Positions 1-64,000 of a stretch of 64,000 nucleotides of DNA are shown here, piece after piece; positions within the stretch are counted from its first letter, which is position 1; every line of letters begins with the position of its first letter. This stretch comes from Aureispira sp. CCB-E (GTDB lineage Bacteria; Bacteroidota; Bacteroidia; Chitinophagales; Saprospiraceae): positions 1,550,001 through 1,614,000 of the forward strand of contig NZ_CP133671.1 of assembly GCF_031326345.1 (NCBI RefSeq), given 5' to 3'. Below the pieces are notes generated by a model that did no database searches, had not been told where the DNA came from, and worked only from the letters and a program-made list of their open reading frames with translations. The translations under genes and the position numbers were made by a program.

Positions 1-197
1 ATCAACAGCCAAGATGGTAAAAATAATGACCCAAAACATAGCAACTAGTTTTGTATAGAAGTATCTGTATTCCGCTTGAAATTTTTTAGAGGGGTTAGCA
101 CCATACTTCTTTCAAGTGTGTACGTGATTTGATATAAGTAGAAGAACCAATTAGGAGCTCATACTTATCTTCTATAGAATTAAGAAATAATTATTAG

Positions 198-269
198 ACG
201 CACAGACGGGACTCGAACCCATAGCCAAGGCTTATGAGACCTTGATGTTTGCCTTTACACCACCGTGCG
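198..269 (-). tRNA. tRNA with CAT anticodon (Met or Ile2)
   Basis: Read on the minus strand this folds as a cloverleaf with acceptor CGCACGG/CTGTGCG, T arm ATGGG-TTCGAGT-CCCGT and anticodon stem AAGGT/GCCTT around loop CTCATAA, so the anticodon is CAT. The D arm is short (GTGT/ACAT). The anticodon stem lacks the three G:C pairs of an initiator, so it is elongator Met or lysidine-modified Ile2. Without the inserted element it would lie directly next to the tRNA-Ala at 13874. No CCA is encoded. Confidence 0.85.
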
Positions 270-295
270 TTGAGTAACGATATATTTTATTAACC

Positions 296-312
296 TTGTG
301 GAAAAGGCGGGA
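296..312. repeat. attL core of the integrative element
   Basis: TTGTGGAAAAGGCGGGA is repeated exactly at 13871-13887. The right copy is the 3' end of an intact tRNA-Ala (acceptor and T-stem), whereas this left copy is only the orphan fragment. Together they bracket the element next to its integrase, as expected for site-specific insertion into a tRNA 3' end. Confidence 0.85.
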
Positions 313-935
313 TTGGAATTTTTATTTTCTATTCCATTTTAAACCATTTTATTATACATATAAAGAGACATTATCTGTCTCACTTTTTGTCTCAGCTGCA
401 AGAACATATTATAATTTTGCAAAAAATGGTTGACTGTATGTTGTCACTTATGAAGAGTAAACTGGGATTTTGTGAATTTAGTTCTCATGGTTTTATTTTT
501 TTGCCAAAAATTTGCTTTTTTTTTTCCAACATCCAACAAGCTATATAACTAATAAAGGGTCTATTTAGTATAAGTAGTTAATAATTAGTAAGTAATAGTA
601 AAATAATAACTAAAAAAAGTACTAAAAAGCTGTTGGAGTCTGTTGGAAATAACGCCTTATCTGTTGGATAAGTTCAACTTCTCGAAAAAAAAAGTAAAAA
701 TGGAGGAAAATCTATATTCCTACAAGTTGTAGGAAAAAAGCCTTGTTTTTCCAACAAAAAGCCGATTTATCCAACTTATTTCAACAGTGTAGGAGTTTTA
801 TTTTGCTGATTTGCAGTTATTTATGTTGATAAATGGGCTTTGTTGGAATTTTGCGACTTCAAAATATATATAAGCACTATAATTATAAAAAGAGCACAAA
901 AGTTATTTTTAAAAAAAGTCACAAAATAATTTTTA
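313..935. repeat. TGTTGGA iteron-like cluster, gene-free
   Basis: This 620-bp AT-rich stretch next to attL has no convincing ORF. The heptamer TGTTGGA occurs at 631, 641, 662 and 841, and its complement TCCAACA at 525, 532 (in tandem) and 750, with a 6/7 match at 770. A 9-bp inverted repeat TTCCTACAA-G-TTGTAGGAA lies at 717-735. Seven perfect copies in about 325 bp is far above chance. It could be a replication origin, an excision-factor binding region or an operator cluster. Confidence 0.6.
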
Positions 936-1205
936 CTAGCCTTTTTTAAGCCTCAAAAACAGCAGTTCAATGATACTTTCTTTATTAGTTAAAGATTGTC
1001 TCAATTGAATGATCTCCTGGTTTTGCTTTTCGATGATTTTAAAAAGTTCTTCTTCTTGCTTCTTGGTGTGTTCTGGTTGGAGCGTATTATTAGAGTTGCT
1101 TAACTCTGAATTATTGATAAAGGTATTACCATCTCCAATAACGATATTCATATTTAGAGTCAGGGTTAAAATAATGATATTATATTTTTCAGGTTGTGCT
1201 TTCAT
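936..1205 (-). CDS. HTH-less paralogue of the element repressor (possible antirepressor)
   Basis: The 89-residue protein has an Asn/Ser-rich segment (GDGNTFINNSELSNSNNT, about residues 24-41) followed by a heptad-like coiled coil to the C-terminus. The neighbouring repressor at 1275-1811 has the same order (NKDGNTIINNSKLTNSNN, then coiled coil), but this protein has no helix-turn-helix domain. It lies just downstream on the same strand, about 70 bp away, probably in one operon. I infer it could mix with the repressor through the shared coiled coil and modulate it. The function is not demonstrated and the homology is by eye. Confidence 0.6.
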   Translation of the reverse strand: MKAQPEKYNIIILTLTLNMNIVIGDGNTFINNSELSNSNNTLQPEHTKKQEEELFKIIEKQNQEIIQLRQSLTNKESIIELLFLRLKKG

Positions 1206-1274
1206 GTATCTAAAAAAACACGAATATTTTTTTGTTTAGTTCCCCGAAAAATAAAGATATATTTCCTTTATATA

Positions 1275-1811
1275 TTACTTGCCCTGTAACAATGAAATAA
1301 TCATTTCCTTGTCTTTTATTTGATTCTCTAAAGTGGCTATATTGCCCTCTAGTACTGACTTAGACTCTTCTAAGATTAATTTAGACTCTCGTAATAATTG
1401 GTTGGCGGTTTGTTCTATTTGGATCTCTTTTTTTAAAGATTTGATTTCTACCTTTAAGCTTTTTATCTCTGCTTTTAGCTCCTTCAGCTTTGAGTCGTTC
1501 TCACTTTGAATAACTGTATTATCTCCAGTATTGGTATTGTTACTGTTGGTTAATTTGCTGTTATTAATTATTGTATTACCGTCTTTATTAGGTTGGTATC
1601 CTTCCTGCATCATTTCACCAGCTCCTATTAATAGCCAATTAATATTAATTCCCATCTCTGCTAAGGGGGTTAATACTTTTGAGCTTGGTAAACCATCTCC
1701 TTTTACAATCCGATTGAAAGCTGATTGTGTAACTCCTAGCTCATCAGCTAATTGAGTTACATTTTTTTTTGAATAAAAAAGGTATAGTTTAAGTCTTTCA
1801 GATATAGACAT
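1275..1811 (-). CDS. XRE-family HTH repressor with coiled-coil tail
   Basis: The 178-residue protein starts with a Cro/CI-type helix-turn-helix of about 65 residues (QLADELGVTQSAFNRIVKG), then an Asn-rich linker (DGNTIINNSKLTNSNNT) and a long Lys/Glu/Leu coiled coil to the end that should drive oligomerisation. It is transcribed leftward, divergently from the small HTH gene at 2235, the usual layout of a lysogeny-type switch. It is probably the master repressor of the element, acting in the gap at 1812-2234. It lacks the peptidase domain of LexA/CI repressors, so SOS self-cleavage is not expected from the sequence. Confidence 0.8.
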   Translation of the reverse strand: MSISERLKLYLFYSKKNVTQLADELGVTQSAFNRIVKGDGLPSSKVLTPLAEMGININWLLIGAGEMMQEGYQPNKDGNTIINNSKLTNSNNTNTGDNTVIQSENDSKLKELKAEIKSLKVEIKSLKKEIQIEQTANQLLRESKLILEESKSVLEGNIATLENQIKDKEMIISLLQGK

Positions 1812-2234
1812 TTACAGAAGAATTAGGATAAAATAAATAATCTAATTTTCTCTTTTTTAGAGAAAATGTTGTTTTTAAGCTAAAAAAGTCTTTAATTTGT
1901 ATTATCAACAATAACTACTTAGTGGAATGAGCCAATTATTGTTGATAGAAAAAGTTCTAAATATTTGACCAAGCAAGGTACTAACTTTTTGCTTTAGGCT
2001 CAAATATCTTAATGTCTTATTTATCGTATGTGATTCCGTGGGAAGAATTACAAACGGCTGAACGGCTACCAGGAACAGCTACCATATTTTATCAAGGGCT
2101 TGATATTGGTATAAGGTTCGAGTCCTTACGTTCAACTAAAAATCCATAATTATTTAATAGTAAGACTTCAACAAGCTACTTTGTTTTGATAAGTGGCTTG
2201 GCGAAGCTTTGTCTAAAACCAAACAAATATAACT
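1812..2234. promoter_or_regulatory. Structured divergent control region of the element
   Basis: This gap separates the leftward repressor from the rightward operon and must hold both promoters. Visible structure includes a perfect 12-bp inverted repeat at 1903-1914/1936-1947 and two interleaved complementary pairs in pseudoknot order: AAAAAGTT with AACTTTTT, and ATATTTGA with TCAAATAT. Next come a tRNA-like fold at 2058-2135 and a 9-bp hairpin AAGCTACTT/AAGTGGCTT around 2172-2200. No ORF of note lies within. It could be operators, a structured RNA, or both. Confidence 0.5.
2058..2135 (+). other. tRNA-like fold of unclear identity
   Basis: On the plus strand TGAACG (2059-2064) pairs with CGTTCA (2129-2134). 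A D-like arm GCT-ACCAGGAAC-AGC with the conserved GG follows, and a canonical T arm TAAGG-TTCGAGT-CCTTA spans 2112-2128. The size (78 nt) fits a tRNA, but the central part forms TATCAAG-GG-CTTGATA rather than a 5-bp/7-nt anticodon arm, so no anticodon can be assigned. It is a decayed tRNA or a tRNA mimic. Confidence 0.4.
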
Positions 2235-2498
2235 ATGAAAAAAGGATCGCTAACACCACAGCAACTTTTTTGCCAGCTCTTAGATCAATTGGCAGTAAAC
2301 GAATACCGAGAGCTGCACAAAAAAATAGGAATCACAAAAAAAATGCTAACACATATGCGCAATGCGCCACATAGTGCTACTTATGAAATGACTTTGAAGT
2401 TTGCCAAAGCCTTAAACGTTGATCCCGTAGAATTAATTGATCTGTATGATTTTGGCGCTTCAAGAATAACCGTAGAAGAGTATAAAGGATTGAAATAA
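2235..2498 (+). CDS. Small Cro-like HTH protein
   Basis: The 87-residue protein is almost entirely an XRE-type DNA-binding domain: an ELHKKIGITKKMLTHMRN recognition region, then the typical ALNVDPVELIDLYDF tail seen after such domains. It is the first gene of the rightward operon and diverges from the repressor at 1275. I infer a Cro-like role that commits the element to replication or expression. A strong hairpin follows 4 bp after the stop codon. Confidence 0.7.
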   Translation: MKKGSLTPQQLFCQLLDQLAVNEYRELHKKIGITKKMLTHMRNAPHSATYEMTLKFAKALNVDPVELIDLYDFGASRITVEEYKGLK

Positions 2499-2502
2499 AA
2501 AA

Positions 2503-2528
2503 AGCTCCTAAGTTGCACCTTAGGAGCT
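2503..2528 (-). terminator. Perfect 10-bp hairpin, leftward terminator-like
   Basis: AGCTCCTAAG (2503-2512) and CTTAGGAGCT (2519-2528) pair perfectly across a 6-nt loop. On the minus strand the hairpin is followed directly by TTTTTTTATTT, the canonical intrinsic terminator form. On the plus strand only a short A-rich stretch follows. It may block leftward read-through toward the repressor, or attenuate the rightward operon. Confidence 0.55.
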
Positions 2529-2543
2529 AAAACTTAGCTGTCT

Positions 2544-3773
2544 ATGCAGACAGACAAAACAGACTTCAAAATTATGAAAAAATTTGCAAAAAATCCATAT
2601 TCCCTCGCTCGTAAGGGAATAAGTTCTTTGATTGCCTCCGAAAGTATGGAGGCAACCTTAGCTAAAAAGTTTCAACACACCACCTTTTCCAAACGTTTTT
2701 GGATGGTCAATTTGTCTTTGATGTTTCTAGCTTTTGCCGTGCAAATGGCTAGTTTAATTACAGCAGGTTTTATGTTGTATCATTACTTTGGCAATGTTCC
2801 GATGCTGCTAAGGATCCCTTTGTTACTGGTTGTTATTTTGGTGATAGAAGTTATTAAGCGGATTGCATTGGATGATGTGTTTAAATCTGCTTTTCAATAC
2901 CGAGAATTTGAACCGTTTTCTTTTGCTGTTTCAATGGTATTTGTGGGTATTAGTATAGGTATCTCTTATGGAGGGGCTTCTTTTGTTGCGGCTCTGATGG
3001 TGAACCAACCTCAAGCGATTGAACCAAGTTTAAAAAGTGCGGCTCCCATCCAAACCAATTATCAAGCGCAAATTGCAGCGATTGTACAAGAACGAGACAC
3101 GATTCGAGCTACTCGTTTGTACCGTGGCAAGCTAAGAAGTGAAGACCAACGAGCGATTAATAAGCACAACGAAACGATTAAAAGTTTGCAAACAGAGCAG
3201 CGGCAAGAGCTGCAGTCGTTGGCACAAGAAAATGATTCGTTGGCAGTCGCTGCAGCTGCAGCAACAGCGGTGTTAATTGCGCAAGCAACTAAAGAATGCC
3301 AGGCATTAGAACAACAGTTAGAATATGCGGTGCTTATCTTTGAATTGTTGCTGTTATTGTGCTTGTCGTTTAGTTGGTGGTATTATGATAATTGTCGAAA
3401 AGAGCGCCTTGGAATGGCAGAAAATGCCGCCATAGAAACGGCAGAAGAGGAGGAAGGCACTCCTTCTAGCACGCCAGCCGTTACTACAGCCGTTACGCCC
3501 ATTACTCCAGCAGCGACAGGAGGAGAAGCGGCTCCCATCTTGAGCCAAAAAAAGATTGGATTTATTGATTATGAGCAGACCGAAACGGCAGAAGAAAACG
3601 ACAGCCATACGATAGCAAAAGAATTAGAATATACTCGTAAATGTCCTGTTTGTGAAACGGGTTTTATTCATAATTCATGGAATCACACCTACTGTACAGA
3701 AGCCTGTAAAATCAAAGCTTGGGAAAAGCGGACGAACAGAAAATATACAGGGCCTACGACTAAAAAAGCATAA
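2544..3773 (+). CDS. Membrane protein with coiled coil and C-terminal zinc finger
   Basis: This is a 409-residue protein (399 if the start is ATG 2574). It has about four hydrophobic helices: two near residues 52-110, one near 125-152 and one near 257-275. A charged Glu/Gln-rich coiled coil sits between the third and fourth, and an Ala/Thr/Pro linker follows. The end carries a CPVC...YCTEAC four-cysteine finger (last 40 residues) like those at the ends of many phage and plasmid proteins. It lies between the Cro-like gene and the primase. I do not recognise the family. Membrane anchoring of the replication machinery is one guess. Confidence 0.7.
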   Translation: MQTDKTDFKIMKKFAKNPYSLARKGISSLIASESMEATLAKKFQHTTFSKRFWMVNLSLMFLAFAVQMASLITAGFMLYHYFGNVPMLLRIPLLLVVILVIEVIKRIALDDVFKSAFQYREFEPFSFAVSMVFVGISIGISYGGASFVAALMVNQPQAIEPSLKSAAPIQTNYQAQIAAIVQERDTIRATRLYRGKLRSEDQRAINKHNETIKSLQTEQRQELQSLAQENDSLAVAAAAATAVLIAQATKECQALEQQLEYAVLIFELLLLLCLSFSWWYYDNCRKERLGMAENAAIETAEEEEGTPSSTPAVTTAVTPITPAATGGEAAPILSQKKIGFIDYEQTETAEENDSHTIAKELEYTRKCPVCETGFIHNSWNHTYCTEACKIKAWEKRTNRKYTGPTTKKA

Positions 3774-3796
3774 CTAACCCCCTATAAAAACACATT

Positions 3797-6700
3797 ATGT
3801 ATATTACGAATTTAGAACAATTGAAATCAAAATTTGAGATAGAAACAGTAGTTGCTGATTTAACGGATTGGAATGAGGGAATGAAGCCTTCTATGTGCTG
3901 CCCATTTCATAAAGAAAAAACGCCTTCTTTTTCTATCTCAAAATCAAAAAATATAGCCACTTGTTTTGGGAGCTGTGGCAAGACGTACACCCCAATTAGT
4001 TTTGTAATGGAATACAAACAATTGGACTTTGTGGCAGCGGTAGAATATGCTGCAAAATTGCATCGGGTAGCGGTAGAGTATGCGGAGCAATTGAGCGAAG
4101 AGCAGCTGGAGGAGCTGAAAGCTCGACAAATCAAAAAAGAGCAATATTTGCTTTATAATCGTTTGGTTGCCGAGGCTTATTTTAAGCATCATCATGGAGA
4201 AGAGGAGCTGGTTGAAGAAATCTATTTTGGAGAAAGGAGTTTAAAAGGGGCAACGGTTCAAGCTTTTGGCATTTGTCAAAGTTCGGAGAATTGGCATTTT
4301 ACCGAGGATTTGAAATTAGACAATACAACCTTGAAAGAATTGGGCATTATCAAGAAAGGGAAAAAGGGCTTTTTTGATGTGTTTAGAAATCGTGTTTTAT
4401 TTCCTATTCATAACCCTAGTAGGGCAGTGGTTGGTTTTGCAGGTCGAGCGATAGAAGAGGATCAAAAACCTAAATACTTGAACAGCTGTGAAACGGATCT
4501 ATACCAAAAGGAGCAGCTCTTGTATGGCTTGAGTCAACAACTCCAAGAAATCAAAGCATCCAAAGTAGTTTATTTGGTAGAGGGGTATTGGGATGTTTTG
4601 AGTTTGTACGATGCGAAGTTCTTTGGAGCGGTAGCCGCTGGAGGCACATCGTTGAGTGTTGCACAAGCAAAATTGATCAATCGTTATGCGGAGCGTGTTG
4701 TTTTGTTGTATGATGGAGACCAGGCAGGAATAGAAGCCGTTAGCCGAAATCTACCCAAACTAATAGATATAGGACTTCATGTTGATATTATTCCTTTGCC
4801 CGAAAATCAAGATCCTGATAGTTACATTCGAGAGATAGGAGCAGAGGCATTTGAGGAGTATTGCAAGAAAAATAAAACAGATGCGATTAATTGGTATTTG
4901 GAGCATGAGCTGCAGCACTCAGAAAGAGATAATTTTGCAATTCAGCGTATTAGTGAGTTGTCTATTGAGTTGATTGCAAAAGTAAAAAATAGTTTATCTC
5001 AAGATTGTTATGTTCGAGATGTTTCCAAGTTGCTAGGCATTAAACAAAGTATTTTAGGAGGGCAACTTAATGAAAAATTAGGGGAATTAGCATTGACCTT
5101 AAAACAAGATACATTGACACCTGCACAGCGTAAAAGCTTGTTTAAATATGGGATTTATGAAGATGAAAAACAATATTGGTCTAGCGATGGGAAAGGAGGA
5201 TATTCTTGTATTTCTAATTTTGTAGTCAAGCCTTTGTTTCATCTCAAATCAAAAGAAAATCCAAAGCGCTTGTTTGAGTTGTTGAATAAATACGACCAAA
5301 AAGTTTTGTTAGATGTAGAGGCGGTTGTTTTGGTTGGTTTGGATAAATTTAGAGTAGCAGTTGAAGCAGAAGGGAACTATTTTTTTACGGGTAATTTGGC
5401 GCAGTACAACCGAATAAAAGCCAAGATTTATGATGAAATGAAAACCTGTTATGAAGTCGATGTGTTGGGCTATCACAAGGACGGTTTTTATACTTTTGGA
5501 AATGGCATTTATACCATAGAAAAAGGGTTTGTTCCTGTGAATAAATACGGTACTTTATGTTATAAAGACAAGCGTTATTTTTTGCCTGCTTTTAGCGATA
5601 TTTACAAGGATTCGGATATGTCCTTTAAAGATGAAAAAAACTTTGCTTACCAGGACTCAAAAATTACCTTCAAACAATGGTCTACTTTGTTTTGTAAGGT
5701 GCATGGCAGCAAAGGACAAATAGCCATCTGTTTTTATATTGCGACTCTGTTTAGAGATGTGATCCATGAGTATGTCAATTTTCCTTTACTCAATTTGTTT
5801 GGTCAACCAGGAACAGGAAAATCATTTATGGGAAAGAACCTTTCGTATATGTTTGGAATTGCTAAAGATGGTTTTAATCTCAATAGTGGTACGTTGGTTG
5901 GGTTTTATAATCGCTTGGTATTGGCTCGGAATGCCTTGGTATTTTGTGAGGAGTATTTTAATTCGATAGACTTTAGATTTATCCAGGGTTTAAAATCTAT
6001 TTACGATGGGATTGGACGAGAAAAAGGACAAAAGACAGGAACAAAAAGTTTGGTTAGTGAGATTTATTCCGCTTGTGTATTTGTAGGGCAGGAGCTGCCA
6101 ACATTTGACAATGCTTTGTTTACTCGTGTAATTAATTTGGCATTTTCACAAACAGAATACAGTCAAGAAGAAACGAATGCTGCAGAAGAATTAAAAGCCA
6201 TGCGCAAGAATGGGGAATTAATCAACATCACGGCAAAATTAAGCGCTTTTAGACCATATATCCAAGCCCATTATGAGGAGCAATACAACCGTACTTTTTC
6301 AGCCATCAAAAAGGCAGTCGCTCAAAAAGGAGTACACACTCGATTAGTTGAAAATAACGCTGCTATTTTAACGGTTTTTGATTTGCTGAAGGAAAAAGTT
6401 ACTTTTCCTTTTAGTACAGATGAAGTGTATCAAAATTGTATTGATAATATCTTGCACCAAAACGACCAAATACACAGCGAAACAGAAACGGCTATGTTTT
6501 GGGATTTGATCGAATACCTGGTAAGTACTGGACTCTTGGAAGAGGGCGTGGATTATAAGATTGTTGAAAAATTGAGCTGGAAAAATGTAAGCTATGATAA
6601 ACCTAAAAATATCTTGTATCTATCGTTTGCCAAAGCATTTCCATTGTATCGTGAATATCACAAGCGCCAATTGGGCAAAGATGGTTTAACAAAATCTTCT

Positions 6701-6985
6701 TTATCGCATTATCTCAAGACACACCCAGGCTTTATGGAGTACCTCAAAAGTACGAGAATGGGCAAGAAAAACACTTCTGCTTTTGTCTTTGATTATGATG
6801 CTCTAAATGTTCATATCAAAGAAGAAGGATCTGCTTCTTATGATTACACGGCAGAAAATGATATTTGGGCAGAACAGCAAGAACATGAAGATTTGATGAC
6901 TCAAAAAATTAAAAAAGCTCAAGAAGAGAATGCTAAAAAAGAGATGGATTATTATAATAAAGTCCTTAAATCGTCCAAGAAGTAA
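3797..6985 (+). CDS. DNA primase-helicase (CHC2 zinc finger, TOPRIM, P-loop)
   Basis: The N-terminus has a DnaG-type zinc-binding domain (C34/C35, H38, C56, C60). A TOPRIM domain follows, with LVEGYWDV and LLYDGDQAG at about residues 255-320. The C-terminal half has a Walker A motif GQPGTGKS (residues 669-676) and an acidic FCEEY Walker-B-like motif about 45 residues later. The fused layout resembles primase-helicases of satellites, phages and plasmids (P4 alpha-like organisation), not host DnaG. It should prime and unwind element DNA at an origin that is not identified here. Size is 1062 residues. It ends just before a 10-bp hairpin at 7001-7036. Confidence 0.88.
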   Translation: MYITNLEQLKSKFEIETVVADLTDWNEGMKPSMCCPFHKEKTPSFSISKSKNIATCFGSCGKTYTPISFVMEYKQLDFVAAVEYAAKLHRVAVEYAEQLSEEQLEELKARQIKKEQYLLYNRLVAEAYFKHHHGEEELVEEIYFGERSLKGATVQAFGICQSSENWHFTEDLKLDNTTLKELGIIKKGKKGFFDVFRNRVLFPIHNPSRAVVGFAGRAIEEDQKPKYLNSCETDLYQKEQLLYGLSQQLQEIKASKVVYLVEGYWDVLSLYDAKFFGAVAAGGTSLSVAQAKLINRYAERVVLLYDGDQAGIEAVSRNLPKLIDIGLHVDIIPLPENQDPDSYIREIGAEAFEEYCKKNKTDAINWYLEHELQHSERDNFAIQRISELSIELIAKVKNSLSQDCYVRDVSKLLGIKQSILGGQLNEKLGELALTLKQDTLTPAQRKSLFKYGIYEDEKQYWSSDGKGGYSCISNFVVKPLFHLKSKENPKRLFELLNKYDQKVLLDVEAVVLVGLDKFRVAVEAEGNYFFTGNLAQYNRIKAKIYDEMKTCYEVDVLGYHKDGFYTFGNGIYTIEKGFVPVNKYGTLCYKDKRYFLPAFSDIYKDSDMSFKDEKNFAYQDSKITFKQWSTLFCKVHGSKGQIAICFYIATLFRDVIHEYVNFPLLNLFGQPGTGKSFMGKNLSYMFGIAKDGFNLNSGTLVGFYNRLVLARNALVFCEEYFNSIDFRFIQGLKSIYDGIGREKGQKTGTKSLVSEIYSACVFVGQELPTFDNALFTRVINLAFSQTEYSQEETNAAEELKAMRKNGELINITAKLSAFRPYIQAHYEEQYNRTFSAIKKAVAQKGVHTRLVENNAAILTVFDLLKEKVTFPFSTDEVYQNCIDNILHQNDQIHSETETAMFWDLIEYLVSTGLLEEGVDYKIVEKLSWKNVSYDKPKNILYLSFAKAFPLYREYHKRQLGKDGLTKSSLSHYLKTHPGFMEYLKSTRMGKKNTSAFVFDYDALNVHIKEEGSASYDYTAENDIWAEQQEHEDLMTQKIKKAQEENAKKEMDYYNKVLKSSKK

Positions 6986-7344
6986 AAGAAAAAGTAGAGC
7001 AACAAGCCTATGAAAAATGGATTTTGTAGGCTTGTTAAAATTTACGCCTAGTAAAAAAGGGGAGAAGAGCAAAATATTTTAAATTCTCATAATAGCAAAA
7101 TACATTTGTGTAGCGATACGACATGATGCATGTCAAAAACAGGACACAAAGACACAACCTATACCTCCACCTGATCCGCCCTATCCTTAAGCCCTCTCTT
7201 GCTTCCTTGCTTCTCTCTATAGTGTCTTTGTGCTTCCTGTTTTTTTATTGCCCAATCAGAGATAAAACTTCCCACAGTAGACCATCCGATAAATAGGACA
7301 TTGATTTTAATCTAATCTTACACACATCAAATCAATGTTTAATT
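6986..7344. ncRNA. Gene-free structured region, candidate ncRNA/terminators
   Basis: Three structures lie in this 359-bp gap. A hairpin AACAAGCCTA/TAGGCTTGTT sits at 7001-7036. A 21-bp stem with a 2-nt bulge (7135-7155 with 7222-7245) encloses a 66-nt pyrimidine-rich loop and ends in a T run. A 10-bp stem ACATTGATTT/AAATCAATGT (7298-7338) lies just before the ATG at 7345. The large stem ending in T's is either a big intrinsic terminator or a small RNA with an exposed CU-rich loop. Confidence 0.4.
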
Positions 7345-7611
7345 ATGTCAGAAAATGTCACAGGTCATGCCAAGAGCGACCGCCCCCAACTTATCGAAAA
7401 AATGAAAGTGTTGCAACTCCTAGAGCAGCGCATGAAGACCCACCAGCAACAAGCCGAAAAAATTCTCAATAGTGGTTTGTTTCCTGATGAGGAGGATTGG
7501 CTATTGGATGATATGCCCGAAAGTAGCCCCCAAAATGAAGTCGATTATGCAACTATGACAACCCTAATTATTGAACTGAAAAGCATTTATAACCAAATCA
7601 CAAAACTCTAA
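7345..7611 (+). CDS. Small acidic helical protein of unknown function
   Basis: This 88-residue protein is predicted mainly helical and has an acidic middle (DEEDWLLDDMPE). No family is recognised. It is one base from the next gene, so the two are probably translationally coupled. A hairpin directly upstream (7298-7338) could control its translation. Confidence 0.55.
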   Translation: MSENVTGHAKSDRPQLIEKMKVLQLLEQRMKTHQQQAEKILNSGLFPDEEDWLLDDMPESSPQNEVDYATMTTLIIELKSIYNQITKL

Positions 7612-7612
7612 A

Positions 7613-8650
7613 ATGAAGGATCCTATTATAGAATTAGTACAGGCAGGATTGAGGGAAGAAGCCGCCCGAAAAAAGCAGCGAGAAACAGCTGCTCAAACAA
7701 AGATTCAAACAGCCTCTCAAACAGAAACTCAAACAATATCTCAAACAGGGGTAGAAACAGCCTCTACTGCTCAAAAACAAAGAAAAACAGTCAAATCAGA
7801 CAGTCTAGAAACAGAGGAGAAACAAAGCTCAAACAACGTTTCAAAAAATGTAGAAACAGCGCTCAAAAATGATGTAGAAACAGAGGAAAAAAACGAATGG
7901 GAAGATGATTTTCCAGAAGATTGGGAGGACGATAATTCACCACTTGAGGAGGAGCCTTTTATAAAAGAAAGTCCCGATCCCTTGTTGGATATGATTTACG
8001 ATCCAGGAGATACCACGGTGGATGAGCAAGTAGAAAAAAGTACAGGAGCGAGTACCAAAAGTTTGGAGACTTTGGCAAGCATTGGAGAAATGGTCATGGA
8101 TTATTTAGACAATTCTAAAGCACAACTTTGTGCCGCAATTAGTGGCAAAGAGGCGGCTTTGTTTGCATCGGATCAAAAGGCAAAAAAAGCCTTGATTGAA
8201 GCGACTAAAACCTATGTACAGGAAATCGGGTTGAAACCACCAACTCCCACTCAAACTTTTTTATTAGCCGTAGGTATGTGGTTGTTGCCATCGCTAAGTT
8301 TGGCAGGATTGGAGCGAGTGAAAATGATTACCGCCAAGAAAAAAACAATTGTTCCCAAACCAACAGGCAACCAAGTGAGAGATTACCAAGAGCCAGCTGC
8401 AGGAACAGAAGCCGCTGCTTTTAATGAAACACTAGAGGAGGAGCAAGCAACAGATTATACCCAGTGCAAGGAATACCAGGAAAAACGCCGCTTGTTTGAT
8501 CGCCATGCAAAGGGAACGTATCGCCATTTGAGTGATGGAACGTATGCGAATGTTGATTTGGCAAATGAGTTTCCAAGTGCTATGGTTTTAGAACTACTAG
8601 AAGCAGGAAAAACCAATGCAGAAATACGAGCAGTTTTGTACGAAGAGTAA
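7613..8650 (+). CDS. Low-complexity element protein with one hydrophobic segment
   Basis: The 345-residue protein begins with a Thr/Gln-rich repetitive stretch (repeats of the type QTxxQTxSQT, residues 20-60). An acidic region and a helical domain (about 145-210) follow, then one hydrophobic segment (TFLLAVGMWLLPSLSLAGL, about 218-236). The last 60 residues are Tyr/Arg-rich. No family is recognised. It belongs to the rightward operon, starting 1 nt after the previous stop. The repeats suggest a fast-evolving, perhaps surface- or scaffold-like role, but that is speculative. Confidence 0.55.
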   Translation: MKDPIIELVQAGLREEAARKKQRETAAQTKIQTASQTETQTISQTGVETASTAQKQRKTVKSDSLETEEKQSSNNVSKNVETALKNDVETEEKNEWEDDFPEDWEDDNSPLEEEPFIKESPDPLLDMIYDPGDTTVDEQVEKSTGASTKSLETLASIGEMVMDYLDNSKAQLCAAISGKEAALFASDQKAKKALIEATKTYVQEIGLKPPTPTQTFLLAVGMWLLPSLSLAGLERVKMITAKKKTIVPKPTGNQVRDYQEPAAGTEAAAFNETLEEEQATDYTQCKEYQEKRRLFDRHAKGTYRHLSDGTYANVDLANEFPSAMVLELLEAGKTNAEIRAVLYEE

Positions 8651-8697
8651 AAGAGAAAAACACAATTATCTAAACCACACAAAAAATAATCATCATC

Positions 8698-9150
8698 ATG
8701 TTTAAAACAGTCTTAGAAAATCACCTAAAAGCAAAAGCTCCTTTCTTAGAACAGGACTTAATGAATCAATGTGCTTTGATTTTGGGAGAGGTCGCACAAG
8801 AAAATAACCTATCTGAATATAAGTTATCCATGCTATTTAAAGTAGATGGTCAACAACTGATCGCTCAAGTAATCGACCCTCAAGCAAAAGAGCTAACGGC
8901 TTTTGATGCTGGGGGCTTGTTTACCGAAATGTTCGAGCTTCAAATGAAAGTAGTTCCTCCAGCAATCAAAGATCCAATCATGAAGCAACTAGGAGGGGAG
9001 AACCTGGAGCAGCTCTTGGTATCCATGTTAAAGGATAACTATTTACTGATTCGCTATAACCTAAATAAAAGCTTGGAGCTGTATCAAGTAAATGCCCGTA
9101 AGAGCGAAAAGATCAGTATTCAAGTATTTGTTGAAGAATTAAAATTGTAG
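8698..9150 (+). CDS. Element protein, unknown function
   Basis: The 150-residue alpha/beta protein has no clear motif. It follows the low-complexity gene by about 50 bp and precedes the GIY-YIG-like gene by 4 bp, so it sits in the same operon. It has neither a signal peptide nor a membrane helix. Confidence 0.55.
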   Translation: MFKTVLENHLKAKAPFLEQDLMNQCALILGEVAQENNLSEYKLSMLFKVDGQQLIAQVIDPQAKELTAFDAGGLFTEMFELQMKVVPPAIKDPIMKQLGGENLEQLLVSMLKDNYLLIRYNLNKSLELYQVNARKSEKISIQVFVEELKL

Positions 9151-9154
9151 ACCA

Positions 9155-9580
9155 ATGAGCCAAGAAAAAAACAGTTTCAAGCCCTTGACCGTTCATCCGC
9201 CACTTGTTTCCCGACAATTGGGCAGATACAGAGACACCGCTGGTGTGTTTTTAATTCGAGATAAAGAGACCGTAATTTATGTTGGCAAGTCTAAAAATAT
9301 ATACAAAGCGGTTTTGCGCTTGTTTCAAAAGGGCGGCTTACTGGAGCATTTGGATAGAAGGATCTTAAAATTTGAGTCTATCTTATCCAATTCTCGTTTG
9401 GGGCCAATAGAAACGGTCTTAAAAATGCGGTTTAAACCTCCATACAACTACATTGCAAAGTGCAAGCCGCTAACGCTTAGTTTTTACCAAAAAAAGCAAG
9501 AACAGCGAATTTGGGAGACTTACTTGGAACAAACTCGTTTTGATGTTCCTGGAGAGCATCAATCGGATAAAAAGTATTGA
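9155..9580 (+). CDS. GIY-YIG nuclease-like protein (UvrC-type N-domain)
   Basis: The 141-residue protein carries the two-strand GIY-YIG signature as AGVFLIRDKETVIYVGKSKN (about residues 29-48) and the later conserved Glu region IETVLKMRFKPPYN, closest to the UvrC N-terminal layout. Where UvrC has the catalytic Arg after the YVGKxxN motif, this sequence reads YKAVLRLF, so the Arg may be lost or displaced. It ends the rightward operon and is followed by an intrinsic terminator at 9618. A role in DNA processing of the element is plausible. Activity is uncertain. Confidence 0.7.
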   Translation: MSQEKNSFKPLTVHPPLVSRQLGRYRDTAGVFLIRDKETVIYVGKSKNIYKAVLRLFQKGGLLEHLDRRILKFESILSNSRLGPIETVLKMRFKPPYNYIAKCKPLTLSFYQKKQEQRIWETYLEQTRFDVPGEHQSDKKY

Positions 9581-9617
9581 CTTTGTTTTGCTGATTTAGA
9601 TTTATAATTGTTTAAAA

Positions 9618-9649
9618 AGCTGCTTCTATTTTAGAAGTGGCTTTTTTTT
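9618..9649 (+). terminator. Intrinsic terminator of the element operon
   Basis: AGCTGCTTCT (9618-9627) pairs with AGAAGTGGCT (9633-9642), with G-U pairs, and is followed by a run of T. It lies 37 bp after the GIY-YIG stop and isolates the hsdMS unit from the upstream operon. Confidence 0.75.
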
Positions 9650-9653
9650 ATGC

Positions 9654-9690
9654 AAAGTTTCAAACTTTATCAAAGAAAGTTTGAAACTTT
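9654..9690. promoter_or_regulatory. Twin palindromic operators upstream of hsdM
   Basis: AAAGTTTCAAACTTT (9654-9668) and AAAGTTTGAAACTTT (9676-9690) are each near-perfect palindromes and are complementary to each other, 7 bp apart. A further AAAGTTTC half-site lies at 9697. The positions, 85-120 bp before the hsdM ATG, suit a dimeric regulator controlling the modification genes. The alternative is one 15-bp cruciform or hairpin. Confidence 0.6.
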
Positions 9691-9774
9691 TTTGTATAAA
9701 GTTTCGGGTAATATGACTTTATTTAGTAGTTTCCTCAATATTGAATTGAAGATTGTAAGGACTAAACACAAATA

Positions 9775-11364
9775 ATGTCAGAAGAACACAAAAAACAGCT
9801 GGAGCAACAACTTTGGAATATTGCCAACACCCTAAGAGGGAAAATGAATGCAGATGAATTTAGAGACTATATCTTAGGCTTTATTTTTTACAAATACCTA
9901 TCTGAAAAAATGCACTTGTACGCCAATCGCTTGTTGGCAGGGGAGGACATCGAAGAATATACACAGATAGACGAAGCATCTGCAGAAGGAGAAGAATATT
10001 TGACGGCCATTAGAACAGAAGCGGTGGAAACCTTGGGTTTTTTCTTAAAACCTAGCGAATTGTTTCATCAAGTGGCACTACGTGGCGCTGCTCAAGCAGA
10101 AGATGAAAATGCCGAAGCTCAAAGCAACTTTATTTTGCAAGATTTGACCGATATTTTGAAGAGTATCGAGCAGAGCACGATGGGTGCAGGGAGCGAGGAC
10201 GATTTTGAACAATTGTTTGAAGATTTGGATTTGACCTCGACTAAATTAGGGCGCACGGAAAAGGACAAAAATGCCTTGGTGGCAAAAGTCTTGGCGCATT
10301 TGGATAAAATTGATTTTAAGTTAGAAGATACCGAAGCCGATGTGTTGGGCGATGCCTACGAATATTTGATTGGGCAGTTTGCGAGTGGAGCAGGGAAGAA
10401 GGCAGGGGAATTTTATACGCCCCAACAGGTGTCTATGGTCTTAGCTAAGATTGTGACCACCAACAAAACAAAATTGAAATCGGTTTACGATCCCACTTGT
10501 GGCTCTGGGTCTTTGTTGTTGCGAGTTGCCAAAGAAGTACAACAAGTTTCTACCTTTTATGGGCAAGAAATGAACCGTACGACCTACAATTTGGCTCGTA
10601 TGAATATGATCATGCACGATGTTCATTATAGTAAGTTTGACATCAAGCAAGAAGATACCCTAGAGAAACCACAACACCCGAACTTAAAAGCGGAAGCTAT
10701 TGTGGCGAATCCTCCTTTTTCTGCCAAGTGGTCGGCAAATCCTTTGCACAACAACGACGACCGTTTTTCTGCTTATGGCAAATTAGCCCCTAAATCCAAG
10801 GCAGATTTTGCCTTTGTGCAACACATGATTCATCATTTGGATGAAGCTGGCACGATGGCGATTGTTTTGCCACACGGGGTGTTGTTTCGTGGTGCAGCGG
10901 AGGGCTTGATTCGTCAACATTTGATTGAAACTTGCAATTACTTGGATGCGGTGATTGGCTTGCCTGCCAATATCTTTTATGGTACCTCCATTCCGACATG
11001 TATTTTGGTCTTTAAGAAGCAACGGGAGCATTCTGATACCATCTTGTTTATAGATGCCAGTCAAGAATTTGACAAAGCCAAAACGCAAAACTTCTTGCGC
11101 TCGGAGGACATTCATAAAATTATTACCACTTATAGAGAGCGTACCGTTATCGACAAATACAGCTATATAGCGAGCTTGGAAGAGGTCAAAGAGAACGATT
11201 ACAACCTCAATATTCCTCGTTATGTGGATACCTTTGAGGAGGAGGAAGCGGTGGACTTAAAGGCGGTGGCTCAAGAGCTAAAAAGCTTAGAGTCGGAGAT
11301 GGAAGCAACGGATGCCGTCATTGCGGATTTTTGTCAACAATTGGGCATTGATGCGCCTTTCTAA
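9775..11364 (+). CDS. hsdM: Type I restriction-modification DNA methyltransferase subunit M
   Basis: The protein has 529 residues, a usual size for HsdM. It has the N-terminal HsdM helical domain (LWNIANTLRGKMNADEFRDYILGFIFYKYL region), then the N6-adenine methyltransferase core with AdoMet motif DPTCGSGS (about 238-246) and catalytic NPPF (312-315). It should form M2S complexes with the HsdS 15 bp downstream and methylate adenine in a bipartite site. No hsdR is found in the element or elsewhere in the window, so here it can only act as a methylase unless the host supplies R. It has its own operator region. Confidence 0.95.
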   Translation: MSEEHKKQLEQQLWNIANTLRGKMNADEFRDYILGFIFYKYLSEKMHLYANRLLAGEDIEEYTQIDEASAEGEEYLTAIRTEAVETLGFFLKPSELFHQVALRGAAQAEDENAEAQSNFILQDLTDILKSIEQSTMGAGSEDDFEQLFEDLDLTSTKLGRTEKDKNALVAKVLAHLDKIDFKLEDTEADVLGDAYEYLIGQFASGAGKKAGEFYTPQQVSMVLAKIVTTNKTKLKSVYDPTCGSGSLLLRVAKEVQQVSTFYGQEMNRTTYNLARMNMIMHDVHYSKFDIKQEDTLEKPQHPNLKAEAIVANPPFSAKWSANPLHNNDDRFSAYGKLAPKSKADFAFVQHMIHHLDEAGTMAIVLPHGVLFRGAAEGLIRQHLIETCNYLDAVIGLPANIFYGTSIPTCILVFKKQREHSDTILFIDASQEFDKAKTQNFLRSEDIHKIITTYRERTVIDKYSYIASLEEVKENDYNLNIPRYVDTFEEEEAVDLKAVAQELKSLESEMEATDAVIADFCQQLGIDAPF

Positions 11365-11379
11365 ACTACTGGGATTATT

Positions 11380-12660
11380 ATGGTAATAATGGATGATAAA
11401 AAGAAGAAATTGGTGCCTGCTTTGAGGTTTTCGGAGTTTGAGGGGGAGTGGGAGGATATAAAATATGGAAATATTTATACATTTTATTCCACCAATTCAT
11501 TTTCTAGAGATAATCTAAATTATGAAAAAGGGATAGTTAAGAATATTCATTATGGTGATATTCATACCAAGTTTCAAACAATGTTTGATATAGAAAAAGA
11601 ACTTGTTCCCTTTGTTAATGAAGATATAAATATTAGTAAAATAGCTAGTGATAATTATTGTAAGGAAAAAGATTTAGTTATTGCTGATGCTTCTGAAGAT
11701 TATGCAGATATAGGGAAATCTATCGAGATTATAAATCTAAATAAAGAACGTGTAATAGCAGGACTTCATACATTTTTGGCTAGACCCAATAAACGTGATT
11801 TAGCATCTGGTTTTGGAGGTTATCTAATGCAATCTTGGGCTATTAGAAAACAGATAATGACAATAGCTCAAGGAACAAAAGTATTAGGACTTTCGACTAA
11901 GAGAGTAGTTAATGTATTATTAACTATCCCCACCCTCCCCGAACAACAAAAAATAGCCAACTTCCTATCCTCGGTAGACAAAAAAATCGAACAGCTCCGC
12001 CAAAAAGTAAGCCTCTTGGAGGACTACAAAAAAGGCGTAATGCAGCAGATTTTTAGTCAGCAAATTCGCTTTAAGGATGATAATGGGGAGGCGTTTGCGG
12101 ATTGGGAATACATTAAATTAGGTAAATTGACTTATAAAGTAGGTAAGAAAAACAAAGAGAATATTCAATACCCTATATATTCAATTAATAACCAAGAAGG
12201 TTTCTTGCCTCAGTCTGAGCAGTTTGAGGGAATGGATAGTAATGATAGAGGTTATGATATTAGCTTGTATAAAATAATCAAGAAAGGAACCTTTGCTTAT
12301 AACCCTGCAAGAATTAATGTTGGGTCTATAGGGTTTAGTGGAGAGTTGGATAACGTTATTATTAGTTCACTTTATGTTTGTTTTAAAACAAAAGAGAACT
12401 TGGAAGATGCTTATCTACTTAAATTCCTAGATACATTTGATTTTAATAAAGGAGTTCTTAGAAATGTAGAAGGAGGTGTTAGGCAGTATCTTTTTTATGA
12501 TAATTTTTCTAGTATAAAAATTCCTTTACCATCAAACAAAGAGCAACTTAGAATAGCTGATTTTTTGAATAGTATAGATGAAAAAATCAAACAAAATCAA
12601 ATAAAAGTAAAGCAAGCCCAACAATTCAAAAAAGGCTTGTTACAGCAACTATTTGTATAA
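11380..12660 (+). CDS. hsdS: Type I restriction-modification specificity subunit S
   Basis: The 426-residue protein has two target-recognition domains (about 1-190 and 235-400), each followed by a helical spacer with the typical LPEQQKIANFLSSVDKKIEQL and NKEQLRIADFLNSIDEKIKQN repeats. A possible earlier in-frame start MVIMDDKK is used here. The two recognition domains are AT-rich compared with the conserved spacers, as usual for swapped recognition modules. It sets the DNA sequence methylated by HsdM. A bidirectional terminator follows at 12667. Confidence 0.93.
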   Translation: MVIMDDKKKKLVPALRFSEFEGEWEDIKYGNIYTFYSTNSFSRDNLNYEKGIVKNIHYGDIHTKFQTMFDIEKELVPFVNEDINISKIASDNYCKEKDLVIADASEDYADIGKSIEIINLNKERVIAGLHTFLARPNKRDLASGFGGYLMQSWAIRKQIMTIAQGTKVLGLSTKRVVNVLLTIPTLPEQQKIANFLSSVDKKIEQLRQKVSLLEDYKKGVMQQIFSQQIRFKDDNGEAFADWEYIKLGKLTYKVGKKNKENIQYPIYSINNQEGFLPQSEQFEGMDSNDRGYDISLYKIIKKGTFAYNPARINVGSIGFSGELDNVIISSLYVCFKTKENLEDAYLLKFLDTFDFNKGVLRNVEGGVRQYLFYDNFSSIKIPLPSNKEQLRIADFLNSIDEKIKQNQIKVKQAQQFKKGLLQQLFV

Positions 12661-12666
12661 AAAAAA

Positions 12667-12697
12667 CTCCAAGGGTTAATTTTCCCTTGGAGCTTTT
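12667..12697. terminator. Bidirectional terminator between hsdS and integrase
   Basis: CTCCAAGGG (12667-12675) pairs perfectly with CCCTTGGAG (12684-12692). It is followed by CTTTTT and preceded by AAAAAA, so it can end hsdS rightward and the convergent integrase leftward. Confidence 0.85.
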
Positions 12698-12703
12698 TGC
12701 ATT

Positions 12704-13753
12704 TTAAATACTAGGAAACTTATCCCTCAGATCCCCCAAATCAGAGACACCCAATTGTCTCAAATATTCGTCCACCTGATCCAAGGAATGATGGCGTAAT
12801 TGAATTTGTAGTTGTTTAATATGAATGCCAGCCTTTACTGCAGCAACAGCGCCCGTATGCTTCCAGGAGTACAACTTATAGCGAGTAGTATCAAAACCCA
12901 ATTCTTTTAAAATTAGTCGGTGTTGCCGCCCAAAAGTATTCATACCAGTAGGAGCCAAATAATGCGTACCAGGAAATAAATATTCGTTAGGAGTACGGTT
13001 TTTTAGTTTTTGCTTGACAGTAGGAAAAAAAGCGTTAGGGATCGCAACGTATTGTTGCTTTTTATTTTTGGATATGTTAGAAGGGACAAGAATTTTTTGT
13101 TCCTCAATGATAATATCTCCCACCTTGAGCAACCGAAGCTCTGCACGAGGTCGAAGGAAACAGTAATACACAAACTGCACAAAAAACCACAAATTAGGAT
13201 TCTTATTTTTTATGGCATTACTTAGAAATGTTATTTGGCTCTGGGTAAAGTATGTGGCTGGAGTAGGAGAAGCTTTTCGAGTTTCAATTGCATCTAATAG
13301 ATGCTGTTGATCACACCAACTAAGTGCTTGAGTAATGCACTGTATATAGTCGTTGTATGTATTAGGAGATAATCTTTTTTCTTTGGTTAGGTGTTCAAAG
13401 AAGAATTGATAAACACTTTCCTCATTCCACTTTTTATTTTGCATCCAATTGGTAAAAATACGAATCTTGGATTTTTTGCAACTATAAGTTTTAGGTCTCC
13501 ATATTGGCTTCCTGCTTTCTAATTCCTCCAGTATTTTTTGGATAATTCCTCTATTGACTTTTTGTAAATGGACGCTCTCTAATTGATCCATCAATTTCCT
13601 AGCTGCAACCTTTCTAGCTTGTAGCGTTTTGAATTTATTGATGTCACCATATTTTTTAATTCGTTTGCCTTGGTCATTATAATAGTAAACAAACCATCGA
13701 GCAGTTAGTGAATTATTAGCAGTGTATAATTGAGGCAAACTATTTTTAATCAT
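12704..13753 (-). CDS. Tyrosine recombinase / site-specific integrase
   Basis: The 349-residue protein has an N-terminal arm/SAM-like domain and a C-terminal catalytic domain. Visible catalytic elements are the Arg in FLRPRAELRLLKVGDI, the KHTGA box (His-x-x-x of the second motif) and LRHHSLDQVDEYLRQLG with the candidate nucleophile Tyr. It starts about 120 bp from the attR copy inside tRNA-Ala and points away from it, which fits an integrase using the tRNA 3' end. It is expected to drive integration. No excisionase is recognised, though the small HTH gene could serve. Confidence 0.92.
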   Translation of the reverse strand: MIKNSLPQLYTANNSLTARWFVYYYNDQGKRIKKYGDINKFKTLQARKVAARKLMDQLESVHLQKVNRGIIQKILEELESRKPIWRPKTYSCKKSKIRIFTNWMQNKKWNEESVYQFFFEHLTKEKRLSPNTYNDYIQCITQALSWCDQQHLLDAIETRKASPTPATYFTQSQITFLSNAIKNKNPNLWFFVQFVYYCFLRPRAELRLLKVGDIIIEEQKILVPSNISKNKKQQYVAIPNAFFPTVKQKLKNRTPNEYLFPGTHYLAPTGMNTFGRQHRLILKELGFDTTRYKLYSWKHTGAVAAVKAGIHIKQLQIQLRHHSLDQVDEYLRQLGVSDLGDLRDKFPSI

Positions 13754-13870
13754 TGTTTAGTTTTTGTACAAATAGGTCTAGGCTGAACGAAAGGCGAAAG
13801 ATACTCTAAATTTATATATTATGTATCATTTTAATTTGTTAATTGTTGATAATTAGTAATTTAAAAGTTT

Positions 13871-13887
13871 TTGTGGAAAAGGCGGGA
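13871..13887. repeat. attR core inside tRNA-Ala 3' end
   Basis: This is an exact copy of the 17-mer at 296-312. It covers the 3' side of the acceptor stem and the start of the T stem of tRNA-Ala, so the tRNA stays intact after insertion. Confidence 0.85.
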
Positions 13888-13946
13888 GTCGAACCCGCAT
13901 CCTTCTCGTTGCAAACGAGATGCTCCGCCAATTGAGCTACTTCCCC
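13874..13946 (-). tRNA. tRNA-Ala(TGC)
   Basis: The acceptor GGGGAAG/CTTTTCC has two G-U pairs. The anticodon stem TCTCG/CGAGA holds loop TTTGCAA, anticodon TGC. Its 3' end is the element's attachment site. No CCA is encoded. Confidence 0.93.
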
Positions 13947-14000
13947 GAATAAGTGCCTTTAGTGACTGAGTAGGTTTTGAATCTACAGCCTCTTATTTAG

Positions 14001-14073
14001 AGCAAGTGATGAGACTCGAACTCACAATCTTCTGGGTGGAAACCAGGTGCCCTAGCCATTGGACCACACTTGC
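14001..14073 (-). tRNA. tRNA-Gly(TCC)
   Basis: Acceptor GCAAGTG/CACTTGC with discriminator T (usual for bacterial Gly). D stem GTCC/GGGC; loop TTTCCAC gives anticodon TCC. The outermost anticodon-stem pair is a C-A mismatch. Confidence 0.85.
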
Positions 14074-14090
14074 TGTTAGTCTATGTGTTG

Positions 14091-14163
14091 TACTCTAGAT
14101 AGGATTCGAACCTATACTACAACGGGTTTAAGCCGTTTGCCTCTTCCATTGGGCTACTAGAGT
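14091..14163 (-). tRNA. tRNA with Leu anticodon TAA but class I body
   Basis: Acceptor ACTCTAG/CTAGAGT, anticodon stem AACGG/CCGTT, loop CTTAAAC (anticodon TAA), T arm ATAGG/CCTAT, discriminator A. The variable loop is only 5 nt (GTAGT). Bacterial tRNA-Leu normally has a long variable arm, so this body is atypical. It resembles the TAG tRNA at 14335. Confidence 0.85.
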
Positions 14164-14168
14164 AGTAG

Positions 14169-14242
14169 AGCAAGTAGTGAGGTTCGAACTCACAATCTTC
14201 TGATTGGCAACCAGATGCCTTAGCCAATTAGGCCATACTTGC
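14169..14242 (-). tRNA. tRNA-Gly(GCC)
   Basis: Acceptor GCAAGTA/TACTTGC, D stem GCCT/AGGC, loop TTGCCAA (anticodon GCC), discriminator T. It is clearly related to the TCC tRNA at 14001, so the two are probably duplicates with changed anticodons. Confidence 0.9.
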
Positions 14243-14250
14243 TAAAATTG

Positions 14251-14324
14251 TACGGGTGACAGGGTTGAACCTGCATCTCCTAAGTCCCAAACCTAGTGCT
14301 TTTGCCTTGTTAAGCTACTCCCGT
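14251..14324 (-). tRNA. tRNA-Pro(TGG), copy 1, 6-nt T loop
   Basis: Loop TTTGGGA gives anticodon TGG. Compared with the otherwise nearly identical copy at 14625, one base is missing in the T loop (TTCAAC, 6 nt). That breaks the universal 7-nt T loop, so this copy may be degenerate. Confidence 0.75.
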
Positions 14325-14334
14325 AAATATTGGG

Positions 14335-14408
14335 TACCTTCAGTGAGAATCGAACTCACACTGTATAGGGTCTAAGCCTATTGCCTCTTCCATTTGGGCT
14401 ATGAAGGT
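14335..14408 (-). tRNA. tRNA with Leu anticodon TAG but class I body
   Basis: Acceptor ACCTTCA/TGAAGGT, anticodon stem ATAGG/CCTAT, loop CTTAGAC (anticodon TAG), T arm GTGAG/CTCAC, discriminator A. The variable loop is short (ACAGT). It shares the D region TAGCCCAA.TGGAAGAGGC with the TAA tRNA at 14091, so they are paralogues. Confidence 0.85.
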
Positions 14409-14411
14409 AAA

Positions 14412-14447
14412 CGAACGATTTTTGAACTTGCCTCAAAATCAAGGTCT
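14412..14447. repeat. 36-bp intergenic repeat, copy A
   Basis: This segment starts CGAACGATTTTTGA and recurs at 14543-14578 with 2 mismatches in 36. Each copy is next to a Pro tRNA duplicate, which suggests the array grew by segment duplication. Confidence 0.75.
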
Positions 14448-14542
14448 AGTAGACCTTGAAGAGAGTGCACCGCAAAGCGGCAAAAAAAGTAAAAGGTTAT
14501 CTGAAATTTGAAGTTTAAACAATTGAATGTATACCTATAAGT

Positions 14543-14578
14543 CGAACGATTTTTGAGCTTGTCTCAAAATCAAGGTCT
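14543..14578. repeat. 36-bp intergenic repeat, copy B
   Basis: This is the partner of 14412-14447 (34 of 36 identical), located about 45 bp from the second Pro tRNA. Confidence 0.75.
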
Positions 14579-14624
14579 GATAGTTATCATTATACGTCTA
14601 TTTTGTTTTCAAACATCCTATTTG

Positions 14625-14699
14625 TACGGGTGACAGGGGTCGAACCTGCATCTTCTAAGTCCCAAACCTAGCGCTTTTGCCTTGTTAAGCTACTCCCGT
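14625..14699 (-). tRNA. tRNA-Pro(TGG), copy 2, intact
   Basis: Loop TTTGGGA, anticodon TGG; T arm GCAGG-TTCGACC-CCTGT with a normal 7-nt loop. One acceptor mismatch (A6-A67) is shared with copy 1. Confidence 0.9.
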
Positions 14700-14720
14700 A
14701 AATTTAATTACAAAGTAAAG

Positions 14721-14794
14721 ATCAGGCAGTAGGACTTGAACCTACAACCTCTGGAGTCAAAGTCCAGTGCTCTAGCCAATTGAGCTATACCTGA
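14721..14794 (-). tRNA. tRNA-Gln(TTG)
   Basis: Acceptor TCAGGTA/TGCCTGA, anticodon stem CTGGA/TCCAG, loop CTTTGAC, anticodon TTG. Confidence 0.92.
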
Positions 14795-14843
14795 ATAATT
14801 GGTTTTATGGTTTAATCTAAACTTGTTTTAGATCATCACATTG

Positions 14844-14917
14844 CAGGGGCAGCAGGATTTGAACCTACAACCTTTGGTTTTGGAGACCAGTGCTCTACCA
14901 GATTGAGCTATACCCCT
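14844..14917 (-). tRNA. tRNA-Trp(CCA)
   Basis: Acceptor AGGGGTA/TGCCCCT with discriminator G, and loop CTCCAAA (anticodon CCA). The sequence is very close to typical bacterial tRNA-Trp. Confidence 0.95.
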
Positions 14918-14925
14918 AGTTTTTG

Positions 14926-15012
14926 CGGAAAGAGTGGGAATCGAACCCACACGAGTCGTTAACTCCGAACAGTTTTCAAGACTGTGGCCACCACCTATTG
15001 GCTTGTCTTTCC
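14926..15012 (-). tRNA. tRNA-Ser(TGA)
   Basis: Class II, 87 nt. Acceptor GGAAAGA/TCTTTCC, loop CTTGAAA (anticodon TGA), long variable arm, discriminator G as usual for Ser. Confidence 0.94.
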
Positions 15013-15026
15013 AGTTTGTTTTGTAG

Positions 15027-15109
15027 CGGAGGATACAGGAATCGAACCTGTGTTCCATAAGGAAACCTATCCTTAGCAGGGAAGTGCCTTGCCACTCGGC
15101 CAATCCTCC
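15027..15109 (-). tRNA. tRNA-Ser(GCT), weak anticodon stem
   Basis: Class II, acceptor GGAGGAT/ATCCTCC, discriminator G, loop CTGCTAA (anticodon GCT). Only three of five anticodon-stem pairs form (CTTCC against GGATA), so its function is less certain. Confidence 0.82.
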
Positions 15110-15359
15110 ATAAAACAGGCAAACAGCCTGTCCGTTGTAACATCTAAAATTATCTTGGAAGACTATTCTTATGAAAAGAACCCCAATTTTTAGTTGCATT
15201 TTAGTGTTACAACAAGCGATTGTCAATCGCTTTCGATCATAGAACTTTTTCTGATTTGGATTAATGGTTAATCCTTATGTCTACTCCTTGTGTTTCTCCA
15301 AGACAGCAATAGTAGCACTTGTTTGGAGGTAAGTTTTCTTAAAAACTTACTCAGAATAG
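15110..15359. other. 250-bp tRNA spacer without a gene
   Basis: It contains a small hairpin ACAGGC/GCCTGT just after the Ser(GCT) gene. I see no tRNA or convincing ORF in it. Confidence 0.5.
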
Positions 15360-15446
15360 GGCATCTGACAGGATTCGAACCTGCGACGGACATATTGTCC
15401 AGTAGAGTCACAATCTACTTGCTTAAGCCTCTCGCACACAGATACC
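15360..15446 (-). tRNA. tRNA-His(GTG) with class II variable arm
   Basis: Loop TTGTGAC gives anticodon GTG. The extra G(-1) pairs with C73 (GGTATCTG/CAGATGCC), the hallmark of HisRS recognition. Unlike normal tRNA-His, it has an extra stem GGAC-AATAT-GTCC as a long variable arm and a 3-bp D stem TGC/GCA. It is the only His tRNA in the array. Confidence 0.85.
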
Positions 15447-15473
15447 ATTCTGGAGAATTACTAGCATTCGTCG

Positions 15474-15559
15474 TAGTGGCGACGGGATTCGAACCCGCGA
15501 ACTCAATAACTTGGACTAGGTTGAAAGCCTAGCTGCTTTGACCACTTGCATACACCACC
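15474..15559 (-). tRNA. tRNA with Glu anticodon TTC and class II body
   Basis: Anticodon stem CTAGG/CCTAG holds loop CTTTCAA (anticodon TTC). The tRNA is 86 nt with a long variable region (CAA-GTTA-TTG inside). The D stem is TGC/GCA, like the His tRNA next door; acceptor GGTGGTG/CGCCACT. Canonical tRNA-Glu is class I, so charging is uncertain. Confidence 0.82.
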
Positions 15560-15737
15560 AATTTAAAAATCTTAATGAGTTGGATTATGTCGAATGCGTA
15601 ATGATTTACTTCAGGTTATATGTTTTGAATGATTCATTTCTGTTCAAATAAAACTTGCCTCAAAACGACATAATTATTCCTACTATTTGAAAAACTGCTT
15701 GAATAAAGTTGTATGTTGTTCATTATTTCTTTTTTTG

Positions 15738-15811
15738 TGAAGATGGTAGGATTTGAACCTACAACCATCCCGTTAGAAGCGGGAAGCTCTAATCCATTGA
15801 GCTACATCTTT
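15738..15811 (-). tRNA. tRNA-Arg(TCT)
   Basis: Anticodon stem TCCCG/CGGGA, loop CTTCTAA (anticodon TCT), T arm GTAGG/CCTAC. The first acceptor pair is A1-C72, a mismatch. Confidence 0.9.
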
Positions 15812-15821
15812 GTTTGTATAG

Positions 15822-15895
15822 AGCCGATAGAGGGACTTGAACCCACGACCTGTTGATTACAAATCAACTGCTCTAGCCAGCTGAGCTATATCGGC
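15822..15895 (-). tRNA. tRNA-Thr(TGT)
   Basis: Acceptor GCCGATA/TATCGGC, anticodon stem GTTGA/TCAAC, loop TTTGTAA (anticodon TGT). Confidence 0.94.
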
Positions 15896-15906
15896 AGATA
15901 TAAAAG

Positions 15907-15979
15907 TAAACCGAGTGGGACTCGAACCCACGCTCCTCTGATTAAAAGTCAGATGCTTTGCCAACTAAGCTACCGGTTT
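15907..15979 (-). tRNA. tRNA-Lys(TTT), copy 1
   Basis: Acceptor AAACCGG/TCGGTTT, stem TCTGA/TCAGA, loop CTTTTAA. With its flank it is duplicated at 16218. Confidence 0.94.
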
Positions 15980-16044
15980 GTTTCTAAGTGTTCCTCGTTG
16001 TATACTTAGCCCCTAACAGGAGCTGTTGAAATTGAACGAACTAG

Positions 16045-16118
16045 TGGTATTACTTAGACTTGAACTAAGGACCTCTGGTTTTTCAGACCAGCGCTCTTAC
16101 CAACTGAGCTATAATACC
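16045..16118 (-). tRNA. tRNA-Phe(GAA)
   Basis: Acceptor GGTATTA/TAATACC, stem CTGGT/ACCAG, loop CTGAAAA (anticodon GAA), T arm CTTAG/CTAAG, discriminator A. Confidence 0.94.
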
Positions 16119-16129
16119 GTTTATTGTGG

Positions 16130-16203
16130 CGGACTGGGTAGGGCTCGAACCTACGACTTTCTGATTAACAGTCAGACGCTCTAACCAACTGAGCTACCAA
16201 TCC
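16130..16203 (-). tRNA. tRNA-Asn(GTT), CCA encoded
   Basis: Acceptor GGATTGG/CCAGTCC, loop CTGTTAA (anticodon GTT), discriminator G. CCA follows in the DNA at 16127-16129, unlike the other tRNAs here. Confidence 0.94.
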
Positions 16204-16217
16204 GTAGTTTTGTAAAG

Positions 16218-16291
16218 TAAACCGAGAGGGATTTGAACCCACGCTCCTCTGATTAAAAATCAGATGCTTTAGCCAACTAAGCTACCGGTTT
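16218..16291 (-). tRNA. tRNA-Lys(TTT), copy 2
   Basis: Same body as the Lys tRNA at 15907, with loop TTTTTAA. The downstream flank (GTTCCTCGTTGTAT) is also duplicated, showing a segment duplication. Confidence 0.94.
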
Positions 16292-16352
16292 GTTTCCTAA
16301 TGTTCCTCGTTGTATCTAGATCAAATGATCGATTGGACAGTGAACGAGCTAG

Positions 16353-16424
16353 TGACACTACTTAGAATCGAACTAAGTGCCTTCTCCTTTTCTGGAGGTG
16401 CTCTTGCCATTGAGCTATAGCGTC
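16353..16424 (-). pseudogene. Degenerate tRNA (6-nt anticodon loop)
   Basis: The acceptor GACGCTA/TAGTGTC, D arm and T arm (CTTAG/CTAAG) are good. The anticodon arm reads CCTCC-AGAAAA-GGAGA: a 6-nt loop without U33 and a mismatched outer pair. By position in the duplicated block it matches the Phe tRNA at 16045 and shares its T stem. No anticodon can be assigned. Confidence 0.7.
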
Positions 16425-16431
16425 ATTTGAG

Positions 16432-16506
16432 TGGAAATGATAGGATTCGAACCTATGACTTCTTGGGTGTAAACCAAGTGCTCTAAACCAACTGAGCTAC
16501 ACTTCC
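16432..16506 (-). tRNA. tRNA-Val(TAC)
   Basis: Acceptor GGAAGTG/CATTTCC, stem CTTGG/CCAAG, loop TTTACAC (anticodon TAC), discriminator A. Confidence 0.94.
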
Positions 16507-16597
16507 TTTTTTTTATGAATACTTTATTTTAGGCAATAGAATTTTATGCTGATAAAAATGATTTTTCAGTTTGGTATTCATCTATAAAGTCTTTTTG

Positions 16598-16671
16598 TAG
16601 AAATGATAGGACTTGAACCTATGATCTTTTGAGTATCAGTCAAACGCTTTAACCAACTAAGCTACATCTCT
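16598..16671 (-). tRNA. tRNA-Ile(GAT)
   Basis: Acceptor AGAGATG/CATTTCT, stem TTTGA/TCAAA, loop CTGATAC (anticodon GAT), discriminator A. Confidence 0.93.
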
Positions 16672-16715
16672 ATATGGTGCTTTATTGTGTTATTAATTTT
16701 AGCAACCAATTTTGG

Positions 16716-16787
16716 CGATGGAGACGAGATTCGAACTCGCAACCTTAGGATAGACAATCCTCTGCGCTACCGTTGCGCCACACCATC
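16716..16787 (-). tRNA. tRNA-Asp(GTC)
   Basis: Loop TTGTCTA gives anticodon GTC. D stem GCGC/GCGC, T arm GCGAG/CTCGT, discriminator G. There is one acceptor T-T mismatch and a mismatched outer anticodon pair. Confidence 0.88.
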
Positions 16788-17009
16788 GTAAAAAATAAAA
16801 ACGAATGTAAAAATAAGAGTATAACAAGCCCGCTTTGCGGTTCACTTCACTGAATACCATCAAAGGTATTCCCCCTTCGGGTTCGTGCCGTTGTGGAGTA
16901 CAATTGCGAATGAAGTAAGTTAATTCTGGAAGAGAATAAAAATAGCATTATTCGCAGTTGTAAGTCCACCTTGGTTCAACTACGAATTCAATACTACTAA
17001 AGGAGAGAA

Positions 17010-17273
17010 TTATAGTTGATGTATGTTATTGTTGAAGGCTGCTAGTTGCCAAAAACTTAAGGTAGCATTGGGGCAATCTTGGCCTCCAAATCTAGCGTTA
17101 CCTATAGGCATTTGCCCACTTTTTTGACTCGGCAGAGTCAAGCCTTCTTTGCTTAGCTCCATCTCGATAGCGTCATTGCGCTCACTAATGCGAGTGTCTA
17201 AGACTCGTTTTTGTAAATTGGCTAGCATAATTGTTGTTACAATCGATACTGAAGTTACAAATAGTGTTCTCAT
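17010..17273 (-). CDS. Small hypothetical ORF inside the tRNA array
   Basis: This is an 87-residue reading frame on the tRNA strand. Its N-terminus is hydrophobic (MRTLFVTSVSIVTTIMLANL) and it has no recognised domain. It sits between tRNA-Asp and tRNA-Tyr with 220 bp of spacer before tRNA-Asp. It may be a real co-transcribed peptide or chance. A short nucleotide segment (17061-17077) resembles 17947-17963 in the other small ORF nearby. Confidence 0.35.
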   Translation of the reverse strand: MRTLFVTSVSIVTTIMLANLQKRVLDTRISERNDAIEMELSKEGLTLPSQKSGQMPIGNARFGGQDCPNATLSFWQLAAFNNNIHQL

Positions 17274-17384
17274 AATCTGATGGTTTTAGAGAATAATTGA
17301 CAGGCAATTATTCTGGTTCTTAGGTTATTTTGACGTTTCTAATAAATATCTATGAAGCGGATGAAACTTATAGAGTTTTATTAG

Positions 17385-17468
17385 TGGGGCGAGAGGGATT
17401 CGAACCCCCGAAGTAATTAAACGCCTGATTTACAGTCAGGCTCCTTTGAGCCGCTTGGATATCTCCCC
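17385..17468 (-). tRNA. tRNA-Tyr(GTA)
   Basis: Class II, 84 nt. Acceptor GGGGAGA/TCGCCCC (one mismatch), loop CTGTAAA (anticodon GTA), long variable arm, discriminator A. It is the outermost (promoter-proximal) tRNA of the array. Confidence 0.94.
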
Positions 17469-18382
17469 TTATTATTTGTTTGCCAGAGTTTGGACTTTTT
17501 GTTTGTTGCTGATAAAGACAGCTTTACGTTTATAAGATTTAGTTTTTATTATAAAACAGTCAACGCATTTTGAACAATAGAATCGTCGAACTAGGCAATC
17601 GTATAGAAAGAGTTCTATCCATTCATTCTTTTGTTATACCTATATTATAATGTCAAAGAATAATAAGTTTACACTTATTTGTTTTGCAAATAACAAGGAT
17701 AACAGAATTCCAAACTTGTACTGAAAGTAAATTGAACTTAGTGAATCCGTAGTTTGCTATTTGCGCAACACTACGAACTTTTTAAGTCATTGAGCTTAGG
17801 AGCGCTCGTAGTGAAGGTGTAATCTATAATTATCAAAAGAACTAAAATCTGAACTATGAACTAGTTGGGCATTCTCACCATACCCTAGTCCCTTCTCTTG
17901 GCAATCTATGACTGCTTTCGAGGCATCCCAACTGCCTAAAATGCTTGGAAGCATCGGGGCATTGGTTGGACGAATATGTGATTGAATGAATACCATTATT
18001 ATTATTTTAGTTTGTTTTTGATGACCTAAATTGTAGTTTATTTATGGTTTAATTTAGGTAGGCAATGTTTTTTTGTTGTGCTTTCATTGCGCCGTTCGAG
18101 GTATATAACTTTACGGAAGGCGTTATAGTTCCTTAAGCTGAAAAAAAAATTTACTTTTTTTTAGAGTTTTATTTGGAGTTGAGTTTTAATAGTTTGATTT
18201 GTAATGGTTTGTGGTTTTGTTTGTAAGTGAAGTTTTTTTTGAAAAAAAATAAAAAAACGGATTAAAGTTCATTTTTTGAGAAAATAATAGCCTTCTTTTT
18301 TGTTGAATGGTTTTGGGATCAGGGATTTTTCAGTCTTTAAGGTGTTTTAACTAGAGGGACTTTTGAATAAAGCGTTAATTTG
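17469..18382. other. Promoter-side flank of the tRNA array
   Basis: It holds the small ORF at 17796 and otherwise no gene. It is AT-rich with homopolymer A/T runs around 18150-18260. The array promoter should lie here, since all tRNAs read leftward from Tyr. I cannot fix its position. Confidence 0.4.
17796..17996 (-). CDS. Small hypothetical ORF upstream of the tRNA array
   Basis: A 66-residue frame (MVFIQSHIRPTNAPMLPSIL...) without recognised features, on the same strand as the tRNAs. Its central DNA shares a 17-bp stretch (14 matches) with the other small ORF at 17010, in a different frame, so one may be a decayed copy. It could also be non-coding. Confidence 0.35.
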   Translation of the reverse strand: MVFIQSHIRPTNAPMLPSILGSWDASKAVIDCQEKGLGYGENAQLVHSSDFSSFDNYRLHLHYERS

Positions 18383-18859
18383 TCAAGAAATGTTATTATC
18401 TAAGATGTCATCAGTGTGTATTTGAGTGCTTGAATATTGCTTTATATAAATTATCCTAATGATTAGGATAAGAATAGGGAAAAAGTATATCACCAAAAGT
18501 GGAAAAAAGACTTTTCCAAATAACCACCAAATCAGATAGTAATAGATGTCTAAAGCTGTTGTAGTGATGTATGCCAATAAATGAAATAGAGGGCTTTTAT
18601 AAGATAAGGTAAGGTGGCTTTTGTTAAGAACTAAATCTTTTAAGCGTATGAAAATTGTTAATAATAATAAGATATCCATCACAATTCTTAAAGTATCATT
18701 ATAATGATAAAAGGAGTTGGAGAGGAGGGGAGAGTAATGAAGTTGTATGCTATAAGCAACGAGCAGTAATGAGATACATTCAAATATACTGATTAGTATT
18801 AAAAAGCGCATGGGAGAAGATTTATTAGAACAATATTGTTTTAAATAGCTGAATGGCAT
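18383..18859 (-). CDS. Four-helix membrane protein, unknown
   Basis: A 158-residue protein with about four hydrophobic segments (near residues 17-40, 58-75, 90-112 and 115-140) and a polar C-tail. No family is recognised. It is divergent from the DUF389 gene, with about 150 bp between them. Confidence 0.6.
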   Translation of the reverse strand: MPFSYLKQYCSNKSSPMRFLILISIFECISLLLVAYSIQLHYSPLLSNSFYHYNDTLRIVMDILLLLTIFIRLKDLVLNKSHLTLSYKSPLFHLLAYITTTALDIYYYLIWWLFGKVFFPLLVIYFFPILILIIRIIYIKQYSSTQIHTDDILDNNIS

Positions 18860-18950
18860 ATAATTTTTTCTGAATGATTACTTATATTGTCTAATCAAGT
18901 CGTATCGTGTAGTTTTAGAAGATTTTAATAAAAAAAAACAAAAACCTCTT

Positions 18951-18958
18951 TATCTTTG
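18951..18958 (+). promoter_or_regulatory. Bacteroidota -7 box for DUF389 gene
   Basis: TATCTTTG matches the Bacteroidota TAnnTTTG -7 element, 55 bp before the ATG at 19013. A clear -33 TTG is not visible. Confidence 0.55.
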
Positions 18959-19012
18959 ATACAAGGTACCCGAATAAAATAAGAACCCCCAATATTATAA
19001 GGTAAATAAGCA

Positions 19013-20500
19013 ATGGAAGAAAAGAATACTTCAAATAATAAAAATAAACCTCTATCGTCTCAACCAGACGATATCGCTATAGGTAATTCAACAATTTCTA
19101 AATTGATTTCTAGAGGTGTTCATGAGTTAAAAGAACTGTTTAGTTTGCATTTGGATACAGACGAAGCAGGAACAATTGAAAGTATCCGAAAGAGCATCGA
19201 ATTTAAGGGAGGTAATTTGTGGGGGCTAATTTTTGCAGCATTTATAGCTTCAATAGGTCTAAACATGAATTCAGGTGCTGTTGTAATTGGTGCCATGTTA
19301 ATTTCTCCATTAATGGGACCAATTGTCGGGATTGGATATGCCTTAGCAACAAATGATTTTGATACTTTAAAGTATGCTTTACAGAACTTAGTGATTTTTA
19401 TTGTGGGATCGATTTTATCCGCAGTAGTTTATTTTTCTGTTTCGCCAATTAAGTCGTTAACAGATCAGTTGGAGGCAAGAACATATCCTACATTCTATGA
19501 TGTTATGATTGCTATATGCGGTGGTGCCATTGGGATTGTTGCTAGCTCTCGTTTTGACCGAGGAAATGCAATACCAGGAGTAGCCATTGCAACAGCTTTG
19601 ATGCCTCCTTTGTGTACGGTTGGTTATGGGATCGCCACAGGACAGTGGGCATACGCAGGCGGTGCATTTTATCTGTTTTTTATCAACTCTGTATTTATTG
19701 CAGGGACTTCTCTTATTTTTGTTCGAGCCCTTCAATTTCCCAAAAAAGAGTTTTTAGATCCTGTTAGAGAGCAGCGTTATAAAATGATTTTAGTAATAAT
19801 TGTTGTCTTTACAATTATACCTAGTCTTTGGACAGGGTACAATTTGGTACAACGAGAGTTATTTAATAGTAAGGCGGCTTTGTTTGAGCGTAAGGTGGAA
19901 GATTATCACTTGGAAAAAGGAGTTATCGTTGACCAGAAAACAGATTATAGACGAGATACTCCTGCAATTATCCTAATTACATCGGGTGGAATTCGAGAAA
20001 GCGATAAGGATAATTTACTACATGAAATGAATGAGGTAGGATTGGGCTATGCTAAATTAATATTCAGAGAAGGCAATCTTGATGTAGAAGTGTTGTTGGC
20101 AGAAGTACAGAGTCTTCAATCTAAATTTACAACTATTCGAGAGGAATATTCTGGTATGTTAAAGAAACTGTACGAAGACAATGAAATTGTTCTCAAGAAT
20201 AAAACGGAACGCATTAAATTTTTGGAGGGAGAGCTGTCCAAATATCAAATTCAGAGCAAACGAACGACTAAGCCTGTAAATGATATTGCATTAGAGTTTT
20301 CGACTTTATATCCAGATGCTGTCGAAATTTCTTACAACGAATTGATTAAAATGAATACCGAATCTAGAACACTAGATACTTTACCTACTGTTGTGATCAA
20401 TTGGGAGGGAAGAAGGATGAGAAGCGAGCAAAAAGAGCGCATTGCCAATTTCTTCCAAACACGGATGAAGTTAGATACGATTTCTGTTATTATTTACTAA
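19013..20500 (+). CDS. DUF389 family membrane protein
   Basis: The 495-residue protein contains the DUF389 hydrophobic core at about residues 60-245. Signatures are NMNSGAVVIGAMLISPLMGPI, CGGAIGIVASSR and GVAIATALMPPLCTVGYG, giving about six membrane helices. A long soluble C-terminal region (about 280-495) holds a coiled-coil stretch and ends in a mixed alpha/beta domain. The biochemical function of the family is not firmly known. A cupin gene follows 12 bp downstream, probably co-transcribed. Confidence 0.88.
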   Translation: MEEKNTSNNKNKPLSSQPDDIAIGNSTISKLISRGVHELKELFSLHLDTDEAGTIESIRKSIEFKGGNLWGLIFAAFIASIGLNMNSGAVVIGAMLISPLMGPIVGIGYALATNDFDTLKYALQNLVIFIVGSILSAVVYFSVSPIKSLTDQLEARTYPTFYDVMIAICGGAIGIVASSRFDRGNAIPGVAIATALMPPLCTVGYGIATGQWAYAGGAFYLFFINSVFIAGTSLIFVRALQFPKKEFLDPVREQRYKMILVIIVVFTIIPSLWTGYNLVQRELFNSKAALFERKVEDYHLEKGVIVDQKTDYRRDTPAIILITSGGIRESDKDNLLHEMNEVGLGYAKLIFREGNLDVEVLLAEVQSLQSKFTTIREEYSGMLKKLYEDNEIVLKNKTERIKFLEGELSKYQIQSKRTTKPVNDIALEFSTLYPDAVEISYNELIKMNTESRTLDTLPTVVINWEGRRMRSEQKERIANFFQTRMKLDTISVIIY

Positions 20501-20512
20501 TTCATTATTCTA

Positions 20513-20878
20513 ATGGACATAAAAAAAGTCAGTCTTCAATCCAAATTGGATAGCTTTCAAGAGCATTGGTCGCCTAAAATAGTAGGTGCTCTCAACAATC
20601 AATTGGTCAAAGTGGCAAAACTGAAAGGTGAATTTGTCATGCATCATCACGAGCAAGAAGATGAACTATTTTATGTTATTGATGGAAAACTTTTTATCGA
20701 GTTGGAAGATCAAACCATAGAATTGAATCAAGGTGAATTTGTTATCATACCAAAAGGAGTGCCACACAAGCCGTACGCTCCAGAGGAAGTTAGTATTTTG
20801 TTATTTGAACCTGCAACAACCTTAAATACAGGAAATCAGCAGAATGAATTGACGGTTTCCGATTTAGACGAAATTTAG
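20513..20878 (+). CDS. Cupin-domain protein
   Basis: The 121-residue single cupin has motif 1 as HHHEQEDELFYVIDGKLFIEL (residues 42-62) and motif 2 as GEFVIIPKGVPHKPYAP. These supply His/Glu metal ligands of a small beta-barrel. The substrate is unknown. It is tightly linked to the upstream DUF389 gene. Confidence 0.88.
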   Translation: MDIKKVSLQSKLDSFQEHWSPKIVGALNNQLVKVAKLKGEFVMHHHEQEDELFYVIDGKLFIELEDQTIELNQGEFVIIPKGVPHKPYAPEEVSILLFEPATTLNTGNQQNELTVSDLDEI

Positions 20879-20916
20879 TTGTTTTTTGCTGTTATTTTGA
20901 ATTATAAAAAAATATT

Positions 20917-22068
20917 GTGGAAGAATTTTTAGAAGCAGTAAGAAAGAGTATTGCGCAAGAAGAATTTGCTAAAATTACATTGAGTAAATCTGTGCCTAAA
21001 TCAGCCGATTTAAAAAACATCTATGTCCGTCGAGTAGATCTGAAAGAGGGCTTTTATTTGTCTTTTACTTATCGTTATCATACACAAGATATTGTTAAGA
21101 ATTATTCGCTAGATGAGGCTGTCGATATTTTGGACCAACACCTAGGCAAAGATTTTTTAACAGGTACTTTGTTGACTATTAAAGAAGATGTTGTTATCCA
21201 ATTCAATAAAAAACGAAAAGTACGCCTGCAACGTCGTCAACCAACTACTCGTCAATTGCCAAAAAGAAGCCACAACAAACAGAAAAATTATTCGATAGAG
21301 GAGAGTAATCCTTTTTTGGAACGTTTGGGAGTTGCTGCGAATGGCAAAGTATTAAAAGCTCACCAAGATAAGTATCGTCAAATCAATAAGTACATAGAAA
21401 TAATGGATGCTTTGTTGGAGCAATCCAATGTGCCGGAACAGGCTCATATAGTAGATATGGGTTGCGGAAAAGGCTACTTGACGTTCGCTTTGTACGATTA
21501 TATTCAACGACAACAGGGGAAACCACCCAAAATGGTTGGGATTGAACTTCGGGAGCATTTGACAGATTTTTGCAATCAACAGGCAAAAGCCTTGGGGTGG
21601 AAACACATTGATTTTGTAGCCCAAGATATTTTTGAATATGACAATGATAAAATAGATGTGTTGATTGCTTTGCACGCTTGTGATATTGCAACCGATATTG
21701 CAATAGCCAAAGGTATTCAAGCCAATGCAGCGTTAATTGTGGTCGCTCCTTGTTGCCACAAACAGATTCGTAAAGCAATGAGCAGCCAAAATATTTTGCA
21801 TTCCATTCTTAAAAATGGTATCCTAGAAGAGCGACAAGCTGAAATCCTAACAGATGGAATTCGGGCTTTATTGCTAGAAGCAAATGGTTATCAAACCAAG
21901 GTATTTGAGTTTATATCTTCAGAGCATACAGCTAAAAATCTGATGATTACAGCTGTCAAACAACGTCAAATTGATATAGAACTTCGACAAGAGCGATTGA
22001 ACCAAGTTGCTGATCTCAAAGAGCAGTTTGGTATCAAAATGCATTATTTAGAGAAGTTGCTGGGGTAG
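20917..22068 (+). CDS. Class I SAM-dependent methyltransferase
   Basis: The 383-residue protein starts at GTG. After an N-terminal region of about 130 residues with a basic stretch, the AdoMet motif I appears as VDMGCGKGYLTFALYDY (about residues 175-191). Then come the acidic VGIEL strand, DVLIALHACDIATD (motif IV-like) and a conserved APCCHKQIR segment. This matches the Methyltransf_32-type proteins. The substrate is not evident; the basic region suggests RNA. An RNA role is inference. Confidence 0.85.
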   Translation: MEEFLEAVRKSIAQEEFAKITLSKSVPKSADLKNIYVRRVDLKEGFYLSFTYRYHTQDIVKNYSLDEAVDILDQHLGKDFLTGTLLTIKEDVVIQFNKKRKVRLQRRQPTTRQLPKRSHNKQKNYSIEESNPFLERLGVAANGKVLKAHQDKYRQINKYIEIMDALLEQSNVPEQAHIVDMGCGKGYLTFALYDYIQRQQGKPPKMVGIELREHLTDFCNQQAKALGWKHIDFVAQDIFEYDNDKIDVLIALHACDIATDIAIAKGIQANAALIVVAPCCHKQIRKAMSSQNILHSILKNGILEERQAEILTDGIRALLLEANGYQTKVFEFISSEHTAKNLMITAVKQRQIDIELRQERLNQVADLKEQFGIKMHYLEKLLG

Positions 22069-22100
22069 TTGTATTTAGTCATTCTTAATGGTAGAAAATT

Positions 22101-22820
22101 ATGAACAAATTAAAATCAAAAGCAAAATGTTTTTATTGTGATAAGTTGTTTGCGGGTGGCGGAATTTCTAGGCATTTAAAAACTCATTTGGAGAAGCTTG
22201 AAGAGGAACAAAAAAACAAGCATAAATCTTTTCATGTAAAAGTAGTAGGAGAGCAAAATTACTTTTTGCATTTATTGATTCATGAGGCGGCATTATTGGA
22301 CGATTTAGATTCCTTTTTAAGGCAAATTTGGGTAGAATGTTGTGGGCATTTAAGCTCTTTTCAAATAAAAGGAAAACGTAAAATGCCAGAAGATATATGG
22401 TCATCAATGGAAGATGACTATGAATATGGGCTTGATAAGCGTACTAAAATCGGAGGTTTATTTAGGAAAGGTCTGAAACTAGAGTACGAATATGATTTTG
22501 GTTCAACAACCTATCTTGAAATTCAGGTTATGAATGAGTATTTCGTAGAAAATAAGGATAAAATTCTGTTGTTAAGCCGCAATGAACCATTGCCAATTTT
22601 GTGTGAGCTTTGCGAAAAACAGCCAGCAACAGTTACCTGTACAATGTGGCATGAAGATGAAACGGTATTTTGTGATTCTTGCAAAAAGAAGCATGCTCAA
22701 AAATGCAGCGATTTTGAAGATTATGGAGAAATGCCTATTGTCAACTCTCCACGATTTGGTGTCTGTGGTTATGAAGGGGGGAGTATCGATACCGAGAGAG
22801 ATGGTATCTGGAAAAAATAG
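22101..22820 (+). CDS. C2H2 zinc finger plus pRiA4b ORF3-like protein
   Basis: The 239-residue protein opens with a C2H2 finger (CFYCDKLF...HLKTH, residues 11-33). The middle resembles the plasmid pRiA4b ORF-3/IS1096 TnpR-like fold (FLRQIWVECCGHLSSF and LEYEYDFGSTTYLEIQV). The end has a four-cysteine knuckle (CELCEKQPATVTC...CDSCKKKHAQKC). The combination suggests nucleic-acid or protein binding. Its function is unknown. An intrinsic terminator follows. Confidence 0.78.
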   Translation: MNKLKSKAKCFYCDKLFAGGGISRHLKTHLEKLEEEQKNKHKSFHVKVVGEQNYFLHLLIHEAALLDDLDSFLRQIWVECCGHLSSFQIKGKRKMPEDIWSSMEDDYEYGLDKRTKIGGLFRKGLKLEYEYDFGSTTYLEIQVMNEYFVENKDKILLLSRNEPLPILCELCEKQPATVTCTMWHEDETVFCDSCKKKHAQKCSDFEDYGEMPIVNSPRFGVCGYEGGSIDTERDGIWKK

Positions 22821-22853
22821 CTTTCTAGCTTATTTGAAGGGTGGTCAAATACG

Positions 22854-22912
22854 AAAGGCTCATTCCTAAGCATGCTGATTTTATAAGGTGTGCTTAAGAA
22901 TGAGCCTTTTTT
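22854..22912 (+). terminator. Long intrinsic terminator
   Basis: A 19-bp stem with one mismatch, AAAGGCTCATT... pairing with ...AATGAGCCTTT, runs into TTTTTT. It ends the zinc-finger gene and partly faces the convergent lipoprotein gene. Confidence 0.88.
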
Positions 22913-22931
22913 GTTGATTACTTTATGATCC

Positions 22932-23477
22932 TTATTGCAAACCAGGGGGAAGTATTTGGGCTGCATTGATTAGTTCTTGCAATTTTAAAACCGCTTCAGT
23001 ATGTTGAGGACAGAATTCATCTAGTAGCTCGATACTAGGGCGATTCATGCGTTCTAACTGTTCCTGTTCGGATAAGGTGCTATCAATCTCTAAGACCACT
23101 TTCAAATCCTCTTGTATAAACATGCCTGTAAACTGATCAATTTGGTTGGTTGTCCGCTCACCAATACATTTGGATACTGTTTGAACAATACTCATAAAAC
23201 CAGCCAATTTAATTTTGATCTGATACAACTCAGAAGTAGATAAATTTTTTAAATCATATTCCTTGGGAAGTTTATTGATATATAAAATTCCTTTATTGAT
23301 TTTTTTTAAGAATTCTGCTCCATAAGTATCCAAACAACTACACCGAGCCTGCTCTTGGTCGGTTAAAAATGCAACAGTTTCAGGGCGTAATTGATCCACC
23401 ACTCGGTTTTTGCAACTACTAAAAATGAAAAAAGTAAAAAAAAGTAAAAATAAAATGGAGCAATTAAAATTTTGCAT
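22932..23477 (-). CDS. Lipoprotein, unknown function
   Basis: The 181-residue protein has a signal peptide ending in the lipobox FSSC (Cys about 22). Three further cysteines (C-S-C near 48-50, a later one near 107, and C near 162) may form disulphides. It is helical and no family is recognised. It is convergent with the gene at 22101. Confidence 0.7.
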   Translation of the reverse strand: MQNFNCSILFLLFFTFFIFSSCKNRVVDQLRPETVAFLTDQEQARCSCLDTYGAEFLKKINKGILYINKLPKEYDLKNLSTSELYQIKIKLAGFMSIVQTVSKCIGERTTNQIDQFTGMFIQEDLKVVLEIDSTLSEQEQLERMNRPSIELLDEFCPQHTEAVLKLQELINAAQILPPGLQ

Positions 23478-24106
23478 AATAGACTGATTCGAAGTACTTC
23501 AATGGTAAATGACAATGATAAAGATACAAAGAATTATAGAGAGAAAACAAGTCCAAATTATTTTGGGTGTATCAGAGGGCATATTTATGGATGTTAATTA
23601 AAGTATTTCAGAATTTAATTTTGTTTTAACATTAAAAATCTTGACTTCTTAAAATAATAGTTTAATTTTGTGGCATAGTTAAGTATATAAGTTGTTTTTG
23701 TTCCCACTTAATTGTTTTGCTTTTTCTACAAAAAAAGAGATATTAAGAAGGCATATTTGGATAGAAAACAATTATTACATTGAAAAAATAAAAGCCTCCA
23801 AATAGAATTTGGTACTTGAATTTATAAGAAGATGAATAGCAATTGTTAAGCTGTATTATTCGACTAAAAATTTTCAGAAGACTTCTTTAAGTTAATGTTA
23901 AGAAGCAGAAAAAAATAAATTTCATCGATTAAAAATAGACACTAGTCGATTGCTTTTAAAATCAGGAACTTTATTCATGTAGAATGGCATTGTTCTTTAT
24001 GTCACATAGATTATAACTGATAATTAATTTTTATTGTGACTATAATTATTTTGAAAATAATTTTTTATTAAAAATATAAATTTTAACTTTAAACAACACT
24101 AAAATT
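23478..24106. other. 629-bp AT-rich gap, no gene seen
   Basis: The gap separates two divergently oriented genes and must hold both promoters. It is very AT-rich and contains no ORF, tRNA or clear hairpin that I can support. Confidence 0.5.
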
Positions 24107-24700
24107 ATGAAAGGGTCAATCAAAAGCTTAAGAAACTTTATGGTAATCATGGCTTTGGTTCTTTTAGCTATGAACACGCAAGCGCAACTAGTTGCTTACA
24201 ATACTGAAACCTTGGAAGCAGCTTATGTAGCAGCTACCAAAACCGAACAGGTAGAAAATGCTGTGTTTACAAATACTGGTGCTACAATTATTAGCGAATA
24301 CCAAGAAGGAGCTGCTATTATCAAGCTAGAAAATAAATACGGATTGGTAAACAAACAAGGTTACGAAATTTGTCAACCAATTTATGACGAGATCCATTTG
24401 TACAACGGCGGTTATGCTGCTGTAAAGAAACATGGAAAATGGACGTTTGTTAACAAGCAAGGCAAAAAATTAACTCCTTTGCGTTACGAGTGGGTAGGTG
24501 GTTTTAACGATGGTTTGGCTGCTGTATTCAAAGATGGAAAATGGGGATTGTTGAATGAGCAAGGGTTTGAGGTTGTTCCAACAGCTTTTGATGCTGTAAA
24601 AGTAGACCAAGATGGTCGTATCTGGGTACAAAAAAACGAGACTTGGAAGCCATTTAATGCTAAGAAGAATATTGATGAAGCTTTTGTAACAGCTTCTTAA
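24107..24700 (+). CDS. Exported WG-repeat protein
   Basis: The 197-residue protein has a signal peptide (residues 1-27, ...ALVLLAMNTQAQ). WG beta-repeats follow: NKYGLVNKQGYEICQPIYDEI, GKWTFVNKQGKKLTPLRYEWV and GKWGLLNEQGFEVVPTAFDAV. WG repeats are structural, and the protein is probably periplasmic or surface-located. The strong hairpin at 24799 terminates it. Confidence 0.85.
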   Translation: MKGSIKSLRNFMVIMALVLLAMNTQAQLVAYNTETLEAAYVAATKTEQVENAVFTNTGATIISEYQEGAAIIKLENKYGLVNKQGYEICQPIYDEIHLYNGGYAAVKKHGKWTFVNKQGKKLTPLRYEWVGGFNDGLAAVFKDGKWGLLNEQGFEVVPTAFDAVKVDQDGRIWVQKNETWKPFNAKKNIDEAFVTAS

Positions 24701-24798
24701 GGACTCCATAGTTTGTTGAAAACAGGCAGTAGTAGCACAGCTAACTACTAAAAAATATTATACTGGATTTTTACCAACGAATCATAACCAACGTAAGT

Positions 24799-24833
24799 GG
24801 GCGATTAGCAAGAACCGAGCTAATCGCCCTTTC
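24799..24833 (+). terminator. Intrinsic terminator after WG-repeat gene
   Basis: GGGCGATTAGC (24799-24809) pairs with GCTAATCGCCC (24819-24829) and is followed by TTTC. Confidence 0.85.
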
Positions 24834-24867
24834 TTATTTTACAATAGTTAGTTGAGTTGCTGCTAAT

Positions 24868-25551
24868 TTATAAAGCTGTATTGTTTAACTGTTTGAATAA
24901 GACAAAGGAATAGATAGCAGCAAAAATAAGAGGGATAACCATCAAGGCAACAACACTCATCAACGCCCAGTTATTAGGCAAAAAGAAAAGTAGAATAAAT
25001 CCAATAAGAGCTGCGCCAATCCATAAACGTCCTCCTAGTTGATGTGTTTTTTTCCATACTTCTTCATTTTCTAATGTCCAAGGAGTACGGATACCCATAA
25101 AGTGGTTTTGGCGAATGCTCCCCATGTAATTGCCAAACAATAGCATGAAAAATATAAAGCAGTACCCTAGAAGCCGCTCAATAGGTATTTCTGTGTTGCC
25201 AGAGCTTACTAGTAAAATAGCAAATACTAGTGCCGATAAAAACAATTGTAGTGTAAGTCGTAATCGATAGTATTTTTTGCCCATCTTTGTGATACTTGCT
25301 TCTTTTGCAGTAATTTTAGGCAAGAAAAGTAGGAGTAAGTAAATCGGTAGATTAATTAACAAAACAATCCAACCCAACGAAGATTTAGAACCATAACGAT
25401 CTATCTCTCCTTCAAAATTCCAGTGCATGGGAACTTGCTCTGGCAAATCGTTCCATATTATAAATAGATAGATAATAGGAGCTACTGTTATTAGTAATAA
25501 TAAAAGCTCTTTAGGTAAACTAGCGGGATGGTTGGATGGTGTATTTTTCAT
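24868..25551 (-). CDS. SdpI-family membrane protein
   Basis: The 227-residue protein has about six membrane helices. It carries the DUF1648 motif LPEQVPMHWNFEGEIDRYG (residues 32-50) and the SdpI segment GNYMGSIRQNHFMGIRTPWTL...KTHQLGGR. In Bacillus subtilis SdpI gives immunity to the SDP killing peptide and sequesters its repressor SdpR. Here the pair with the ArsR-type gene just upstream matches sdpRI, but no sdpABC toxin genes are in the window. Confidence 0.85.
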   Translation of the reverse strand: MKNTPSNHPASLPKELLLLLITVAPIIYLFIIWNDLPEQVPMHWNFEGEIDRYGSKSSLGWIVLLINLPIYLLLLFLPKITAKEASITKMGKKYYRLRLTLQLFLSALVFAILLVSSGNTEIPIERLLGYCFIFFMLLFGNYMGSIRQNHFMGIRTPWTLENEEVWKKTHQLGGRLWIGAALIGFILLFFLPNNWALMSVVALMVIPLIFAAIYSFVLFKQLNNTAL

Positions 25552-25623
25552 AATTTTAATAGGATTGGTGATATTACAGGCTAACTTTTAATCGTTGCTA
25601 AAATAATAAGTAGGGGAGGTCTG

Positions 25624-25884
25624 TTATTTGTTATCTTTAAACTGCATCAACCACTGAATGACCTCTTCAAAAACACTCATGTTTAAAGAGTAGGAAATAA
25701 ATTGACCTTGGCGAATTCCAATGACTAGGTCGGCTCTTTTTAGTAGATCTAAATGATGTGAAATACTAGGTTTGGAGATATTGAAGTGTGCTGCAATTTC
25801 TCCTGCTGTTAAATCTTTTTCTTTTAATAATTCTAGAATTTGGCGCCTAGTAGAGTCATTTAGAGCTTTAAAAAGGTTATTCAT
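25624..25884 (-). CDS. ArsR-family repressor (SdpR-like)
   Basis: The 86-residue winged-helix protein has the recognition region LTAGEIAAHFNISKPSISHHLDLLKRADLV (about 26-55). It lacks the metal-binding Cys box of classic ArsR. It precedes the sdpI-like gene on the same strand by about 70 bp, and a TTAGA/TCTAA inverted repeat sits 19-34 bp upstream of its start, indicating autoregulation. Confidence 0.87.
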   Translation of the reverse strand: MNNLFKALNDSTRRQILELLKEKDLTAGEIAAHFNISKPSISHHLDLLKRADLVIGIRQGQFISYSLNMSVFEEVIQWLMQFKDNK

Positions 25885-25902
25885 TGAATTTTGATTAGTT
25901 AT

Positions 25903-25918
25903 TTAGATAAATGTCTAA
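25903..25918. promoter_or_regulatory. Candidate SdpR operator 1
   Basis: TTAGATAAATGTCTAA has inverted half-sites TTAGA/TCTAA and lies directly upstream of the repressor start. A related palindrome is at 26013-26027. Confidence 0.6.
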
Positions 25919-26012
25919 TTGTTAAACGAGAAAAGTAGAAAAAAGTTTTGCTTAGATGCGTTATTTTAATCATCGCTTATAAGCTACATTGCTATTGTGT
26001 GGTTGAGAAATA

Positions 26013-26027
26013 GTCTAATAATTAGAC
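26013..26027. promoter_or_regulatory. Candidate SdpR operator 2 / palindrome
   Basis: GTCTAAT-A-ATTAGAC is a perfect palindrome that contains the same TCTAAT/ATTAGA half-sites. It overlaps the stop of the next gene upstream and lies about 130 bp from the sdpR start. Confidence 0.5.
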
Positions 26028-26530
26028 CAAATTAGTTCATCAAAGGAATTGAGCAAAGGAGAAGGCTTTTCGGTACTTTTTTGTAGAATAATCTCAAAAC
26101 CAAGCATTTCATCTTCTATTAAGTCTTGGTTAGGATTAAATAATTGCCGAACGTCAACATTATAAATACCGTTTTCTAACTTGACGTGTAATGCTGCTAA
26201 GTCAGAATCGGGTAGCGTTTCATCTTCAAATTGAGCTGCCAAAGTAATGGATTCGTAGTTAATGAGATATAGTTTAGAATTGCTGACTTTAATTTTTCCT
26301 CGAAATGTTTTGAATGCATGGTTTGCGGTTGCTTGATCGCAAATACGCACTGTCCATAGATTGGGAACACTAGTGCCCCAAAACAACAGGTGCCCTTTTT
26401 GAGATTCGCGAATAATACGCATCTCAACGTCTTCAAACTCCCAATCTTCATCAATAAAAGAATCGTATAAATCTGTATTGATAAGACCTAAAAAGCTGGC
26501 ATCGTCTGATATTTCAAAAAGTTGATTCAC
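26015..26530 (-). CDS. Conserved-looking hypothetical, acidic
   Basis: A 171-residue soluble acidic protein, predicted beta-rich, without signal peptide or recognised motif. It is followed 15 bp away by a 46-residue gene at 26546 on the same strand (upstream), so they form a short operon with dnaX further upstream. Confidence 0.6.
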   Translation of the reverse strand: MNQLFEISDDASFLGLINTDLYDSFIDEDWEFEDVEMRIIRESQKGHLLFWGTSVPNLWTVRICDQATANHAFKTFRGKIKVSNSKLYLINYESITLAAQFEDETLPDSDLAALHVKLENGIYNVDVRQLFNPNQDLIEDEMLGFEIILQKSTEKPSPLLNSFDELIWSNY

Positions 26531-26545
26531 TAGAAAAGCTAGAAA

Positions 26546-26686
26546 TTATTTGGCTTGCGCATTGGCTTGTTCGTGTATCTTGCCAATTAAATCATATACT
26601 TCATTGAAAGGAAGGTTACCCAATGCTTTTAGAATGATATTGACTTCATCAAAATTGAGTTCTAGTTTTATGTTCTTGTTATCCAT
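26546..26686 (-). CDS. 46-aa small helical protein
   Basis: The frame starts MDNKNIKLELNFDEVNIIL and ends ...EQANAQAK with TAA. The pattern (ELNFDEVNIILKALGNLPFNEV) resembles a small protein family that recurs in Bacteroidota genomes and phages. It lies between dnaX and the acidic hypothetical, all leftward. Confidence 0.65.
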   Translation of the reverse strand: MDNKNIKLELNFDEVNIILKALGNLPFNEVYDLIGKIHEQANAQAK

Positions 26687-26734
26687 GGCTACTTGAGTAT
26701 ATTAGGTTTTGCGACTAATTTGAAAATTTATGAA

Positions 26735-28561
26735 TTAACTGCTTTTAGGAGGCAAGAGTTGAAAACGTTTTTGAAAATCTTTTAAAACAGGATTCAATTT
26801 TAAAAAGTGCACATACTTATCTCGATCTGTTTGTGGGATCACTTTTTGAGGTTTTGGAGCTTCTATTTTTGTTGCGTCAATTTCTACTTCAAAACTCAAC
26901 TCCTTTTTTTGAAACGTTTGAATCAGCAATTGGCGAACAGGACGATCTCTAAAAATGGCATCTTTGGCTCGGTTTCCAGCCGTAAGCACTTTAATAGTTC
27001 CTAGTTCTGCATCTAAAATAGATAATTTTGCTGTTTTGAACAAAATCTGAGTGGATTGAGATTCAATTTTTGACCAATAACTTTCCCAGATTTTTTCCAA
27101 ATTTTCTTGTGTAAAAGGCATGGCAGCCTCTTGAGGTTTGTGGTATTCTTCTTTCACCTCGTTCAATACCTTCGACAAAAAATTGCTTCCTTTTTTTAAA
27201 GCCAATTTTTCTGCAAAATTATTGGATGTTGTTGATTTTGTCGCATCAACAGCAGGTTCATTATCTGATTTTAGTTCTGCTTTAGCCTCTTCTGTCTCTG
27301 TAGTCGTGGTATTTTTGAGAGAGGCAATGGGCGTTTCATTGACTTCTTGCTCAATAGGTTCTGGTTGATAATTAGGCACAACTTCTTGAACTGCTACCAT
27401 TTTACTATCGTCTAGTGTTTTTTTTTCAGAGGGAGTAGTTACCGTTTGAATGGCTCTAGGCTCCATCGCACGTTGAATGTAAGCCATTTTGATCAAAGTC
27501 ATTTCAACATGAAGACGATGATTACGAGACATTTTATAATTAACATCACAATCGTTTGCTAGGCTTAATGCGGATAGTATTAAAGCAGTAGGAGCTAGGT
27601 TGGCTTGTTGTTGATAACGCTCTTTTATATTGCCACTAACTTCTAATAGTTCTATTGTTCTAGGGTCTTTACAAACTAATAAATTACGCAAATGTTCTGA
27701 TAAACCATTAATAAAAATATCCCCATCAAAACCTTTTCTAGAAATTTGGTCAAAAAGCAATAGTAACTGACTGGCATCTTCTATCAATATGGCCTCTACG
27801 ACTTTAAAATAATAGTCATAGTCTAGGATATTGAGATTTTCGATAACATCTTGATAGACTATGTTGTTGCCCGAAAAGCTTACAATTCTATCAAAAATAG
27901 ATAAAGCATCTCTTAACGCTCCATCTGCTTTTTGCGCAATAACGTGTAGTGCCTCTTCTTCGGCTTCAATTCCTTCTTCTTTACAAATCTTTTGCAAGTG
28001 ATTGGTCATGTCAGCAACTTGAATTCGATTAAAATCAAAGATTTGGCATCGAGACAAAATGGTTGGTATAATTTTGTGTTTTTCAGTTGTTGCTAGGATG
28101 AAAATGGCATAAGAAGGGGGTTCTTCCAAAGTTTTCAAAAAAGCATTAAAAGCTTGTTGCGAAAGCATGTGCACCTCATCTATGATATAGATTTTATACC
28201 GACCACTTTGAGGGGCGAAACGAACTTGCTCAATAAGCGCACGAATATGCTCAACACTATTGTTAGAAGCGGCATCTAACTCAGAGATGTTTAGAGAGGC
28301 ATTTTGATTAAACGATTCGCAAGATTCGCAGGTATCGCAAGGTTCCATGTCGTTGGTAGGTGTTTGGCAATTGAGTACTTTTGCCAAAATACGAGCACAG
28401 GTCGTTTTTCCCACACCTCGAGGGCCACAAAACAAAAATGCCTGTGCCAGATGATTGCTCTGAATGGCATTCTTAAGTGTTTGTGAAACGTGTTGTTGTC
28501 CAACAACATTGTCAAAACGAATGGGTCTATATTTTCTTGCGGATACTACGAAATTACTCAT
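26735..28561 (-). CDS. dnaX: DNA polymerase III subunits gamma/tau
   Basis: The 608-residue clamp-loader ATPase has Walker A GPRGVGKT (about 46-53), a zinc knuckle CQTPTNDMEPCDTCESC, Walker B IIDEVHM, the arginine finger SRC motif and domain III. The Lys/Glu/Thr-rich linker and C-terminal tau-like region (about 370-608) would bind the polymerase. The length fits Bacteroidota DnaX. It is expected to load the beta clamp at the replication fork. Confidence 0.96.
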   Translation of the reverse strand: MSNFVVSARKYRPIRFDNVVGQQHVSQTLKNAIQSNHLAQAFLFCGPRGVGKTTCARILAKVLNCQTPTNDMEPCDTCESCESFNQNASLNISELDAASNNSVEHIRALIEQVRFAPQSGRYKIYIIDEVHMLSQQAFNAFLKTLEEPPSYAIFILATTEKHKIIPTILSRCQIFDFNRIQVADMTNHLQKICKEEGIEAEEEALHVIAQKADGALRDALSIFDRIVSFSGNNIVYQDVIENLNILDYDYYFKVVEAILIEDASQLLLLFDQISRKGFDGDIFINGLSEHLRNLLVCKDPRTIELLEVSGNIKERYQQQANLAPTALILSALSLANDCDVNYKMSRNHRLHVEMTLIKMAYIQRAMEPRAIQTVTTPSEKKTLDDSKMVAVQEVVPNYQPEPIEQEVNETPIASLKNTTTTETEEAKAELKSDNEPAVDATKSTTSNNFAEKLALKKGSNFLSKVLNEVKEEYHKPQEAAMPFTQENLEKIWESYWSKIESQSTQILFKTAKLSILDAELGTIKVLTAGNRAKDAIFRDRPVRQLLIQTFQKKELSFEVEIDATKIEAPKPQKVIPQTDRDKYVHFLKLNPVLKDFQKRFQLLPPKSS

Positions 28562-28824
28562 GCTACAAATATACTAATCTGATTGATGAGTTCCAAGTTT
28601 TGAATTGAATTAGCCGAAGGTATTTAAAGATCTTGAACTTAGAAAGCTGTTATAATAGTAGTTTAAGTGATAATTTTTTTTGATTAGCAGATTGCTATAA
28701 TATGGATTTCGTTTCTTTTCTTGTATCTTCCCTCTTTGTTTTGTATAATCCATTATTACACTAGACACCCCAATCTTGTAGCATTTACTCCATTTATCAG
28801 GTGTGTTCATATAAATCCAGATAC

Positions 28825-29379
28825 ATGAAACAATCTTTCTATTTCACTTGCTTCTTATACATAGGTGTTTTTTTGTTGCTAACTGCTTGTGAGAACTCCT
28901 CGTCTTCTGATAAGGGAACAACAACGACAGCAACCTTGTCTGACGATACGATAGAGACGATTCAAACGCCAACACTTCCTCCCGTTATGGATACGGTGAG
29001 TACCGATACCATATCGTTAGATACGATTAAGAAGGTACGAAAAATGGTGCGCCCAACGAGAGAGCCTGCTAAAATTAAATTCGAAACGACTTCTTATACC
29101 TATGACACCATTCAACAAGGCGAAATAGTTGAATATAGCTTCAAGTTTAAAAATGTAGGAGAACGTCCGCTGGCTATTAAGGATGTAAAAGGCTCTTGCG
29201 GTTGCACGATAGGAAGCTATCCTTTTTTGGATATAGCACCCCAAGAAGAAAGTACTATTAAAGCACGTTTTGACAGTAAAGGAAAAAAAGGTCCTCAGTT
29301 TACAACCATCACAGTTTATAGCAATGCCAACCCTCAAGGAGATGTGTTGTCGTTAAAAGGGGTTGTTTTGGAGGAGTAA
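28825..29379 (+). CDS. DUF1573-domain lipoprotein
   Basis: The start chosen is ATG 28825, giving a signal peptide with lipobox LLTAC. An upstream GTG would add 8 residues without sense. A Thr/Ser-rich linker is followed by the DUF1573 Ig-like domain (VEYSFKFKNVGERPLAIKDVKGSCGCT, then KARFDSKGKKG). Such proteins are common exported Bacteroidota lipoproteins of unknown function. Confidence 0.88.
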   Translation: MKQSFYFTCFLYIGVFLLLTACENSSSSDKGTTTTATLSDDTIETIQTPTLPPVMDTVSTDTISLDTIKKVRKMVRPTREPAKIKFETTSYTYDTIQQGEIVEYSFKFKNVGERPLAIKDVKGSCGCTIGSYPFLDIAPQEESTIKARFDSKGKKGPQFTTITVYSNANPQGDVLSLKGVVLEE

Positions 29380-29484
29380 TTCTTTTAGGGGGCAATACCT
29401 ATGAATTAGTAGTTAGCTATGCTGCTACTGCGTGGTTTTTACGAAGTGATGACTGATACATCCTAATCATTTGAAGTTTGCTAG

Positions 29485-29492
29485 TATATTTG
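29485..29492 (+). promoter_or_regulatory. Candidate -7 box
   Basis: TATATTTG fits the TAnnTTTG consensus, 76 bp before the ATG at 29568. A -33 element at normal spacing is not obvious. Confidence 0.45.
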
Positions 29493-29567
29493 TAACTTGT
29501 TGTTAGTCATAGAAAAATGATGCTATAGGGTTAACTCTTTTATAAGATTTTATAAAACTTTCAAACT

Positions 29568-30254
29568 ATGAAAATAACAACTTTACTAACTGGATTAATT
29601 GCTTTCTTTTTGGTTGCCTCATGTGGCAAAGCAACTCCCGAAACGGAGACCAAACGATGGGAGGCATCCCAAGAAACAATCAACACCTTGAGTGCTAAGT
29701 ATCCAGGGTTTAAACCTGCCTTAAAAGAAGCCTTGGAGGCTGCTAAACTAAAATGGGAAGCGGCTACTCAAATTAGTAGCGAAGAAAAACAAATAGAAGC
29801 AATGAGAATCGCTAATAAAACAGCTCGACCTCTATTTGTTGTAGAATTGAATAAGATGCCAGAGAAAATGGAAGCTTTAAAGGATCTTGTAACGGAGGCA
29901 ACACAGGCTGGTGGAGTCGATCAAGCAGATAGTCAAGCTTTGGCAACGGCTTGTAGAGAAGCTGATTTTTCTTTGGGCAAAGCAGAGAAAATCCTCAAAA
30001 ATGGTACGGCTGCTACTGTTGAAGCTGCCAATGCTATTGTAAGTGGTGCGTCTAAAGAATTAGAATCAGCTACTAAGCGTGTCAAAAAAGTGATGGCAAC
30101 GGTCAAAGAGAAGCAATCAGAGGCAGAGGCGACAGCAGATTCTATTTTGACACAAGAAACGACGGAAAAGGCTATAAAATGTGCTTATTGTGGGAGTATG
30201 AATGCGCATGATGCGCTAAAATGTAGTAGTTGTGGAGCCCCCGTGGAAAAATAA
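29568..30254 (+). CDS. Coiled-coil lipoprotein with C-terminal zinc ribbon
   Basis: The 228-residue protein has signal peptide lipobox LVASC (Cys 19). A long Ala/Glu/Lys helical body follows, then a terminal zinc ribbon CAYCGSMNAHDALKCSSCG. A zinc ribbon on an exported lipoprotein is unusual, since these are normally cytosolic. No function is assigned. Confidence 0.72.
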   Translation: MKITTLLTGLIAFFLVASCGKATPETETKRWEASQETINTLSAKYPGFKPALKEALEAAKLKWEAATQISSEEKQIEAMRIANKTARPLFVVELNKMPEKMEALKDLVTEATQAGGVDQADSQALATACREADFSLGKAEKILKNGTAATVEAANAIVSGASKELESATKRVKKVMATVKEKQSEAEATADSILTQETTEKAIKCAYCGSMNAHDALKCSSCGAPVEK

Positions 30255-30324
30255 TTGTTCCTCAAAAAAATTTAGGTTTGTTTAGGATAATAGAATTTGT
30301 TTCTATTATCCTATTTTTACATTC

Positions 30325-31254
30325 GTGAAAAAGACAAATACACATATCGTCAAAGAGAAAGCGTATGAATTGGGATTTTCTTTTGTTGGAGTATCCAAAG
30401 CTAGAGAATTAACCCAAGAAGCAAAGCGGTTGGAGCAATGGCTGAATCAAGGAATGCATGGGAAAATGCATTATATGGCGAACCATTTCGAAAAAAGAAT
30501 AGACCCCCGAAAATTGGTAGAGGGAGCCAAAACGGTTGTTACTTTATTGTACAACTATCATCAAACCGAAACACAAACAGATCCGACTGCCCCAAAAATC
30601 TCACAATATGCTTATGGCAAAGATTATCATAAGATTATTAAACAAAAATTGCGTCATCTAATGGAATATATCCACGAAGAAATTGGCGCTGTAGAAGGGC
30701 GTTGTTTTGTGGATTCGGCTCCTGTTTTGGAACGAGATTGGGCAAAACATAGCGGTGCTGGTTGGGTTGGCAAAAATACGTTGTTGATCACAAAAGGGCA
30801 AGGCTCTTATTTTTTCTTGGCGGAGTTAATTATTGATTTAGAATTAGAAGAAGATGGGCCTATCAAAGATTATTGTGGTCGTTGTACACGTTGTATTGAT
30901 GCTTGCCCCACAGATGCCATTCATCCCGATGGGTATTGGGTAGATGGTAGCAAGTGCATCTCTTATTTTACCATTGAGCTAAAGGAAGAATTGCCTGTTG
31001 ATATGCGTGGCAAATTTGATAATTGGATGTTTGGTTGTGATGTTTGTCAACAAGTTTGCCCTTGGAATCGATTTGCCCAACAACATACAGAGCCTGCTTT
31101 TGAACCACATCCCGATTTGTTGTCCATGACCAAACAAGATTGGGAAGAAATTACAGAGGATGTTTTTCGAAAGGTATTTCAAAAGTCAGCGGTCAAACGA
31201 ACCAAGTTTTCGGGGTTGGTACGAAATATTAATTTCTTGAAGGACGAAGAGTAA
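30325..31254 (+). CDS. queG: Epoxyqueuosine reductase
   Basis: The 309-residue protein (GTG start) has the QueG cobalamin-binding N-terminal domain, an active-site region [24 protein letters not shown], and two 4Fe-4S clusters ([13 protein letters not shown] and [11 protein letters not shown]). It catalyses the last step of queuosine synthesis, reducing epoxyqueuosine in tRNAs with GUN anticodons. The array's His(GTG), Asn(GTT), Asp(GTC) and Tyr(GTA) tRNAs are potential substrates. It lacks the C-terminal HEAT-repeat extension of longer forms. Confidence 0.95.
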
Positions 31255-31262
31255 ACTCTTGC

Positions 31263-31730
31263 TTATTTTTGTGCTTTTTCTCGAATCAAAGGCAACAAAC
31301 AGGCAATTATTTCTTGTTCTGATACAGTTGTTTTTTCTGTATAAATCAAAATATCAACAAACGCATTATTGTCTCTAAATTCGATGCGTACATCAGGAAA
31401 GGGAATTTTTTCTTGAACCAGAATGCTTAGGTCTGGAAAGTTATCACAATTATCCACTTTGACCAGTCGTTGGGCATCAGCTGCTTCTTTGGTAATAATA
31501 TAGTTGGCTTGACGTTTAAATGGCGTGATACCTACCGAAAAATCTTCAAAGGGAATGTCTCTGGCTAAGACAACTTTGATATCGGGAAAAGTTACTTTAT
31601 TGGCTATTCGAACAGTCATGGTGGCGTCTGGAATATCGTCATCGACAAAAACAAAGTTTTGTGCTTGTATGGCTGATGTACTAAGAATGCAAAAAAGCAG
31701 GGCTGTAAATAAGTGAAAGGTTGTTGACAT
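31263..31730 (-). CDS. Exported repetitive beta-strand protein
   Basis: The 155-residue protein has a signal peptide (to about residue 24, AIQAQ). Repeated strands of the type PFxDxxVxxxxxxPFxDxxI follow (FPDIKVVLARDIPFEDFSV, then FPDLSILVQEKIPFPDVRI). It resembles small DUF6150-type exported proteins, but I am not certain of the family. It is convergent with queG, 8 bp from its stop. Confidence 0.6.
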   Translation of the reverse strand: MSTTFHLFTALLFCILSTSAIQAQNFVFVDDDIPDATMTVRIANKVTFPDIKVVLARDIPFEDFSVGITPFKRQANYIITKEAADAQRLVKVDNCDNFPDLSILVQEKIPFPDVRIEFRDNNAFVDILIYTEKTTVSEQEIIACLLPLIREKAQK

Positions 31731-32167
31731 AAAAATAAATGATCTAATTTGTTATTTTCTGTACTTCAAATATCTATCCAAAATTGGAAAAAAAGAGACC
31801 ATTTCTGTTGGTCTTTGTAATTTAACGTATTTTTGTAACAATAATACTCCGTTGATTTTTTAGTTTTTCTACGAACCCGCAGACTCACGAAGTAAAAATA
31901 TAAAAAAGCATCTTGCATTAGTTCGATTATCAGTCTTTTAGTCTAGAGGTTGACGAAAGTGCATCTTACTAATAATCAACTGCGAAGCACTCATGCAATA
32001 CCACGAAGTAGCAGCGCAGCTAAACTAATACGATTTTTCAACGGAGTAATGTAACAAAGTACCTGTTCTTAATTATGATGATAGCTCTGTTGAATAATAG
32101 AGCCTTGGTAGATTACCTTGCGCATAACAAGATGACCAATTTCACAACAATTATAAAATACACAATT
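31731..32167. repeat. Gap with dispersed repeat copy 1 (31846-32047)
   Basis: The sequence from 31846 to 32047 begins ACTCCGTTGATTTTT and ends TTTTTCAACGGAGT, inverted ends of 10 bp. Its interior shares ATAAAAAAGCA, TTAGTTYGAT-ATCA, ATCAACTGCG-AGCACTCA and CACGAAGTA with the repeat at 33279. No ORF is supported here apart from the lipoprotein start downstream. Confidence 0.65.
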
Positions 32168-32920
32168 ATGAAAGCAATTAGAATTATAAGTACATTTCTG
32201 TTCCTAGTTTATTTGGGAGCGTGTACGCCAACAAATACAACTGATGATGCTTCAAATGACACAGCGGCAACAACTAACTTAGAAACGGAAACAGTTAAGG
32301 TGGAGTTGATTGATACGATTGAATATAACGAGGATGGCAAACTTAAAATGATGTATCAAATAGACAAACATACAGGAGCAAAGTATGGTAGTTATAAAGA
32401 ATACGATGTTGCTACTTCTACATTGTTAGCAGAACGTAACTACAAAAATAATAAATTAGAAGGAGTAGAGAAGATTTACTTTCCTAGTGGTCAAATAGAT
32501 GGAGAACTAAACTACAAGGATGGTATCCATGATGGTACGTTTAAGTATTATTATGAGGATGGAACATTAAAACAACAAGGGAATTATGTACAAGGAAATA
32601 TTGAAGGAATTTTAAATTCCTATTATCCAACAGGAGCGTTAAAAGAAGAAGTGACGCACGTGGATGGTTTAACACAGGGTATTTTTAAGGAATACAACGA
32701 AAATGGAACCATAAAAACAGAAGGAGAATACACTAGCAAAAGCGGTCAAGAAAACCTAGAAACAGGTTTACTGAAAATATACGATGAGAATGGAGTGCTA
32801 GAAAGAAAAATGATTTGCAAAGAGGGGCAATGTTGTACCATTTGGACGATAGAGGATGGTGATCTAGAACCAACTACTAAGTTGTGTAAGGCTATTCTCA
32901 AAAGTCAATCGGCTTCCTAA
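32168..32920 (+). CDS. MORN/YwqK-type repeat lipoprotein, copy 1
   Basis: The start chosen is ATG 32168, giving a lipoprotein signal (LGAC). The upstream extension to 32075 has no signal logic. The body consists of short G-x-x-x-Y repeats (KYGSYKEYD, IHDGTFKYYYEDG, TQGIFKEYNENG) like YwqK/MORN proteins. The end CKEGQCCTIW is shared with the paralogue at 33518. It is probably surface or periplasmic. A toxin-antitoxin role suggested by YwqK naming is not supported here. Confidence 0.78.
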   Translation: MKAIRIISTFLFLVYLGACTPTNTTDDASNDTAATTNLETETVKVELIDTIEYNEDGKLKMMYQIDKHTGAKYGSYKEYDVATSTLLAERNYKNNKLEGVEKIYFPSGQIDGELNYKDGIHDGTFKYYYEDGTLKQQGNYVQGNIEGILNSYYPTGALKEEVTHVDGLTQGIFKEYNENGTIKTEGEYTSKSGQENLETGLLKIYDENGVLERKMICKEGQCCTIWTIEDGDLEPTTKLCKAILKSQSAS

Positions 32921-33517
32921 GCTATTGAGGTAACATAGGACACTAGCATAGGAGTTGGAGATTGGGAGAATATAGTCCTCATCTCCAATTTTTTTTAGAT
33001 TAACTCAAAAAATGTGCGTCTAACTAATTTTTCAGATAAAGACTTACTTTGGTACAACCAAGGTGGAAAATCTTGTATTATAAAGAATAAAAGTGCTCCA
33101 TTCTTGAGCCTAATCACGTAGTTTTTAGTCAAAAAATCCATTTTTTAGTTGGAGTTATTTAATTTTAACCGTCCCTTTTAGTTGATAATGCGATGGTTAG
33201 ATTTATTCACCCCTTATTATTGATTAAAAAATGAACCTCTTTGGCAATAAGTATTGTTATCCTGTTGTTAAGGGTAGTAGTTCGTTGATTTTTTACTTTT
33301 TTACCAAAAAGATAAAAAAGCACATTTATATTAGTTTGATAATCAAGTTTTTAACACAAAATGCAGTAAAACTGTAACTTGTTGATTATCAACTGCGCAG
33401 CACTCACGAAGTAAAATAATAAAGTTTTTCAACGAACTATTGTAAGGGGATAAATCCAAATTTAAGACCACCAGACTACTTTTTGATAGAAAGGTAGAAG
33501 GTATTAGACGAATTATT
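32921..33517. repeat. Gap with dispersed repeat copy 2 (33279-33440)
   Basis: Copy 2 begins AGTTCGTTGATTTTTT and ends TTTTTCAACGAACT. Its ends differ from copy 1 by paired changes that keep the inverted match. The interior shares the motifs listed for copy 1. The rest of the gap (32921-33278) shows no ORF. Confidence 0.65.
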
Positions 33518-34216
33518 ATGAGACAATTAATGAAAATCCTCTTGGGGGGTGTGCTAGCATGTAGCTTGTATTCTTGCCAAACAAAAGTAGTGACAGTACG
33601 GTATGAAGGGCGTGTTGTAGAGCGGTATCAGGTGTTGACGAAATCAAATGTGCGACATGGTTATTATAAAGTTTATCATGAGAATGGTAATATAGCTTTG
33701 GAGCATACCTACGATCATGGCTCGCTAAATGGTGCGGAAAAAATTTACCATGAAGATGGTTCTTTGTCAGGAAACTTATTGCTTGAAAATGGAAGCTATG
33801 AAGGTCCTTTTATTTACTATCACCCTGAAGGTACTGTCAAGCAGAAAGGGTATTATGAAAAAGATGCGCTGTATGGAGAGTTGTGTTCTTATTATGTAGA
33901 TGGGACGTTAAAGGAGTGTGTAACGATGAAAGATAACATGGAGCAAGGACCATTTAGAGAGTATGCTCCCAATGGGGTTTTGACTCGAAGAGGAAGTTAT
34001 ACATCTATTCTAGGAGATGAAGAAGGTTTAGAAGAAGGCGTGCTTTATGAGTACGATTCAGAAACAAGAAAATTGCTGGCCAAAAAGCGTTGTAAAGAAG
34101 GCTTTTGCTGTACTATTTGGGAGCGTGGGAAAGGCTACTTGAGACCAAGCACAAGCATTTGCGATGAAATAATGAATGGAACAGATGAAAAATCTAGTGT
34201 GTTAGGCAGCGAATAA
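33518..34216 (+). CDS. MORN/YwqK-type repeat lipoprotein, copy 2
   Basis: The 232-residue protein has a lipobox YSC after a 20-residue signal. It has repeats like those of copy 1 (GYYKVYHENG, GPFIYYHPEG, GPFREYAPNG) and the same CKEGFCCTIW end. It arose by duplication of the 32168 gene together with part of the upstream region. Function is unknown. Confidence 0.78.
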   Translation: MRQLMKILLGGVLACSLYSCQTKVVTVRYEGRVVERYQVLTKSNVRHGYYKVYHENGNIALEHTYDHGSLNGAEKIYHEDGSLSGNLLLENGSYEGPFIYYHPEGTVKQKGYYEKDALYGELCSYYVDGTLKECVTMKDNMEQGPFREYAPNGVLTRRGSYTSILGDEEGLEEGVLYEYDSETRKLLAKKRCKEGFCCTIWERGKGYLRPSTSICDEIMNGTDEKSSVLGSE

Positions 34217-34753
34217 TAGGATGGTACGTTTTCTAGGAACATGCCCTTGTGGTAGGGCGTGATTTTGGAATTAAATTACCTATTCTATAGAACCAATATT
34301 TCTACACATTTATATTATCAACAAATCGTAATAAGTTGCAAATTCTAGTTAATCAGTTCAAGGAAACTATCCTGTTAGTCTGATTATTTTTCTATTTTTA
34401 GCTTTTTATTGGATAGAATAATTTCATCTTGTCTACAATTTTAGTTGATTGGTTTGAATTAACATTACTTTGTGGTAAAATCGTATTAGTTTATTTACTT
34501 CATGAACTTCGTTTTATGAATGTTGGGTAGTTGATTATCAGTAGAATATAATTTTATTGTGTTGTTTTTATTGATAATCAGATTTACGTAAATTAACTAA
34601 ACGAAGCAACTTCACCAGTAGCAGCAAAGCTAACTAAGCTTGCGCCCTCATGAGTAATCCACAAAGTATTTACCTAAGTGAAGCTTGTTTGTAAATGGAT
34701 TAGTGTTTTGGAAACTAAGCCACTTTTAAACACTTCTACAAATAACATTTTTT
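34217..34753. repeat. Gap with partial dispersed repeat copy 3
   Basis: At 34530-34690 there are fragments of the same repeat family: TTGATTATCA...TGATAATCA, and CCAGTAGCAGCAAAGCTAAC, which resembles CGAAGTAGCAGCGCAGCTAA of copy 1. The promoter of porQ should be here. No ORF is supported. Confidence 0.5.
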
Positions 34754-35842
34754 ATGAAATATTGGTTCACGGCACTCTTTAGTATTATCTACGTAGGAAT
34801 TAACGCCCAAATTGGGGGCAACAGTACTTATGAGTTTTTGAGAATTCCTAATTCTGCTCGCTTAACCTCTGTTGGCGGAAGTTTAATTACGGTTAGAGAT
34901 GCCGATTTAAATTTAGCATACCACAATCCAGCAGCCTTAAATCCATTGATGCACCGTAGGGTTGCATTTAGTCAAAGTGTCTATATGGGAGGTATTACGC
35001 ATGGGTATTTGGCCTATGGGCATCATATTGATCAAGGAAAAGTTCCTGTGATGGTGCATGCAGGCTTGCAGTACATTAGTTACGGCAAGTTTCAAAATAG
35101 AGATGTAACGGGAACCTATACAGGTGAAACTAGCGCTGCCGAATATGCGATTAATTTAGGAGCAGGTTATCAGATTAGTAAATTTTTATCTGTTGGGGCC
35201 AATGCCAAAACTATTTTGTCTTATTTGGGAAGTTATAACTCTACAGGAATTGCTTTTGATGCTGCTGCAATGTTCTCTGATACGGCTAAGAATATCAATT
35301 TAACGGTAGCTTTTAAAAATATGGGAACACAGTTTTCAACTTATGCCCGAAACGGGAATATGGAACCATTGCCATTTGACTTGCAAATTGGTTTTGCACA
35401 TCGGTTGAAGTATATTCCGTTGCGTTTTTCGGTTATTATGCACAATCTACATCGTTGGGGAATTGTATACGACGATCCTAGCAATCAAGATAATCAAGCT
35501 CTATTTACTGGAAATGGAACAGAACAACCTGATAATTCTGCTATCAAGGTAGTTGATGATATCTTTAGGCATTTTATTTTTAACATTGAATTGTTGTTTG
35601 GTAAAAAAGGTAAACCCGAAGTTTTTAGAGTAGCAGCAGGGTACAATCATATGCGTCGAGGAGAATTGATGACTTCTGGTGTGAGTGACCTTTCTGGGTT
35701 TTCTTTTGGTTGTGGGCTTCGCATCAAACAATTCCAAATTGATTATGGTTTTGGTGCATATCATTTTGCAGGAGCAGCGCATCACTTTAGCTTGTCTATC
35801 AACTTGGATGAGATTCTAAAAGGAGCTTGGAAAAAGCGTTAA
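34754..35842 (+). CDS. porQ: Type IX secretion system protein PorQ
   Basis: The 362-residue protein has a signal peptide (to about residue 18, GINAQ) and the PorQ start IGGNSTYEFLRIPNSARLTSVGG. Repeated beta-strand signatures of an outer-membrane beta-barrel follow (AGLQYISYGKF, LSVGANAKTILSYLG, ending SLSINLDEIL). PorQ belongs to the T9SS attachment machinery that binds A-LPS/peptide cargo in gliding Bacteroidota. The assignment rests on this N-terminal pattern and length. Confidence 0.9.
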   Translation: MKYWFTALFSIIYVGINAQIGGNSTYEFLRIPNSARLTSVGGSLITVRDADLNLAYHNPAALNPLMHRRVAFSQSVYMGGITHGYLAYGHHIDQGKVPVMVHAGLQYISYGKFQNRDVTGTYTGETSAAEYAINLGAGYQISKFLSVGANAKTILSYLGSYNSTGIAFDAAAMFSDTAKNINLTVAFKNMGTQFSTYARNGNMEPLPFDLQIGFAHRLKYIPLRFSVIMHNLHRWGIVYDDPSNQDNQALFTGNGTEQPDNSAIKVVDDIFRHFIFNIELLFGKKGKPEVFRVAAGYNHMRRGELMTSGVSDLSGFSFGCGLRIKQFQIDYGFGAYHFAGAAHHFSLSINLDEILKGAWKKR

Positions 35843-35891
35843 AAACGTAGTAGTAGATTGGGTTAAAAGATAGCCATTTAGTAACGACCTA

Positions 35892-36896
35892 CTAAGCATT
35901 TTCTTTTATCAAATTAATAATTAACCGAATGATAATTTCTCTTTGGTTGGGCAAACTTTGGGCAACAGCTAAAGCGAGTGCAACCAAAGTATTGTCGTTA
36001 ATTTTTCTAGTATTATCAGGAGTAAGATGGAAGTTGTTTTGCTCCAAGAACCAAACAAAAATAAAAGAACCAATGCGTTTGTTGCCATCACTAAAGGCAT
36101 GTCCTTTGATAATAGAATAAAGCAATTGTGCCGCCTGTTCTTCTATACTAGGATAGGCTAATTGACCAAAGACTGTTTGAGAAATACTACCTAGAATACC
36201 ACGAAAAGAATCATCTTTTTCATTCCCAAACAAAAGACTGGCTTCCCCTTTTTGAATTAAATTTTTTTTCAATTCCTCTATCGCATTTTTGACAGTTGGA
36301 TAATGAATAACATGGATAATATCTGGATTGAGGTTGTCTGTAGAAAGAGCATCTGAGTCGTATTGATTCAGTAGCTCAAACGATTTGGAGTAATGACTAA
36401 TAATAGAAAGCAATCCGTCTGTCAGTTGTTGTTGAGTTTCGACCAACTCAATAGATAAATCTTCTACTTGTTGTTTTAGACTAACAATCTTACGTTGTTG
36501 TTGTTCCAATAACCGGTTATTGATGCTATAACCTTGTAGTAAGTATTCTCTAAGCCGTTTCGTTGCCCATTGCCTAAATTCTACCCCTGTTTTAGATTTG
36601 ACGCGATAGCCAACAGATATAATGACATCTAGGTTGTAATAATCCACCTTTCGGCGTACCTTTCTTTGCCCTTCGATTTGAACTTGGCGAATTTCTCGCC
36701 AAGTTGCCGCTCGTTCAAGTTCCCCTTCTACGTAAATATTTTTGATGTGCGCTCCTATGGTTCGGCGAGCTTTGCCAAACAAGTCCATCATTTGCTGCTG
36801 GGTGACCCAAATTGTCTCTTCCTTTCCATCTAGGATGACTTGAAATTCTACTTCTCCAGTAGATGGTTTGAAAATAACTAATTCGCTGGACAACAT
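35892..36896 (-). CDS. RhuM domain fused to Fic/Doc domain
   Basis: The start chosen is the internal Met (MLSSELVIFKPST) at 36896, because the upstream 15 residues look non-coding. Residues 1-180 form the RhuM-type domain (ELVIFKPSTGEVEFQVILDGKEETIWVTQQQMM). The C-terminus has the Fic/Doc signature HAFSDGNKRIGSFIF with invariant His and Asn. Doc-type Fic proteins are kinase toxins, whereas other Fic proteins AMPylate. No antitoxin gene is adjacent, so it may be autonomous or part of a defence module. The fusion is known in bacteria. Confidence 0.85.
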   Translation of the reverse strand: MLSSELVIFKPSTGEVEFQVILDGKEETIWVTQQQMMDLFGKARRTIGAHIKNIYVEGELERAATWREIRQVQIEGQRKVRRKVDYYNLDVIISVGYRVKSKTGVEFRQWATKRLREYLLQGYSINNRLLEQQQRKIVSLKQQVEDLSIELVETQQQLTDGLLSIISHYSKSFELLNQYDSDALSTDNLNPDIIHVIHYPTVKNAIEELKKNLIQKGEASLLFGNEKDDSFRGILGSISQTVFGQLAYPSIEEQAAQLLYSIIKGHAFSDGNKRIGSFIFVWFLEQNNFHLTPDNTRKINDNTLVALALAVAQSLPNQREIIIRLIINLIKENA

Positions 36897-36982
36897 AAGG
36901 AAGTATTGAGAGAATAGTATAGAATGAAAAGGAATGCTCAAAGGAGCAATAGAACTAACTGACTAACTTATATATACCATAT

Positions 36983-38059
36983 TTAAGAAGAGAAAGTCGA
37001 GAAAATCATATCCAATTTGCGCATTTTGGGTTGTTTTTTTTGACCAGGAGCATGGACAAAACCATCCAAAAGAATGACTCGATTATTGGCAGGATCTTTA
37101 ATCATATATGTTACAAAAGGACCGCCCATGAAATCATTTATCATGCCCCACAAGCCCCTAGCTTGTAACGTTTCTTTTTTATCAAATACCATTTCTTGAT
37201 AATAAATAGGCAAAACCCGATCATCAATTTGCATATAGGAGTTTTCAATGTGCGAAGAGAAATAAACTTTTGTCAATTGATTTCTAATTCTTTTGTGATT
37301 TTCAGGACTAAGTGCTGTTGAATCAGCGAGCGGCAAGGTATAAATAAAGATATTACTACTTGTTTTATTGGTTTCTCTTCTTAGCCAAATTGAGTTACTA
37401 TCAATGTTTGCCAGAGCAAAGTCTTTGGGTATTTTTAAGTCAATCTTAAACGTCTCGTAGATCGCATTGGTTGCATCTGTATTAGAGCCAGGAGCATAGA
37501 TTTGTTGAATGAACAATTCCGTATCCGCTTTATTGAATTGCTTCATTACCTCCTGATAGTCTTTTTTTACAGTTTTGAGTAATTCTTCTCTAGTAGGACC
37601 AAACCAATAAATGACAGTCTGCCCTTGCGCCCAACGATCTCTATGAATGGCAATTCTATAATTGGACTGTTTTTTTGCTTTTTCAACATTTTCAGGACCA
37701 ATTGCTTTTCGAATTTCAGCACTTGCAGGATCATTCATATCGTCCAAAGCGCCCATTATAATAATAGCACGATGTGTTTTTAGAATTTTCCCTTCTTTAA
37801 ATTGTTTGGGAGTTTTATAACGCAAATCATAAATTGGTTCAGGCTGTGGAGTAACAGGATACAAGGCTTCGAAATAATTTCTAAAGGTATCTCCAATCGT
37901 TGTTGTCCAAGTATACTCATCGGCAACGACCATTATGTTGTCTACTTTTCCATAAGCGCTAGGTGTAATCGCAATGCTTGTGCGTTGTTCTTGTGTACAA
38001 CTGAAAAGTAAACTAATTAAGATGATGGTGGTTATGATAAAGCTTAAATGATGCTGCAT
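36983..38059 (-). CDS. DUF4837 lipoprotein
   Basis: The 358-residue lipoprotein has lipobox LFSC. It shows the DUF4837 pattern with YGKVDNIMVVADE near the N-terminus and conserved segments WFGPTREEL and GGPFVTYMI later. The family is widespread in Bacteroidota and uncharacterised. It is divergent from recA. Confidence 0.8.
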   Translation of the reverse strand: MQHHLSFIITTIILISLLFSCTQEQRTSIAITPSAYGKVDNIMVVADEYTWTTTIGDTFRNYFEALYPVTPQPEPIYDLRYKTPKQFKEGKILKTHRAIIIMGALDDMNDPASAEIRKAIGPENVEKAKKQSNYRIAIHRDRWAQGQTVIYWFGPTREELLKTVKKDYQEVMKQFNKADTELFIQQIYAPGSNTDATNAIYETFKIDLKIPKDFALANIDSNSIWLRRETNKTSSNIFIYTLPLADSTALSPENHKRIRNQLTKVYFSSHIENSYMQIDDRVLPIYYQEMVFDKKETLQARGLWGMINDFMGGPFVTYMIKDPANNRVILLDGFVHAPGQKKQPKMRKLDMIFSTFSS

Positions 38060-38515
38060 TAGATTAAATGGTTTGAATAGTTGTCATCGAAATAGTCTGT
38101 TATCTATCTAGATGCAGATAAAACAATAAAAGTTGCTCTAATTTCTAAATTGCTGCAAAATTAACGATAATATAACGACTAAATCAAGATTCATACTATA
38201 AATTTTTATTGGATTGTTACTCGGTTTTATTTCAGAGCTTAAAAAGAGTAACTTGTTGGAGTTTTTGGAGCTTGTTGGGTCACATTATAGACCTCAAAAA
38301 CAAAAAAAATAGAAAAAAGATGTTTCTTTAGAAACAAAATGATTTATTTTTTAAATTTTAAACAACTTGTTGAAACATTTTTTTGCAAAAAGAGTATAAG
38401 AAACTTGCAAACTGAAAAATGTTAGCTTATATTTGTATCACACTTGACAATAATCAAAATTAAAACAAAATGTTTTAGAACATTTTCTTTTTTGAAAAAC
38501 AAAATTAGAAACACA
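38060..38515. other. recA upstream region
   Basis: This 456-bp gap contains the recA promoter (see 38405-38435) and is otherwise AT-rich. Short repeats of TTGTTGGA/TTGTTGGG type lie at 38253-38280, which are only partly like a regulatory site. No ORF is supported. Confidence 0.5.
38405..38435 (+). promoter_or_regulatory. recA promoter (Bacteroidota type)
   Basis: TTG at 38405-38407 and TATATTTG at 38428-38435, spaced 20 bp, match the -33 TTG and -7 TAnnTTTG elements. The predicted start is near 38442, about 75 bp before the ATG. Confidence 0.65.
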
Positions 38516-39574
38516 ATGGCAAAAAAAAGCACTTCTGGAGACGACAATAAATTAAAAGCATTACAAACAACTTTAGATCGTCTAAAGAAAACTTATGGAA
38601 AAGGAGCAGTAATGCGTTTGGGAGATCATCAAGTTGAAAAGGTTGAAACCATTTCTACAGGTTCGGTAGCCTTAGATGTAGCTTTAGGTACAAGTGGATT
38701 TCCAAAAGGACGTGTTGTAGAAATATATGGTCCAGAGTCATCAGGTAAAACAACAATTGCTTTACATGCAATCGCTGAATGTCAAAAAAATGGTGGCATT
38801 GCTGCGTTTATTGATGCAGAGCATGCTTTTGATCGTTTTTATGCAGAAGGTCTTGGTATTGATGTTGACGAGTTAATTTTTGCACAACCTGACCATGGTG
38901 AACAAGCATTGGAAATTGCTGAAAGTTTAATCCGTTCTGGGGCAATTGATATTTTGGTAGTGGATTCTGTTGCTGCTTTGGTTCCTCGTAGCGAAATAGA
39001 GGGGGAAATGGGAGACTCTAAAATGGGATTGCAAGCGCGTTTGATGTCACAAGCAATGCGTAAATTAACTTCTGTTATTAGCAAAACAAATTGTTGTTGT
39101 ATTTTTATCAACCAATTGCGTGAAAAAATTGGGGTGATGTTCGGAAATCCTGAAACAACTACTGGTGGTAATGCTTTGAAATTCTATGCTTCTCAACGTT
39201 TGGACATTCGCCGTTCTGGTGGTGCAATCAAAGATAGAGAAGGAAAAGTAATCGGAAACCATGTCAAAGTGAAAATTGTTAAGAATAAATTAGCTCCTCC
39301 ATTCCAAGTAGCAGAATTTGATATTATGTATGGAGAAGGAATTTCTAAGAGTGGTGAAATTGTAGATTTGGGAACGGAATTTAATATTCTTTCTAAAAGT
39401 GGTGCTTGGTATGGTTATGGCGATGGTAAGATTGCTCAAGGTAGAGAAGCTGCTAAGCAGTTTATGTTAGATAATCCTGAAGTAGCAGAAGAGATCGAAG
39501 CTAAAATCCGCGCTAAATTAACAGGAATAGAATTTGAAGAAGAAAATACAGAAGTGGAAGCTGCTGATGCATAA
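38516..39574 (+). CDS. recA: Recombinase A
   Basis: ATG 38516 gives the normal start [17 protein letters not shown]. An earlier in-frame ATG at 38444 would add 24 residues without homology. Features are Walker A GPESSGKT, the LexA-cleavage/ATP core [41 protein letters not shown], and the C-terminal acidic tail ([12 protein letters not shown]). It catalyses strand exchange and SOS co-protease activity. A terminator follows at 39623. Confidence 0.98.
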
Positions 39575-39622
39575 TACTCAGCACGTAATCCTATCTGTAT
39601 AGGTTATTATAAAATAAGATGC

Positions 39623-39656
39623 ATGCCTCTTAACAATTGTTGAGGGGCATTTTTTT
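39623..39656 (+). terminator. recA intrinsic terminator
   Basis: ATGCCTCTTAACA pairs with TGTTGAGGGGCAT (two G-U pairs), followed by TTTTTT. Confidence 0.85.
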
Positions 39657-39865
39657 GTAGCATGGTATTCTACAAACTTTATCTAAATATCTTTAGTATA
39701 CCACAATGCGACATCTGCTAATTATCTCTTCAAGGAGACTTTACAGAGGACAGAGAAACTTTAGAGAATTACTTTTACATTATTAAGAAAAAGAGTTGTA
39801 TTTGTACAGTAGATATAGTAATTTACTAAGAAAACTTGTTCTGTCTTAAATCGCACTGCCACAAT

Positions 39866-42800
39866 ATGTTGTATAAGATAATTTTAATTTTATTTCTGCT
39901 TGTCAACCTTTTTGTTAATTGTCTGGGACAAGTTGATGTTGCTAAAATTCTCAAAAATGAAGGCGTTACTGGATTAGAAAATCTAATAATACAAAAGCCT
40001 TCTTATCAATGGGAAGCCAAGGATTTCCATCAAATTTATTTGTTTTTTAAGCAGGTAGGCTATGAGGATAGACAGCAATTGTATTCGATTTTAGGGGAGC
40101 GATTATTAGGACCGAGTTTAAGTATGTCTATTAATAGACAGTTTTTAGATGGGGAGGAAATGATGCAGAGTTTTGCTTTGTTAGAGGATTATAGGGTACA
40201 ACTGAAAGAGGCTGAAAAGTGGAATGATTGGGCTTTTATTACACAGATTCTAGCAGAAAATGCCTATTATCACCTAGATGCATTTTCTCAAATTGGGCGG
40301 TATTATGATGAATTGATGTCTGTATGGGATTGGGTAGATAAAAAGAAACAAAGATACTATGCTGTCTTAGCTGGAAATCATTTTATGGCTGTAGAGCAAA
40401 ATTATGAGAGAGCAGCTACTTACTTTCTAAAAGTCATAAATTCTACAGCGTTTACTAAAAAAGAAAAGCTAAATATCTATAGCAGTTTGTCTGAGCTGTA
40501 TTTAAGGAAAAAAGATTTTAACCGAGCTTTGGAATACGGAAGTATTGTACTAAAATCGGAAATGCATGATTCGATTAAATATTTACAGCAGTTGACTCGT
40601 TCGGGGAATATTTATAAAGAATTAGGAAATTTTAGAGCAGCGGAAGATTGTTTTTTGACAGCGAAAGACTTGTTGCCTAAAGAAGAAAAACTAGCCTATG
40701 ATCCTTATACTAAAATCAATTATTCGTATGTCTATAGTGGGTTGTTAGAAATTCAATTAGAACGAAAAAAATTGAAAAAGGCAGTTCCTTATGTTGAGAT
40801 GCTAGAGAAGCATTTGCCCTATTTTGTCGCACAAGGACAGGGAGCTTTTTTAGTCTTAAACCCTCTAATGCAATATTATACCATTAAAAACGATACTACA
40901 AGTTACTTGTATTTAGAGAAAATTCTAAAAGAGAATGAGAATAGAGTTCCTTTTGCATTTATGGCAAAAACGCTTACTATTAGAGGGGATTATTGGTTTC
41001 AACGAAAGAATCTAACCCTTGCTTTGAATTTATACAATCGTGCTTTAGATTTATTAAAAAATACAAGTACTAATGAATTAGTAGTATATACACAAGATGA
41101 ACCACAAGCGTTAGAGACATTGACTAAAAAATTGGATTTGTTGCATTGGCAACGTCAATATAATAATAGCATAGCGACAGAAGAGGATTTTTATAGAACT
41201 ACACAACAAGCAAGAGGTCTATTGGATCAGATTCGTCAAAGTTTGACGACAAAAAGTGCCAAGCAAAAGCTATTGGATAATGCTCCAAAAATTTATGAAT
41301 ACTCTTTGGAAGCAATTGGTAGACTGTACAAGGATTCTAAAGATGTAGCATATTTGAGAGAAATGTTTACCCTCATAGAAAAGAGCAAGGCGATTCTTTT
41401 GTCAGAGGCACTAAATGAAAATCTAGCACAGAGTTTTGGAGGAGTGCCCGATACGTTGCGTACAGAAGAACGGAATTTAGCAAATGATATTAAAATTTAT
41501 GAGTCTAAATTATTAGATGCGCAACGGAAAGATAAAACAATTGCTATTGCGGCTTTTCAAGATATTTTACTTCGAAAACGAGCAGAGTTGGATCAACTAA
41601 AAAAGCATTTAGAAGCATCGTATCCTAAATATTATGAATTGAAATTTCAAGATAGGGTTGTTTCGGTTGAAGCTGTACAAGAAATTTTAGCGGACAAGCA
41701 GGCAACTTTTGTCTCTTACTTTGTCGGGGAAAGAAACTTGTATATGTTGAGTTTGACAAGTGATCAGATAAATCTTCAAATAGAAACATTAGTAGGAGAC
41801 AACCGAAACAGTTTTTCAAAAGATTTACTGACTTTAAAAAGGCGATTATCTAATATTTTGGATGTTCAATCTTACTCAAAGAAAAAGTTTGATGATTTTT
41901 GTACTCAAAGTCATCGTTTGTATCAATTGTTGTTGAGTAAAGTTGTAAATAGTTCTAAAAAGATCATTATTTCAGCAGATGGTTTGTTGCATTACATTCC
42001 TTTTGAGACATTGTTGATGGAAAAAGTCAATGTGGAAACAGTTGATTTTAAAGATTTGCCTTATTTGTTGAAAAAATATGAGGTTAGTTATCAGTATACG
42101 GCCTCGCTATGGTTAGAATTATTAAAGAAAGAAGTTATTGTTAAATCTGATCGAAAAGGAATCTTAGGAATGGCGGCTACTTATCAACAGCCTATTACAA
42201 ATATACCACAAGATCGGATGGTTTTACGTCAGAATTTGGTAGAATTGGAAGGAGCAAAAAACGAAGTTCTTTTTTTAAAACAAACATTTAAAGGAAAATT
42301 TTGGTTAGAAGCCTCTGCTACAGAGGCTAACTTTAAACAATCTTTGGGAAATTATTCTATTGTTCATTTGGCTCTACATGGTTTGGTGAATAATAAATTG
42401 CCGATGAAGTCGGGATTAGTGTTTACAGAAAATGGAGATACAATAGAAGATAATATTTTATTTGCTTACGAATTGTCAAGTTTGGATTTAAACACGGATT
42501 TGTTAGTGCTTTCTGCTTGTTCGACAGGTGATGGTATTTACCAAAAGGGAGAGGGAGTACTGAGCTTAGGGCGCGGTTTTATGTATGCTGGTGCTGCCAG
42601 TATTTTAACAACACTTTGGCAAATTAACGATCAATCGACACAAACCATCATGCAATATTTTTATCAAAACTTACATAAGGGGATGGAAAAAGATGTTGCA
42701 TTACAGCAAGCAAAATTGAGTTATCTGGCGGCGGCAGATGGTCCGATTGGTCACCCTGTATTTTGGGCAGCTTATGTGCTAATTGGAGATACAGGAGTTG

Positions 42801-42907
42801 TCGCTATTGATTCTAAAACTACTTCTGCTTGGTGGTGGGGGTTGATAGGCTTTATAGTTGTATTGATAGTAATGGGGGGCTTACGTAAAAAAGCATTGGC
42901 AGAATAA
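39866..42907 (+). CDS. Exported TPR-CHAT protease-like protein with C-terminal anchor
   Basis: The start chosen is ATG 39866, giving a signal sequence (MLYKIILILFLLVNLFVNCLG). The middle (residues about 120-480) is rich in TPR-like helices. The C-terminal 300 residues form a CHAT (caspase-like) domain with catalytic His in VHLALHGLVNN and Cys in LVLSACSTGDGIYQ. A terminal hydrophobic segment (WWWGLIGFIVVLIVMGG) would anchor it. CHAT peptidases are mostly cytosolic partners in defence. An exported anchored one is less usual. It is followed 38 bp downstream by a DUF4261 gene. Confidence 0.9.
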   Translation: MLYKIILILFLLVNLFVNCLGQVDVAKILKNEGVTGLENLIIQKPSYQWEAKDFHQIYLFFKQVGYEDRQQLYSILGERLLGPSLSMSINRQFLDGEEMMQSFALLEDYRVQLKEAEKWNDWAFITQILAENAYYHLDAFSQIGRYYDELMSVWDWVDKKKQRYYAVLAGNHFMAVEQNYERAATYFLKVINSTAFTKKEKLNIYSSLSELYLRKKDFNRALEYGSIVLKSEMHDSIKYLQQLTRSGNIYKELGNFRAAEDCFLTAKDLLPKEEKLAYDPYTKINYSYVYSGLLEIQLERKKLKKAVPYVEMLEKHLPYFVAQGQGAFLVLNPLMQYYTIKNDTTSYLYLEKILKENENRVPFAFMAKTLTIRGDYWFQRKNLTLALNLYNRALDLLKNTSTNELVVYTQDEPQALETLTKKLDLLHWQRQYNNSIATEEDFYRTTQQARGLLDQIRQSLTTKSAKQKLLDNAPKIYEYSLEAIGRLYKDSKDVAYLREMFTLIEKSKAILLSEALNENLAQSFGGVPDTLRTEERNLANDIKIYESKLLDAQRKDKTIAIAAFQDILLRKRAELDQLKKHLEASYPKYYELKFQDRVVSVEAVQEILADKQATFVSYFVGERNLYMLSLTSDQINLQIETLVGDNRNSFSKDLLTLKRRLSNILDVQSYSKKKFDDFCTQSHRLYQLLLSKVVNSSKKIIISADGLLHYIPFETLLMEKVNVETVDFKDLPYLLKKYEVSYQYTASLWLELLKKEVIVKSDRKGILGMAATYQQPITNIPQDRMVLRQNLVELEGAKNEVLFLKQTFKGKFWLEASATEANFKQSLGNYSIVHLALHGLVNNKLPMKSGLVFTENGDTIEDNILFAYELSSLDLNTDLLVLSACSTGDGIYQKGEGVLSLGRGFMYAGAASILTTLWQINDQSTQTIMQYFYQNLHKGMEKDVALQQAKLSYLAAADGPIGHPVFWAAYVLIGDTGVVAIDSKTTSAWWWGLIGFIVVLIVMGGLRKKALAE

Positions 42908-42945
42908 ATGTGGTAAGTATTGAGTATTCTAATAAATAAAAAAAT

Positions 42946-43767
42946 ATGGGGCTATTTGATTGGTTCAAAAATAAAAAAAAAGAAGGGGAAATGACCGAAA
43001 AAAATTTTTCAATAGAACAGTCTGAGTCCTCTATTTTGTTGTCTATGCCGATGTTTAATGGGGCGGACTCGTATAATTTGCAAGCTGTAATAGACGATTT
43101 AAAAAGTTATTGGAAGCTAGACGTGTCGGACGTTAATGGAGATGCAAAGACTGCTACGATGAGTATTGATGGTGTATTGGTGGCTTTGGCTAGTATGCCA
43201 GCGCCAATTCCTGCCAAAGATATTGAGGATATTGCTCCTCACAATTATTTATGGAAAAACGCTGAAGAAGATTGTCGAAATCATCAAAGCCATGCGATTG
43301 TGACGGTGCTTTCGAGTAAAAATGTAGCTATCTTGGAGCGTTACAAGATGTTGACAAAACTAAATGCTTCGATATTAAGGACTTCTGGAGCTATTGGAAT
43401 TTATCAAGGAACTCAAACACTTTTGTTACCAAAAGATTTGTACTTAGATTTTGCCAATTTCTTGTTAGAGGAAGAGCTTCCTATTCAATTATGGGTTTAT
43501 ATTGGTTTGATTGGGAGTCAAGATGGAAGTAGTGTGTATACATTTGGTTTAAAAGATTTTCAAAAAAGAGAAATAGAAGTTCTGGATAGCAAGCTAGAAA
43601 AAATGGATCTATATGATTTTCTATTGTCCATTGTTAATTATGTTGTCGCACAGGATGTTGTGCTGCAAGACGGGGAAACAATAGGATTTTCAGCCGAGCA
43701 AAAAATAGCAATCCGTGTTTCTGAAGGACGATTTTTAGAAGGTAATACCATAAAACTAGAACTTTAA
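42946..43767 (+). CDS. DUF4261 protein
   Basis: The 273-residue soluble protein matches DUF4261, with the conserved end LWVYIGLIGSQDGSSVYTFGLKDFQKREIEVLDS. Its first 20 residues are Lys-rich. It sits between the CHAT gene and a small membrane protein, with which it shares 1 bp at the stop/start (TAATG). Function is unknown. Confidence 0.8.
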   Translation: MGLFDWFKNKKKEGEMTEKNFSIEQSESSILLSMPMFNGADSYNLQAVIDDLKSYWKLDVSDVNGDAKTATMSIDGVLVALASMPAPIPAKDIEDIAPHNYLWKNAEEDCRNHQSHAIVTVLSSKNVAILERYKMLTKLNASILRTSGAIGIYQGTQTLLLPKDLYLDFANFLLEEELPIQLWVYIGLIGSQDGSSVYTFGLKDFQKREIEVLDSKLEKMDLYDFLLSIVNYVVAQDVVLQDGETIGFSAEQKIAIRVSEGRFLEGNTIKLEL

Positions 43768-44132
43768 TGGAAAGAGAAGCATTATTAGACAGCCAAGAAA
43801 AAACTTCTAAAGGAAGTTGGATGCCTCTGTTATGGGGCGTTGGAAGTGTTTTGTTGGGAATGCTAAGCTTTATGCTGTCGTTGGGAATGCAATTGAATAA
43901 GTACCTTCTGAAGATTGCAATAGAACGAGATGCCGACTTGTCATTTAGTGCAATGTCAACAAGTGTGGGCTTGAGAATTTTTATCTTGATGGTTGCTTTA
44001 GGTGGACTTTGGGGAGGATGGAAATATCACAAAACAGGGGATAAAAGTATGAGGATCGTTGTTCTATTTGGTATCGCTTTAGCCGTATTGGCTATTGTAT
44101 TTTTATTGGTACCAATTTATAACTATCTGTAA
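43767..44132 (+). CDS. Small membrane protein coupled to DUF4261 gene
   Basis: A 121-residue protein with three hydrophobic helices (about 18-40, 66-88 and 96-118). It starts within TAATG overlapping the previous stop, suggesting translational coupling. No family is recognised. It may act with the DUF4261 protein. Confidence 0.65.
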   Translation: MEREALLDSQEKTSKGSWMPLLWGVGSVLLGMLSFMLSLGMQLNKYLLKIAIERDADLSFSAMSTSVGLRIFILMVALGGLWGGWKYHKTGDKSMRIVVLFGIALAVLAIVFLLVPIYNYL

Positions 44133-44229
44133 CAGCCGTTGCAATTTATAATCAAACGACGTTCGATCTCAGAGAGTATCACATCAAACTTAGATAAACA
44201 AAACGTATGGTAATGGATTGGATATTAAA

Positions 44230-44278
44230 GCCAAATACTGAAAAAGCGTTTAAAACGTAAGTTTGTTCAGTATTTGGC
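44230..44278. terminator. Perfect 13-bp inverted repeat between convergent genes
   Basis: GCCAAATACTGAA (44230-44242) pairs with TTCAGTATTTGGC (44266-44278). Its position, between the rightward membrane gene and the leftward PorE-like gene, suits a shared terminator. There is no strong T run. Confidence 0.55.
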
Positions 44279-44302
44279 AATAGGAAGGTGGAAAGATTTT
44301 GT

Positions 44303-46564
44303 TTAAAAACCTTCGTATACATCTTTGGGAATACGACCATCAGGTTTGGTATCGGTATCCAAGCCCTCTTCTTCATTCCATCCACGGAAGCCCTCTCCAA
44401 CACGCTCTCCATCAACATACTTGATAACAAAAGCATATTCAAATCCTGAGTTGTTTAATACGTAAGAAAGTGCGTTAAGAGCATCGGATTTTCTTTTAAA
44501 ACCGTCAATGTTTTCCTCGTTGGTTTCTTTGCTAACCACTAAGATTCGTTTCAGACCACTGCTAATTTTTTCTGTTGATAAACGACCAATTTCTTTTAAA
44601 ACTTCGTATTTATCAGCTCTAAATTTACGGACAGCAGATACTTGAATTTTGTACACAACCGATGGAGGGGCAATTGGACTAGGAGGGTAAGGTCCAGGGA
44701 AAATAGGCAGTTCTTTAATGTCTTCTTGTTTGACGATTTGAGGCTCATGATAAGGCTGAGGAATTCCATCTTCGTCATAGTATAACTTTCGATAATCTCC
44801 CAATCCTGCAATAGCATCTAACTCATAGAAAATTTTTAAGGTGTCTCCTGTGTATTCAATCCCTAAATTAGGGTCAATGGGATCGACAGGCAATTGATAA
44901 GCATTGCTATTAGAGTTGTAATGTGCTGCCATGATGTAATAACGGATGTCTTGTGGATCTACTCTTGGAGGCAGAACAATATCTGTCCGAGCGATTAATT
45001 CAACATCATTACTAATATTCTCTGATTGGCTTCCTGTTGTGAATGGAAAACTAGCTACTTGAAAATTTTCTTTTTCGATGGAGATAATGTAAGAAGTATT
45101 AGGCTCTAAATTTTTGAACTCATATTCTCCAACCGCCAGTATACGTTCGTCAATCAATTCTTCATCGCCCAAGTTTGTTTTTTGAAAAAGCTTAATGTTA
45201 AGATCTTTCAATAGACCTCGTTCGGGATAATCCGAATCTCGAATAGCACCAGATATTGCCAGCTCTATATTTTCAATACCAAAGTAAAAAATATCATCAT
45301 CTGTTGTTGTAGAACGTTCTGGCTCAAATGGACGATTAGAAACTAGATATCCTCCACCATGTGCTTCACTGATTGTATAATATAGATCATCTGCTGCCGA
45401 ATTGACAGGAAAGCCTAAATTTTGGGCAACTTCCCACTGTAGCTTTTCCCCCTTAGATTTGAAGATGTCCAAACCACCAGCACTCACACGACCATTAGAA
45501 CTAAAATAAAGGGTTCCTGTTGGTTTGTGATAAAAAGGGCTAATCTCGTCTCCAATACTATTGACATTTCTCCCTAAATTTTTAGGCAAAGTAAAGCTTT
45601 TGATATTGCTGTTTACGGGACGAGTTGTATACCACAAGTCCAAGCCACCTTTTCCACCTTTTCGATTGGAAGCAAAGTATAAAATTTCTTGATTATCTGA
45701 GGTGACAACCACAGGATGGGTGGTATTGGCATCGTCAGGATTGATATAGTCTGGCAAGATCGTTGGAGCAGACCATTGCCCACCTCCCAAGTTCTCCATT
45801 AAATAAATGGCACATTGAGGTTTGCCGTCAATAATATCACACTGAGTAAAGTAAAAACGATTGCCGTCTTGTGTAAATGAACCATTGCCAAAATGTGTAC
45901 GTTCCATTTTGCCAACAAAAATAGAAGGAACTTGAGGACGCACCCAACCATCTGCTTGTTTGACAGTCCTATGAATCTTTGCTACTCCTTTGATTGTAGA
46001 AGAAAAATAGAGCACATCATTCGCAAAAGGGATGGGGGCAAACTCAGTTTTAGCACTGTTTACCTTAGGACTCAAATGCTCAATTGTAACGGCAGGATTG
46101 GTATATTGTTGTGCTTTTAAGGCATAGTTGCAACCTTTTAGTTCATTTTCAACAAATTCTCGGTATAGCTCTTTGTCGTCTCCTTGATAACTTAACAAAA
46201 AGCTGTTAAATGCTTCTTTTGCTTTATTAGCAGCGCCTGTTTGTTTGAGAGCCAAGGCATATTTGTACCCAGGCTTGTCATATTTAGGATTGTTATTATC
46301 ATCTTTTACAACTTCCAACGATTTGACAGCATTTTCGTAATCTCTTAAATCGAGGAAACATCGACCAGCTTTGAAGCTGTATTCAGGCTTATCTTTTTTT
46401 TCTTCATAAACGCCTCGATAGTATACTGCCGCACGGTACAAATCGCCACTTTTTTCAAAATCTGCAGCCATTTTAGCTCGTTTTCTCCAAGGAAGTTGAT
46501 TCTGTGCATTCATACTTGAAGCAAGCAAAAAAGCAATAAGCAAAGTAAAATGTGTTATTTTCAT
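44303..46564 (-). CDS. TPR-PD40 envelope protein, SPOR-like C-terminus (paralogue 1)
   Basis: The start chosen is MKITHFTLLIAFLLASSMNAQ (46564), a signal peptide; an upstream extension is rejected. N-terminal TPRs (about 25-140) are followed by PD40/WD40-type beta-propeller repeats (LYFSSNGRVSAGGLDIFKS), then a carboxypeptidase regulatory-like domain. The C-terminus has the SPOR-like VYKIQVSAVRKF and KRKSDALNALSYV repeats. The order resembles PorE of the T9SS, but the OmpA-like domain is absent. It is a close tandem paralogue of 46814-49081. Confidence 0.82.
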   Translation of the reverse strand: MKITHFTLLIAFLLASSMNAQNQLPWRKRAKMAADFEKSGDLYRAAVYYRGVYEEKKDKPEYSFKAGRCFLDLRDYENAVKSLEVVKDDNNNPKYDKPGYKYALALKQTGAANKAKEAFNSFLLSYQGDDKELYREFVENELKGCNYALKAQQYTNPAVTIEHLSPKVNSAKTEFAPIPFANDVLYFSSTIKGVAKIHRTVKQADGWVRPQVPSIFVGKMERTHFGNGSFTQDGNRFYFTQCDIIDGKPQCAIYLMENLGGGQWSAPTILPDYINPDDANTTHPVVVTSDNQEILYFASNRKGGKGGLDLWYTTRPVNSNIKSFTLPKNLGRNVNSIGDEISPFYHKPTGTLYFSSNGRVSAGGLDIFKSKGEKLQWEVAQNLGFPVNSAADDLYYTISEAHGGGYLVSNRPFEPERSTTTDDDIFYFGIENIELAISGAIRDSDYPERGLLKDLNIKLFQKTNLGDEELIDERILAVGEYEFKNLEPNTSYIISIEKENFQVASFPFTTGSQSENISNDVELIARTDIVLPPRVDPQDIRYYIMAAHYNSNSNAYQLPVDPIDPNLGIEYTGDTLKIFYELDAIAGLGDYRKLYYDEDGIPQPYHEPQIVKQEDIKELPIFPGPYPPSPIAPPSVVYKIQVSAVRKFRADKYEVLKEIGRLSTEKISSGLKRILVVSKETNEENIDGFKRKSDALNALSYVLNNSGFEYAFVIKYVDGERVGEGFRGWNEEEGLDTDTKPDGRIPKDVYEGF

Positions 46565-46689
46565 TCTGTAAATTCTTTGTTGGGAAGACAAGTAATGGGA
46601 GTTCTTGAAAATCATTGGTTGCCCGATAAAACAACTACAATAAAAGCGTTCTATCCATGTTGATAACAGCACATGCCCTAACTTTGAAC

Positions 46690-46748
46690 GTTTCAGATTT
46701 TAGGTAAACCCCGAATGAAAAAACAAGGTTGTCTCTAAAATCTGAAAC
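46690..46748 (-). terminator. 14-bp inverted repeat between tandem paralogues
   Basis: GTTTCAGATTTTAG (46690-46703) pairs perfectly with CTAAAATCTGAAAC (46735-46748) downstream of the 46814 gene on the minus strand. It may attenuate transcription from one paralogue into the next. There is no T run. Confidence 0.45.
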
Positions 46749-46813
46749 ACTAACAATTATTCTATTAATATGTAAGGGGTTGTTTCTTTTTAGTCTTTGA
46801 GTAGGTGTTTCAA

Positions 46814-49081
46814 TTAAAAACCTTCATAATCCTCGTTCAGACTTTCTTCTTCTTCAAAGGTTTCGGAAGTTCCGTCCTCTGGTTCATCCCAGCCACGGAA
46901 ACCTTCGCCAACTCGTTCGCCATTAACCACTTTAATAACAAAAGCATTTTCAAAACGTGTATTATTAATAATATAAGAAAGGGTATTTAATGCTTCTCCT
47001 TTGGATTTGAACCCTTCTAGACCATCGTCTGTAAGTTCGCTAGGAACAACCATCACTCGGCGAATACCATCGTGAATATCTTCAAAAGCTAATTTCCCAA
47101 CCGACTCTAAATCCTCGTATTTGTAACTTTTGTAACGGCGAACCGCTGCGACTTGGATAATATAAACAGTGCCTTCTGGAGCAGCTTCTTCTGGATAGAT
47201 TTTTTCAACAGGTGTTTCAATGAATGGTTCTTCTTCAAATACTGGTTCATCTTCAACCGTAGAACTGATGTCTCCCATATAAGGCAGTAACTCGCCATCG
47301 GGACCATCGTAGTAAACTTTACTCTCAGTAGATAAATCAGCGACATCTTCTTTTATTTGATTGTATATCTCTAAGTAAGGTCCTTCGTATGCTTCTCCAG
47401 TTACTGGATCAATTGGTTCGCTAGGAAAAGAGTACGGATTGTCACGAGAATCATATTCAGGAGGCACAATGCGGAATTTGACAGCATCCCAATCTACTTC
47501 TTCTGGTTCTACGGTAGGAACTTCTAGAGCAACGTCTTTGATAACATCTTCAGAATGAACAAACTCACTTGTGTTGATGTCGAAGCTAGCTAAGTTATAA
47601 CCTTCTTTAGAAATTTCAACCGTATATTGTTTTTTAGGCGCTAATTTGAAACGATATTCAGCGATTGATAACATACGCTCTTCAACCAATTCATCTTCGT
47701 TAAAAAGTTTGATATTAACTTCAGAAAGGGCTCCATTGTCAGGGTAGTTCGCATCCGTAATCATTCCACTGATGGTTACAACAATTTTGTTTTCACCAAA
47801 GTAAAAAATATCGTCATCAGTTGTTGCTGATTTTTTCGGTGCCAACAAACGGTTGGAGACAAAATACCCACCGCCATGTGCCTCGCTTACAGTATAGTAA
47901 AGGTCATCGGCAGAAGAATTTAGAGGAAATCCTAAATTTTGAGCCACTTCCCATTGTAATTTCTCTCCTTTCGATTTGAAAATATCCAAGCCTCCAGCAC
48001 TCACACGACCATCCGAGCTAAAGTAAAGAATACCTTCCGCTTTGTCATAATGCGGTGTAATTTCATCGCCAGGAGTATTGATATTTCTACCCAAGTTTTT
48101 AGGTAACGTAAAGTTATTGCTAGAACTCCCAACAGCACGTGTGGTAAACCAAATGTCCAAACCTCCACGCCCGCCTTCGCGGTCTGAAACAAAGTACAAG
48201 ATCTCTTTGTCATCTGTGGTCACTACAAAAGGATGCGTTGTATTGGCACCCGCTTCGTTGATATAATCAGGAAGCAAAATAGGCTCTGACCATTCGTCGT
48301 CACTGATTTTGTTCATCACATAGATGGCACAAGAAGGTTTTCTGTCTGGTAAATCGCATTGTGTAAAGTAAAAATGCTCGTTGTCTTCTGTAAAGGTACC
48401 ATTCCCAAAATGAGGTTTTGCCATTTTTCCTTCAAATATTTGAGGAACTTGAGGACGAGACCAGTTTTCACCATTTTTTTGACTGCGGTATACTTTTGCA
48501 GATCCTGTTGCCAAAGAAGAAAAATAAAGGATATTATCATCAAAAGGAATCGGAGCAAACTCAGTTTTGTTACTATTTATTTTAGCATCTAACAACTCTA
48601 TTTTAATCGCAGCATTAGTATGTGTTTTTTCATTTAAAGCAAAATCACAACCTTTTATTTCGTTTTCACAAGCTTCTTTTAGGGCTTTGTAATCTTCATT
48701 ATCGGATGCATAACTCTTAATGAATTTATCAAAAGCAACTTTTGCCTTTTCTGCTTGCCCTGTTTGTTTTAAAGCTAACGCATATTTGTATCCAGGCTTG
48801 TCATAAGTATCGTTTTGATCCTTGACAGGTTCCAATGCTTTGACAGTGTTGGCATAGTCTCTTAATGCATAGTAGCAATTACCAGCTTTGTAAGTGTATT
48901 CTGGTTTATCACTTTTTTCAGCGTAAATGCCTTCATAATATACTGCTGCTTGGTAGTAGTCGCCTTGTTTTTCAAAGTCTTGAGCCATTTTGAGGCGTTT
49001 TTTCCAAGGAAGCGTTTTTTGAGCATTTGTAAGCCCAACAAACATAGCAGATAAGAGCAGGGTAATATATAATTTTCTCAT
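46814..49081 (-). CDS. TPR-PD40 envelope protein, SPOR-like C-terminus (paralogue 2)
   Basis: The 755-residue protein has a signal peptide (MRKLYITLLLSAMFVGLTNAQ), the same TPR start (TLPWKKRLKMAQDFEKQGDYYQAAVYYEG), PD40 repeats, regulatory-like domain and SPOR-like end (VYIIQVAAVRRYKSYKYEDLESVGKL). It differs from paralogue 1 by an acidic linker (about 590-650) and an acidic C-tail ending NEDYEGF; both end in YEGF. It is probably a peptidoglycan- or outer-membrane-linked protein, possibly tied to T9SS or gliding. Confidence 0.83.
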   Translation of the reverse strand: MRKLYITLLLSAMFVGLTNAQKTLPWKKRLKMAQDFEKQGDYYQAAVYYEGIYAEKSDKPEYTYKAGNCYYALRDYANTVKALEPVKDQNDTYDKPGYKYALALKQTGQAEKAKVAFDKFIKSYASDNEDYKALKEACENEIKGCDFALNEKTHTNAAIKIELLDAKINSNKTEFAPIPFDDNILYFSSLATGSAKVYRSQKNGENWSRPQVPQIFEGKMAKPHFGNGTFTEDNEHFYFTQCDLPDRKPSCAIYVMNKISDDEWSEPILLPDYINEAGANTTHPFVVTTDDKEILYFVSDREGGRGGLDIWFTTRAVGSSSNNFTLPKNLGRNINTPGDEITPHYDKAEGILYFSSDGRVSAGGLDIFKSKGEKLQWEVAQNLGFPLNSSADDLYYTVSEAHGGGYFVSNRLLAPKKSATTDDDIFYFGENKIVVTISGMITDANYPDNGALSEVNIKLFNEDELVEERMLSIAEYRFKLAPKKQYTVEISKEGYNLASFDINTSEFVHSEDVIKDVALEVPTVEPEEVDWDAVKFRIVPPEYDSRDNPYSFPSEPIDPVTGEAYEGPYLEIYNQIKEDVADLSTESKVYYDGPDGELLPYMGDISSTVEDEPVFEEEPFIETPVEKIYPEEAAPEGTVYIIQVAAVRRYKSYKYEDLESVGKLAFEDIHDGIRRVMVVPSELTDDGLEGFKSKGEALNTLSYIINNTRFENAFVIKVVNGERVGEGFRGWDEPEDGTSETFEEEESLNEDYEGF

Positions 49082-49921
49082 TCTGTTGCTTAAGTTTTAA
49101 AAAGAATCAACAAGTGAAAGTGTGTTAATTGGTTTGTTTAATGTTCTATAAATGAGGCTGTTCGGGAGGGTGTTGAAAAACTTCAAGTTGCAAAGGTTTG
49201 GTTTTGAATTTGTTTTAACTTGTCTAGTAGTTTAAGATAAGAATAGAGTTACTTAACCCTCAAAAAGTCCTATTAATACCCAAAACAAGACCTTACTCAT
49301 AAGCCCTTGGCTAAAAAGAATCTAAAATTTTAACAAACTCTACCGATAATTGTCCTCAATATAGCTTCAATTCTCCAAAAAACACAACCTATAAATTTAG
49401 ATAGTAAGTGTATGATTGTAATAAATGATTGTTTATGGATGAATAAATTATGCATCTAATTGGTCGAAAAAACTCGCAAGAGACCATTCTAAATAAGTTC
49501 CGTACTTGATTATCTGCTAAAATTTATAGTCATTTTATAAGTCATTTATTGTAAGCATCCACCTATTGGGAAAGAAAGCAAAAATACTTAGCTTACTCTT
49601 TTTCATTACAAAAGTAAGGCTTATTTATTGTATTTGCGAAATGATTGATTTGTTATTCTATTCGCAAAGGACAAAATACTTGAATTTAAAATGATTTACA
49701 ATAATATTTTATTGTGTTTGACCGAGTAGTTTAATTTTTTTTTAAGTTTGTACACTCAATAAGCGGTGTTTTTTCTCTTAATCCAACTCAGCAATCTATT
49801 TATATTCATGTTGTAATGCACAGTTTATGCCAAAAAAAGCTGGTAAAGGAAGAGAGCAAAAAATCTGTATAATTGGAAATCGAAAACAGAAAGATTAATA
49901 TAATATATACGAACTAGATTT
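49082..49921. other. 840-bp gap without a gene
   Basis: The gap separates two divergent genes (paralogue 2 leftward, rfbA rightward). It is AT-rich and I find no ORF, tRNA, tmRNA or RNase P signature. It must contain both promoters. Confidence 0.5.
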
Positions 49922-50791
49922 ATGAAAGGAATTATCTTAGCAGGAGGCTTGGGAACACGTCTTTACCCTTTGACACTAGCAGTAAGCAAACAATTGATGC
50001 CAGTGTACGACAAACCAATGATTTATTACCCATTGTCTACCTTGATGTCGGCAGGCATTCGAGAGATTTTAATTATTTCTACGCAGTATGACTTACCCAA
50101 CTTCCAAAAGTTATTGGGTAATGGCTCTCAAATAGGCTGTCGGATTAGTTATCAAGAACAAATTATTCCTAATGGTCTGGCGCAAGCATTTGTACTAGGG
50201 GAACAATTTATTGGGAATGATAGTGTGTCTTTGATCTTGGGAGATAATATCTTCTATGGTAGCAATCTCAACGAATTATTAAAGCAGAGCAATCAACCAG
50301 ATGGAGGAATTGTTTTTGCATATCAAGTCGCCGACCCTGAACGATATGGTGTCGTTGCTTTTGATGATGATAATATGGCCTATTCTATCGAAGAAAAACC
50401 CAAACAACCTAAGTCTAACTATGCTATCCCTGGACTGTATTTCTATGATAATTCTGTTATCGAAGTCGCTAAAAACTTGAAACCAAGTGCTAGAGGAGAA
50501 TATGAGATCACAGATGTTAACAAGCATTATTTAAATAAAGGGAAATTAAAAGTAATGCCACTAGGACGTGGTGTGGCATGGTTGGACACAGGAACACATA
50601 AATCGTTGATGCAAGCAGGGCAATTTATAGAGGTAATTGAGGAACGCCAAGGTTTAAAAATTGGTTGTATAGAAGAAGTCGCTTATCGACAAGGTTTTAT
50701 CAATGAAGAACTGTTGGAACAAGCTGCTGATAAATACAAAAAAAGTGGTTATGGTCAGTACTTGTATAAAGTGTTGGAGTGGGGAAGGTAG
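49922..50791 (+). CDS. rfbA: Glucose-1-phosphate thymidylyltransferase
   Basis: The 289-residue enzyme has the nucleotide-binding [27 protein letters not shown] start and the sugar-phosphate motif [10 protein letters not shown]. It makes dTDP-glucose from dTTP and glucose-1-phosphate, the first step to dTDP-rhamnose and related sugars for surface polysaccharide. The other rfb genes are not adjacent, so it stands alone here. Confidence 0.96.
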
Positions 50792-51228
50792 CAGAATTTG
50801 AGGCTAAATTTGTGAAGAGATGTTCCTTAAAAAGGACTTGTTTTTTTCATAAAAAATAAGCATCTTTACAAGAACAATATTTGAAGAAATATTGTTACAA
50901 AAAATGATCGAGAAAAGAGAGCATGTGTCTACCTCAAAAACAATCTTTGGTGGAATGTTTCAGTAGGTTGATTAATAGGAGGTTGAAGGGGGGAATACTG
51001 GATAATAACCCAACAATAAATAACCGTGTCAAGTCGCTTCTTTGATTTTTTGGTTGATAAAATCAAAAATTGTAGAAAGTGCCCCAAACAAAGACTCAGA
51101 ACATTTAGAAAGCCTACAAAATTTGTCTATCTTTCCCCGATGAAATTCTAATAAAATTTGTTAATTTTGCGATAAGACAATATTTAACTCTGTAGAGAGT
51201 CGATTTATATGCAACAAAAAAAGATTAA
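50792..51228. other. 437-bp gap with hairpins
   Basis: The gap holds a likely rfbA terminator around 50821-50847 (GTTCCTT/AAGGAC, then T run) and a 10-bp hairpin AACAATATTT/AAATATTGTT at 50873-50896. TAATTTTG at 51163-51170 fits a -7 box 60 bp before the citrate synthase start. No ORF is supported. Confidence 0.5.
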
Positions 51229-52563
51229 ATGGATATTTTAAAACAAAGATTTCAAGCTAAGGCATTTGCTTTATTCAAAGCAAATAAAGATATGCTTAAA
51301 GAACATGGAGATTTAGTAATCGATAAAGTTTCTATCCGCCAAATGTTTGGTGGTATGCGTGGTATGAAGAGTATGATTTGGGAAACATCAGAGTTGGATG
51401 CTTACGAAGGGATTCGATTCAGAGGTTACTCTATCCGTCAATTACGCAAAGCATTGCCCAAAGCCGAGGGTTGTAAAGAACCATTGCCAGAAGGTTTATT
51501 TTGGCTGATGCTCGTTGGAGATATCCCTACAGATAAAGAAGTTAAATGGGTAACGGAAGAATGGAAAAAACGTTCTAATGTTCCAGAACATACGTTCAGA
51601 ATGTTGGATTCTTTGCCAACAACAACGCATCCAATGACACAATTTAGTTCGGCAATCTTGTCGATGCAAACAGAAAGTATTTTTGCTAAGCGTTATGCTG
51701 AAGGCATTAGCAAGCAAGATTATTGGGATGCGTATTACGAAGATACGATGAACTTAATTGCTTGTTTGCCACGTATTGCGGCTTATATTTATCGTCGTAC
51801 ATATTTTGATAACAAGCACATCGAACCAAATCCAGAGTTGGATTGGGGAGCAAATTTTGCGCACATGTTGGGCGTAAGTGATAATCCTGATTTTCTGAGC
51901 TTGATGCGTCTGTACTTGACTATTCACGCAGATCATGAAGGTGGAAATGCTTCGGCACATACAACACATTTAGTAGGATCTACTTTAAGTGATCCTTATT
52001 ATTCTTTGTCTGGCGGTATGAATGCTTTGGCTGGACCATTGCATGGTTTGGCTAACCAAGAAGTTATTAAGTGGATTCTTCAAATGGTTGACGATTTAGG
52101 GACAGATACACCTAGTTCAGACCAAATTGCAGACTACATCCACAAAACTTTGGCAGAAGGAAAAGTGATCCCTGGCTATGGACATGCTGTGTTGCGCCAA
52201 CCAGACCCACGCTATATGGCACAACGTGTTTTTGCTGAAGATTACATCAATGACGACCCAATCGTAAAAATAGTTTGGAAGTTGTTTGACATCGTTCCAC
52301 CATTATTGCAAGATTTGGGTAAGGTGAAAAATCCTTGGCCTAATGTTGATGCCCATTCTGGTGCTTTGTTGATGCATTATGGATTAAAAGACTTTAGCTT
52401 CTATACTGTATTGTTTGGGGTGTCTCGTGCAATGGGAGTATTGGCATCTGGTGTATGGTCTAGAGCATTGGGTATGCCTTTGGAGCGACCTAAGTCCTTG
52501 ACTTCTTTGGCTGTTAAGAACTTTATAGAAAAAGAAGCTACTAGCAGCACTCCAAAAGAGTAA
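51229..52563 (+). CDS. Citrate synthase, eukaryotic/mitochondrial type
   Basis: The 444-residue protein lacks the bacterial GltA N-terminal pattern. It matches the mitochondrial-type family instead (GGMRGMKSMIWETSELDAYEGIRFRGYSI). The catalytic residues appear as His in GPLHGLANQE, His in GYGHAVLRQPDPR and Asp in NVDAHSGALLMHYG. It condenses oxaloacetate and acetyl-CoA in the TCA cycle. This type occurs in some Bacteroidota. A strong terminator follows. Confidence 0.95.
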   Translation: MDILKQRFQAKAFALFKANKDMLKEHGDLVIDKVSIRQMFGGMRGMKSMIWETSELDAYEGIRFRGYSIRQLRKALPKAEGCKEPLPEGLFWLMLVGDIPTDKEVKWVTEEWKKRSNVPEHTFRMLDSLPTTTHPMTQFSSAILSMQTESIFAKRYAEGISKQDYWDAYYEDTMNLIACLPRIAAYIYRRTYFDNKHIEPNPELDWGANFAHMLGVSDNPDFLSLMRLYLTIHADHEGGNASAHTTHLVGSTLSDPYYSLSGGMNALAGPLHGLANQEVIKWILQMVDDLGTDTPSSDQIADYIHKTLAEGKVIPGYGHAVLRQPDPRYMAQRVFAEDYINDDPIVKIVWKLFDIVPPLLQDLGKVKNPWPNVDAHSGALLMHYGLKDFSFYTVLFGVSRAMGVLASGVWSRALGMPLERPKSLTSLAVKNFIEKEATSSTPKE

Positions 52564-52925
52564 GCGATATAAAGACAAAAGACAGAACCTGTCATCTCAG
52601 CCATCTACTAAAATAGATGGCTGTTTTTTGTTTTTAGTAGTAATTTGAGGTAATACGAAATGGAATAATTTATGTCGCCATAAAATAGCTCGCTATTTTT
52701 CGGCTTTTTGTCTTAATTAGAAAAAATATCTATCTTTTATTTTATACGACACCCTTTATTCAATTTCATACTTGTATTAAACGAATGTCAAATATCCTGT
52801 TAAAAACGTTAAAGTTTTCTAAATAGCTCATCTATTTAGCTTGAAAACAAGTATCTTAATGTGCTAGACATGTTCATAAGAGGAGCGTGTCAAATCCCTT
52901 AAACATCAAAGTAGGAGGACAAAAT
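52564..52925. other. Intergenic region with citrate synthase terminator
   Basis: CAGCCATCTA (52598-52607) pairs with TAGATGGCTG (52614-52623), followed by TTTTTT (52624-52629). The remaining 290 bp hold the promoter of the DUF4175 gene and no ORF. Confidence 0.8.
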
Positions 52926-55900
52926 ATGCAAAATAGTAACTATCAATCCCTAATTGAGAAAATCGACCAATTTACTCGCAAATATTATATGAACAACCTT
53001 ATTAGAGGGAGTTTGTATAGCATTGGTGTTTTATTAGTAGCATTTATTAGCTTTTCATTGCTAGAGTATTATTACTTTACAGCTACAACCTCTTCAATGC
53101 AGCTTCGTAAAGTACTATTTTACTCTTTCTTAGGAATCAGTATTATAACGTTGGGAGCGTTGGTGTTTCGACCATTGTTGCAATATTTTAAATTAGGAGC
53201 TGTTATTTCTCACGAACAAGCTGCTAAAATTATTGGTCGTCACTTTGGAAATGTAAAAGATAAGTTACTGAATGTATTACAACTAAAAGAACAAATGAAT
53301 TATGCGGACTCTGCATTGGTGGAGGCTAGTATTAATCAGAAAATTCAGACGTTAAAGCCTGTCCCTTTCACAGCTGCCATTGACTTGAAAGAAAACAAAC
53401 GTTATTTGCGCTATGCGTTGCCTCCGTTATTATTGTTGTTGTTATTATTGTTTTCATCTAATATTTTGGAAGAAAGTGCTGGTCGTATTATTAATAACAA
53501 TAAAGAGTTTGAAAAAGCAGCCCTATTTAGTTTTATTGTTGAAGATAAAGAGCGAAAAGTGGTGCAATACAACAATTATGACTTAGAGGTGCGTGTCGAT
53601 GGAGAAGCACTACCCAATGAGGTGTTTATTGAGGTTGATAATTATAAATATAAATTAGAGAAAAAAAGCCCCAATACATTTAAATATACATTTGTAGAAT
53701 TACGCAAAGACACTAAATTTAATTTAACTGCCAATGGAGTGATTTCTAAAAGTTATGATATTGATGTCTTAGAAAAACCTCAAGTAGCGGATTTTGATAT
53801 TAATTTAAATTATCCTTCTTATACTGGGCGCAAAAATGAATCAATTACGGGGATTGGAGACTTGGTAGTACCTGTGGGGACAAATATTGATTGGTTGTTT
53901 AAATCTATTAACACCAATACTCTGAATGTTCAATTTCCAGGAGAAAAAGAAAAAACAGAAACTACTCAAGTGGGCGAAGCTGCTTTTTCTATTAAAAAGC
54001 GTGTGTTAAAAGAGGGAACCTATAAAATATTTATTGGCAATAAAGAATTGCCAACAGGTGATTCTATTTCTTATTCTCTGACGTTAATTCCTGATATGTA
54101 CCCATCAATAGACGTACAATCTAATCGAGATAGCTTGAACGATAAGATTGTTTACTTTGTAGGGGAGGCGTCAGATGATTATGGTTTGAGAGCATTAAAT
54201 TTTAATTACAAAATTGAGCGCCAAGATCAGGTTGTTAAGGAAGATAAAATGTCAATGGCAATCACAAAAGGCAAGCAAACAACGTACGATCATATCCTTA
54301 ATGTAAAAGATTTAAACCTAAGACCTGGAGATAAATTGAGCTACTATTTTCAAGCATTTGATAACGATGGTGTCAGTGGTAGCAAATCGGTAAAAACTCC
54401 TGTGATGTACTATGAAATGCCTACCGTAGAGGAATTGAAAGAAAACGAGACGACGAACAATGCTGAGATTAAGAATGAATTGGAAGATGCCATTAAGAAA
54501 ATGAAGAAATTAGGCGATGATGTTAAGCGAGTGCAAAATAGAATTCTGCAAAAGAAAGATATGAATTGGCAAGATCGTCGAGAATTGGAGAAACTTATCA
54601 AGGAGAGAGAGGCGATTGAAGAGGAAATTCAAGAAGCAAAAGACAACTTTGATGAAAATATTCAAAAACAGGAGGAGTATCAGAAAGTAAGCAAAGAAAT
54701 TGCAGAAAAACAGGAGATGCTTCAAAAGTTGTTTGATGAGGTAATGAATGATGAAATGAAGGAGTTGTTCCAGGAAATGGAAGAAATGTTGAATGAAATG
54801 GATCAAGAAAAACTCAAAGAGCAACTGGATGAAATTAAAATGAGTGAGGAAGAAATGGAAAAGGAGTTGGACCGTATGTTGGAGTTGTTTAAGAAAATGG
54901 AGGTCGAAAAGGCAATGGAAGATGCGGTTAATGAATTGGACTCTTTAGCTAAAGAACAAGAGGAGTTGAGCAAACAAGCAGAAGAGAATGCTTCTGAAAA
55001 CGAAAAAACAGAAGAAAATCAAGAAGATAAAAAAGATGCTGGAGATAAAAAGGATGGTGACGGAGACAAAAAGCAAGAGGATAAGAAAGATGGTGCAGAT
55101 AAAAAGAAAATGAGCCAAGAGGAGTTAGAGAAGAAGCAGGAAGAAATCAATAAGAAGTTTGATCAAATAATGGAGAAGGTAAAAGAGGCGAAGGAGAAAA
55201 ACGAAGAATTAGAAAGTCCTATGGACATGGATAGCGAGGAAATGGATCAGCAAGAGCAAGATGTTCAGGAAAATCTTCAGAATAGTAGCCAACAACTTCA
55301 AAAGAAGAATAATAAAAAAGCGTCAAAATCTCAAAAAAATGCTGCTCAGAAGATGAAGGAAATGTCTAAGGAGATGAAAGAAATGATGCAAATGAATCAG
55401 ATGCAGCAGATGCAACAAGATGTTAAAAGTATGCGCCAGTTGTTGGAGAATTTGGTAGACATGTCTTTTGAACAGGAAGATTTGATTGATGACGTTAATA
55501 TTACAATAGCTAATACGCCAACCTATGTAAAATTAGTGCAAAAGCAGGATAAGTTGAAAGATGACTTCCGTCATATTGAAGATAGCTTGCAGGCTTTGAG
55601 TAAACGTGTTTACCAAATCGAGGCGTTTGTTACTGAAAAAGTGACAGAAGTAAAGAAAACGCTCAAAAAGAGTGTTGAAACATTGGAAGAACGCCAAAAA
55701 CGTACGGCTGTTGTACAACAACAGTATACAATGACTGGGGTCAATGATTTGGCTTTGATGCTAAATGAAGCAATGGATCAAATGCAACAACAAATGGCGC
55801 AGCAGATGCCTGGAACACAAGTTTGTGAAAAACCTGGGCAGGGAAAACCTGGTGGACAGGGGCAAGGTATGGGCAAAGATGGCAAAAAGCCTGGAATGGG

Positions 55901-56402
55901 GGGCTTGAGACAAATGCAAGAGCAGCTGAATAAGCAAATGGAAAAAATGAAGGAGATGATGAAGCAGGGAAAAATGCCTGGTGGAAAACAATTTGCGCAA
56001 ATGGCTGCCAAACAAGCTGCCATCCGAAAAGCGTTGCAGGATGCGAAAAAGAAAGGTCAGAAAAAAGGGAAAGGTGGTGGAAAAGAATTGCAAGAAATGA
56101 TAGATGCTATGGATAAGGTAGAAACGGATTTGGTCAACAAACGTTTGCCTAACGACATGCAAAAACGTCAAAAAGATATTTTAACTCGTTTGCTACAAGC
56201 AGAAAATGCAGAACGTGAACGTGAATTGGATGAAAAAAGAAAAGCAGAACGCCCAGATAAATATGTTCCTAAAATGCCACCAGCATTGGAGGAGTATCTA
56301 AAAAAGCGTCAAGGTCAAGTAGAAATGTTTAAAACTGTTTCACCTTCTTTGAAACCTTATTACAAAAATCTCGTAGAAAAGTATTTTAGAGCATTAAATT
56401 AA
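52926..56402 (+). CDS. DUF4175 large coiled-coil membrane protein
   Basis: The start chosen is ATG 52926 (MQNSNYQSLIEKIDQFTRK). The GTG at 52887 adds 13 residues. There are three membrane helices in the first 200 residues (near 28-50, 65-90 and 158-178), then a beta-rich domain. A very long charged coiled-coil region follows (about 540-1000), with runs of EEME/KKMK, and then a Gly/Met/Gln-rich segment (MQQQMAQQM, PGGQGQGMGKDGKKPGMGG). It matches DUF4175 family proteins of Bacteroidota. Function is unknown; a cell-envelope scaffold is plausible. Confidence 0.85.
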   Translation: MQNSNYQSLIEKIDQFTRKYYMNNLIRGSLYSIGVLLVAFISFSLLEYYYFTATTSSMQLRKVLFYSFLGISIITLGALVFRPLLQYFKLGAVISHEQAAKIIGRHFGNVKDKLLNVLQLKEQMNYADSALVEASINQKIQTLKPVPFTAAIDLKENKRYLRYALPPLLLLLLLLFSSNILEESAGRIINNNKEFEKAALFSFIVEDKERKVVQYNNYDLEVRVDGEALPNEVFIEVDNYKYKLEKKSPNTFKYTFVELRKDTKFNLTANGVISKSYDIDVLEKPQVADFDINLNYPSYTGRKNESITGIGDLVVPVGTNIDWLFKSINTNTLNVQFPGEKEKTETTQVGEAAFSIKKRVLKEGTYKIFIGNKELPTGDSISYSLTLIPDMYPSIDVQSNRDSLNDKIVYFVGEASDDYGLRALNFNYKIERQDQVVKEDKMSMAITKGKQTTYDHILNVKDLNLRPGDKLSYYFQAFDNDGVSGSKSVKTPVMYYEMPTVEELKENETTNNAEIKNELEDAIKKMKKLGDDVKRVQNRILQKKDMNWQDRRELEKLIKEREAIEEEIQEAKDNFDENIQKQEEYQKVSKEIAEKQEMLQKLFDEVMNDEMKELFQEMEEMLNEMDQEKLKEQLDEIKMSEEEMEKELDRMLELFKKMEVEKAMEDAVNELDSLAKEQEELSKQAEENASENEKTEENQEDKKDAGDKKDGDGDKKQEDKKDGADKKKMSQEELEKKQEEINKKFDQIMEKVKEAKEKNEELESPMDMDSEEMDQQEQDVQENLQNSSQQLQKKNNKKASKSQKNAAQKMKEMSKEMKEMMQMNQMQQMQQDVKSMRQLLENLVDMSFEQEDLIDDVNITIANTPTYVKLVQKQDKLKDDFRHIEDSLQALSKRVYQIEAFVTEKVTEVKKTLKKSVETLEERQKRTAVVQQQYTMTGVNDLALMLNEAMDQMQQQMAQQMPGTQVCEKPGQGKPGGQGQGMGKDGKKPGMGGLRQMQEQLNKQMEKMKEMMKQGKMPGGKQFAQMAAKQAAIRKALQDAKKKGQKKGKGGGKELQEMIDAMDKVETDLVNKRLPNDMQKRQKDILTRLLQAENAERERELDEKRKAERPDKYVPKMPPALEEYLKKRQGQVEMFKTVSPSLKPYYKNLVEKYFRALN

Positions 56403-56558
56403 AATCAATTACTGTGTAATGGATTTAATATTGAAGAATTAGGGAGCTTTAATATTATTGGATTTAACTAAAATTTGCCGCCATTTGGAGACAAATAAAC
56501 AATTTTCCAACCATGCACAATTGTTGATGATTAAAAAACTAAAAACCAACATTTTCTA

Positions 56559-56966
56559 ATGACTGAACTTGCACTTAACTTAACCCTTGATTCTCATCCT
56601 AAAAATATCGCAGAGGTAGAACCTTATGTGACTCAAGTAGTTCAAAAATATGAGATCAATCAAGAGTTATATGGTAATATGCTAATCACTCTAACAGAAG
56701 CCGTGAGCAATGCTATTATACATGGAAACAGTGCCAAAGCAGCAAAAAAAGTTTTTGTTTCTACCAACTGTTCCAATCAAAAAATTTGCTTTACGGTTCA
56801 AGATGAGGGGTCTGGATTTAATCCCGATACTTTGCCTGATCCAACTGCCCCCGAAAATATACTTACTCCTGGAGGACGTGGTGTGTTTTTGATGAGACAA
56901 CTTTCAGATGCCGTTACTTTTAGTGACGATGGGCGTTTAGTAACCTTAGAATTTTCTTTGCAGTAG
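56559..56966 (+). CDS. RsbW-like anti-sigma factor kinase (HATPase)
   Basis: The 135-residue GHKL ATPase has N box LTEAVSNAIIHGN (residues 45-57), G1 motif VQDEGSGFNPDTLPD and G2 motif GGRGVFLMRQLSD. It is a serine kinase of the RsbW/SpoIIAB type. No cognate anti-anti-sigma or sigma gene is adjacent. Confidence 0.88.
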   Translation: MTELALNLTLDSHPKNIAEVEPYVTQVVQKYEINQELYGNMLITLTEAVSNAIIHGNSAKAAKKVFVSTNCSNQKICFTVQDEGSGFNPDTLPDPTAPENILTPGGRGVFLMRQLSDAVTFSDDGRLVTLEFSLQ

Positions 56967-57002
56967 AAATATAGGTGCATCAAACTTAGGTGTTTGACAC
57001 TG

Positions 57003-57040
57003 AATCCCGACTAAGTTAAAAAACTTAGTCGGGATTGTTT
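57003..57040 (+). terminator. Intrinsic terminator after the RsbW-like gene
   Basis: AATCCCGACTAAGTT (57003-57017) pairs perfectly with AACTTAGTCGGGATT (57022-57036), followed by GTTTT. Confidence 0.85.
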
Positions 57041-57083
57041 TGGTTTGGGTAGCCTCTAAAATTTTAGATTATAAAAAATAGAT

Positions 57084-57515
57084 ATGGAACTTACCTTTCA
57101 TTCCGAAGGAATTGATTTTGAGTTGGAGGACTCTACTATAATTCAAACATGGCTAAAACAGGTCATTAAAAATGAAAATTGGATCTTGGCAAATGTTGCT
57201 TATATCTTTTGTAGCGATGCTTATTTGTATAAAATGAATGTAGAACACCTACAACATGATACCTATACAGATGTCATTACTTTTCAATATAATGAGGACT
57301 TTGTAGAAGGGGATGTTTTTATTAGTGTTGAAAGAACGGCAGAAAATGCTGGAATCTTTGGCGTTACTCCTAACCGTGAATTACATCGTGTGATGGTACA
57401 TGGATTGTTGCATTTGATGGGGTACAAAGACAAAGAACCCAAGGACAAAGCATTGATGACAGAGAAAGAAAATCAATATTTGGAGCTATTGGATACTATT
57501 TTGGTGTCGAATTAG
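57084..57515 (+). CDS. ybeY: Endoribonuclease YbeY
   Basis: The 143-residue protein has the zinc-binding HGLLHLMGYKDKEPKDKALM (residues about 110-129). In most YbeY the third ligand is His (GYDH). Here it reads GYKDK, so Asp probably replaces it, a variant that is common in Bacteroidota. It processes the 16S rRNA 3' end and degrades defective ribosomes. It is followed by a hairpin at 57562. Confidence 0.93.
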   Translation: MELTFHSEGIDFELEDSTIIQTWLKQVIKNENWILANVAYIFCSDAYLYKMNVEHLQHDTYTDVITFQYNEDFVEGDVFISVERTAENAGIFGVTPNRELHRVMVHGLLHLMGYKDKEPKDKALMTEKENQYLELLDTILVSN

Positions 57516-57561
57516 CTGTTCTTAATAATACCTTATTGGATTGGGTTTAATGATAAAAAAA

Positions 57562-57592
57562 ACAGTGAAGTTTTTGACCTCACTGTCTTTTT
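57562..57592. terminator. Bidirectional terminator between ybeY and htrA
   Basis: ACAGTGA (57562-57568) pairs with TCACTGT (57580-57586). A TTTTT run follows and AAAAAAAA precedes, so it can serve the convergent ybeY and htrA. Confidence 0.7.
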
Positions 57593-57690
57593 ATGATTGA
57601 CAACTTGTTGATAGCAATAGAGCAGAATGAACTTTTTAAGATAAACCTCTTATGCTAACATAGACTAATAGGTGGTTATTAATGAATGAG

Positions 57691-59220
57691 TTATATTCCA
57701 AAGGCATAATAATAAGCACCTGGAACCTCTTCATAAACTCCTTCTAGCATGACCCCACCACTTTTTTGAGCTAAAATTTTGGTAAATTCTTCAACAGAGT
57801 GAATCGTTTTTCCATCAATATGTGTGACAATAAAGCCATCTCTCATTTGAGTTTGTTTACTTAGTTTGCCAGCATGAATTTTTCGAATTTTTACCCCTCC
57901 ATCAATACCTAATTTTTCGGCTAAGTCAGCACTAATATTTTCTACTTCAGCACCAAGAGTTTTTATGGTTGTTCTACTTGATTTATCCAAGAGCTTTGTA
58001 TTTCCGTCCCTATTGTTCAAAATCACATCAATAGTTTGGGTATTGCCATTTCGATCAATCGAAAGCTGGATAGATTCTCCAGGGCGATGTCGAGCGACAA
58101 TTTCTTGCAAATCAGAACTTGTCTTAACTTGAATCCCATTTACGGCTGTAATAACATCTCCAATTTGTACATTTGCTTTAGCGGCAGCACTGTTTTTTAA
58201 AAGGCTATCGACATAGACTCCTTGTGTTAAATTCAACTCTTTTTCTTTGGCAAAGTTCCCATCGATGGTACGAATCATAATTCCTAAGACTCCTCTCTGA
58301 ACAACTCCATATTCAATAAGGTCTTGCACGACCTTAGATACAATGTTGGCAGGAATGGCAAACCCATATCCAGCAAAAGAACCTGTAGGACTAGCAATAG
58401 CTGTGTTAATGCCAACCAAACCTCCTTCAAGATTAACAAGGGCACCACCACTATTTCCTGGATTAATAGCTGCATCTGTTTGAATAAAATTTTCAACAGC
58501 GTATTTATCTTTTAAGATATTAATACTTCTTCCTTTTGCGCTAACGATGCCTGCTGTTACTGTTGAATTTAAACCCATCGGGTTGCCAACAGCAAGTACC
58601 CATTGTCCTGTTTTGACTTGGTCTGAGTTGACAAAGGGAACACTAGGCAAGTCTTTTTCCTTTATCTGTAAGAGTGCTAAGTCAGTAGAAGGATCTGTTC
58701 CAATGATTGTTGCTTTATAGGTTCTGTTATCATGCAAGGTGACTTCTACATCATCAGCATTTGCAATCACATGATTGTTGGTGACAATATAGCCTTCTTG
58801 ATTAATGATCACCCCAGAACCTGTACCAACTCTAGTTGGAGCTTGATTTGATCTAGGGTGAGTAGGAGGGGTTCTAAATCTAGGGTTAGGACCAAAAAAT
58901 TGCTCTAGATTATTGCCAAAAAGATCTTGAAGTGGTGCGGGGATCTCTTGAAACGATGAATTTCGACTGGGATAAATCTGCGTTGATTTAATATGCACCA
59001 CAGCATCCAATACTTTTTCAGCAGTAGCATTAAAATCTAAAGGTATGACATTGCCTGCATCGTCCATTGAGTAAACGGCATTTTTGCTAGCGGTATGATT
59101 GATGTGTTCTATTTTGACCGTCTTGTTAGAATGGTTAGCATTGAGATATGAAAAAATACTAACTGTAGATAGGCTGATTACCAAAGCAATCAAACCTGAA
59201 AAAATAAGATTTTTTTTCAT
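57691..59220 (-). CDS. HtrA/DegP-family serine protease
   Basis: The 509-residue envelope protease has an N-terminal signal/anchor (residues 7-27). The trypsin-like domain has catalytic His150 (NNHVIANADD), Asp180 (STDLALL) and Ser257 (GNSGG). Two C-terminal PDZ domains follow, the first at about 315-390. It is expected to degrade or refold misfolded proteins in the periplasm. It lies 224 bp downstream of hsp20 on the same strand, and the two may share stress control. Confidence 0.94.
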   Translation of the reverse strand: MKKNLIFSGLIALVISLSTVSIFSYLNANHSNKTVKIEHINHTASKNAVYSMDDAGNVIPLDFNATAEKVLDAVVHIKSTQIYPSRNSSFQEIPAPLQDLFGNNLEQFFGPNPRFRTPPTHPRSNQAPTRVGTGSGVIINQEGYIVTNNHVIANADDVEVTLHDNRTYKATIIGTDPSTDLALLQIKEKDLPSVPFVNSDQVKTGQWVLAVGNPMGLNSTVTAGIVSAKGRSINILKDKYAVENFIQTDAAINPGNSGGALVNLEGGLVGINTAIASPTGSFAGYGFAIPANIVSKVVQDLIEYGVVQRGVLGIMIRTIDGNFAKEKELNLTQGVYVDSLLKNSAAAKANVQIGDVITAVNGIQVKTSSDLQEIVARHRPGESIQLSIDRNGNTQTIDVILNNRDGNTKLLDKSSRTTIKTLGAEVENISADLAEKLGIDGGVKIRKIHAGKLSKQTQMRDGFIVTHIDGKTIHSVEEFTKILAQKSGGVMLEGVYEEVPGAYYYAFGI

Positions 59221-59394
59221 GATTGCAATTTTTTATTACTTGAATGTTATGTGAAAATAGTAGTATGTAAGCTATTTTAGTTTGTTGATTATGAGAGAGC
59301 AAACTAAAATTCTATCATTTAATAAATTAATAATAGCACCTATTTCTTACATAGAGAGTGGGCATTGCTATTCATTCATAATGTATTATGAGCA

Positions 59395-59428
59395 TAAAAA
59401 TGCCAGACAGCATGGAGGCGCTGTCTGG
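59395..59428 (-). terminator. hsp20 intrinsic terminator
   Basis: CCAGACAGC pairs with GCTGTCTGG (59403-59428). On the minus strand CATTTTTA follows. The position is 17 bp beyond the hsp20 stop. Confidence 0.8.
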
Positions 59429-59444
59429 TTATATTGGTAATAAT

Positions 59445-59888
59445 CTAAGAAATTTCAATTTGACGGGCAGGTTTCTTTTTAGCTTCCTCTTTTTTAGGTA
59501 AGGTTAAGCTTAAAATTCCGTCTTGATAAGTTGCTTTTATATTGCTATCGTCAACTACTCTATTATTTAGATTAAACGAGCGTTGGAAGGATTGGTAACA
59601 AAACTCTTTACGAGTGAAGTTTTCCCCTTCTGTGGCTTCATTTTCGTGTTCGACTTCGCTTTTAATGGTCAAGGTGTTATTGTCCAATTCTATATGAAAA
59701 TCTTCTTTTTTCATACCAGGGGCAGCCACTTCTACACAATATTCATCTGTTGTTTCTTTAATGTTTACAGAAGGCAATGTGTTGCGGTTGTTGGCAAAAT
59801 TTCGATTTGACCAATTAAATAATGAATTCCAATCGTCGTCAAAAAATTTAGAGACAGTTGGTAGCAAATTACTTTTTACTGGTAACAT
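59445..59888 (-). CDS. Small heat-shock protein Hsp20
   Basis: The 147-residue alpha-crystallin protein has a core domain from VNIKETTDEYCVEVAAPGMKKEDFHIELDNNTLTI to the conserved QDGILSLTLPKKE, and a short N-terminal region. It holds unfolding proteins in the cytosol. A palindromic TGTCAT-A-ATGACA site 75 bp upstream is a candidate stress-control operator. Confidence 0.95.
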   Translation of the reverse strand: MLPVKSNLLPTVSKFFDDDWNSLFNWSNRNFANNRNTLPSVNIKETTDEYCVEVAAPGMKKEDFHIELDNNTLTIKSEVEHENEATEGENFTRKEFCYQSFQRSFNLNNRVVDDSNIKATYQDGILSLTLPKKEEAKKKPARQIEIS

Positions 59889-60252
59889 AACTAAAAATTT
59901 AATGTTTTAACTAATTGAATGTCACTTAGTATTTTTCAAGTGCTGTGCCAATTGATTTTTGGTGTCATAATGACATTTTTACGCTGTAATGAAGTGACAA
60001 TATGTCTTGTTTTTTTGAAATTTTGTCATTCGATTTATCTTAAAGAGACTTGATCAACAAAAAGGACGTTATTCTTTTGTCAAAACTGAAAGACAATGCG
60101 ACAAAACGTAATTTCTTTGGTATCTTAGCGCCTTCTTATAAGATGTTTAATTGTAGAATAGTTGGCTAGGTTGAGCGTACATTAACTTAGCAAATACATT
60201 CAGAACCATTGTAAAATATCCAATACCAAATCGCTTGGCGACTCCGAACAAA
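59889..60252. promoter_or_regulatory. hsp20 control region with TGTCA palindromes
   Basis: It contains TGTCATAATGACA (59963-59975, perfect palindrome), GACA-ATA-TGTC (near 59995), and single TGTCA copies near 59923 and 60026. Together they suggest a repeated operator. No ORF is supported. The glycosyltransferase start and its promoter lie at the right end. Confidence 0.5.
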
Positions 60253-62244
60253 ATGAAACTATCAGTTATTATTGTTAGTTACAAAGTACCTTATTTTTTA
60301 GAGCAGACCTTATTGTCTGTTCAAAAGGCTGCTCAACATGTCGAAACAGAAGTCATTGTTGTGGATAACAACTCTAGGGACAACTCTGTGAGTATGGTTC
60401 AAGAAAAATTTCCTTGGGTTCGGTTAATTGCCAATACACAAAATACAGGATTTGCTACGGCAAATAATCAAGGGATAGAAATAGCAAAAGGAGCGTATAT
60501 TTTATTTTTAAACCCTGATACAGTTGTTCGAGAAGATACCTTTGAGCAAGTAATTGACTTTATGAGCGAAAACCCTCAAATTGGTGGGTTAGGGGTCAAA
60601 ATGATTGATGGAACGGGAGTTTTCTTGCCAGAATCCAAACGAGGTTTTCCGTCGCCAGAAGTAGCATTTTACAAAACCTTTGGGTTTTCCAAGTTATTTC
60701 CAAAGTCGAAGCGTTTTAATCGGTATCATTTGGGCTATTTAGACAAGGATGAAAATCATGAAATAGATGTATTGTCAGGTGCCTTTATGCTCGTTCCGAA
60801 GAAAGTATTGGATGAGGTTGGGTATTGGGATGAAGCGTTTTTTATGTATGGGGAAGATATTGATTTGTCGTATCGAATTATCAAAGGTGGGTATAAAAAT
60901 TATTATTACTCAGATACAACAATAATTCATTACAAAGGAGAAAGCACTAAAAAAGGAAGTTTGAATTACGTAAAAACTTTCTATGAGGCAATGATCATCT
61001 TTACTCAAAAGCATTTTCAAGGCTCTAAAGCGGGGTTGTTTATCTTGATGCTTCAATTTGCAATTTATTTCAGAGCTTTCTTGACCTTGCTATCCAATTT
61101 TCTTAAACGAGGTTCTTTATTTGTCTTGGATGCTCTAGTAGCTTATGGTGGTTTGATTGTTATCAAGGATATTTGGGCGCACATTCGATTCCAAGATGCT
61201 AGTTATTATGATAGTAATCCAACATTGATTTATTTCAATTTCCCTTTTTATGTTCTAATGTGGATTGGTGGAATTTATTTGAGAGGGGGGTATGACAAAC
61301 ATGCTAGGACAAAACATGTTTTGACAGGAGTATTGTTGGGTATGGTTGCTATCACCTCCATTTATGCTTTATTCCCTCAAGAGCTTCGTTCTTCTAGAAT
61401 GTTAATCTTATTGGGAACTCTTTGGACGATTATAGCCGCTTATTTGAATCGAAGTTTGGTTTCTTTGTTGCAAAATAACACGATTTTTTGGAGTACTTCT
61501 CAACAGCGAAATGTTGTAATTGTAGGGGACGAGCAGGAAAGCAAGCGTGTGTTAAATTTACTCTATCAAGCGCATGTAGATTTTAATTTTATAGGGACGG
61601 TTGGCACAACTGGAGAGGCTAATTTAGCAGCGTTATTAGGAGATGTCAACGACTTGGAGTCACTGACTCATTTTTATAAGGTCAATGAACTGATTTTCTG
61701 TGGAAAGAACATTAGTTTTGAACAAATTATCTATTGGATGACTCGATTAGGACCAGGTATGAATTACAAAATTGTGCCTCAAAATAGCACTTACATCATT
61801 GGTTCGAACTCAAAAAATAGCGCAGGAGACTTGTATGCAGTAGATATTAATTTTAATATTGCAAACTCTATTCAACAACGAAACAAACAGCTCTTAGATA
61901 TCGTTTATAGTTTATTTTTCCTTGTTTTGTCTCCCATTCTTTTTCTTTTTATAAAGAATCGATTAGGCTTCTTTCGTAATATAATTTTGGTATTAACAAG
62001 AAAAAAAACATGGGTAGGGTATGTGCCGAATTCAAACAATTCAAAATTACCCCAATTGCTCCATGCTATTTTGACACCTATAGACACACTTAAAATAAAA
62101 CCGACAGAGGAACAAACTCTTCATCGAATTAATTTGTTCTATGCAAAGGATTATACTAGTAGTGCCGATTTTAGTATAATAATACAGGCTTGGCGAGAAT
62201 TAGGGCGCCAAGAAATACCTGTTTACGCTCCTAAGAAAACTTAA
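60253..62244 (+). CDS. Two-domain glycosyltransferase
   Basis: The start chosen is ATG 60253 (MKLSVIIVSYKVPYF); a TTG 18 bp upstream is in frame. The N-terminal GT-A family 2 transferase (about 1-300) has VIVVDNNSRDNS, LFLNPDTVV and GEDIDLSYRI. Three membrane helices and a NAD-binding-like domain follow (VVIVGDEQESKRVL, about 420-550), with a helical C-terminus carrying one hydrophobic segment. The second half resembles regions of polyprenyl sugar transferases such as WbaP, without the full catalytic end. It is probably in surface-polysaccharide assembly. The next gene is 13 bp away. Confidence 0.85.
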   Translation: MKLSVIIVSYKVPYFLEQTLLSVQKAAQHVETEVIVVDNNSRDNSVSMVQEKFPWVRLIANTQNTGFATANNQGIEIAKGAYILFLNPDTVVREDTFEQVIDFMSENPQIGGLGVKMIDGTGVFLPESKRGFPSPEVAFYKTFGFSKLFPKSKRFNRYHLGYLDKDENHEIDVLSGAFMLVPKKVLDEVGYWDEAFFMYGEDIDLSYRIIKGGYKNYYYSDTTIIHYKGESTKKGSLNYVKTFYEAMIIFTQKHFQGSKAGLFILMLQFAIYFRAFLTLLSNFLKRGSLFVLDALVAYGGLIVIKDIWAHIRFQDASYYDSNPTLIYFNFPFYVLMWIGGIYLRGGYDKHARTKHVLTGVLLGMVAITSIYALFPQELRSSRMLILLGTLWTIIAAYLNRSLVSLLQNNTIFWSTSQQRNVVIVGDEQESKRVLNLLYQAHVDFNFIGTVGTTGEANLAALLGDVNDLESLTHFYKVNELIFCGKNISFEQIIYWMTRLGPGMNYKIVPQNSTYIIGSNSKNSAGDLYAVDINFNIANSIQQRNKQLLDIVYSLFFLVLSPILFLFIKNRLGFFRNIILVLTRKKTWVGYVPNSNNSKLPQLLHAILTPIDTLKIKPTEEQTLHRINLFYAKDYTSSADFSIIIQAWRELGRQEIPVYAPKKT

Positions 62245-62257
62245 GGAAATTGAATGT

Positions 62258-63154
62258 ATGAATGCCACAACTTTCTATGAAAATATATTTGAGCTGTCTC
62301 CACAGTATCCTTTAACAGTGTTGGAATTTCTGAAAACCGAACTGCAATTGGGCAAGAAGTATGTTGTCATGGATGTTCATACGCATAATGGTCAGTTGAG
62401 CAAATTGCTACACAAACACGTTCATTTGGTCTGTTCTGTTTCCTCAGATCCCCAATATCATGTCTATTTAAAAGACAAGCTTCGAGATAAAACTAATTTT
62501 TTGAGCTTAAATGCCTTGCCTATTCTGACCAATATAGAGGAAGATTCAATTGATTGTTTGTGCATTGATGAGACGTTTAATAAATACGATGCTCTTCGTA
62601 TGGGGATCGAGTTTGAGCGTATTTTAAGATTAAACAGTTATGTACTTGTCTTGCAGAATAAATTATTAGGCATTCCTAAAACATTTACCAATGCGTATCT
62701 TACCTTCTTAAAACATTATCACAATGAGGAGGGGATATTAGCAAAACTTCCAGATAAAAATCGTTTGGAAGAATTTTATAGTAATGGTTTTGCTCAACAG
62801 AAATTTAAAAATCAACAGTGGCTTGATTGGTCTATGTTAAAGCAGTACTACCAAATGACTTTGGAGAAAGAACAATTAGAGATGCCTCCTAAGGCTTTAG
62901 AGGAATTGGAACAACTGTTTAGGCAGTTTGAGCAAGAAGGGCAAGTACATTTGGAATACCAAACTTATCTTTATTATGGTTTGTTTAACCATTCTGTCCC
63001 CGAAATATCGCTGCGTAAGAGTATATTTTTTAATGTTTTGCGTCCTTTTGCTTTTGTTTTTTATATTTTAGTAAAAGCCAATATTTATTTTTGGAGAGCT
63101 TTGTATAAGATAAAAGAAAAACTATTTCCGACATCTGATTCCACACAACGATAG
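62258..63154 (+). CDS. Methyltransferase-like protein with C-terminal membrane segment
   Basis: The 298-residue protein has a Rossmann-like N-terminal part with a degenerate AdoMet motif I (VVMDVHTHNGQLSKLL) and IDCLCIDETFNKYDALRMGIEFERIL, where a normal motif I has GxGxG. One hydrophobic segment (about 255-280) lies near the C-terminus. It is coupled to the glycosyltransferase upstream, so a polysaccharide role is likely. It may be a catalytically weak or inactive methyltransferase. Confidence 0.7.
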   Translation: MNATTFYENIFELSPQYPLTVLEFLKTELQLGKKYVVMDVHTHNGQLSKLLHKHVHLVCSVSSDPQYHVYLKDKLRDKTNFLSLNALPILTNIEEDSIDCLCIDETFNKYDALRMGIEFERILRLNSYVLVLQNKLLGIPKTFTNAYLTFLKHYHNEEGILAKLPDKNRLEEFYSNGFAQQKFKNQQWLDWSMLKQYYQMTLEKEQLEMPPKALEELEQLFRQFEQEGQVHLEYQTYLYYGLFNHSVPEISLRKSIFFNVLRPFAFVFYILVKANIYFWRALYKIKEKLFPTSDSTQR

Positions 63155-63169
63155 AATTTTAAAGAACTT

Positions 63170-64000
63170 CTATAAGAAACCAAGCATTTGAGCTGTGTCA
63201 AAATGAGGAAATACAGTTTCTACATGTTGATGCTTCATTTGCTTTTGTAGTATTTCACTTAAAATAGTTCTGTAATCTGTTGTGATTTCTAAATCTACAT
63301 GGTTGTTTAATTGATGGCTTGACAATCCAGGCCATTTCCCATACATTTTTCCACCCTTTACTTGTCCACCTAAAATTAATGCAAGCCCTCCATAGCCATG
63401 GTCTGTCCCTCCACTACGATTTGATTTTAATCTTCGACCAAATTCACTCATAACAACGATGGTTAGTTTAGAGTGATATTTCGTCATGTCATTATAAAAA
63501 GCTGCCAATGCGTTTGAAAGTCCTTCTAGGCGCAGAGGAAAATGGTAGGCTTGATTTTCGTGATGATCCCAGCCATCATACTCTACGGTAGCAAAATGAA
63601 CGCCTGTATCTAGTTTGATTAAGTGCGCTAAATTTTTTAAGGAATTTGCAAAGTCTTTGATAGCCCATGTACTAGGATAATCGGCTCCGTGTTCTGGATG
63701 ATAAGGAGGGTGTTCGGTTTGTTTTTTCTGTAGCATTTGAATCGTGGAAAGTGTTTGTTGACCAGCTTGATGTAGCATGGTATCTCCTTGGTAAAATTCG
63801 GTTAATACTTCTTGCAAAATAGGTTCACCAATTAGTTTGAATTCTTGAATAGAATCAATTGAAATGGCTTGAGAGTAGCCTTTTAAGGCAGGAGATAGAC
63901 CATTGTTTCCAACCGAGACAGCAGGCAAAGTTCCTGTGTTTGAAATGGTTTCAAAATAACGAGTCATCCAGCCTTGGGCACTACTGTTGTTTTTAGACAA
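63170..64000 (-). CDS. DUF1501 family protein (partial, 5' end outside)
   Basis: The 276 visible residues end at the window edge; the start lies beyond position 64000. The DUF1501 signatures are DTGVHFATVEYDGWDHHENQ, VMSEFGRRLKSNRSGGTDHGYGGLALILGG and KMYGKWPGL. These sulphatase-like proteins often pair with DUF1800 proteins. Here it is convergent with the methyltransferase-like gene, with 15 bp between stops. Confidence 0.88.
   Translation of the reverse strand: MSKNNSSAQGWMTRYFETISNTGTLPAVSVGNNGLSPALKGYSQAISIDSIQEFKLIGEPILQEVLTEFYQGDTMLHQAGQQTLSTIQMLQKKQTEHPPYHPEHGADYPSTWAIKDFANSLKNLAHLIKLDTGVHFATVEYDGWDHHENQAYHFPLRLEGLSNALAAFYNDMTKYHSKLTIVVMSEFGRRLKSNRSGGTDHGYGGLALILGGQVKGGKMYGKWPGLSSHQLNNHVDLEITTDYRTILSEILQKQMKHQHVETVFPHFDTAQMLGFL

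Follow-up and report, generated by a model that had tools for sequence, protein, structure and literature searches.

The analysed window, 64,000 nucleotides of the chromosome of Aureispira sp. CCB-E (genome G000), contains most of a dense tRNA gene array that is split by an integrated element. Comparison of the array with the other tRNAs of the genome, with related genomes and with phages suggests that it is probably a supernumerary phage-type tRNA operon, which an ancestor of a single Aureispira clade acquired and which has been passed on at a fixed position in the chromosome. It would provide a spare set for damaged housekeeping tRNAs, and its ends would serve as landing sites for integrases.

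Structure of the array and of the inserted element

Every one of the 25 tRNA genes that ARAGORN identified in the window is on the minus strand; a single gene occupies 197-269, and the other 24 lie in 13873-17468. Rfam produced 25 matches above the gathering score, 24 to tRNA and one to tRNA-Sec, the latter overlapping a serine tRNA gene. The 26th gene of the array, tRNA-Arg(ACG), has the same orientation and lies approximately 250 bases to the left of window position 1, where the first-pass annotation had proposed to look for tRNA-Cys. The 26 genes serve 19 amino acids with no Cys gene among them, and no tRNA-Cys was called by ARAGORN in the arrays of CCB-E, CCB-QB1, G003 or G006. The observation made from the sequence, 24 tRNA genes plus one degenerate copy on one strand covering all amino acids except cysteine, is thus confirmed, whereas its interpretation is partly supported. 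The degenerate copy is most likely the gene at 16352-16424, which has an imperfect anticodon stem. With 24 genes packed into 3.6 kb, the array is far denser than chance would give and satisfies the definition of a long tRNA array used in PMC6409571, at least 2 tRNA genes per kb and a minimum of 15 genes. The features of the array are as follows; intact tRNA genes are as called by ARAGORN.

197..269, minus strand: tRNA-Met(CAT) by anticodon, Met or Ile2 both being possible; severed from the remaining array by the element
13873..13946, minus strand: tRNA-Ala(TGC), integration target
14000..14073, minus strand: tRNA-Gly(TCC)
14090..14163, minus strand: tRNA-Leu(TAA), short (class I) variable loop
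14168..14242, minus strand: tRNA-Gly(GCC)
14250..14324, minus strand: tRNA-Pro(TGG), copy 1
14331..14409, minus strand: tRNA-Leu(TAG), short (class I) variable loop
14624..14699, minus strand: tRNA-Pro(TGG), copy 2
14720..14794, minus strand: tRNA-Gln(TTG)
14843..14917, minus strand: tRNA-Trp(CCA)
14925..15012, minus strand: tRNA-Ser(TGA)
15026..15109, minus strand: tRNA-Ser(GCT)
15359..15445, minus strand: tRNA-His(GTG), long (class II) variable arm; G-1 and C73 retained
15473..15559, minus strand: tRNA-Glu(TTC), long (class II) variable arm
15737..15811, minus strand: tRNA-Arg(TCT), not called in the G003 and G006 arrays
15821..15895, minus strand: tRNA-Thr(TGT)
15906..15979, minus strand: tRNA-Lys(TTT), copy 1
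16044..16118, minus strand: tRNA-Phe(GAA)
16127..16203, minus strand: tRNA-Asn(GTT)
16217..16291, minus strand: tRNA-Lys(TTT), copy 2
16352..16424, minus strand: decaying tRNA copy, called by ARAGORN as Phe-GAA in G000 and Ser-AGA in CCB-QB1; counterpart not called in G003 and G006
16431..16506, minus strand: tRNA-Val(TAC)
16597..16671, minus strand: tRNA-Ile(GAT)
16713..16787, minus strand: tRNA-Asp(GTC)
17010..17273, minus strand: 87-aa ORF within the array, 76% identical to its G006 version
17384..17468, minus strand: tRNA-Tyr(GTA), first gene of the array
17796..17996, minus strand: 66-aa ORF in the leader, with length and frame shared by CCB-QB1, G003 and G006

Over the 72 bases compared, the tRNA-Met genes of G000, CCB-QB1, G003 and G006 do not differ. 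Both the leader and the stretch beyond tRNA-Arg show conservation among the arrays, and a hairpin followed by a T-run, a predicted terminator, was seen by eye after tRNA-Arg in the alignment. The array may be read as one leftward transcript starting from the leader. Differences between the 87-aa ORF and its G006 counterpart are skewed to third codon positions. Differences in the 66-aa leader ORF show no third-position bias (4, 3 and 5 by codon position), and it was dropped as a proven gene.

The element inserted in tRNA-Ala has the following features.

296..312: att core, left copy (17 bp), TTGTGGAAAAGGCGGGA
313..13870: integrated element of about 13.6 kb, missing from the same place in CCB-QB1, G003 and G006
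1275..1811, minus strand: CI-type HTH repressor gene
2235..2498, plus strand: small HTH regulator gene
2544..3773, plus strand: gene of a 409-aa protein with a weak HNH-endonuclease match
3797..6985, plus strand: phage-type primase gene, 1062 aa
9775..11364, plus strand: type I methylase gene hsdM
11380..12660, plus strand: type I specificity subunit gene hsdS
12704..13753, minus strand: tyrosine integrase gene adjoining the att site
13871..13887: att core, right copy (17 bp); overlaps tRNA-Ala at its 3' end

The 17 bases at 296-312 and 13871-13887 are the same. Since CCB-QB1 carries the 26-gene array without an insert at the same place, the element and its repeat are established: in this natural empty site the 17-bp sequence occurs once, and the Met and Ala genes are 28 bases apart. 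Like phage-satellite-like elements that integrate into tRNA genes, the element has an integrase and a directly repeated att sequence where the tRNA gene ends, with an empty site in a sister strain, and the initial claim that a mobile element splits the array is upheld. The primase is 28% identical to that of Cellulophaga phage Ingeline over 93% of its 1062 residues; distant phage primases were recovered by tblastn, and a scan of viral contigs with primase patterns gave zero matches. A repressor and a primase were found in the element and no capsid genes were recognised; HsdR is absent among the element proteins scanned. The insertion would now cut tRNA-Met and tRNA-Arg off from the promoter.

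Of the arrays of G000, CCB-QB1, G003 and G006, one carries an integrase-bearing element in tRNA-Ala. A different integrase gene lies directly behind tRNA-Arg in CCB-QB1, and an integrase fragment is found at the same end of the array in G000.

These integrase genes, together with the element in tRNA-Ala, could mean that the 3' ends of the array are kept mainly as integrase targets and that translation is secondary. However, a tRNA 3' end suffices for landing, and such a role would not preserve the anticodon and D stems in every member compared. We consider this explanation most improbable.

Other tRNAs of the genome and distribution of the array

The Rfam search, in which 150 of 577 candidates were scored, together with anticodon assignment, revealed 47 tRNAs outside the array in G000, and 21 of the 23 array anticodons are also present elsewhere in the genome. 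The array thus stands beside a housekeeping set. The 47 other tRNAs, the patchy distribution of the array and its divergence rule out an ordinary housekeeping operon: the array is neither the only source of the tRNAs nor present in all relatives, with Ile-GAT and Ala-TGC as possible exceptions to the former. The expectation of the first-pass annotation that other copies lie elsewhere in the genome therefore holds for 21 anticodons and fails for these two in the sequence searched.

No second tRNA-Ile(GAT) or tRNA-Ala(TGC) was found in the G000 sequence searched by Rfam (the same 150 of 577 candidates), by anticodons and by BLAST, the queries being the array Ile (BLAST), Ile patterns and the Ile-Ala pair of a relative (BLAST). 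The 16S-23S spacers of two rRNA operons of G000 were read and contain no tRNA; the third operon has the same flank-to-flank length. No 16S gene was found by search of G003, G005, G002 and G006. A possible tRNA relic in the rRNA spacer has a suggestive fold (8 of 200 shuffles were equally good) and shuffle-level similarity to Ile and Ala tRNAs, and it is not claimed. One possibility, striking at first, is that the array is the only source of Ile-GAT and Ala-TGC, so that a once-foreign operon has become essential. This could not be demonstrated, as the Rfam scoring covered part of the candidates of a genome searched in part. Moreover, the array tRNA-Ile of G003 is broken, and thus that species must have another source of this tRNA, and CCB-QB1 has an extra, odd Ala-TGC outside the array. 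We retain a takeover of this kind as a distinctly unlikely alternative to a spare set.

The same 26-gene array, uninterrupted, is present in CCB-QB1. Two other Aureispira genomes have a collinear array at this locus, with 21 genes called in G003 and 24 in G006; the right flank, DUF389 and further genes, is syntenic across them. No array match was observed in five further members of the genus (G001, G002, G004, G005, G007; seven candidates scored per genome). The array is absent from the orthologous locus in G002, G004, G005 and G007; in G001 this locus is broken by a contig end. No tRNA was found near the locus in G002, G004 (4.9 kb read) and G005. In G007, a single Phe tRNA lies about 10 kb from it. 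The first-pass annotation had asked whether related genomes lack the array; four of them do at this locus, and G003 and G006 do not.

A 211-base query covering the Glu-His pair matched 47 of the 396 genomes of the order, a sample without G006. Three matches extend over at least 200 of the 211 bases (G000, G003 and G380, the last apparently being CCB-QB1), and the remaining 44 cover 21-43 bases of the query. The array was probably gained in this clade rather than lost elsewhere, and no donor was found. Its collinear counterparts at this locus in G003 and G006, and its evolution under constraint, indicate that it is not a recent arrival. Not all of its members have survived: Ile is broken in G003, Arg-TCT is missing in G003 and G006, Gly-GCC is missing in G003, and the Phe-like copy is degenerate. 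Hence not all genes are needed. Other Saprospiraceae contain clusters of 10 (G021), 15 (G012) and 13 (G382) tRNAs, those of G012 and G021 running to a contig end; their gene sets and order differ from those of the Aureispira array, and short-arm Leu occurs in G021 and G382.

Divergence, variable arms and selection

The array tRNAs are 52-80% identical to host tRNAs with the same anticodon, the exception being Thr at 93%, where the host copy compared is the CCB-QB1 gene. Array orthologues, where present in both genomes, are 70-100% identical. Long variable arms are usually restricted to Leu, Ser and Tyr (PMC7609411). Four of the 26 array tRNAs have the "wrong" class, two short-arm Leu and the long-arm His and Glu, vs. 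one of the 47 host tRNAs outside the array.

Base pairs were compared between CCB-QB1 and each of the other lineages. The tRNAs used were those called by ARAGORN in each of the two genomes, a choice biased towards intact genes. For G003 (21 tRNAs, 444 pairs) there are 21 compensatory changes vs. 0.9 expected and 4 broken pairs vs. 48.0 expected; for G006 (24 tRNAs, 506 pairs), 17 vs. 0.7 and 3 vs. 46.7, respectively. These counts indicate that selection maintains the structure of the array tRNAs. They bear on the possibility that the array is a decaying relic of a tRNA-carrying prophage or plasmid with no present function, which would be consistent with the gene losses, the degenerate copy and the cutting of the operon by the element. 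Such a relic, however, would not be expected to keep nearly all pairs through compensatory changes, or a conserved leader, ORF and region behind tRNA-Arg, and no phage structural genes were seen in the neighbouring proteins scanned, a subset of the flank ORFs. It is therefore unlikely.

In CCB-QB1, 19 of 21 array anticodons share the discriminator base with a host tRNA of the same anticodon; the exceptions are Gln and Leu-TAG, as parsed. In G003 the discriminators of both Ser tRNAs are unlike those of the host. Features read by synthetases are retained, namely G-1:C73 in His, G3:U70 in Ala (by eye) and A73 in Leu-TAA and Glu. Enzymes cutting tRNA variable loops have been reported, Septu (PMC13096335) and VapC52 (PMC13273310). 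A doubtful conjecture is that the class switch is an evolved disguise: the features read by synthetases are kept, and the foreign body would evade nucleases that cut variable or anticodon loops. The solution would have arisen or been shared in phages before its fixation in a bacterial chromosome, where it would provide a second set for translation that is proof against nucleases.

Under the spare-operon reading, a long phage-type tRNA operon would have entered the ancestor of the clade and then stayed at its single chromosomal place. The reserve set might sustain translation while tRNA-targeting toxins, phage defence or ribosome stress cleave or deplete the housekeeping tRNAs, a role that others have shown for the 26-gene trn operon of Anabaena.

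Phage tRNAs and known arrays

Among the phage loci read, short-arm Leu was observed in four, long-arm Glu in two and long-arm His in one (LR756500). Two of the five phages from the whole-array search have short-arm Leu (one of two Leu tRNAs in both Bromden and phi17:2). Class switches are absent from PaP1 (0 of 15 tRNAs) and PAU (0 of 6), and PaBG has one doubtful case of 5; the switch is no general phage trait. No report of long-arm His or Glu or short-arm Leu in phages or arrays was met in passages of PMC7609411, PMC10264068 and PMC12482277.

When the CCB-QB1 array tRNAs are compared with all tRNAs of seven phage loci, their best matches have 66-85% identity. The whole-array search gave no phage matching 80% of the array, and neither a phage nor a plasmid carrying this array turned up. 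In viruses, exact patterns of the Glu-His junction and of the Met tRNA had no match, and the Glu-His pair had zero matches in plasmids. The 87-aa and 66-aa ORFs have no relatives in viral contigs, and the flanking proteins scanned, a subset of the flank ORFs, include no phage structural or lysis genes. Since the searches turned up no phage with this array, it is the structure of the tRNAs that supports a phage origin. The initial view of a phage-like or horizontally moved array thus agrees with the divergence from host tRNAs and with class switches that recur in phage tRNAs, but the array is not recent.

The Aureispira genomes provide a natural experiment, with the array uninterrupted in CCB-QB1, split in a very close strain, shedding genes in another lineage and absent elsewhere. 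As the structure is maintained by selection, the long-arm His and Glu and the short-arm Leu tRNAs could be used to probe synthetase acceptance and escape from tRNA-cleaving enzymes.

Long tRNA arrays are already known in cyanobacteria, mycobacteria and phages, but few of them have had their role tested. Many clustered tRNAs, and some short-arm Leu, are also found in phage clusters (Bacillus phage P59, Klebsiella phage phi1_175008, the huge phages LR756500 and LR745206, and others); as regards arrays in Bacteroidota, PMC6409571 names Cellulophaga phages. The tRNA array units of Mycobacterium are similar in being a clustered second set for 19-20 amino acids, unlike the chromosomal tRNAs in sequence (PMC12803027). 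They occur on chromosomes, plasmids and phages, including linear plasmids of M. avium, whereas the Aureispira array belongs to another phylum, is chromosomal and appears to be vertically inherited within a clade. The trn operon of Anabaena sp. PCC 7120 also has 26 tRNA genes beside the housekeeping set, and is repressed by TrcR and activated by translation antibiotics (PMC10272220). That operon resides on a megaplasmid, whereas the Aureispira array is chromosomal and occupies a locus common to three lineages; in one strain an element splits it.

Composition of the array and the inserted element

Within the window ARAGORN called 25 tRNA genes, each read leftward: one at 197-269 and 24 within 13873-17468. 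The 25 Rfam matches above the gathering score fall at the same places. This agrees with the first-pass annotation, which had counted 24 tRNA genes and one degenerate copy on one strand, reading 19 of the 20 amino acids without Cys; indeed, the 23 distinct anticodons of the array serve 19 amino acids. That annotation had proposed checking for the missing tRNA-Cys left of position 1; the gene found there, immediately beyond the window edge, is Arg-ACG, the 26th of the array. tRNA-Cys is absent from this array, and none was called in the arrays of Aureispira sp. CCB-QB1, G003 and G006. By the general decoding rules, with the CAT tRNA treated as Met, the set would decode 57 of the 61 sense codons if four-codon boxes are read by superwobble, and 45 otherwise.

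An identity of 100% between the DnaX protein encoded in the window and its CCB-QB1 counterpart places the host in Aureispira. In CCB-QB1 the same 26 tRNA genes are present and the insert is absent. The 17-bp repeat TTGTGGAAAAGGCGGGA occurs at window positions 296-312 and 13871-13887, and shares bases with the tRNA-Ala 3' end. Both copies match positions 5728-5744 of the CCB-QB1 stretch L233, and homology between the genomes stops precisely at the repeat on either side of the insert. The split by a mobile element, proposed from the sequence, is thus borne out. The insert is also absent from tRNA-Ala in the G003 and G006 arrays. The 13.6-kb element encodes:

integrase, at the tRNA-Ala end
CI-type repressor
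small HTH protein
phage-type primase, 1062 aa
HsdM and HsdS

The alignment of the primase with its counterpart in Cellulophaga phage Ingeline covers 93% of the protein, with 28% of residues identical. None of the element proteins scanned was recognised as a capsid protein. The element resembles a phage satellite. Variation is also seen at the tRNA-Arg end: another tyrosine integrase lies behind tRNA-Arg in CCB-QB1, and the genome of the window (G000, in which the window spans C1:1550001-1614000) carries a fragment of an integrase together with a type I restriction locus. The type I restriction-modification locus left of the array (positions 2469-11436 of L001, from G000) includes a Fic-domain gene.

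Distribution, divergence and candidate operon signals

Seven candidates were scored per genome in the eight genomes of the genus, G000-G007. Among the matches listed, collinear ones occur in G000, G003 and G006, and the other five genomes have matches of single-tRNA size only. ARAGORN called 21 array tRNAs in G003 and 24 in G006. The right flank, with DUF389 and methyltransferase genes, is syntenic, in G003 as far as DnaX and beyond. The DUF389 locus has no array in G002, G004 (read over 4.9 kb), G005 and G007; the G001 contig ends 1.2 kb past DUF389. A single Phe tRNA lies about 10 kb from the locus in G007. A search with the Glu-His pair in 396 genomes of the order gave three matches near full length and 44 others, all short.

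Other Saprospiraceae have different arrays, with 10 tRNAs in G021, 15 in G012 (one with its anticodon undecided) and 13 in G382. In G021 (stretches L054 and L285) spacers of several hundred bases separate some tRNAs, and the Rfam matches in L054 are tRNAs alone. In the G003 array (L139, 16113-16740), the interval from Pro to Leu contains about eight tandem units, counted by eye, rich in CCGCTTTGCGG; this core also occurs at window positions 14464-14480 and 16830-16846.

Base pairing was compared for tRNAs called in both genomes, with expectations from an equal number of changes placed at random. Between CCB-QB1 and G003 (21 tRNAs, 444 pairs), 404 pairs are unchanged, 21 compensatory, 15 altered on one side but still paired, and 4 broken, against 0.9 compensatory and 48.0 broken expected. 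For G006 (24 tRNAs, 506 pairs) the counts are 465, 17, 21 and 3; the expected numbers are 0.7 for compensatory and 46.7 for broken pairs. For spacers of 25 or more bases on both sides, identity to CCB-QB1 is 43-65% in G003 and 43-78% in G006; the 27-base spacer between Glu and His stands apart at 93% and 100%, respectively. Array tRNAs are 52-80% identical to host tRNAs with the same anticodon. The exception is Thr (93%), which suggests that the array Thr gene was replaced by a host copy.

All four genomes share a conserved leader ahead of tRNA-Tyr, and in the alignment a GC hairpin followed by T's after tRNA-Arg appears, by eye, conserved. Two small ORFs at the array head are retained in relatives:

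17796-17996, minus strand: 66-aa ORF in the leader, of equal length in all four genomes
17010-17273, minus strand: 87-aa ORF within the array, 76% identical in G006

Differences by codon position number 4, 3 and 5 in the former, without third-position bias, and 11, 9 and 29 in the latter. G003 has a 78-aa ORF in place of the 87-aa one, its second half similar by eye. Pfam and PHROG gave no match for the 87-aa ORF, and no relatives of either ORF were found in viral contigs.

tRNA genes outside the array

Rfam found at least 73 tRNAs in the 7.39-Mb genome, at least 47 of them outside the array, with 150 of 577 candidates scored. The first-pass expectation of other chromosomal copies holds for 21 of the 23 anticodons; for Ile-GAT and Ala-TGC no copy outside the array was found among these tRNAs, nor a second one by searches of G000 with the array Ile, Ile patterns and a relative's Ile-Ala pair. 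Since the searches covered the visible part of the genome sequence, 150 of 577 candidates were scored and the array Ile of G003 is broken, we do not claim the array as the sole source of these two tRNAs. The two visible rRNA operons each have a tRNA-free 295-base spacer, and the flank-to-flank distance of the third equals theirs. The two visible 16S-23S spacers (L138), though tRNA-free, have a small tRNA-like fold that includes a T-arm; similarity to Ile or Ala is no higher than for shuffles.

CCB-QB1 also has, at 1520-1932 of L234, a further small group of unusual tRNA-like genes (Ala, Ser, Asp, Met), with acceptor stems of 8 bp. Met alone was called in its presumed G000 counterpart (L236).

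Variable-arm switches and similarity to phage tRNAs

In the array, the variable loops of tRNA-Leu(TAA) and Leu(TAG) are 5 nt long, and the variable arms of His and Glu 17 nt. The same Leu, His and Glu switches occur in G003 and G006 (18 nt in the G006 His), where the Leu(CAA) loop is short as well. Outside the array, one of 47 tRNAs in G000 is switched, a Phe; the tRNA-Phe(GAA) at 115-195 of L022, outside the array, has a 12-nt variable region. G-1 and C73 of the array His are retained in all four genomes.

The same switches are found in phages. Among those selected by similarity to the array Leu, both Leu tRNAs of Bacillus phage P59 are short, as are three of the five in huge phage LR745206, which also has a long Asn. 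Among those selected by similarity to Glu-His, Klebsiella phage phi1_175008 has long Glu and Asn, huge phage LR756500 has long Glu and His, as in the array, and f2b1 has a long Cys. The whole-array search yielded five phages: Mycobacterium phage Bromden and Cellulophaga phage phi17:2 each have one short Leu of two, and no switch was observed in PaP1 (0 of 15 tRNAs) or PAU (0 of 6), with one doubtful case among five in PaBG.

Nine of 21 comparable anticodon loops differ between the CCB-QB1 array and its host. Differences of this kind are reported for phage tRNAs evading anticodon nucleases (PMC10264068); PMC12482277 judges such evasion unlikely for that paper's own phage.

The best reading is that the array is a phage-type long tRNA operon, acquired in the clade, kept for use and serving as a landing site for integrases. 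Its putative function is proposed by analogy with two known systems: the Anabaena trn operon, which is normally silent and activated by translation antibiotics (PMC10272220), and the mycobacterial tRNA arrays, for which PMC12803027 presents an anti-defence view.
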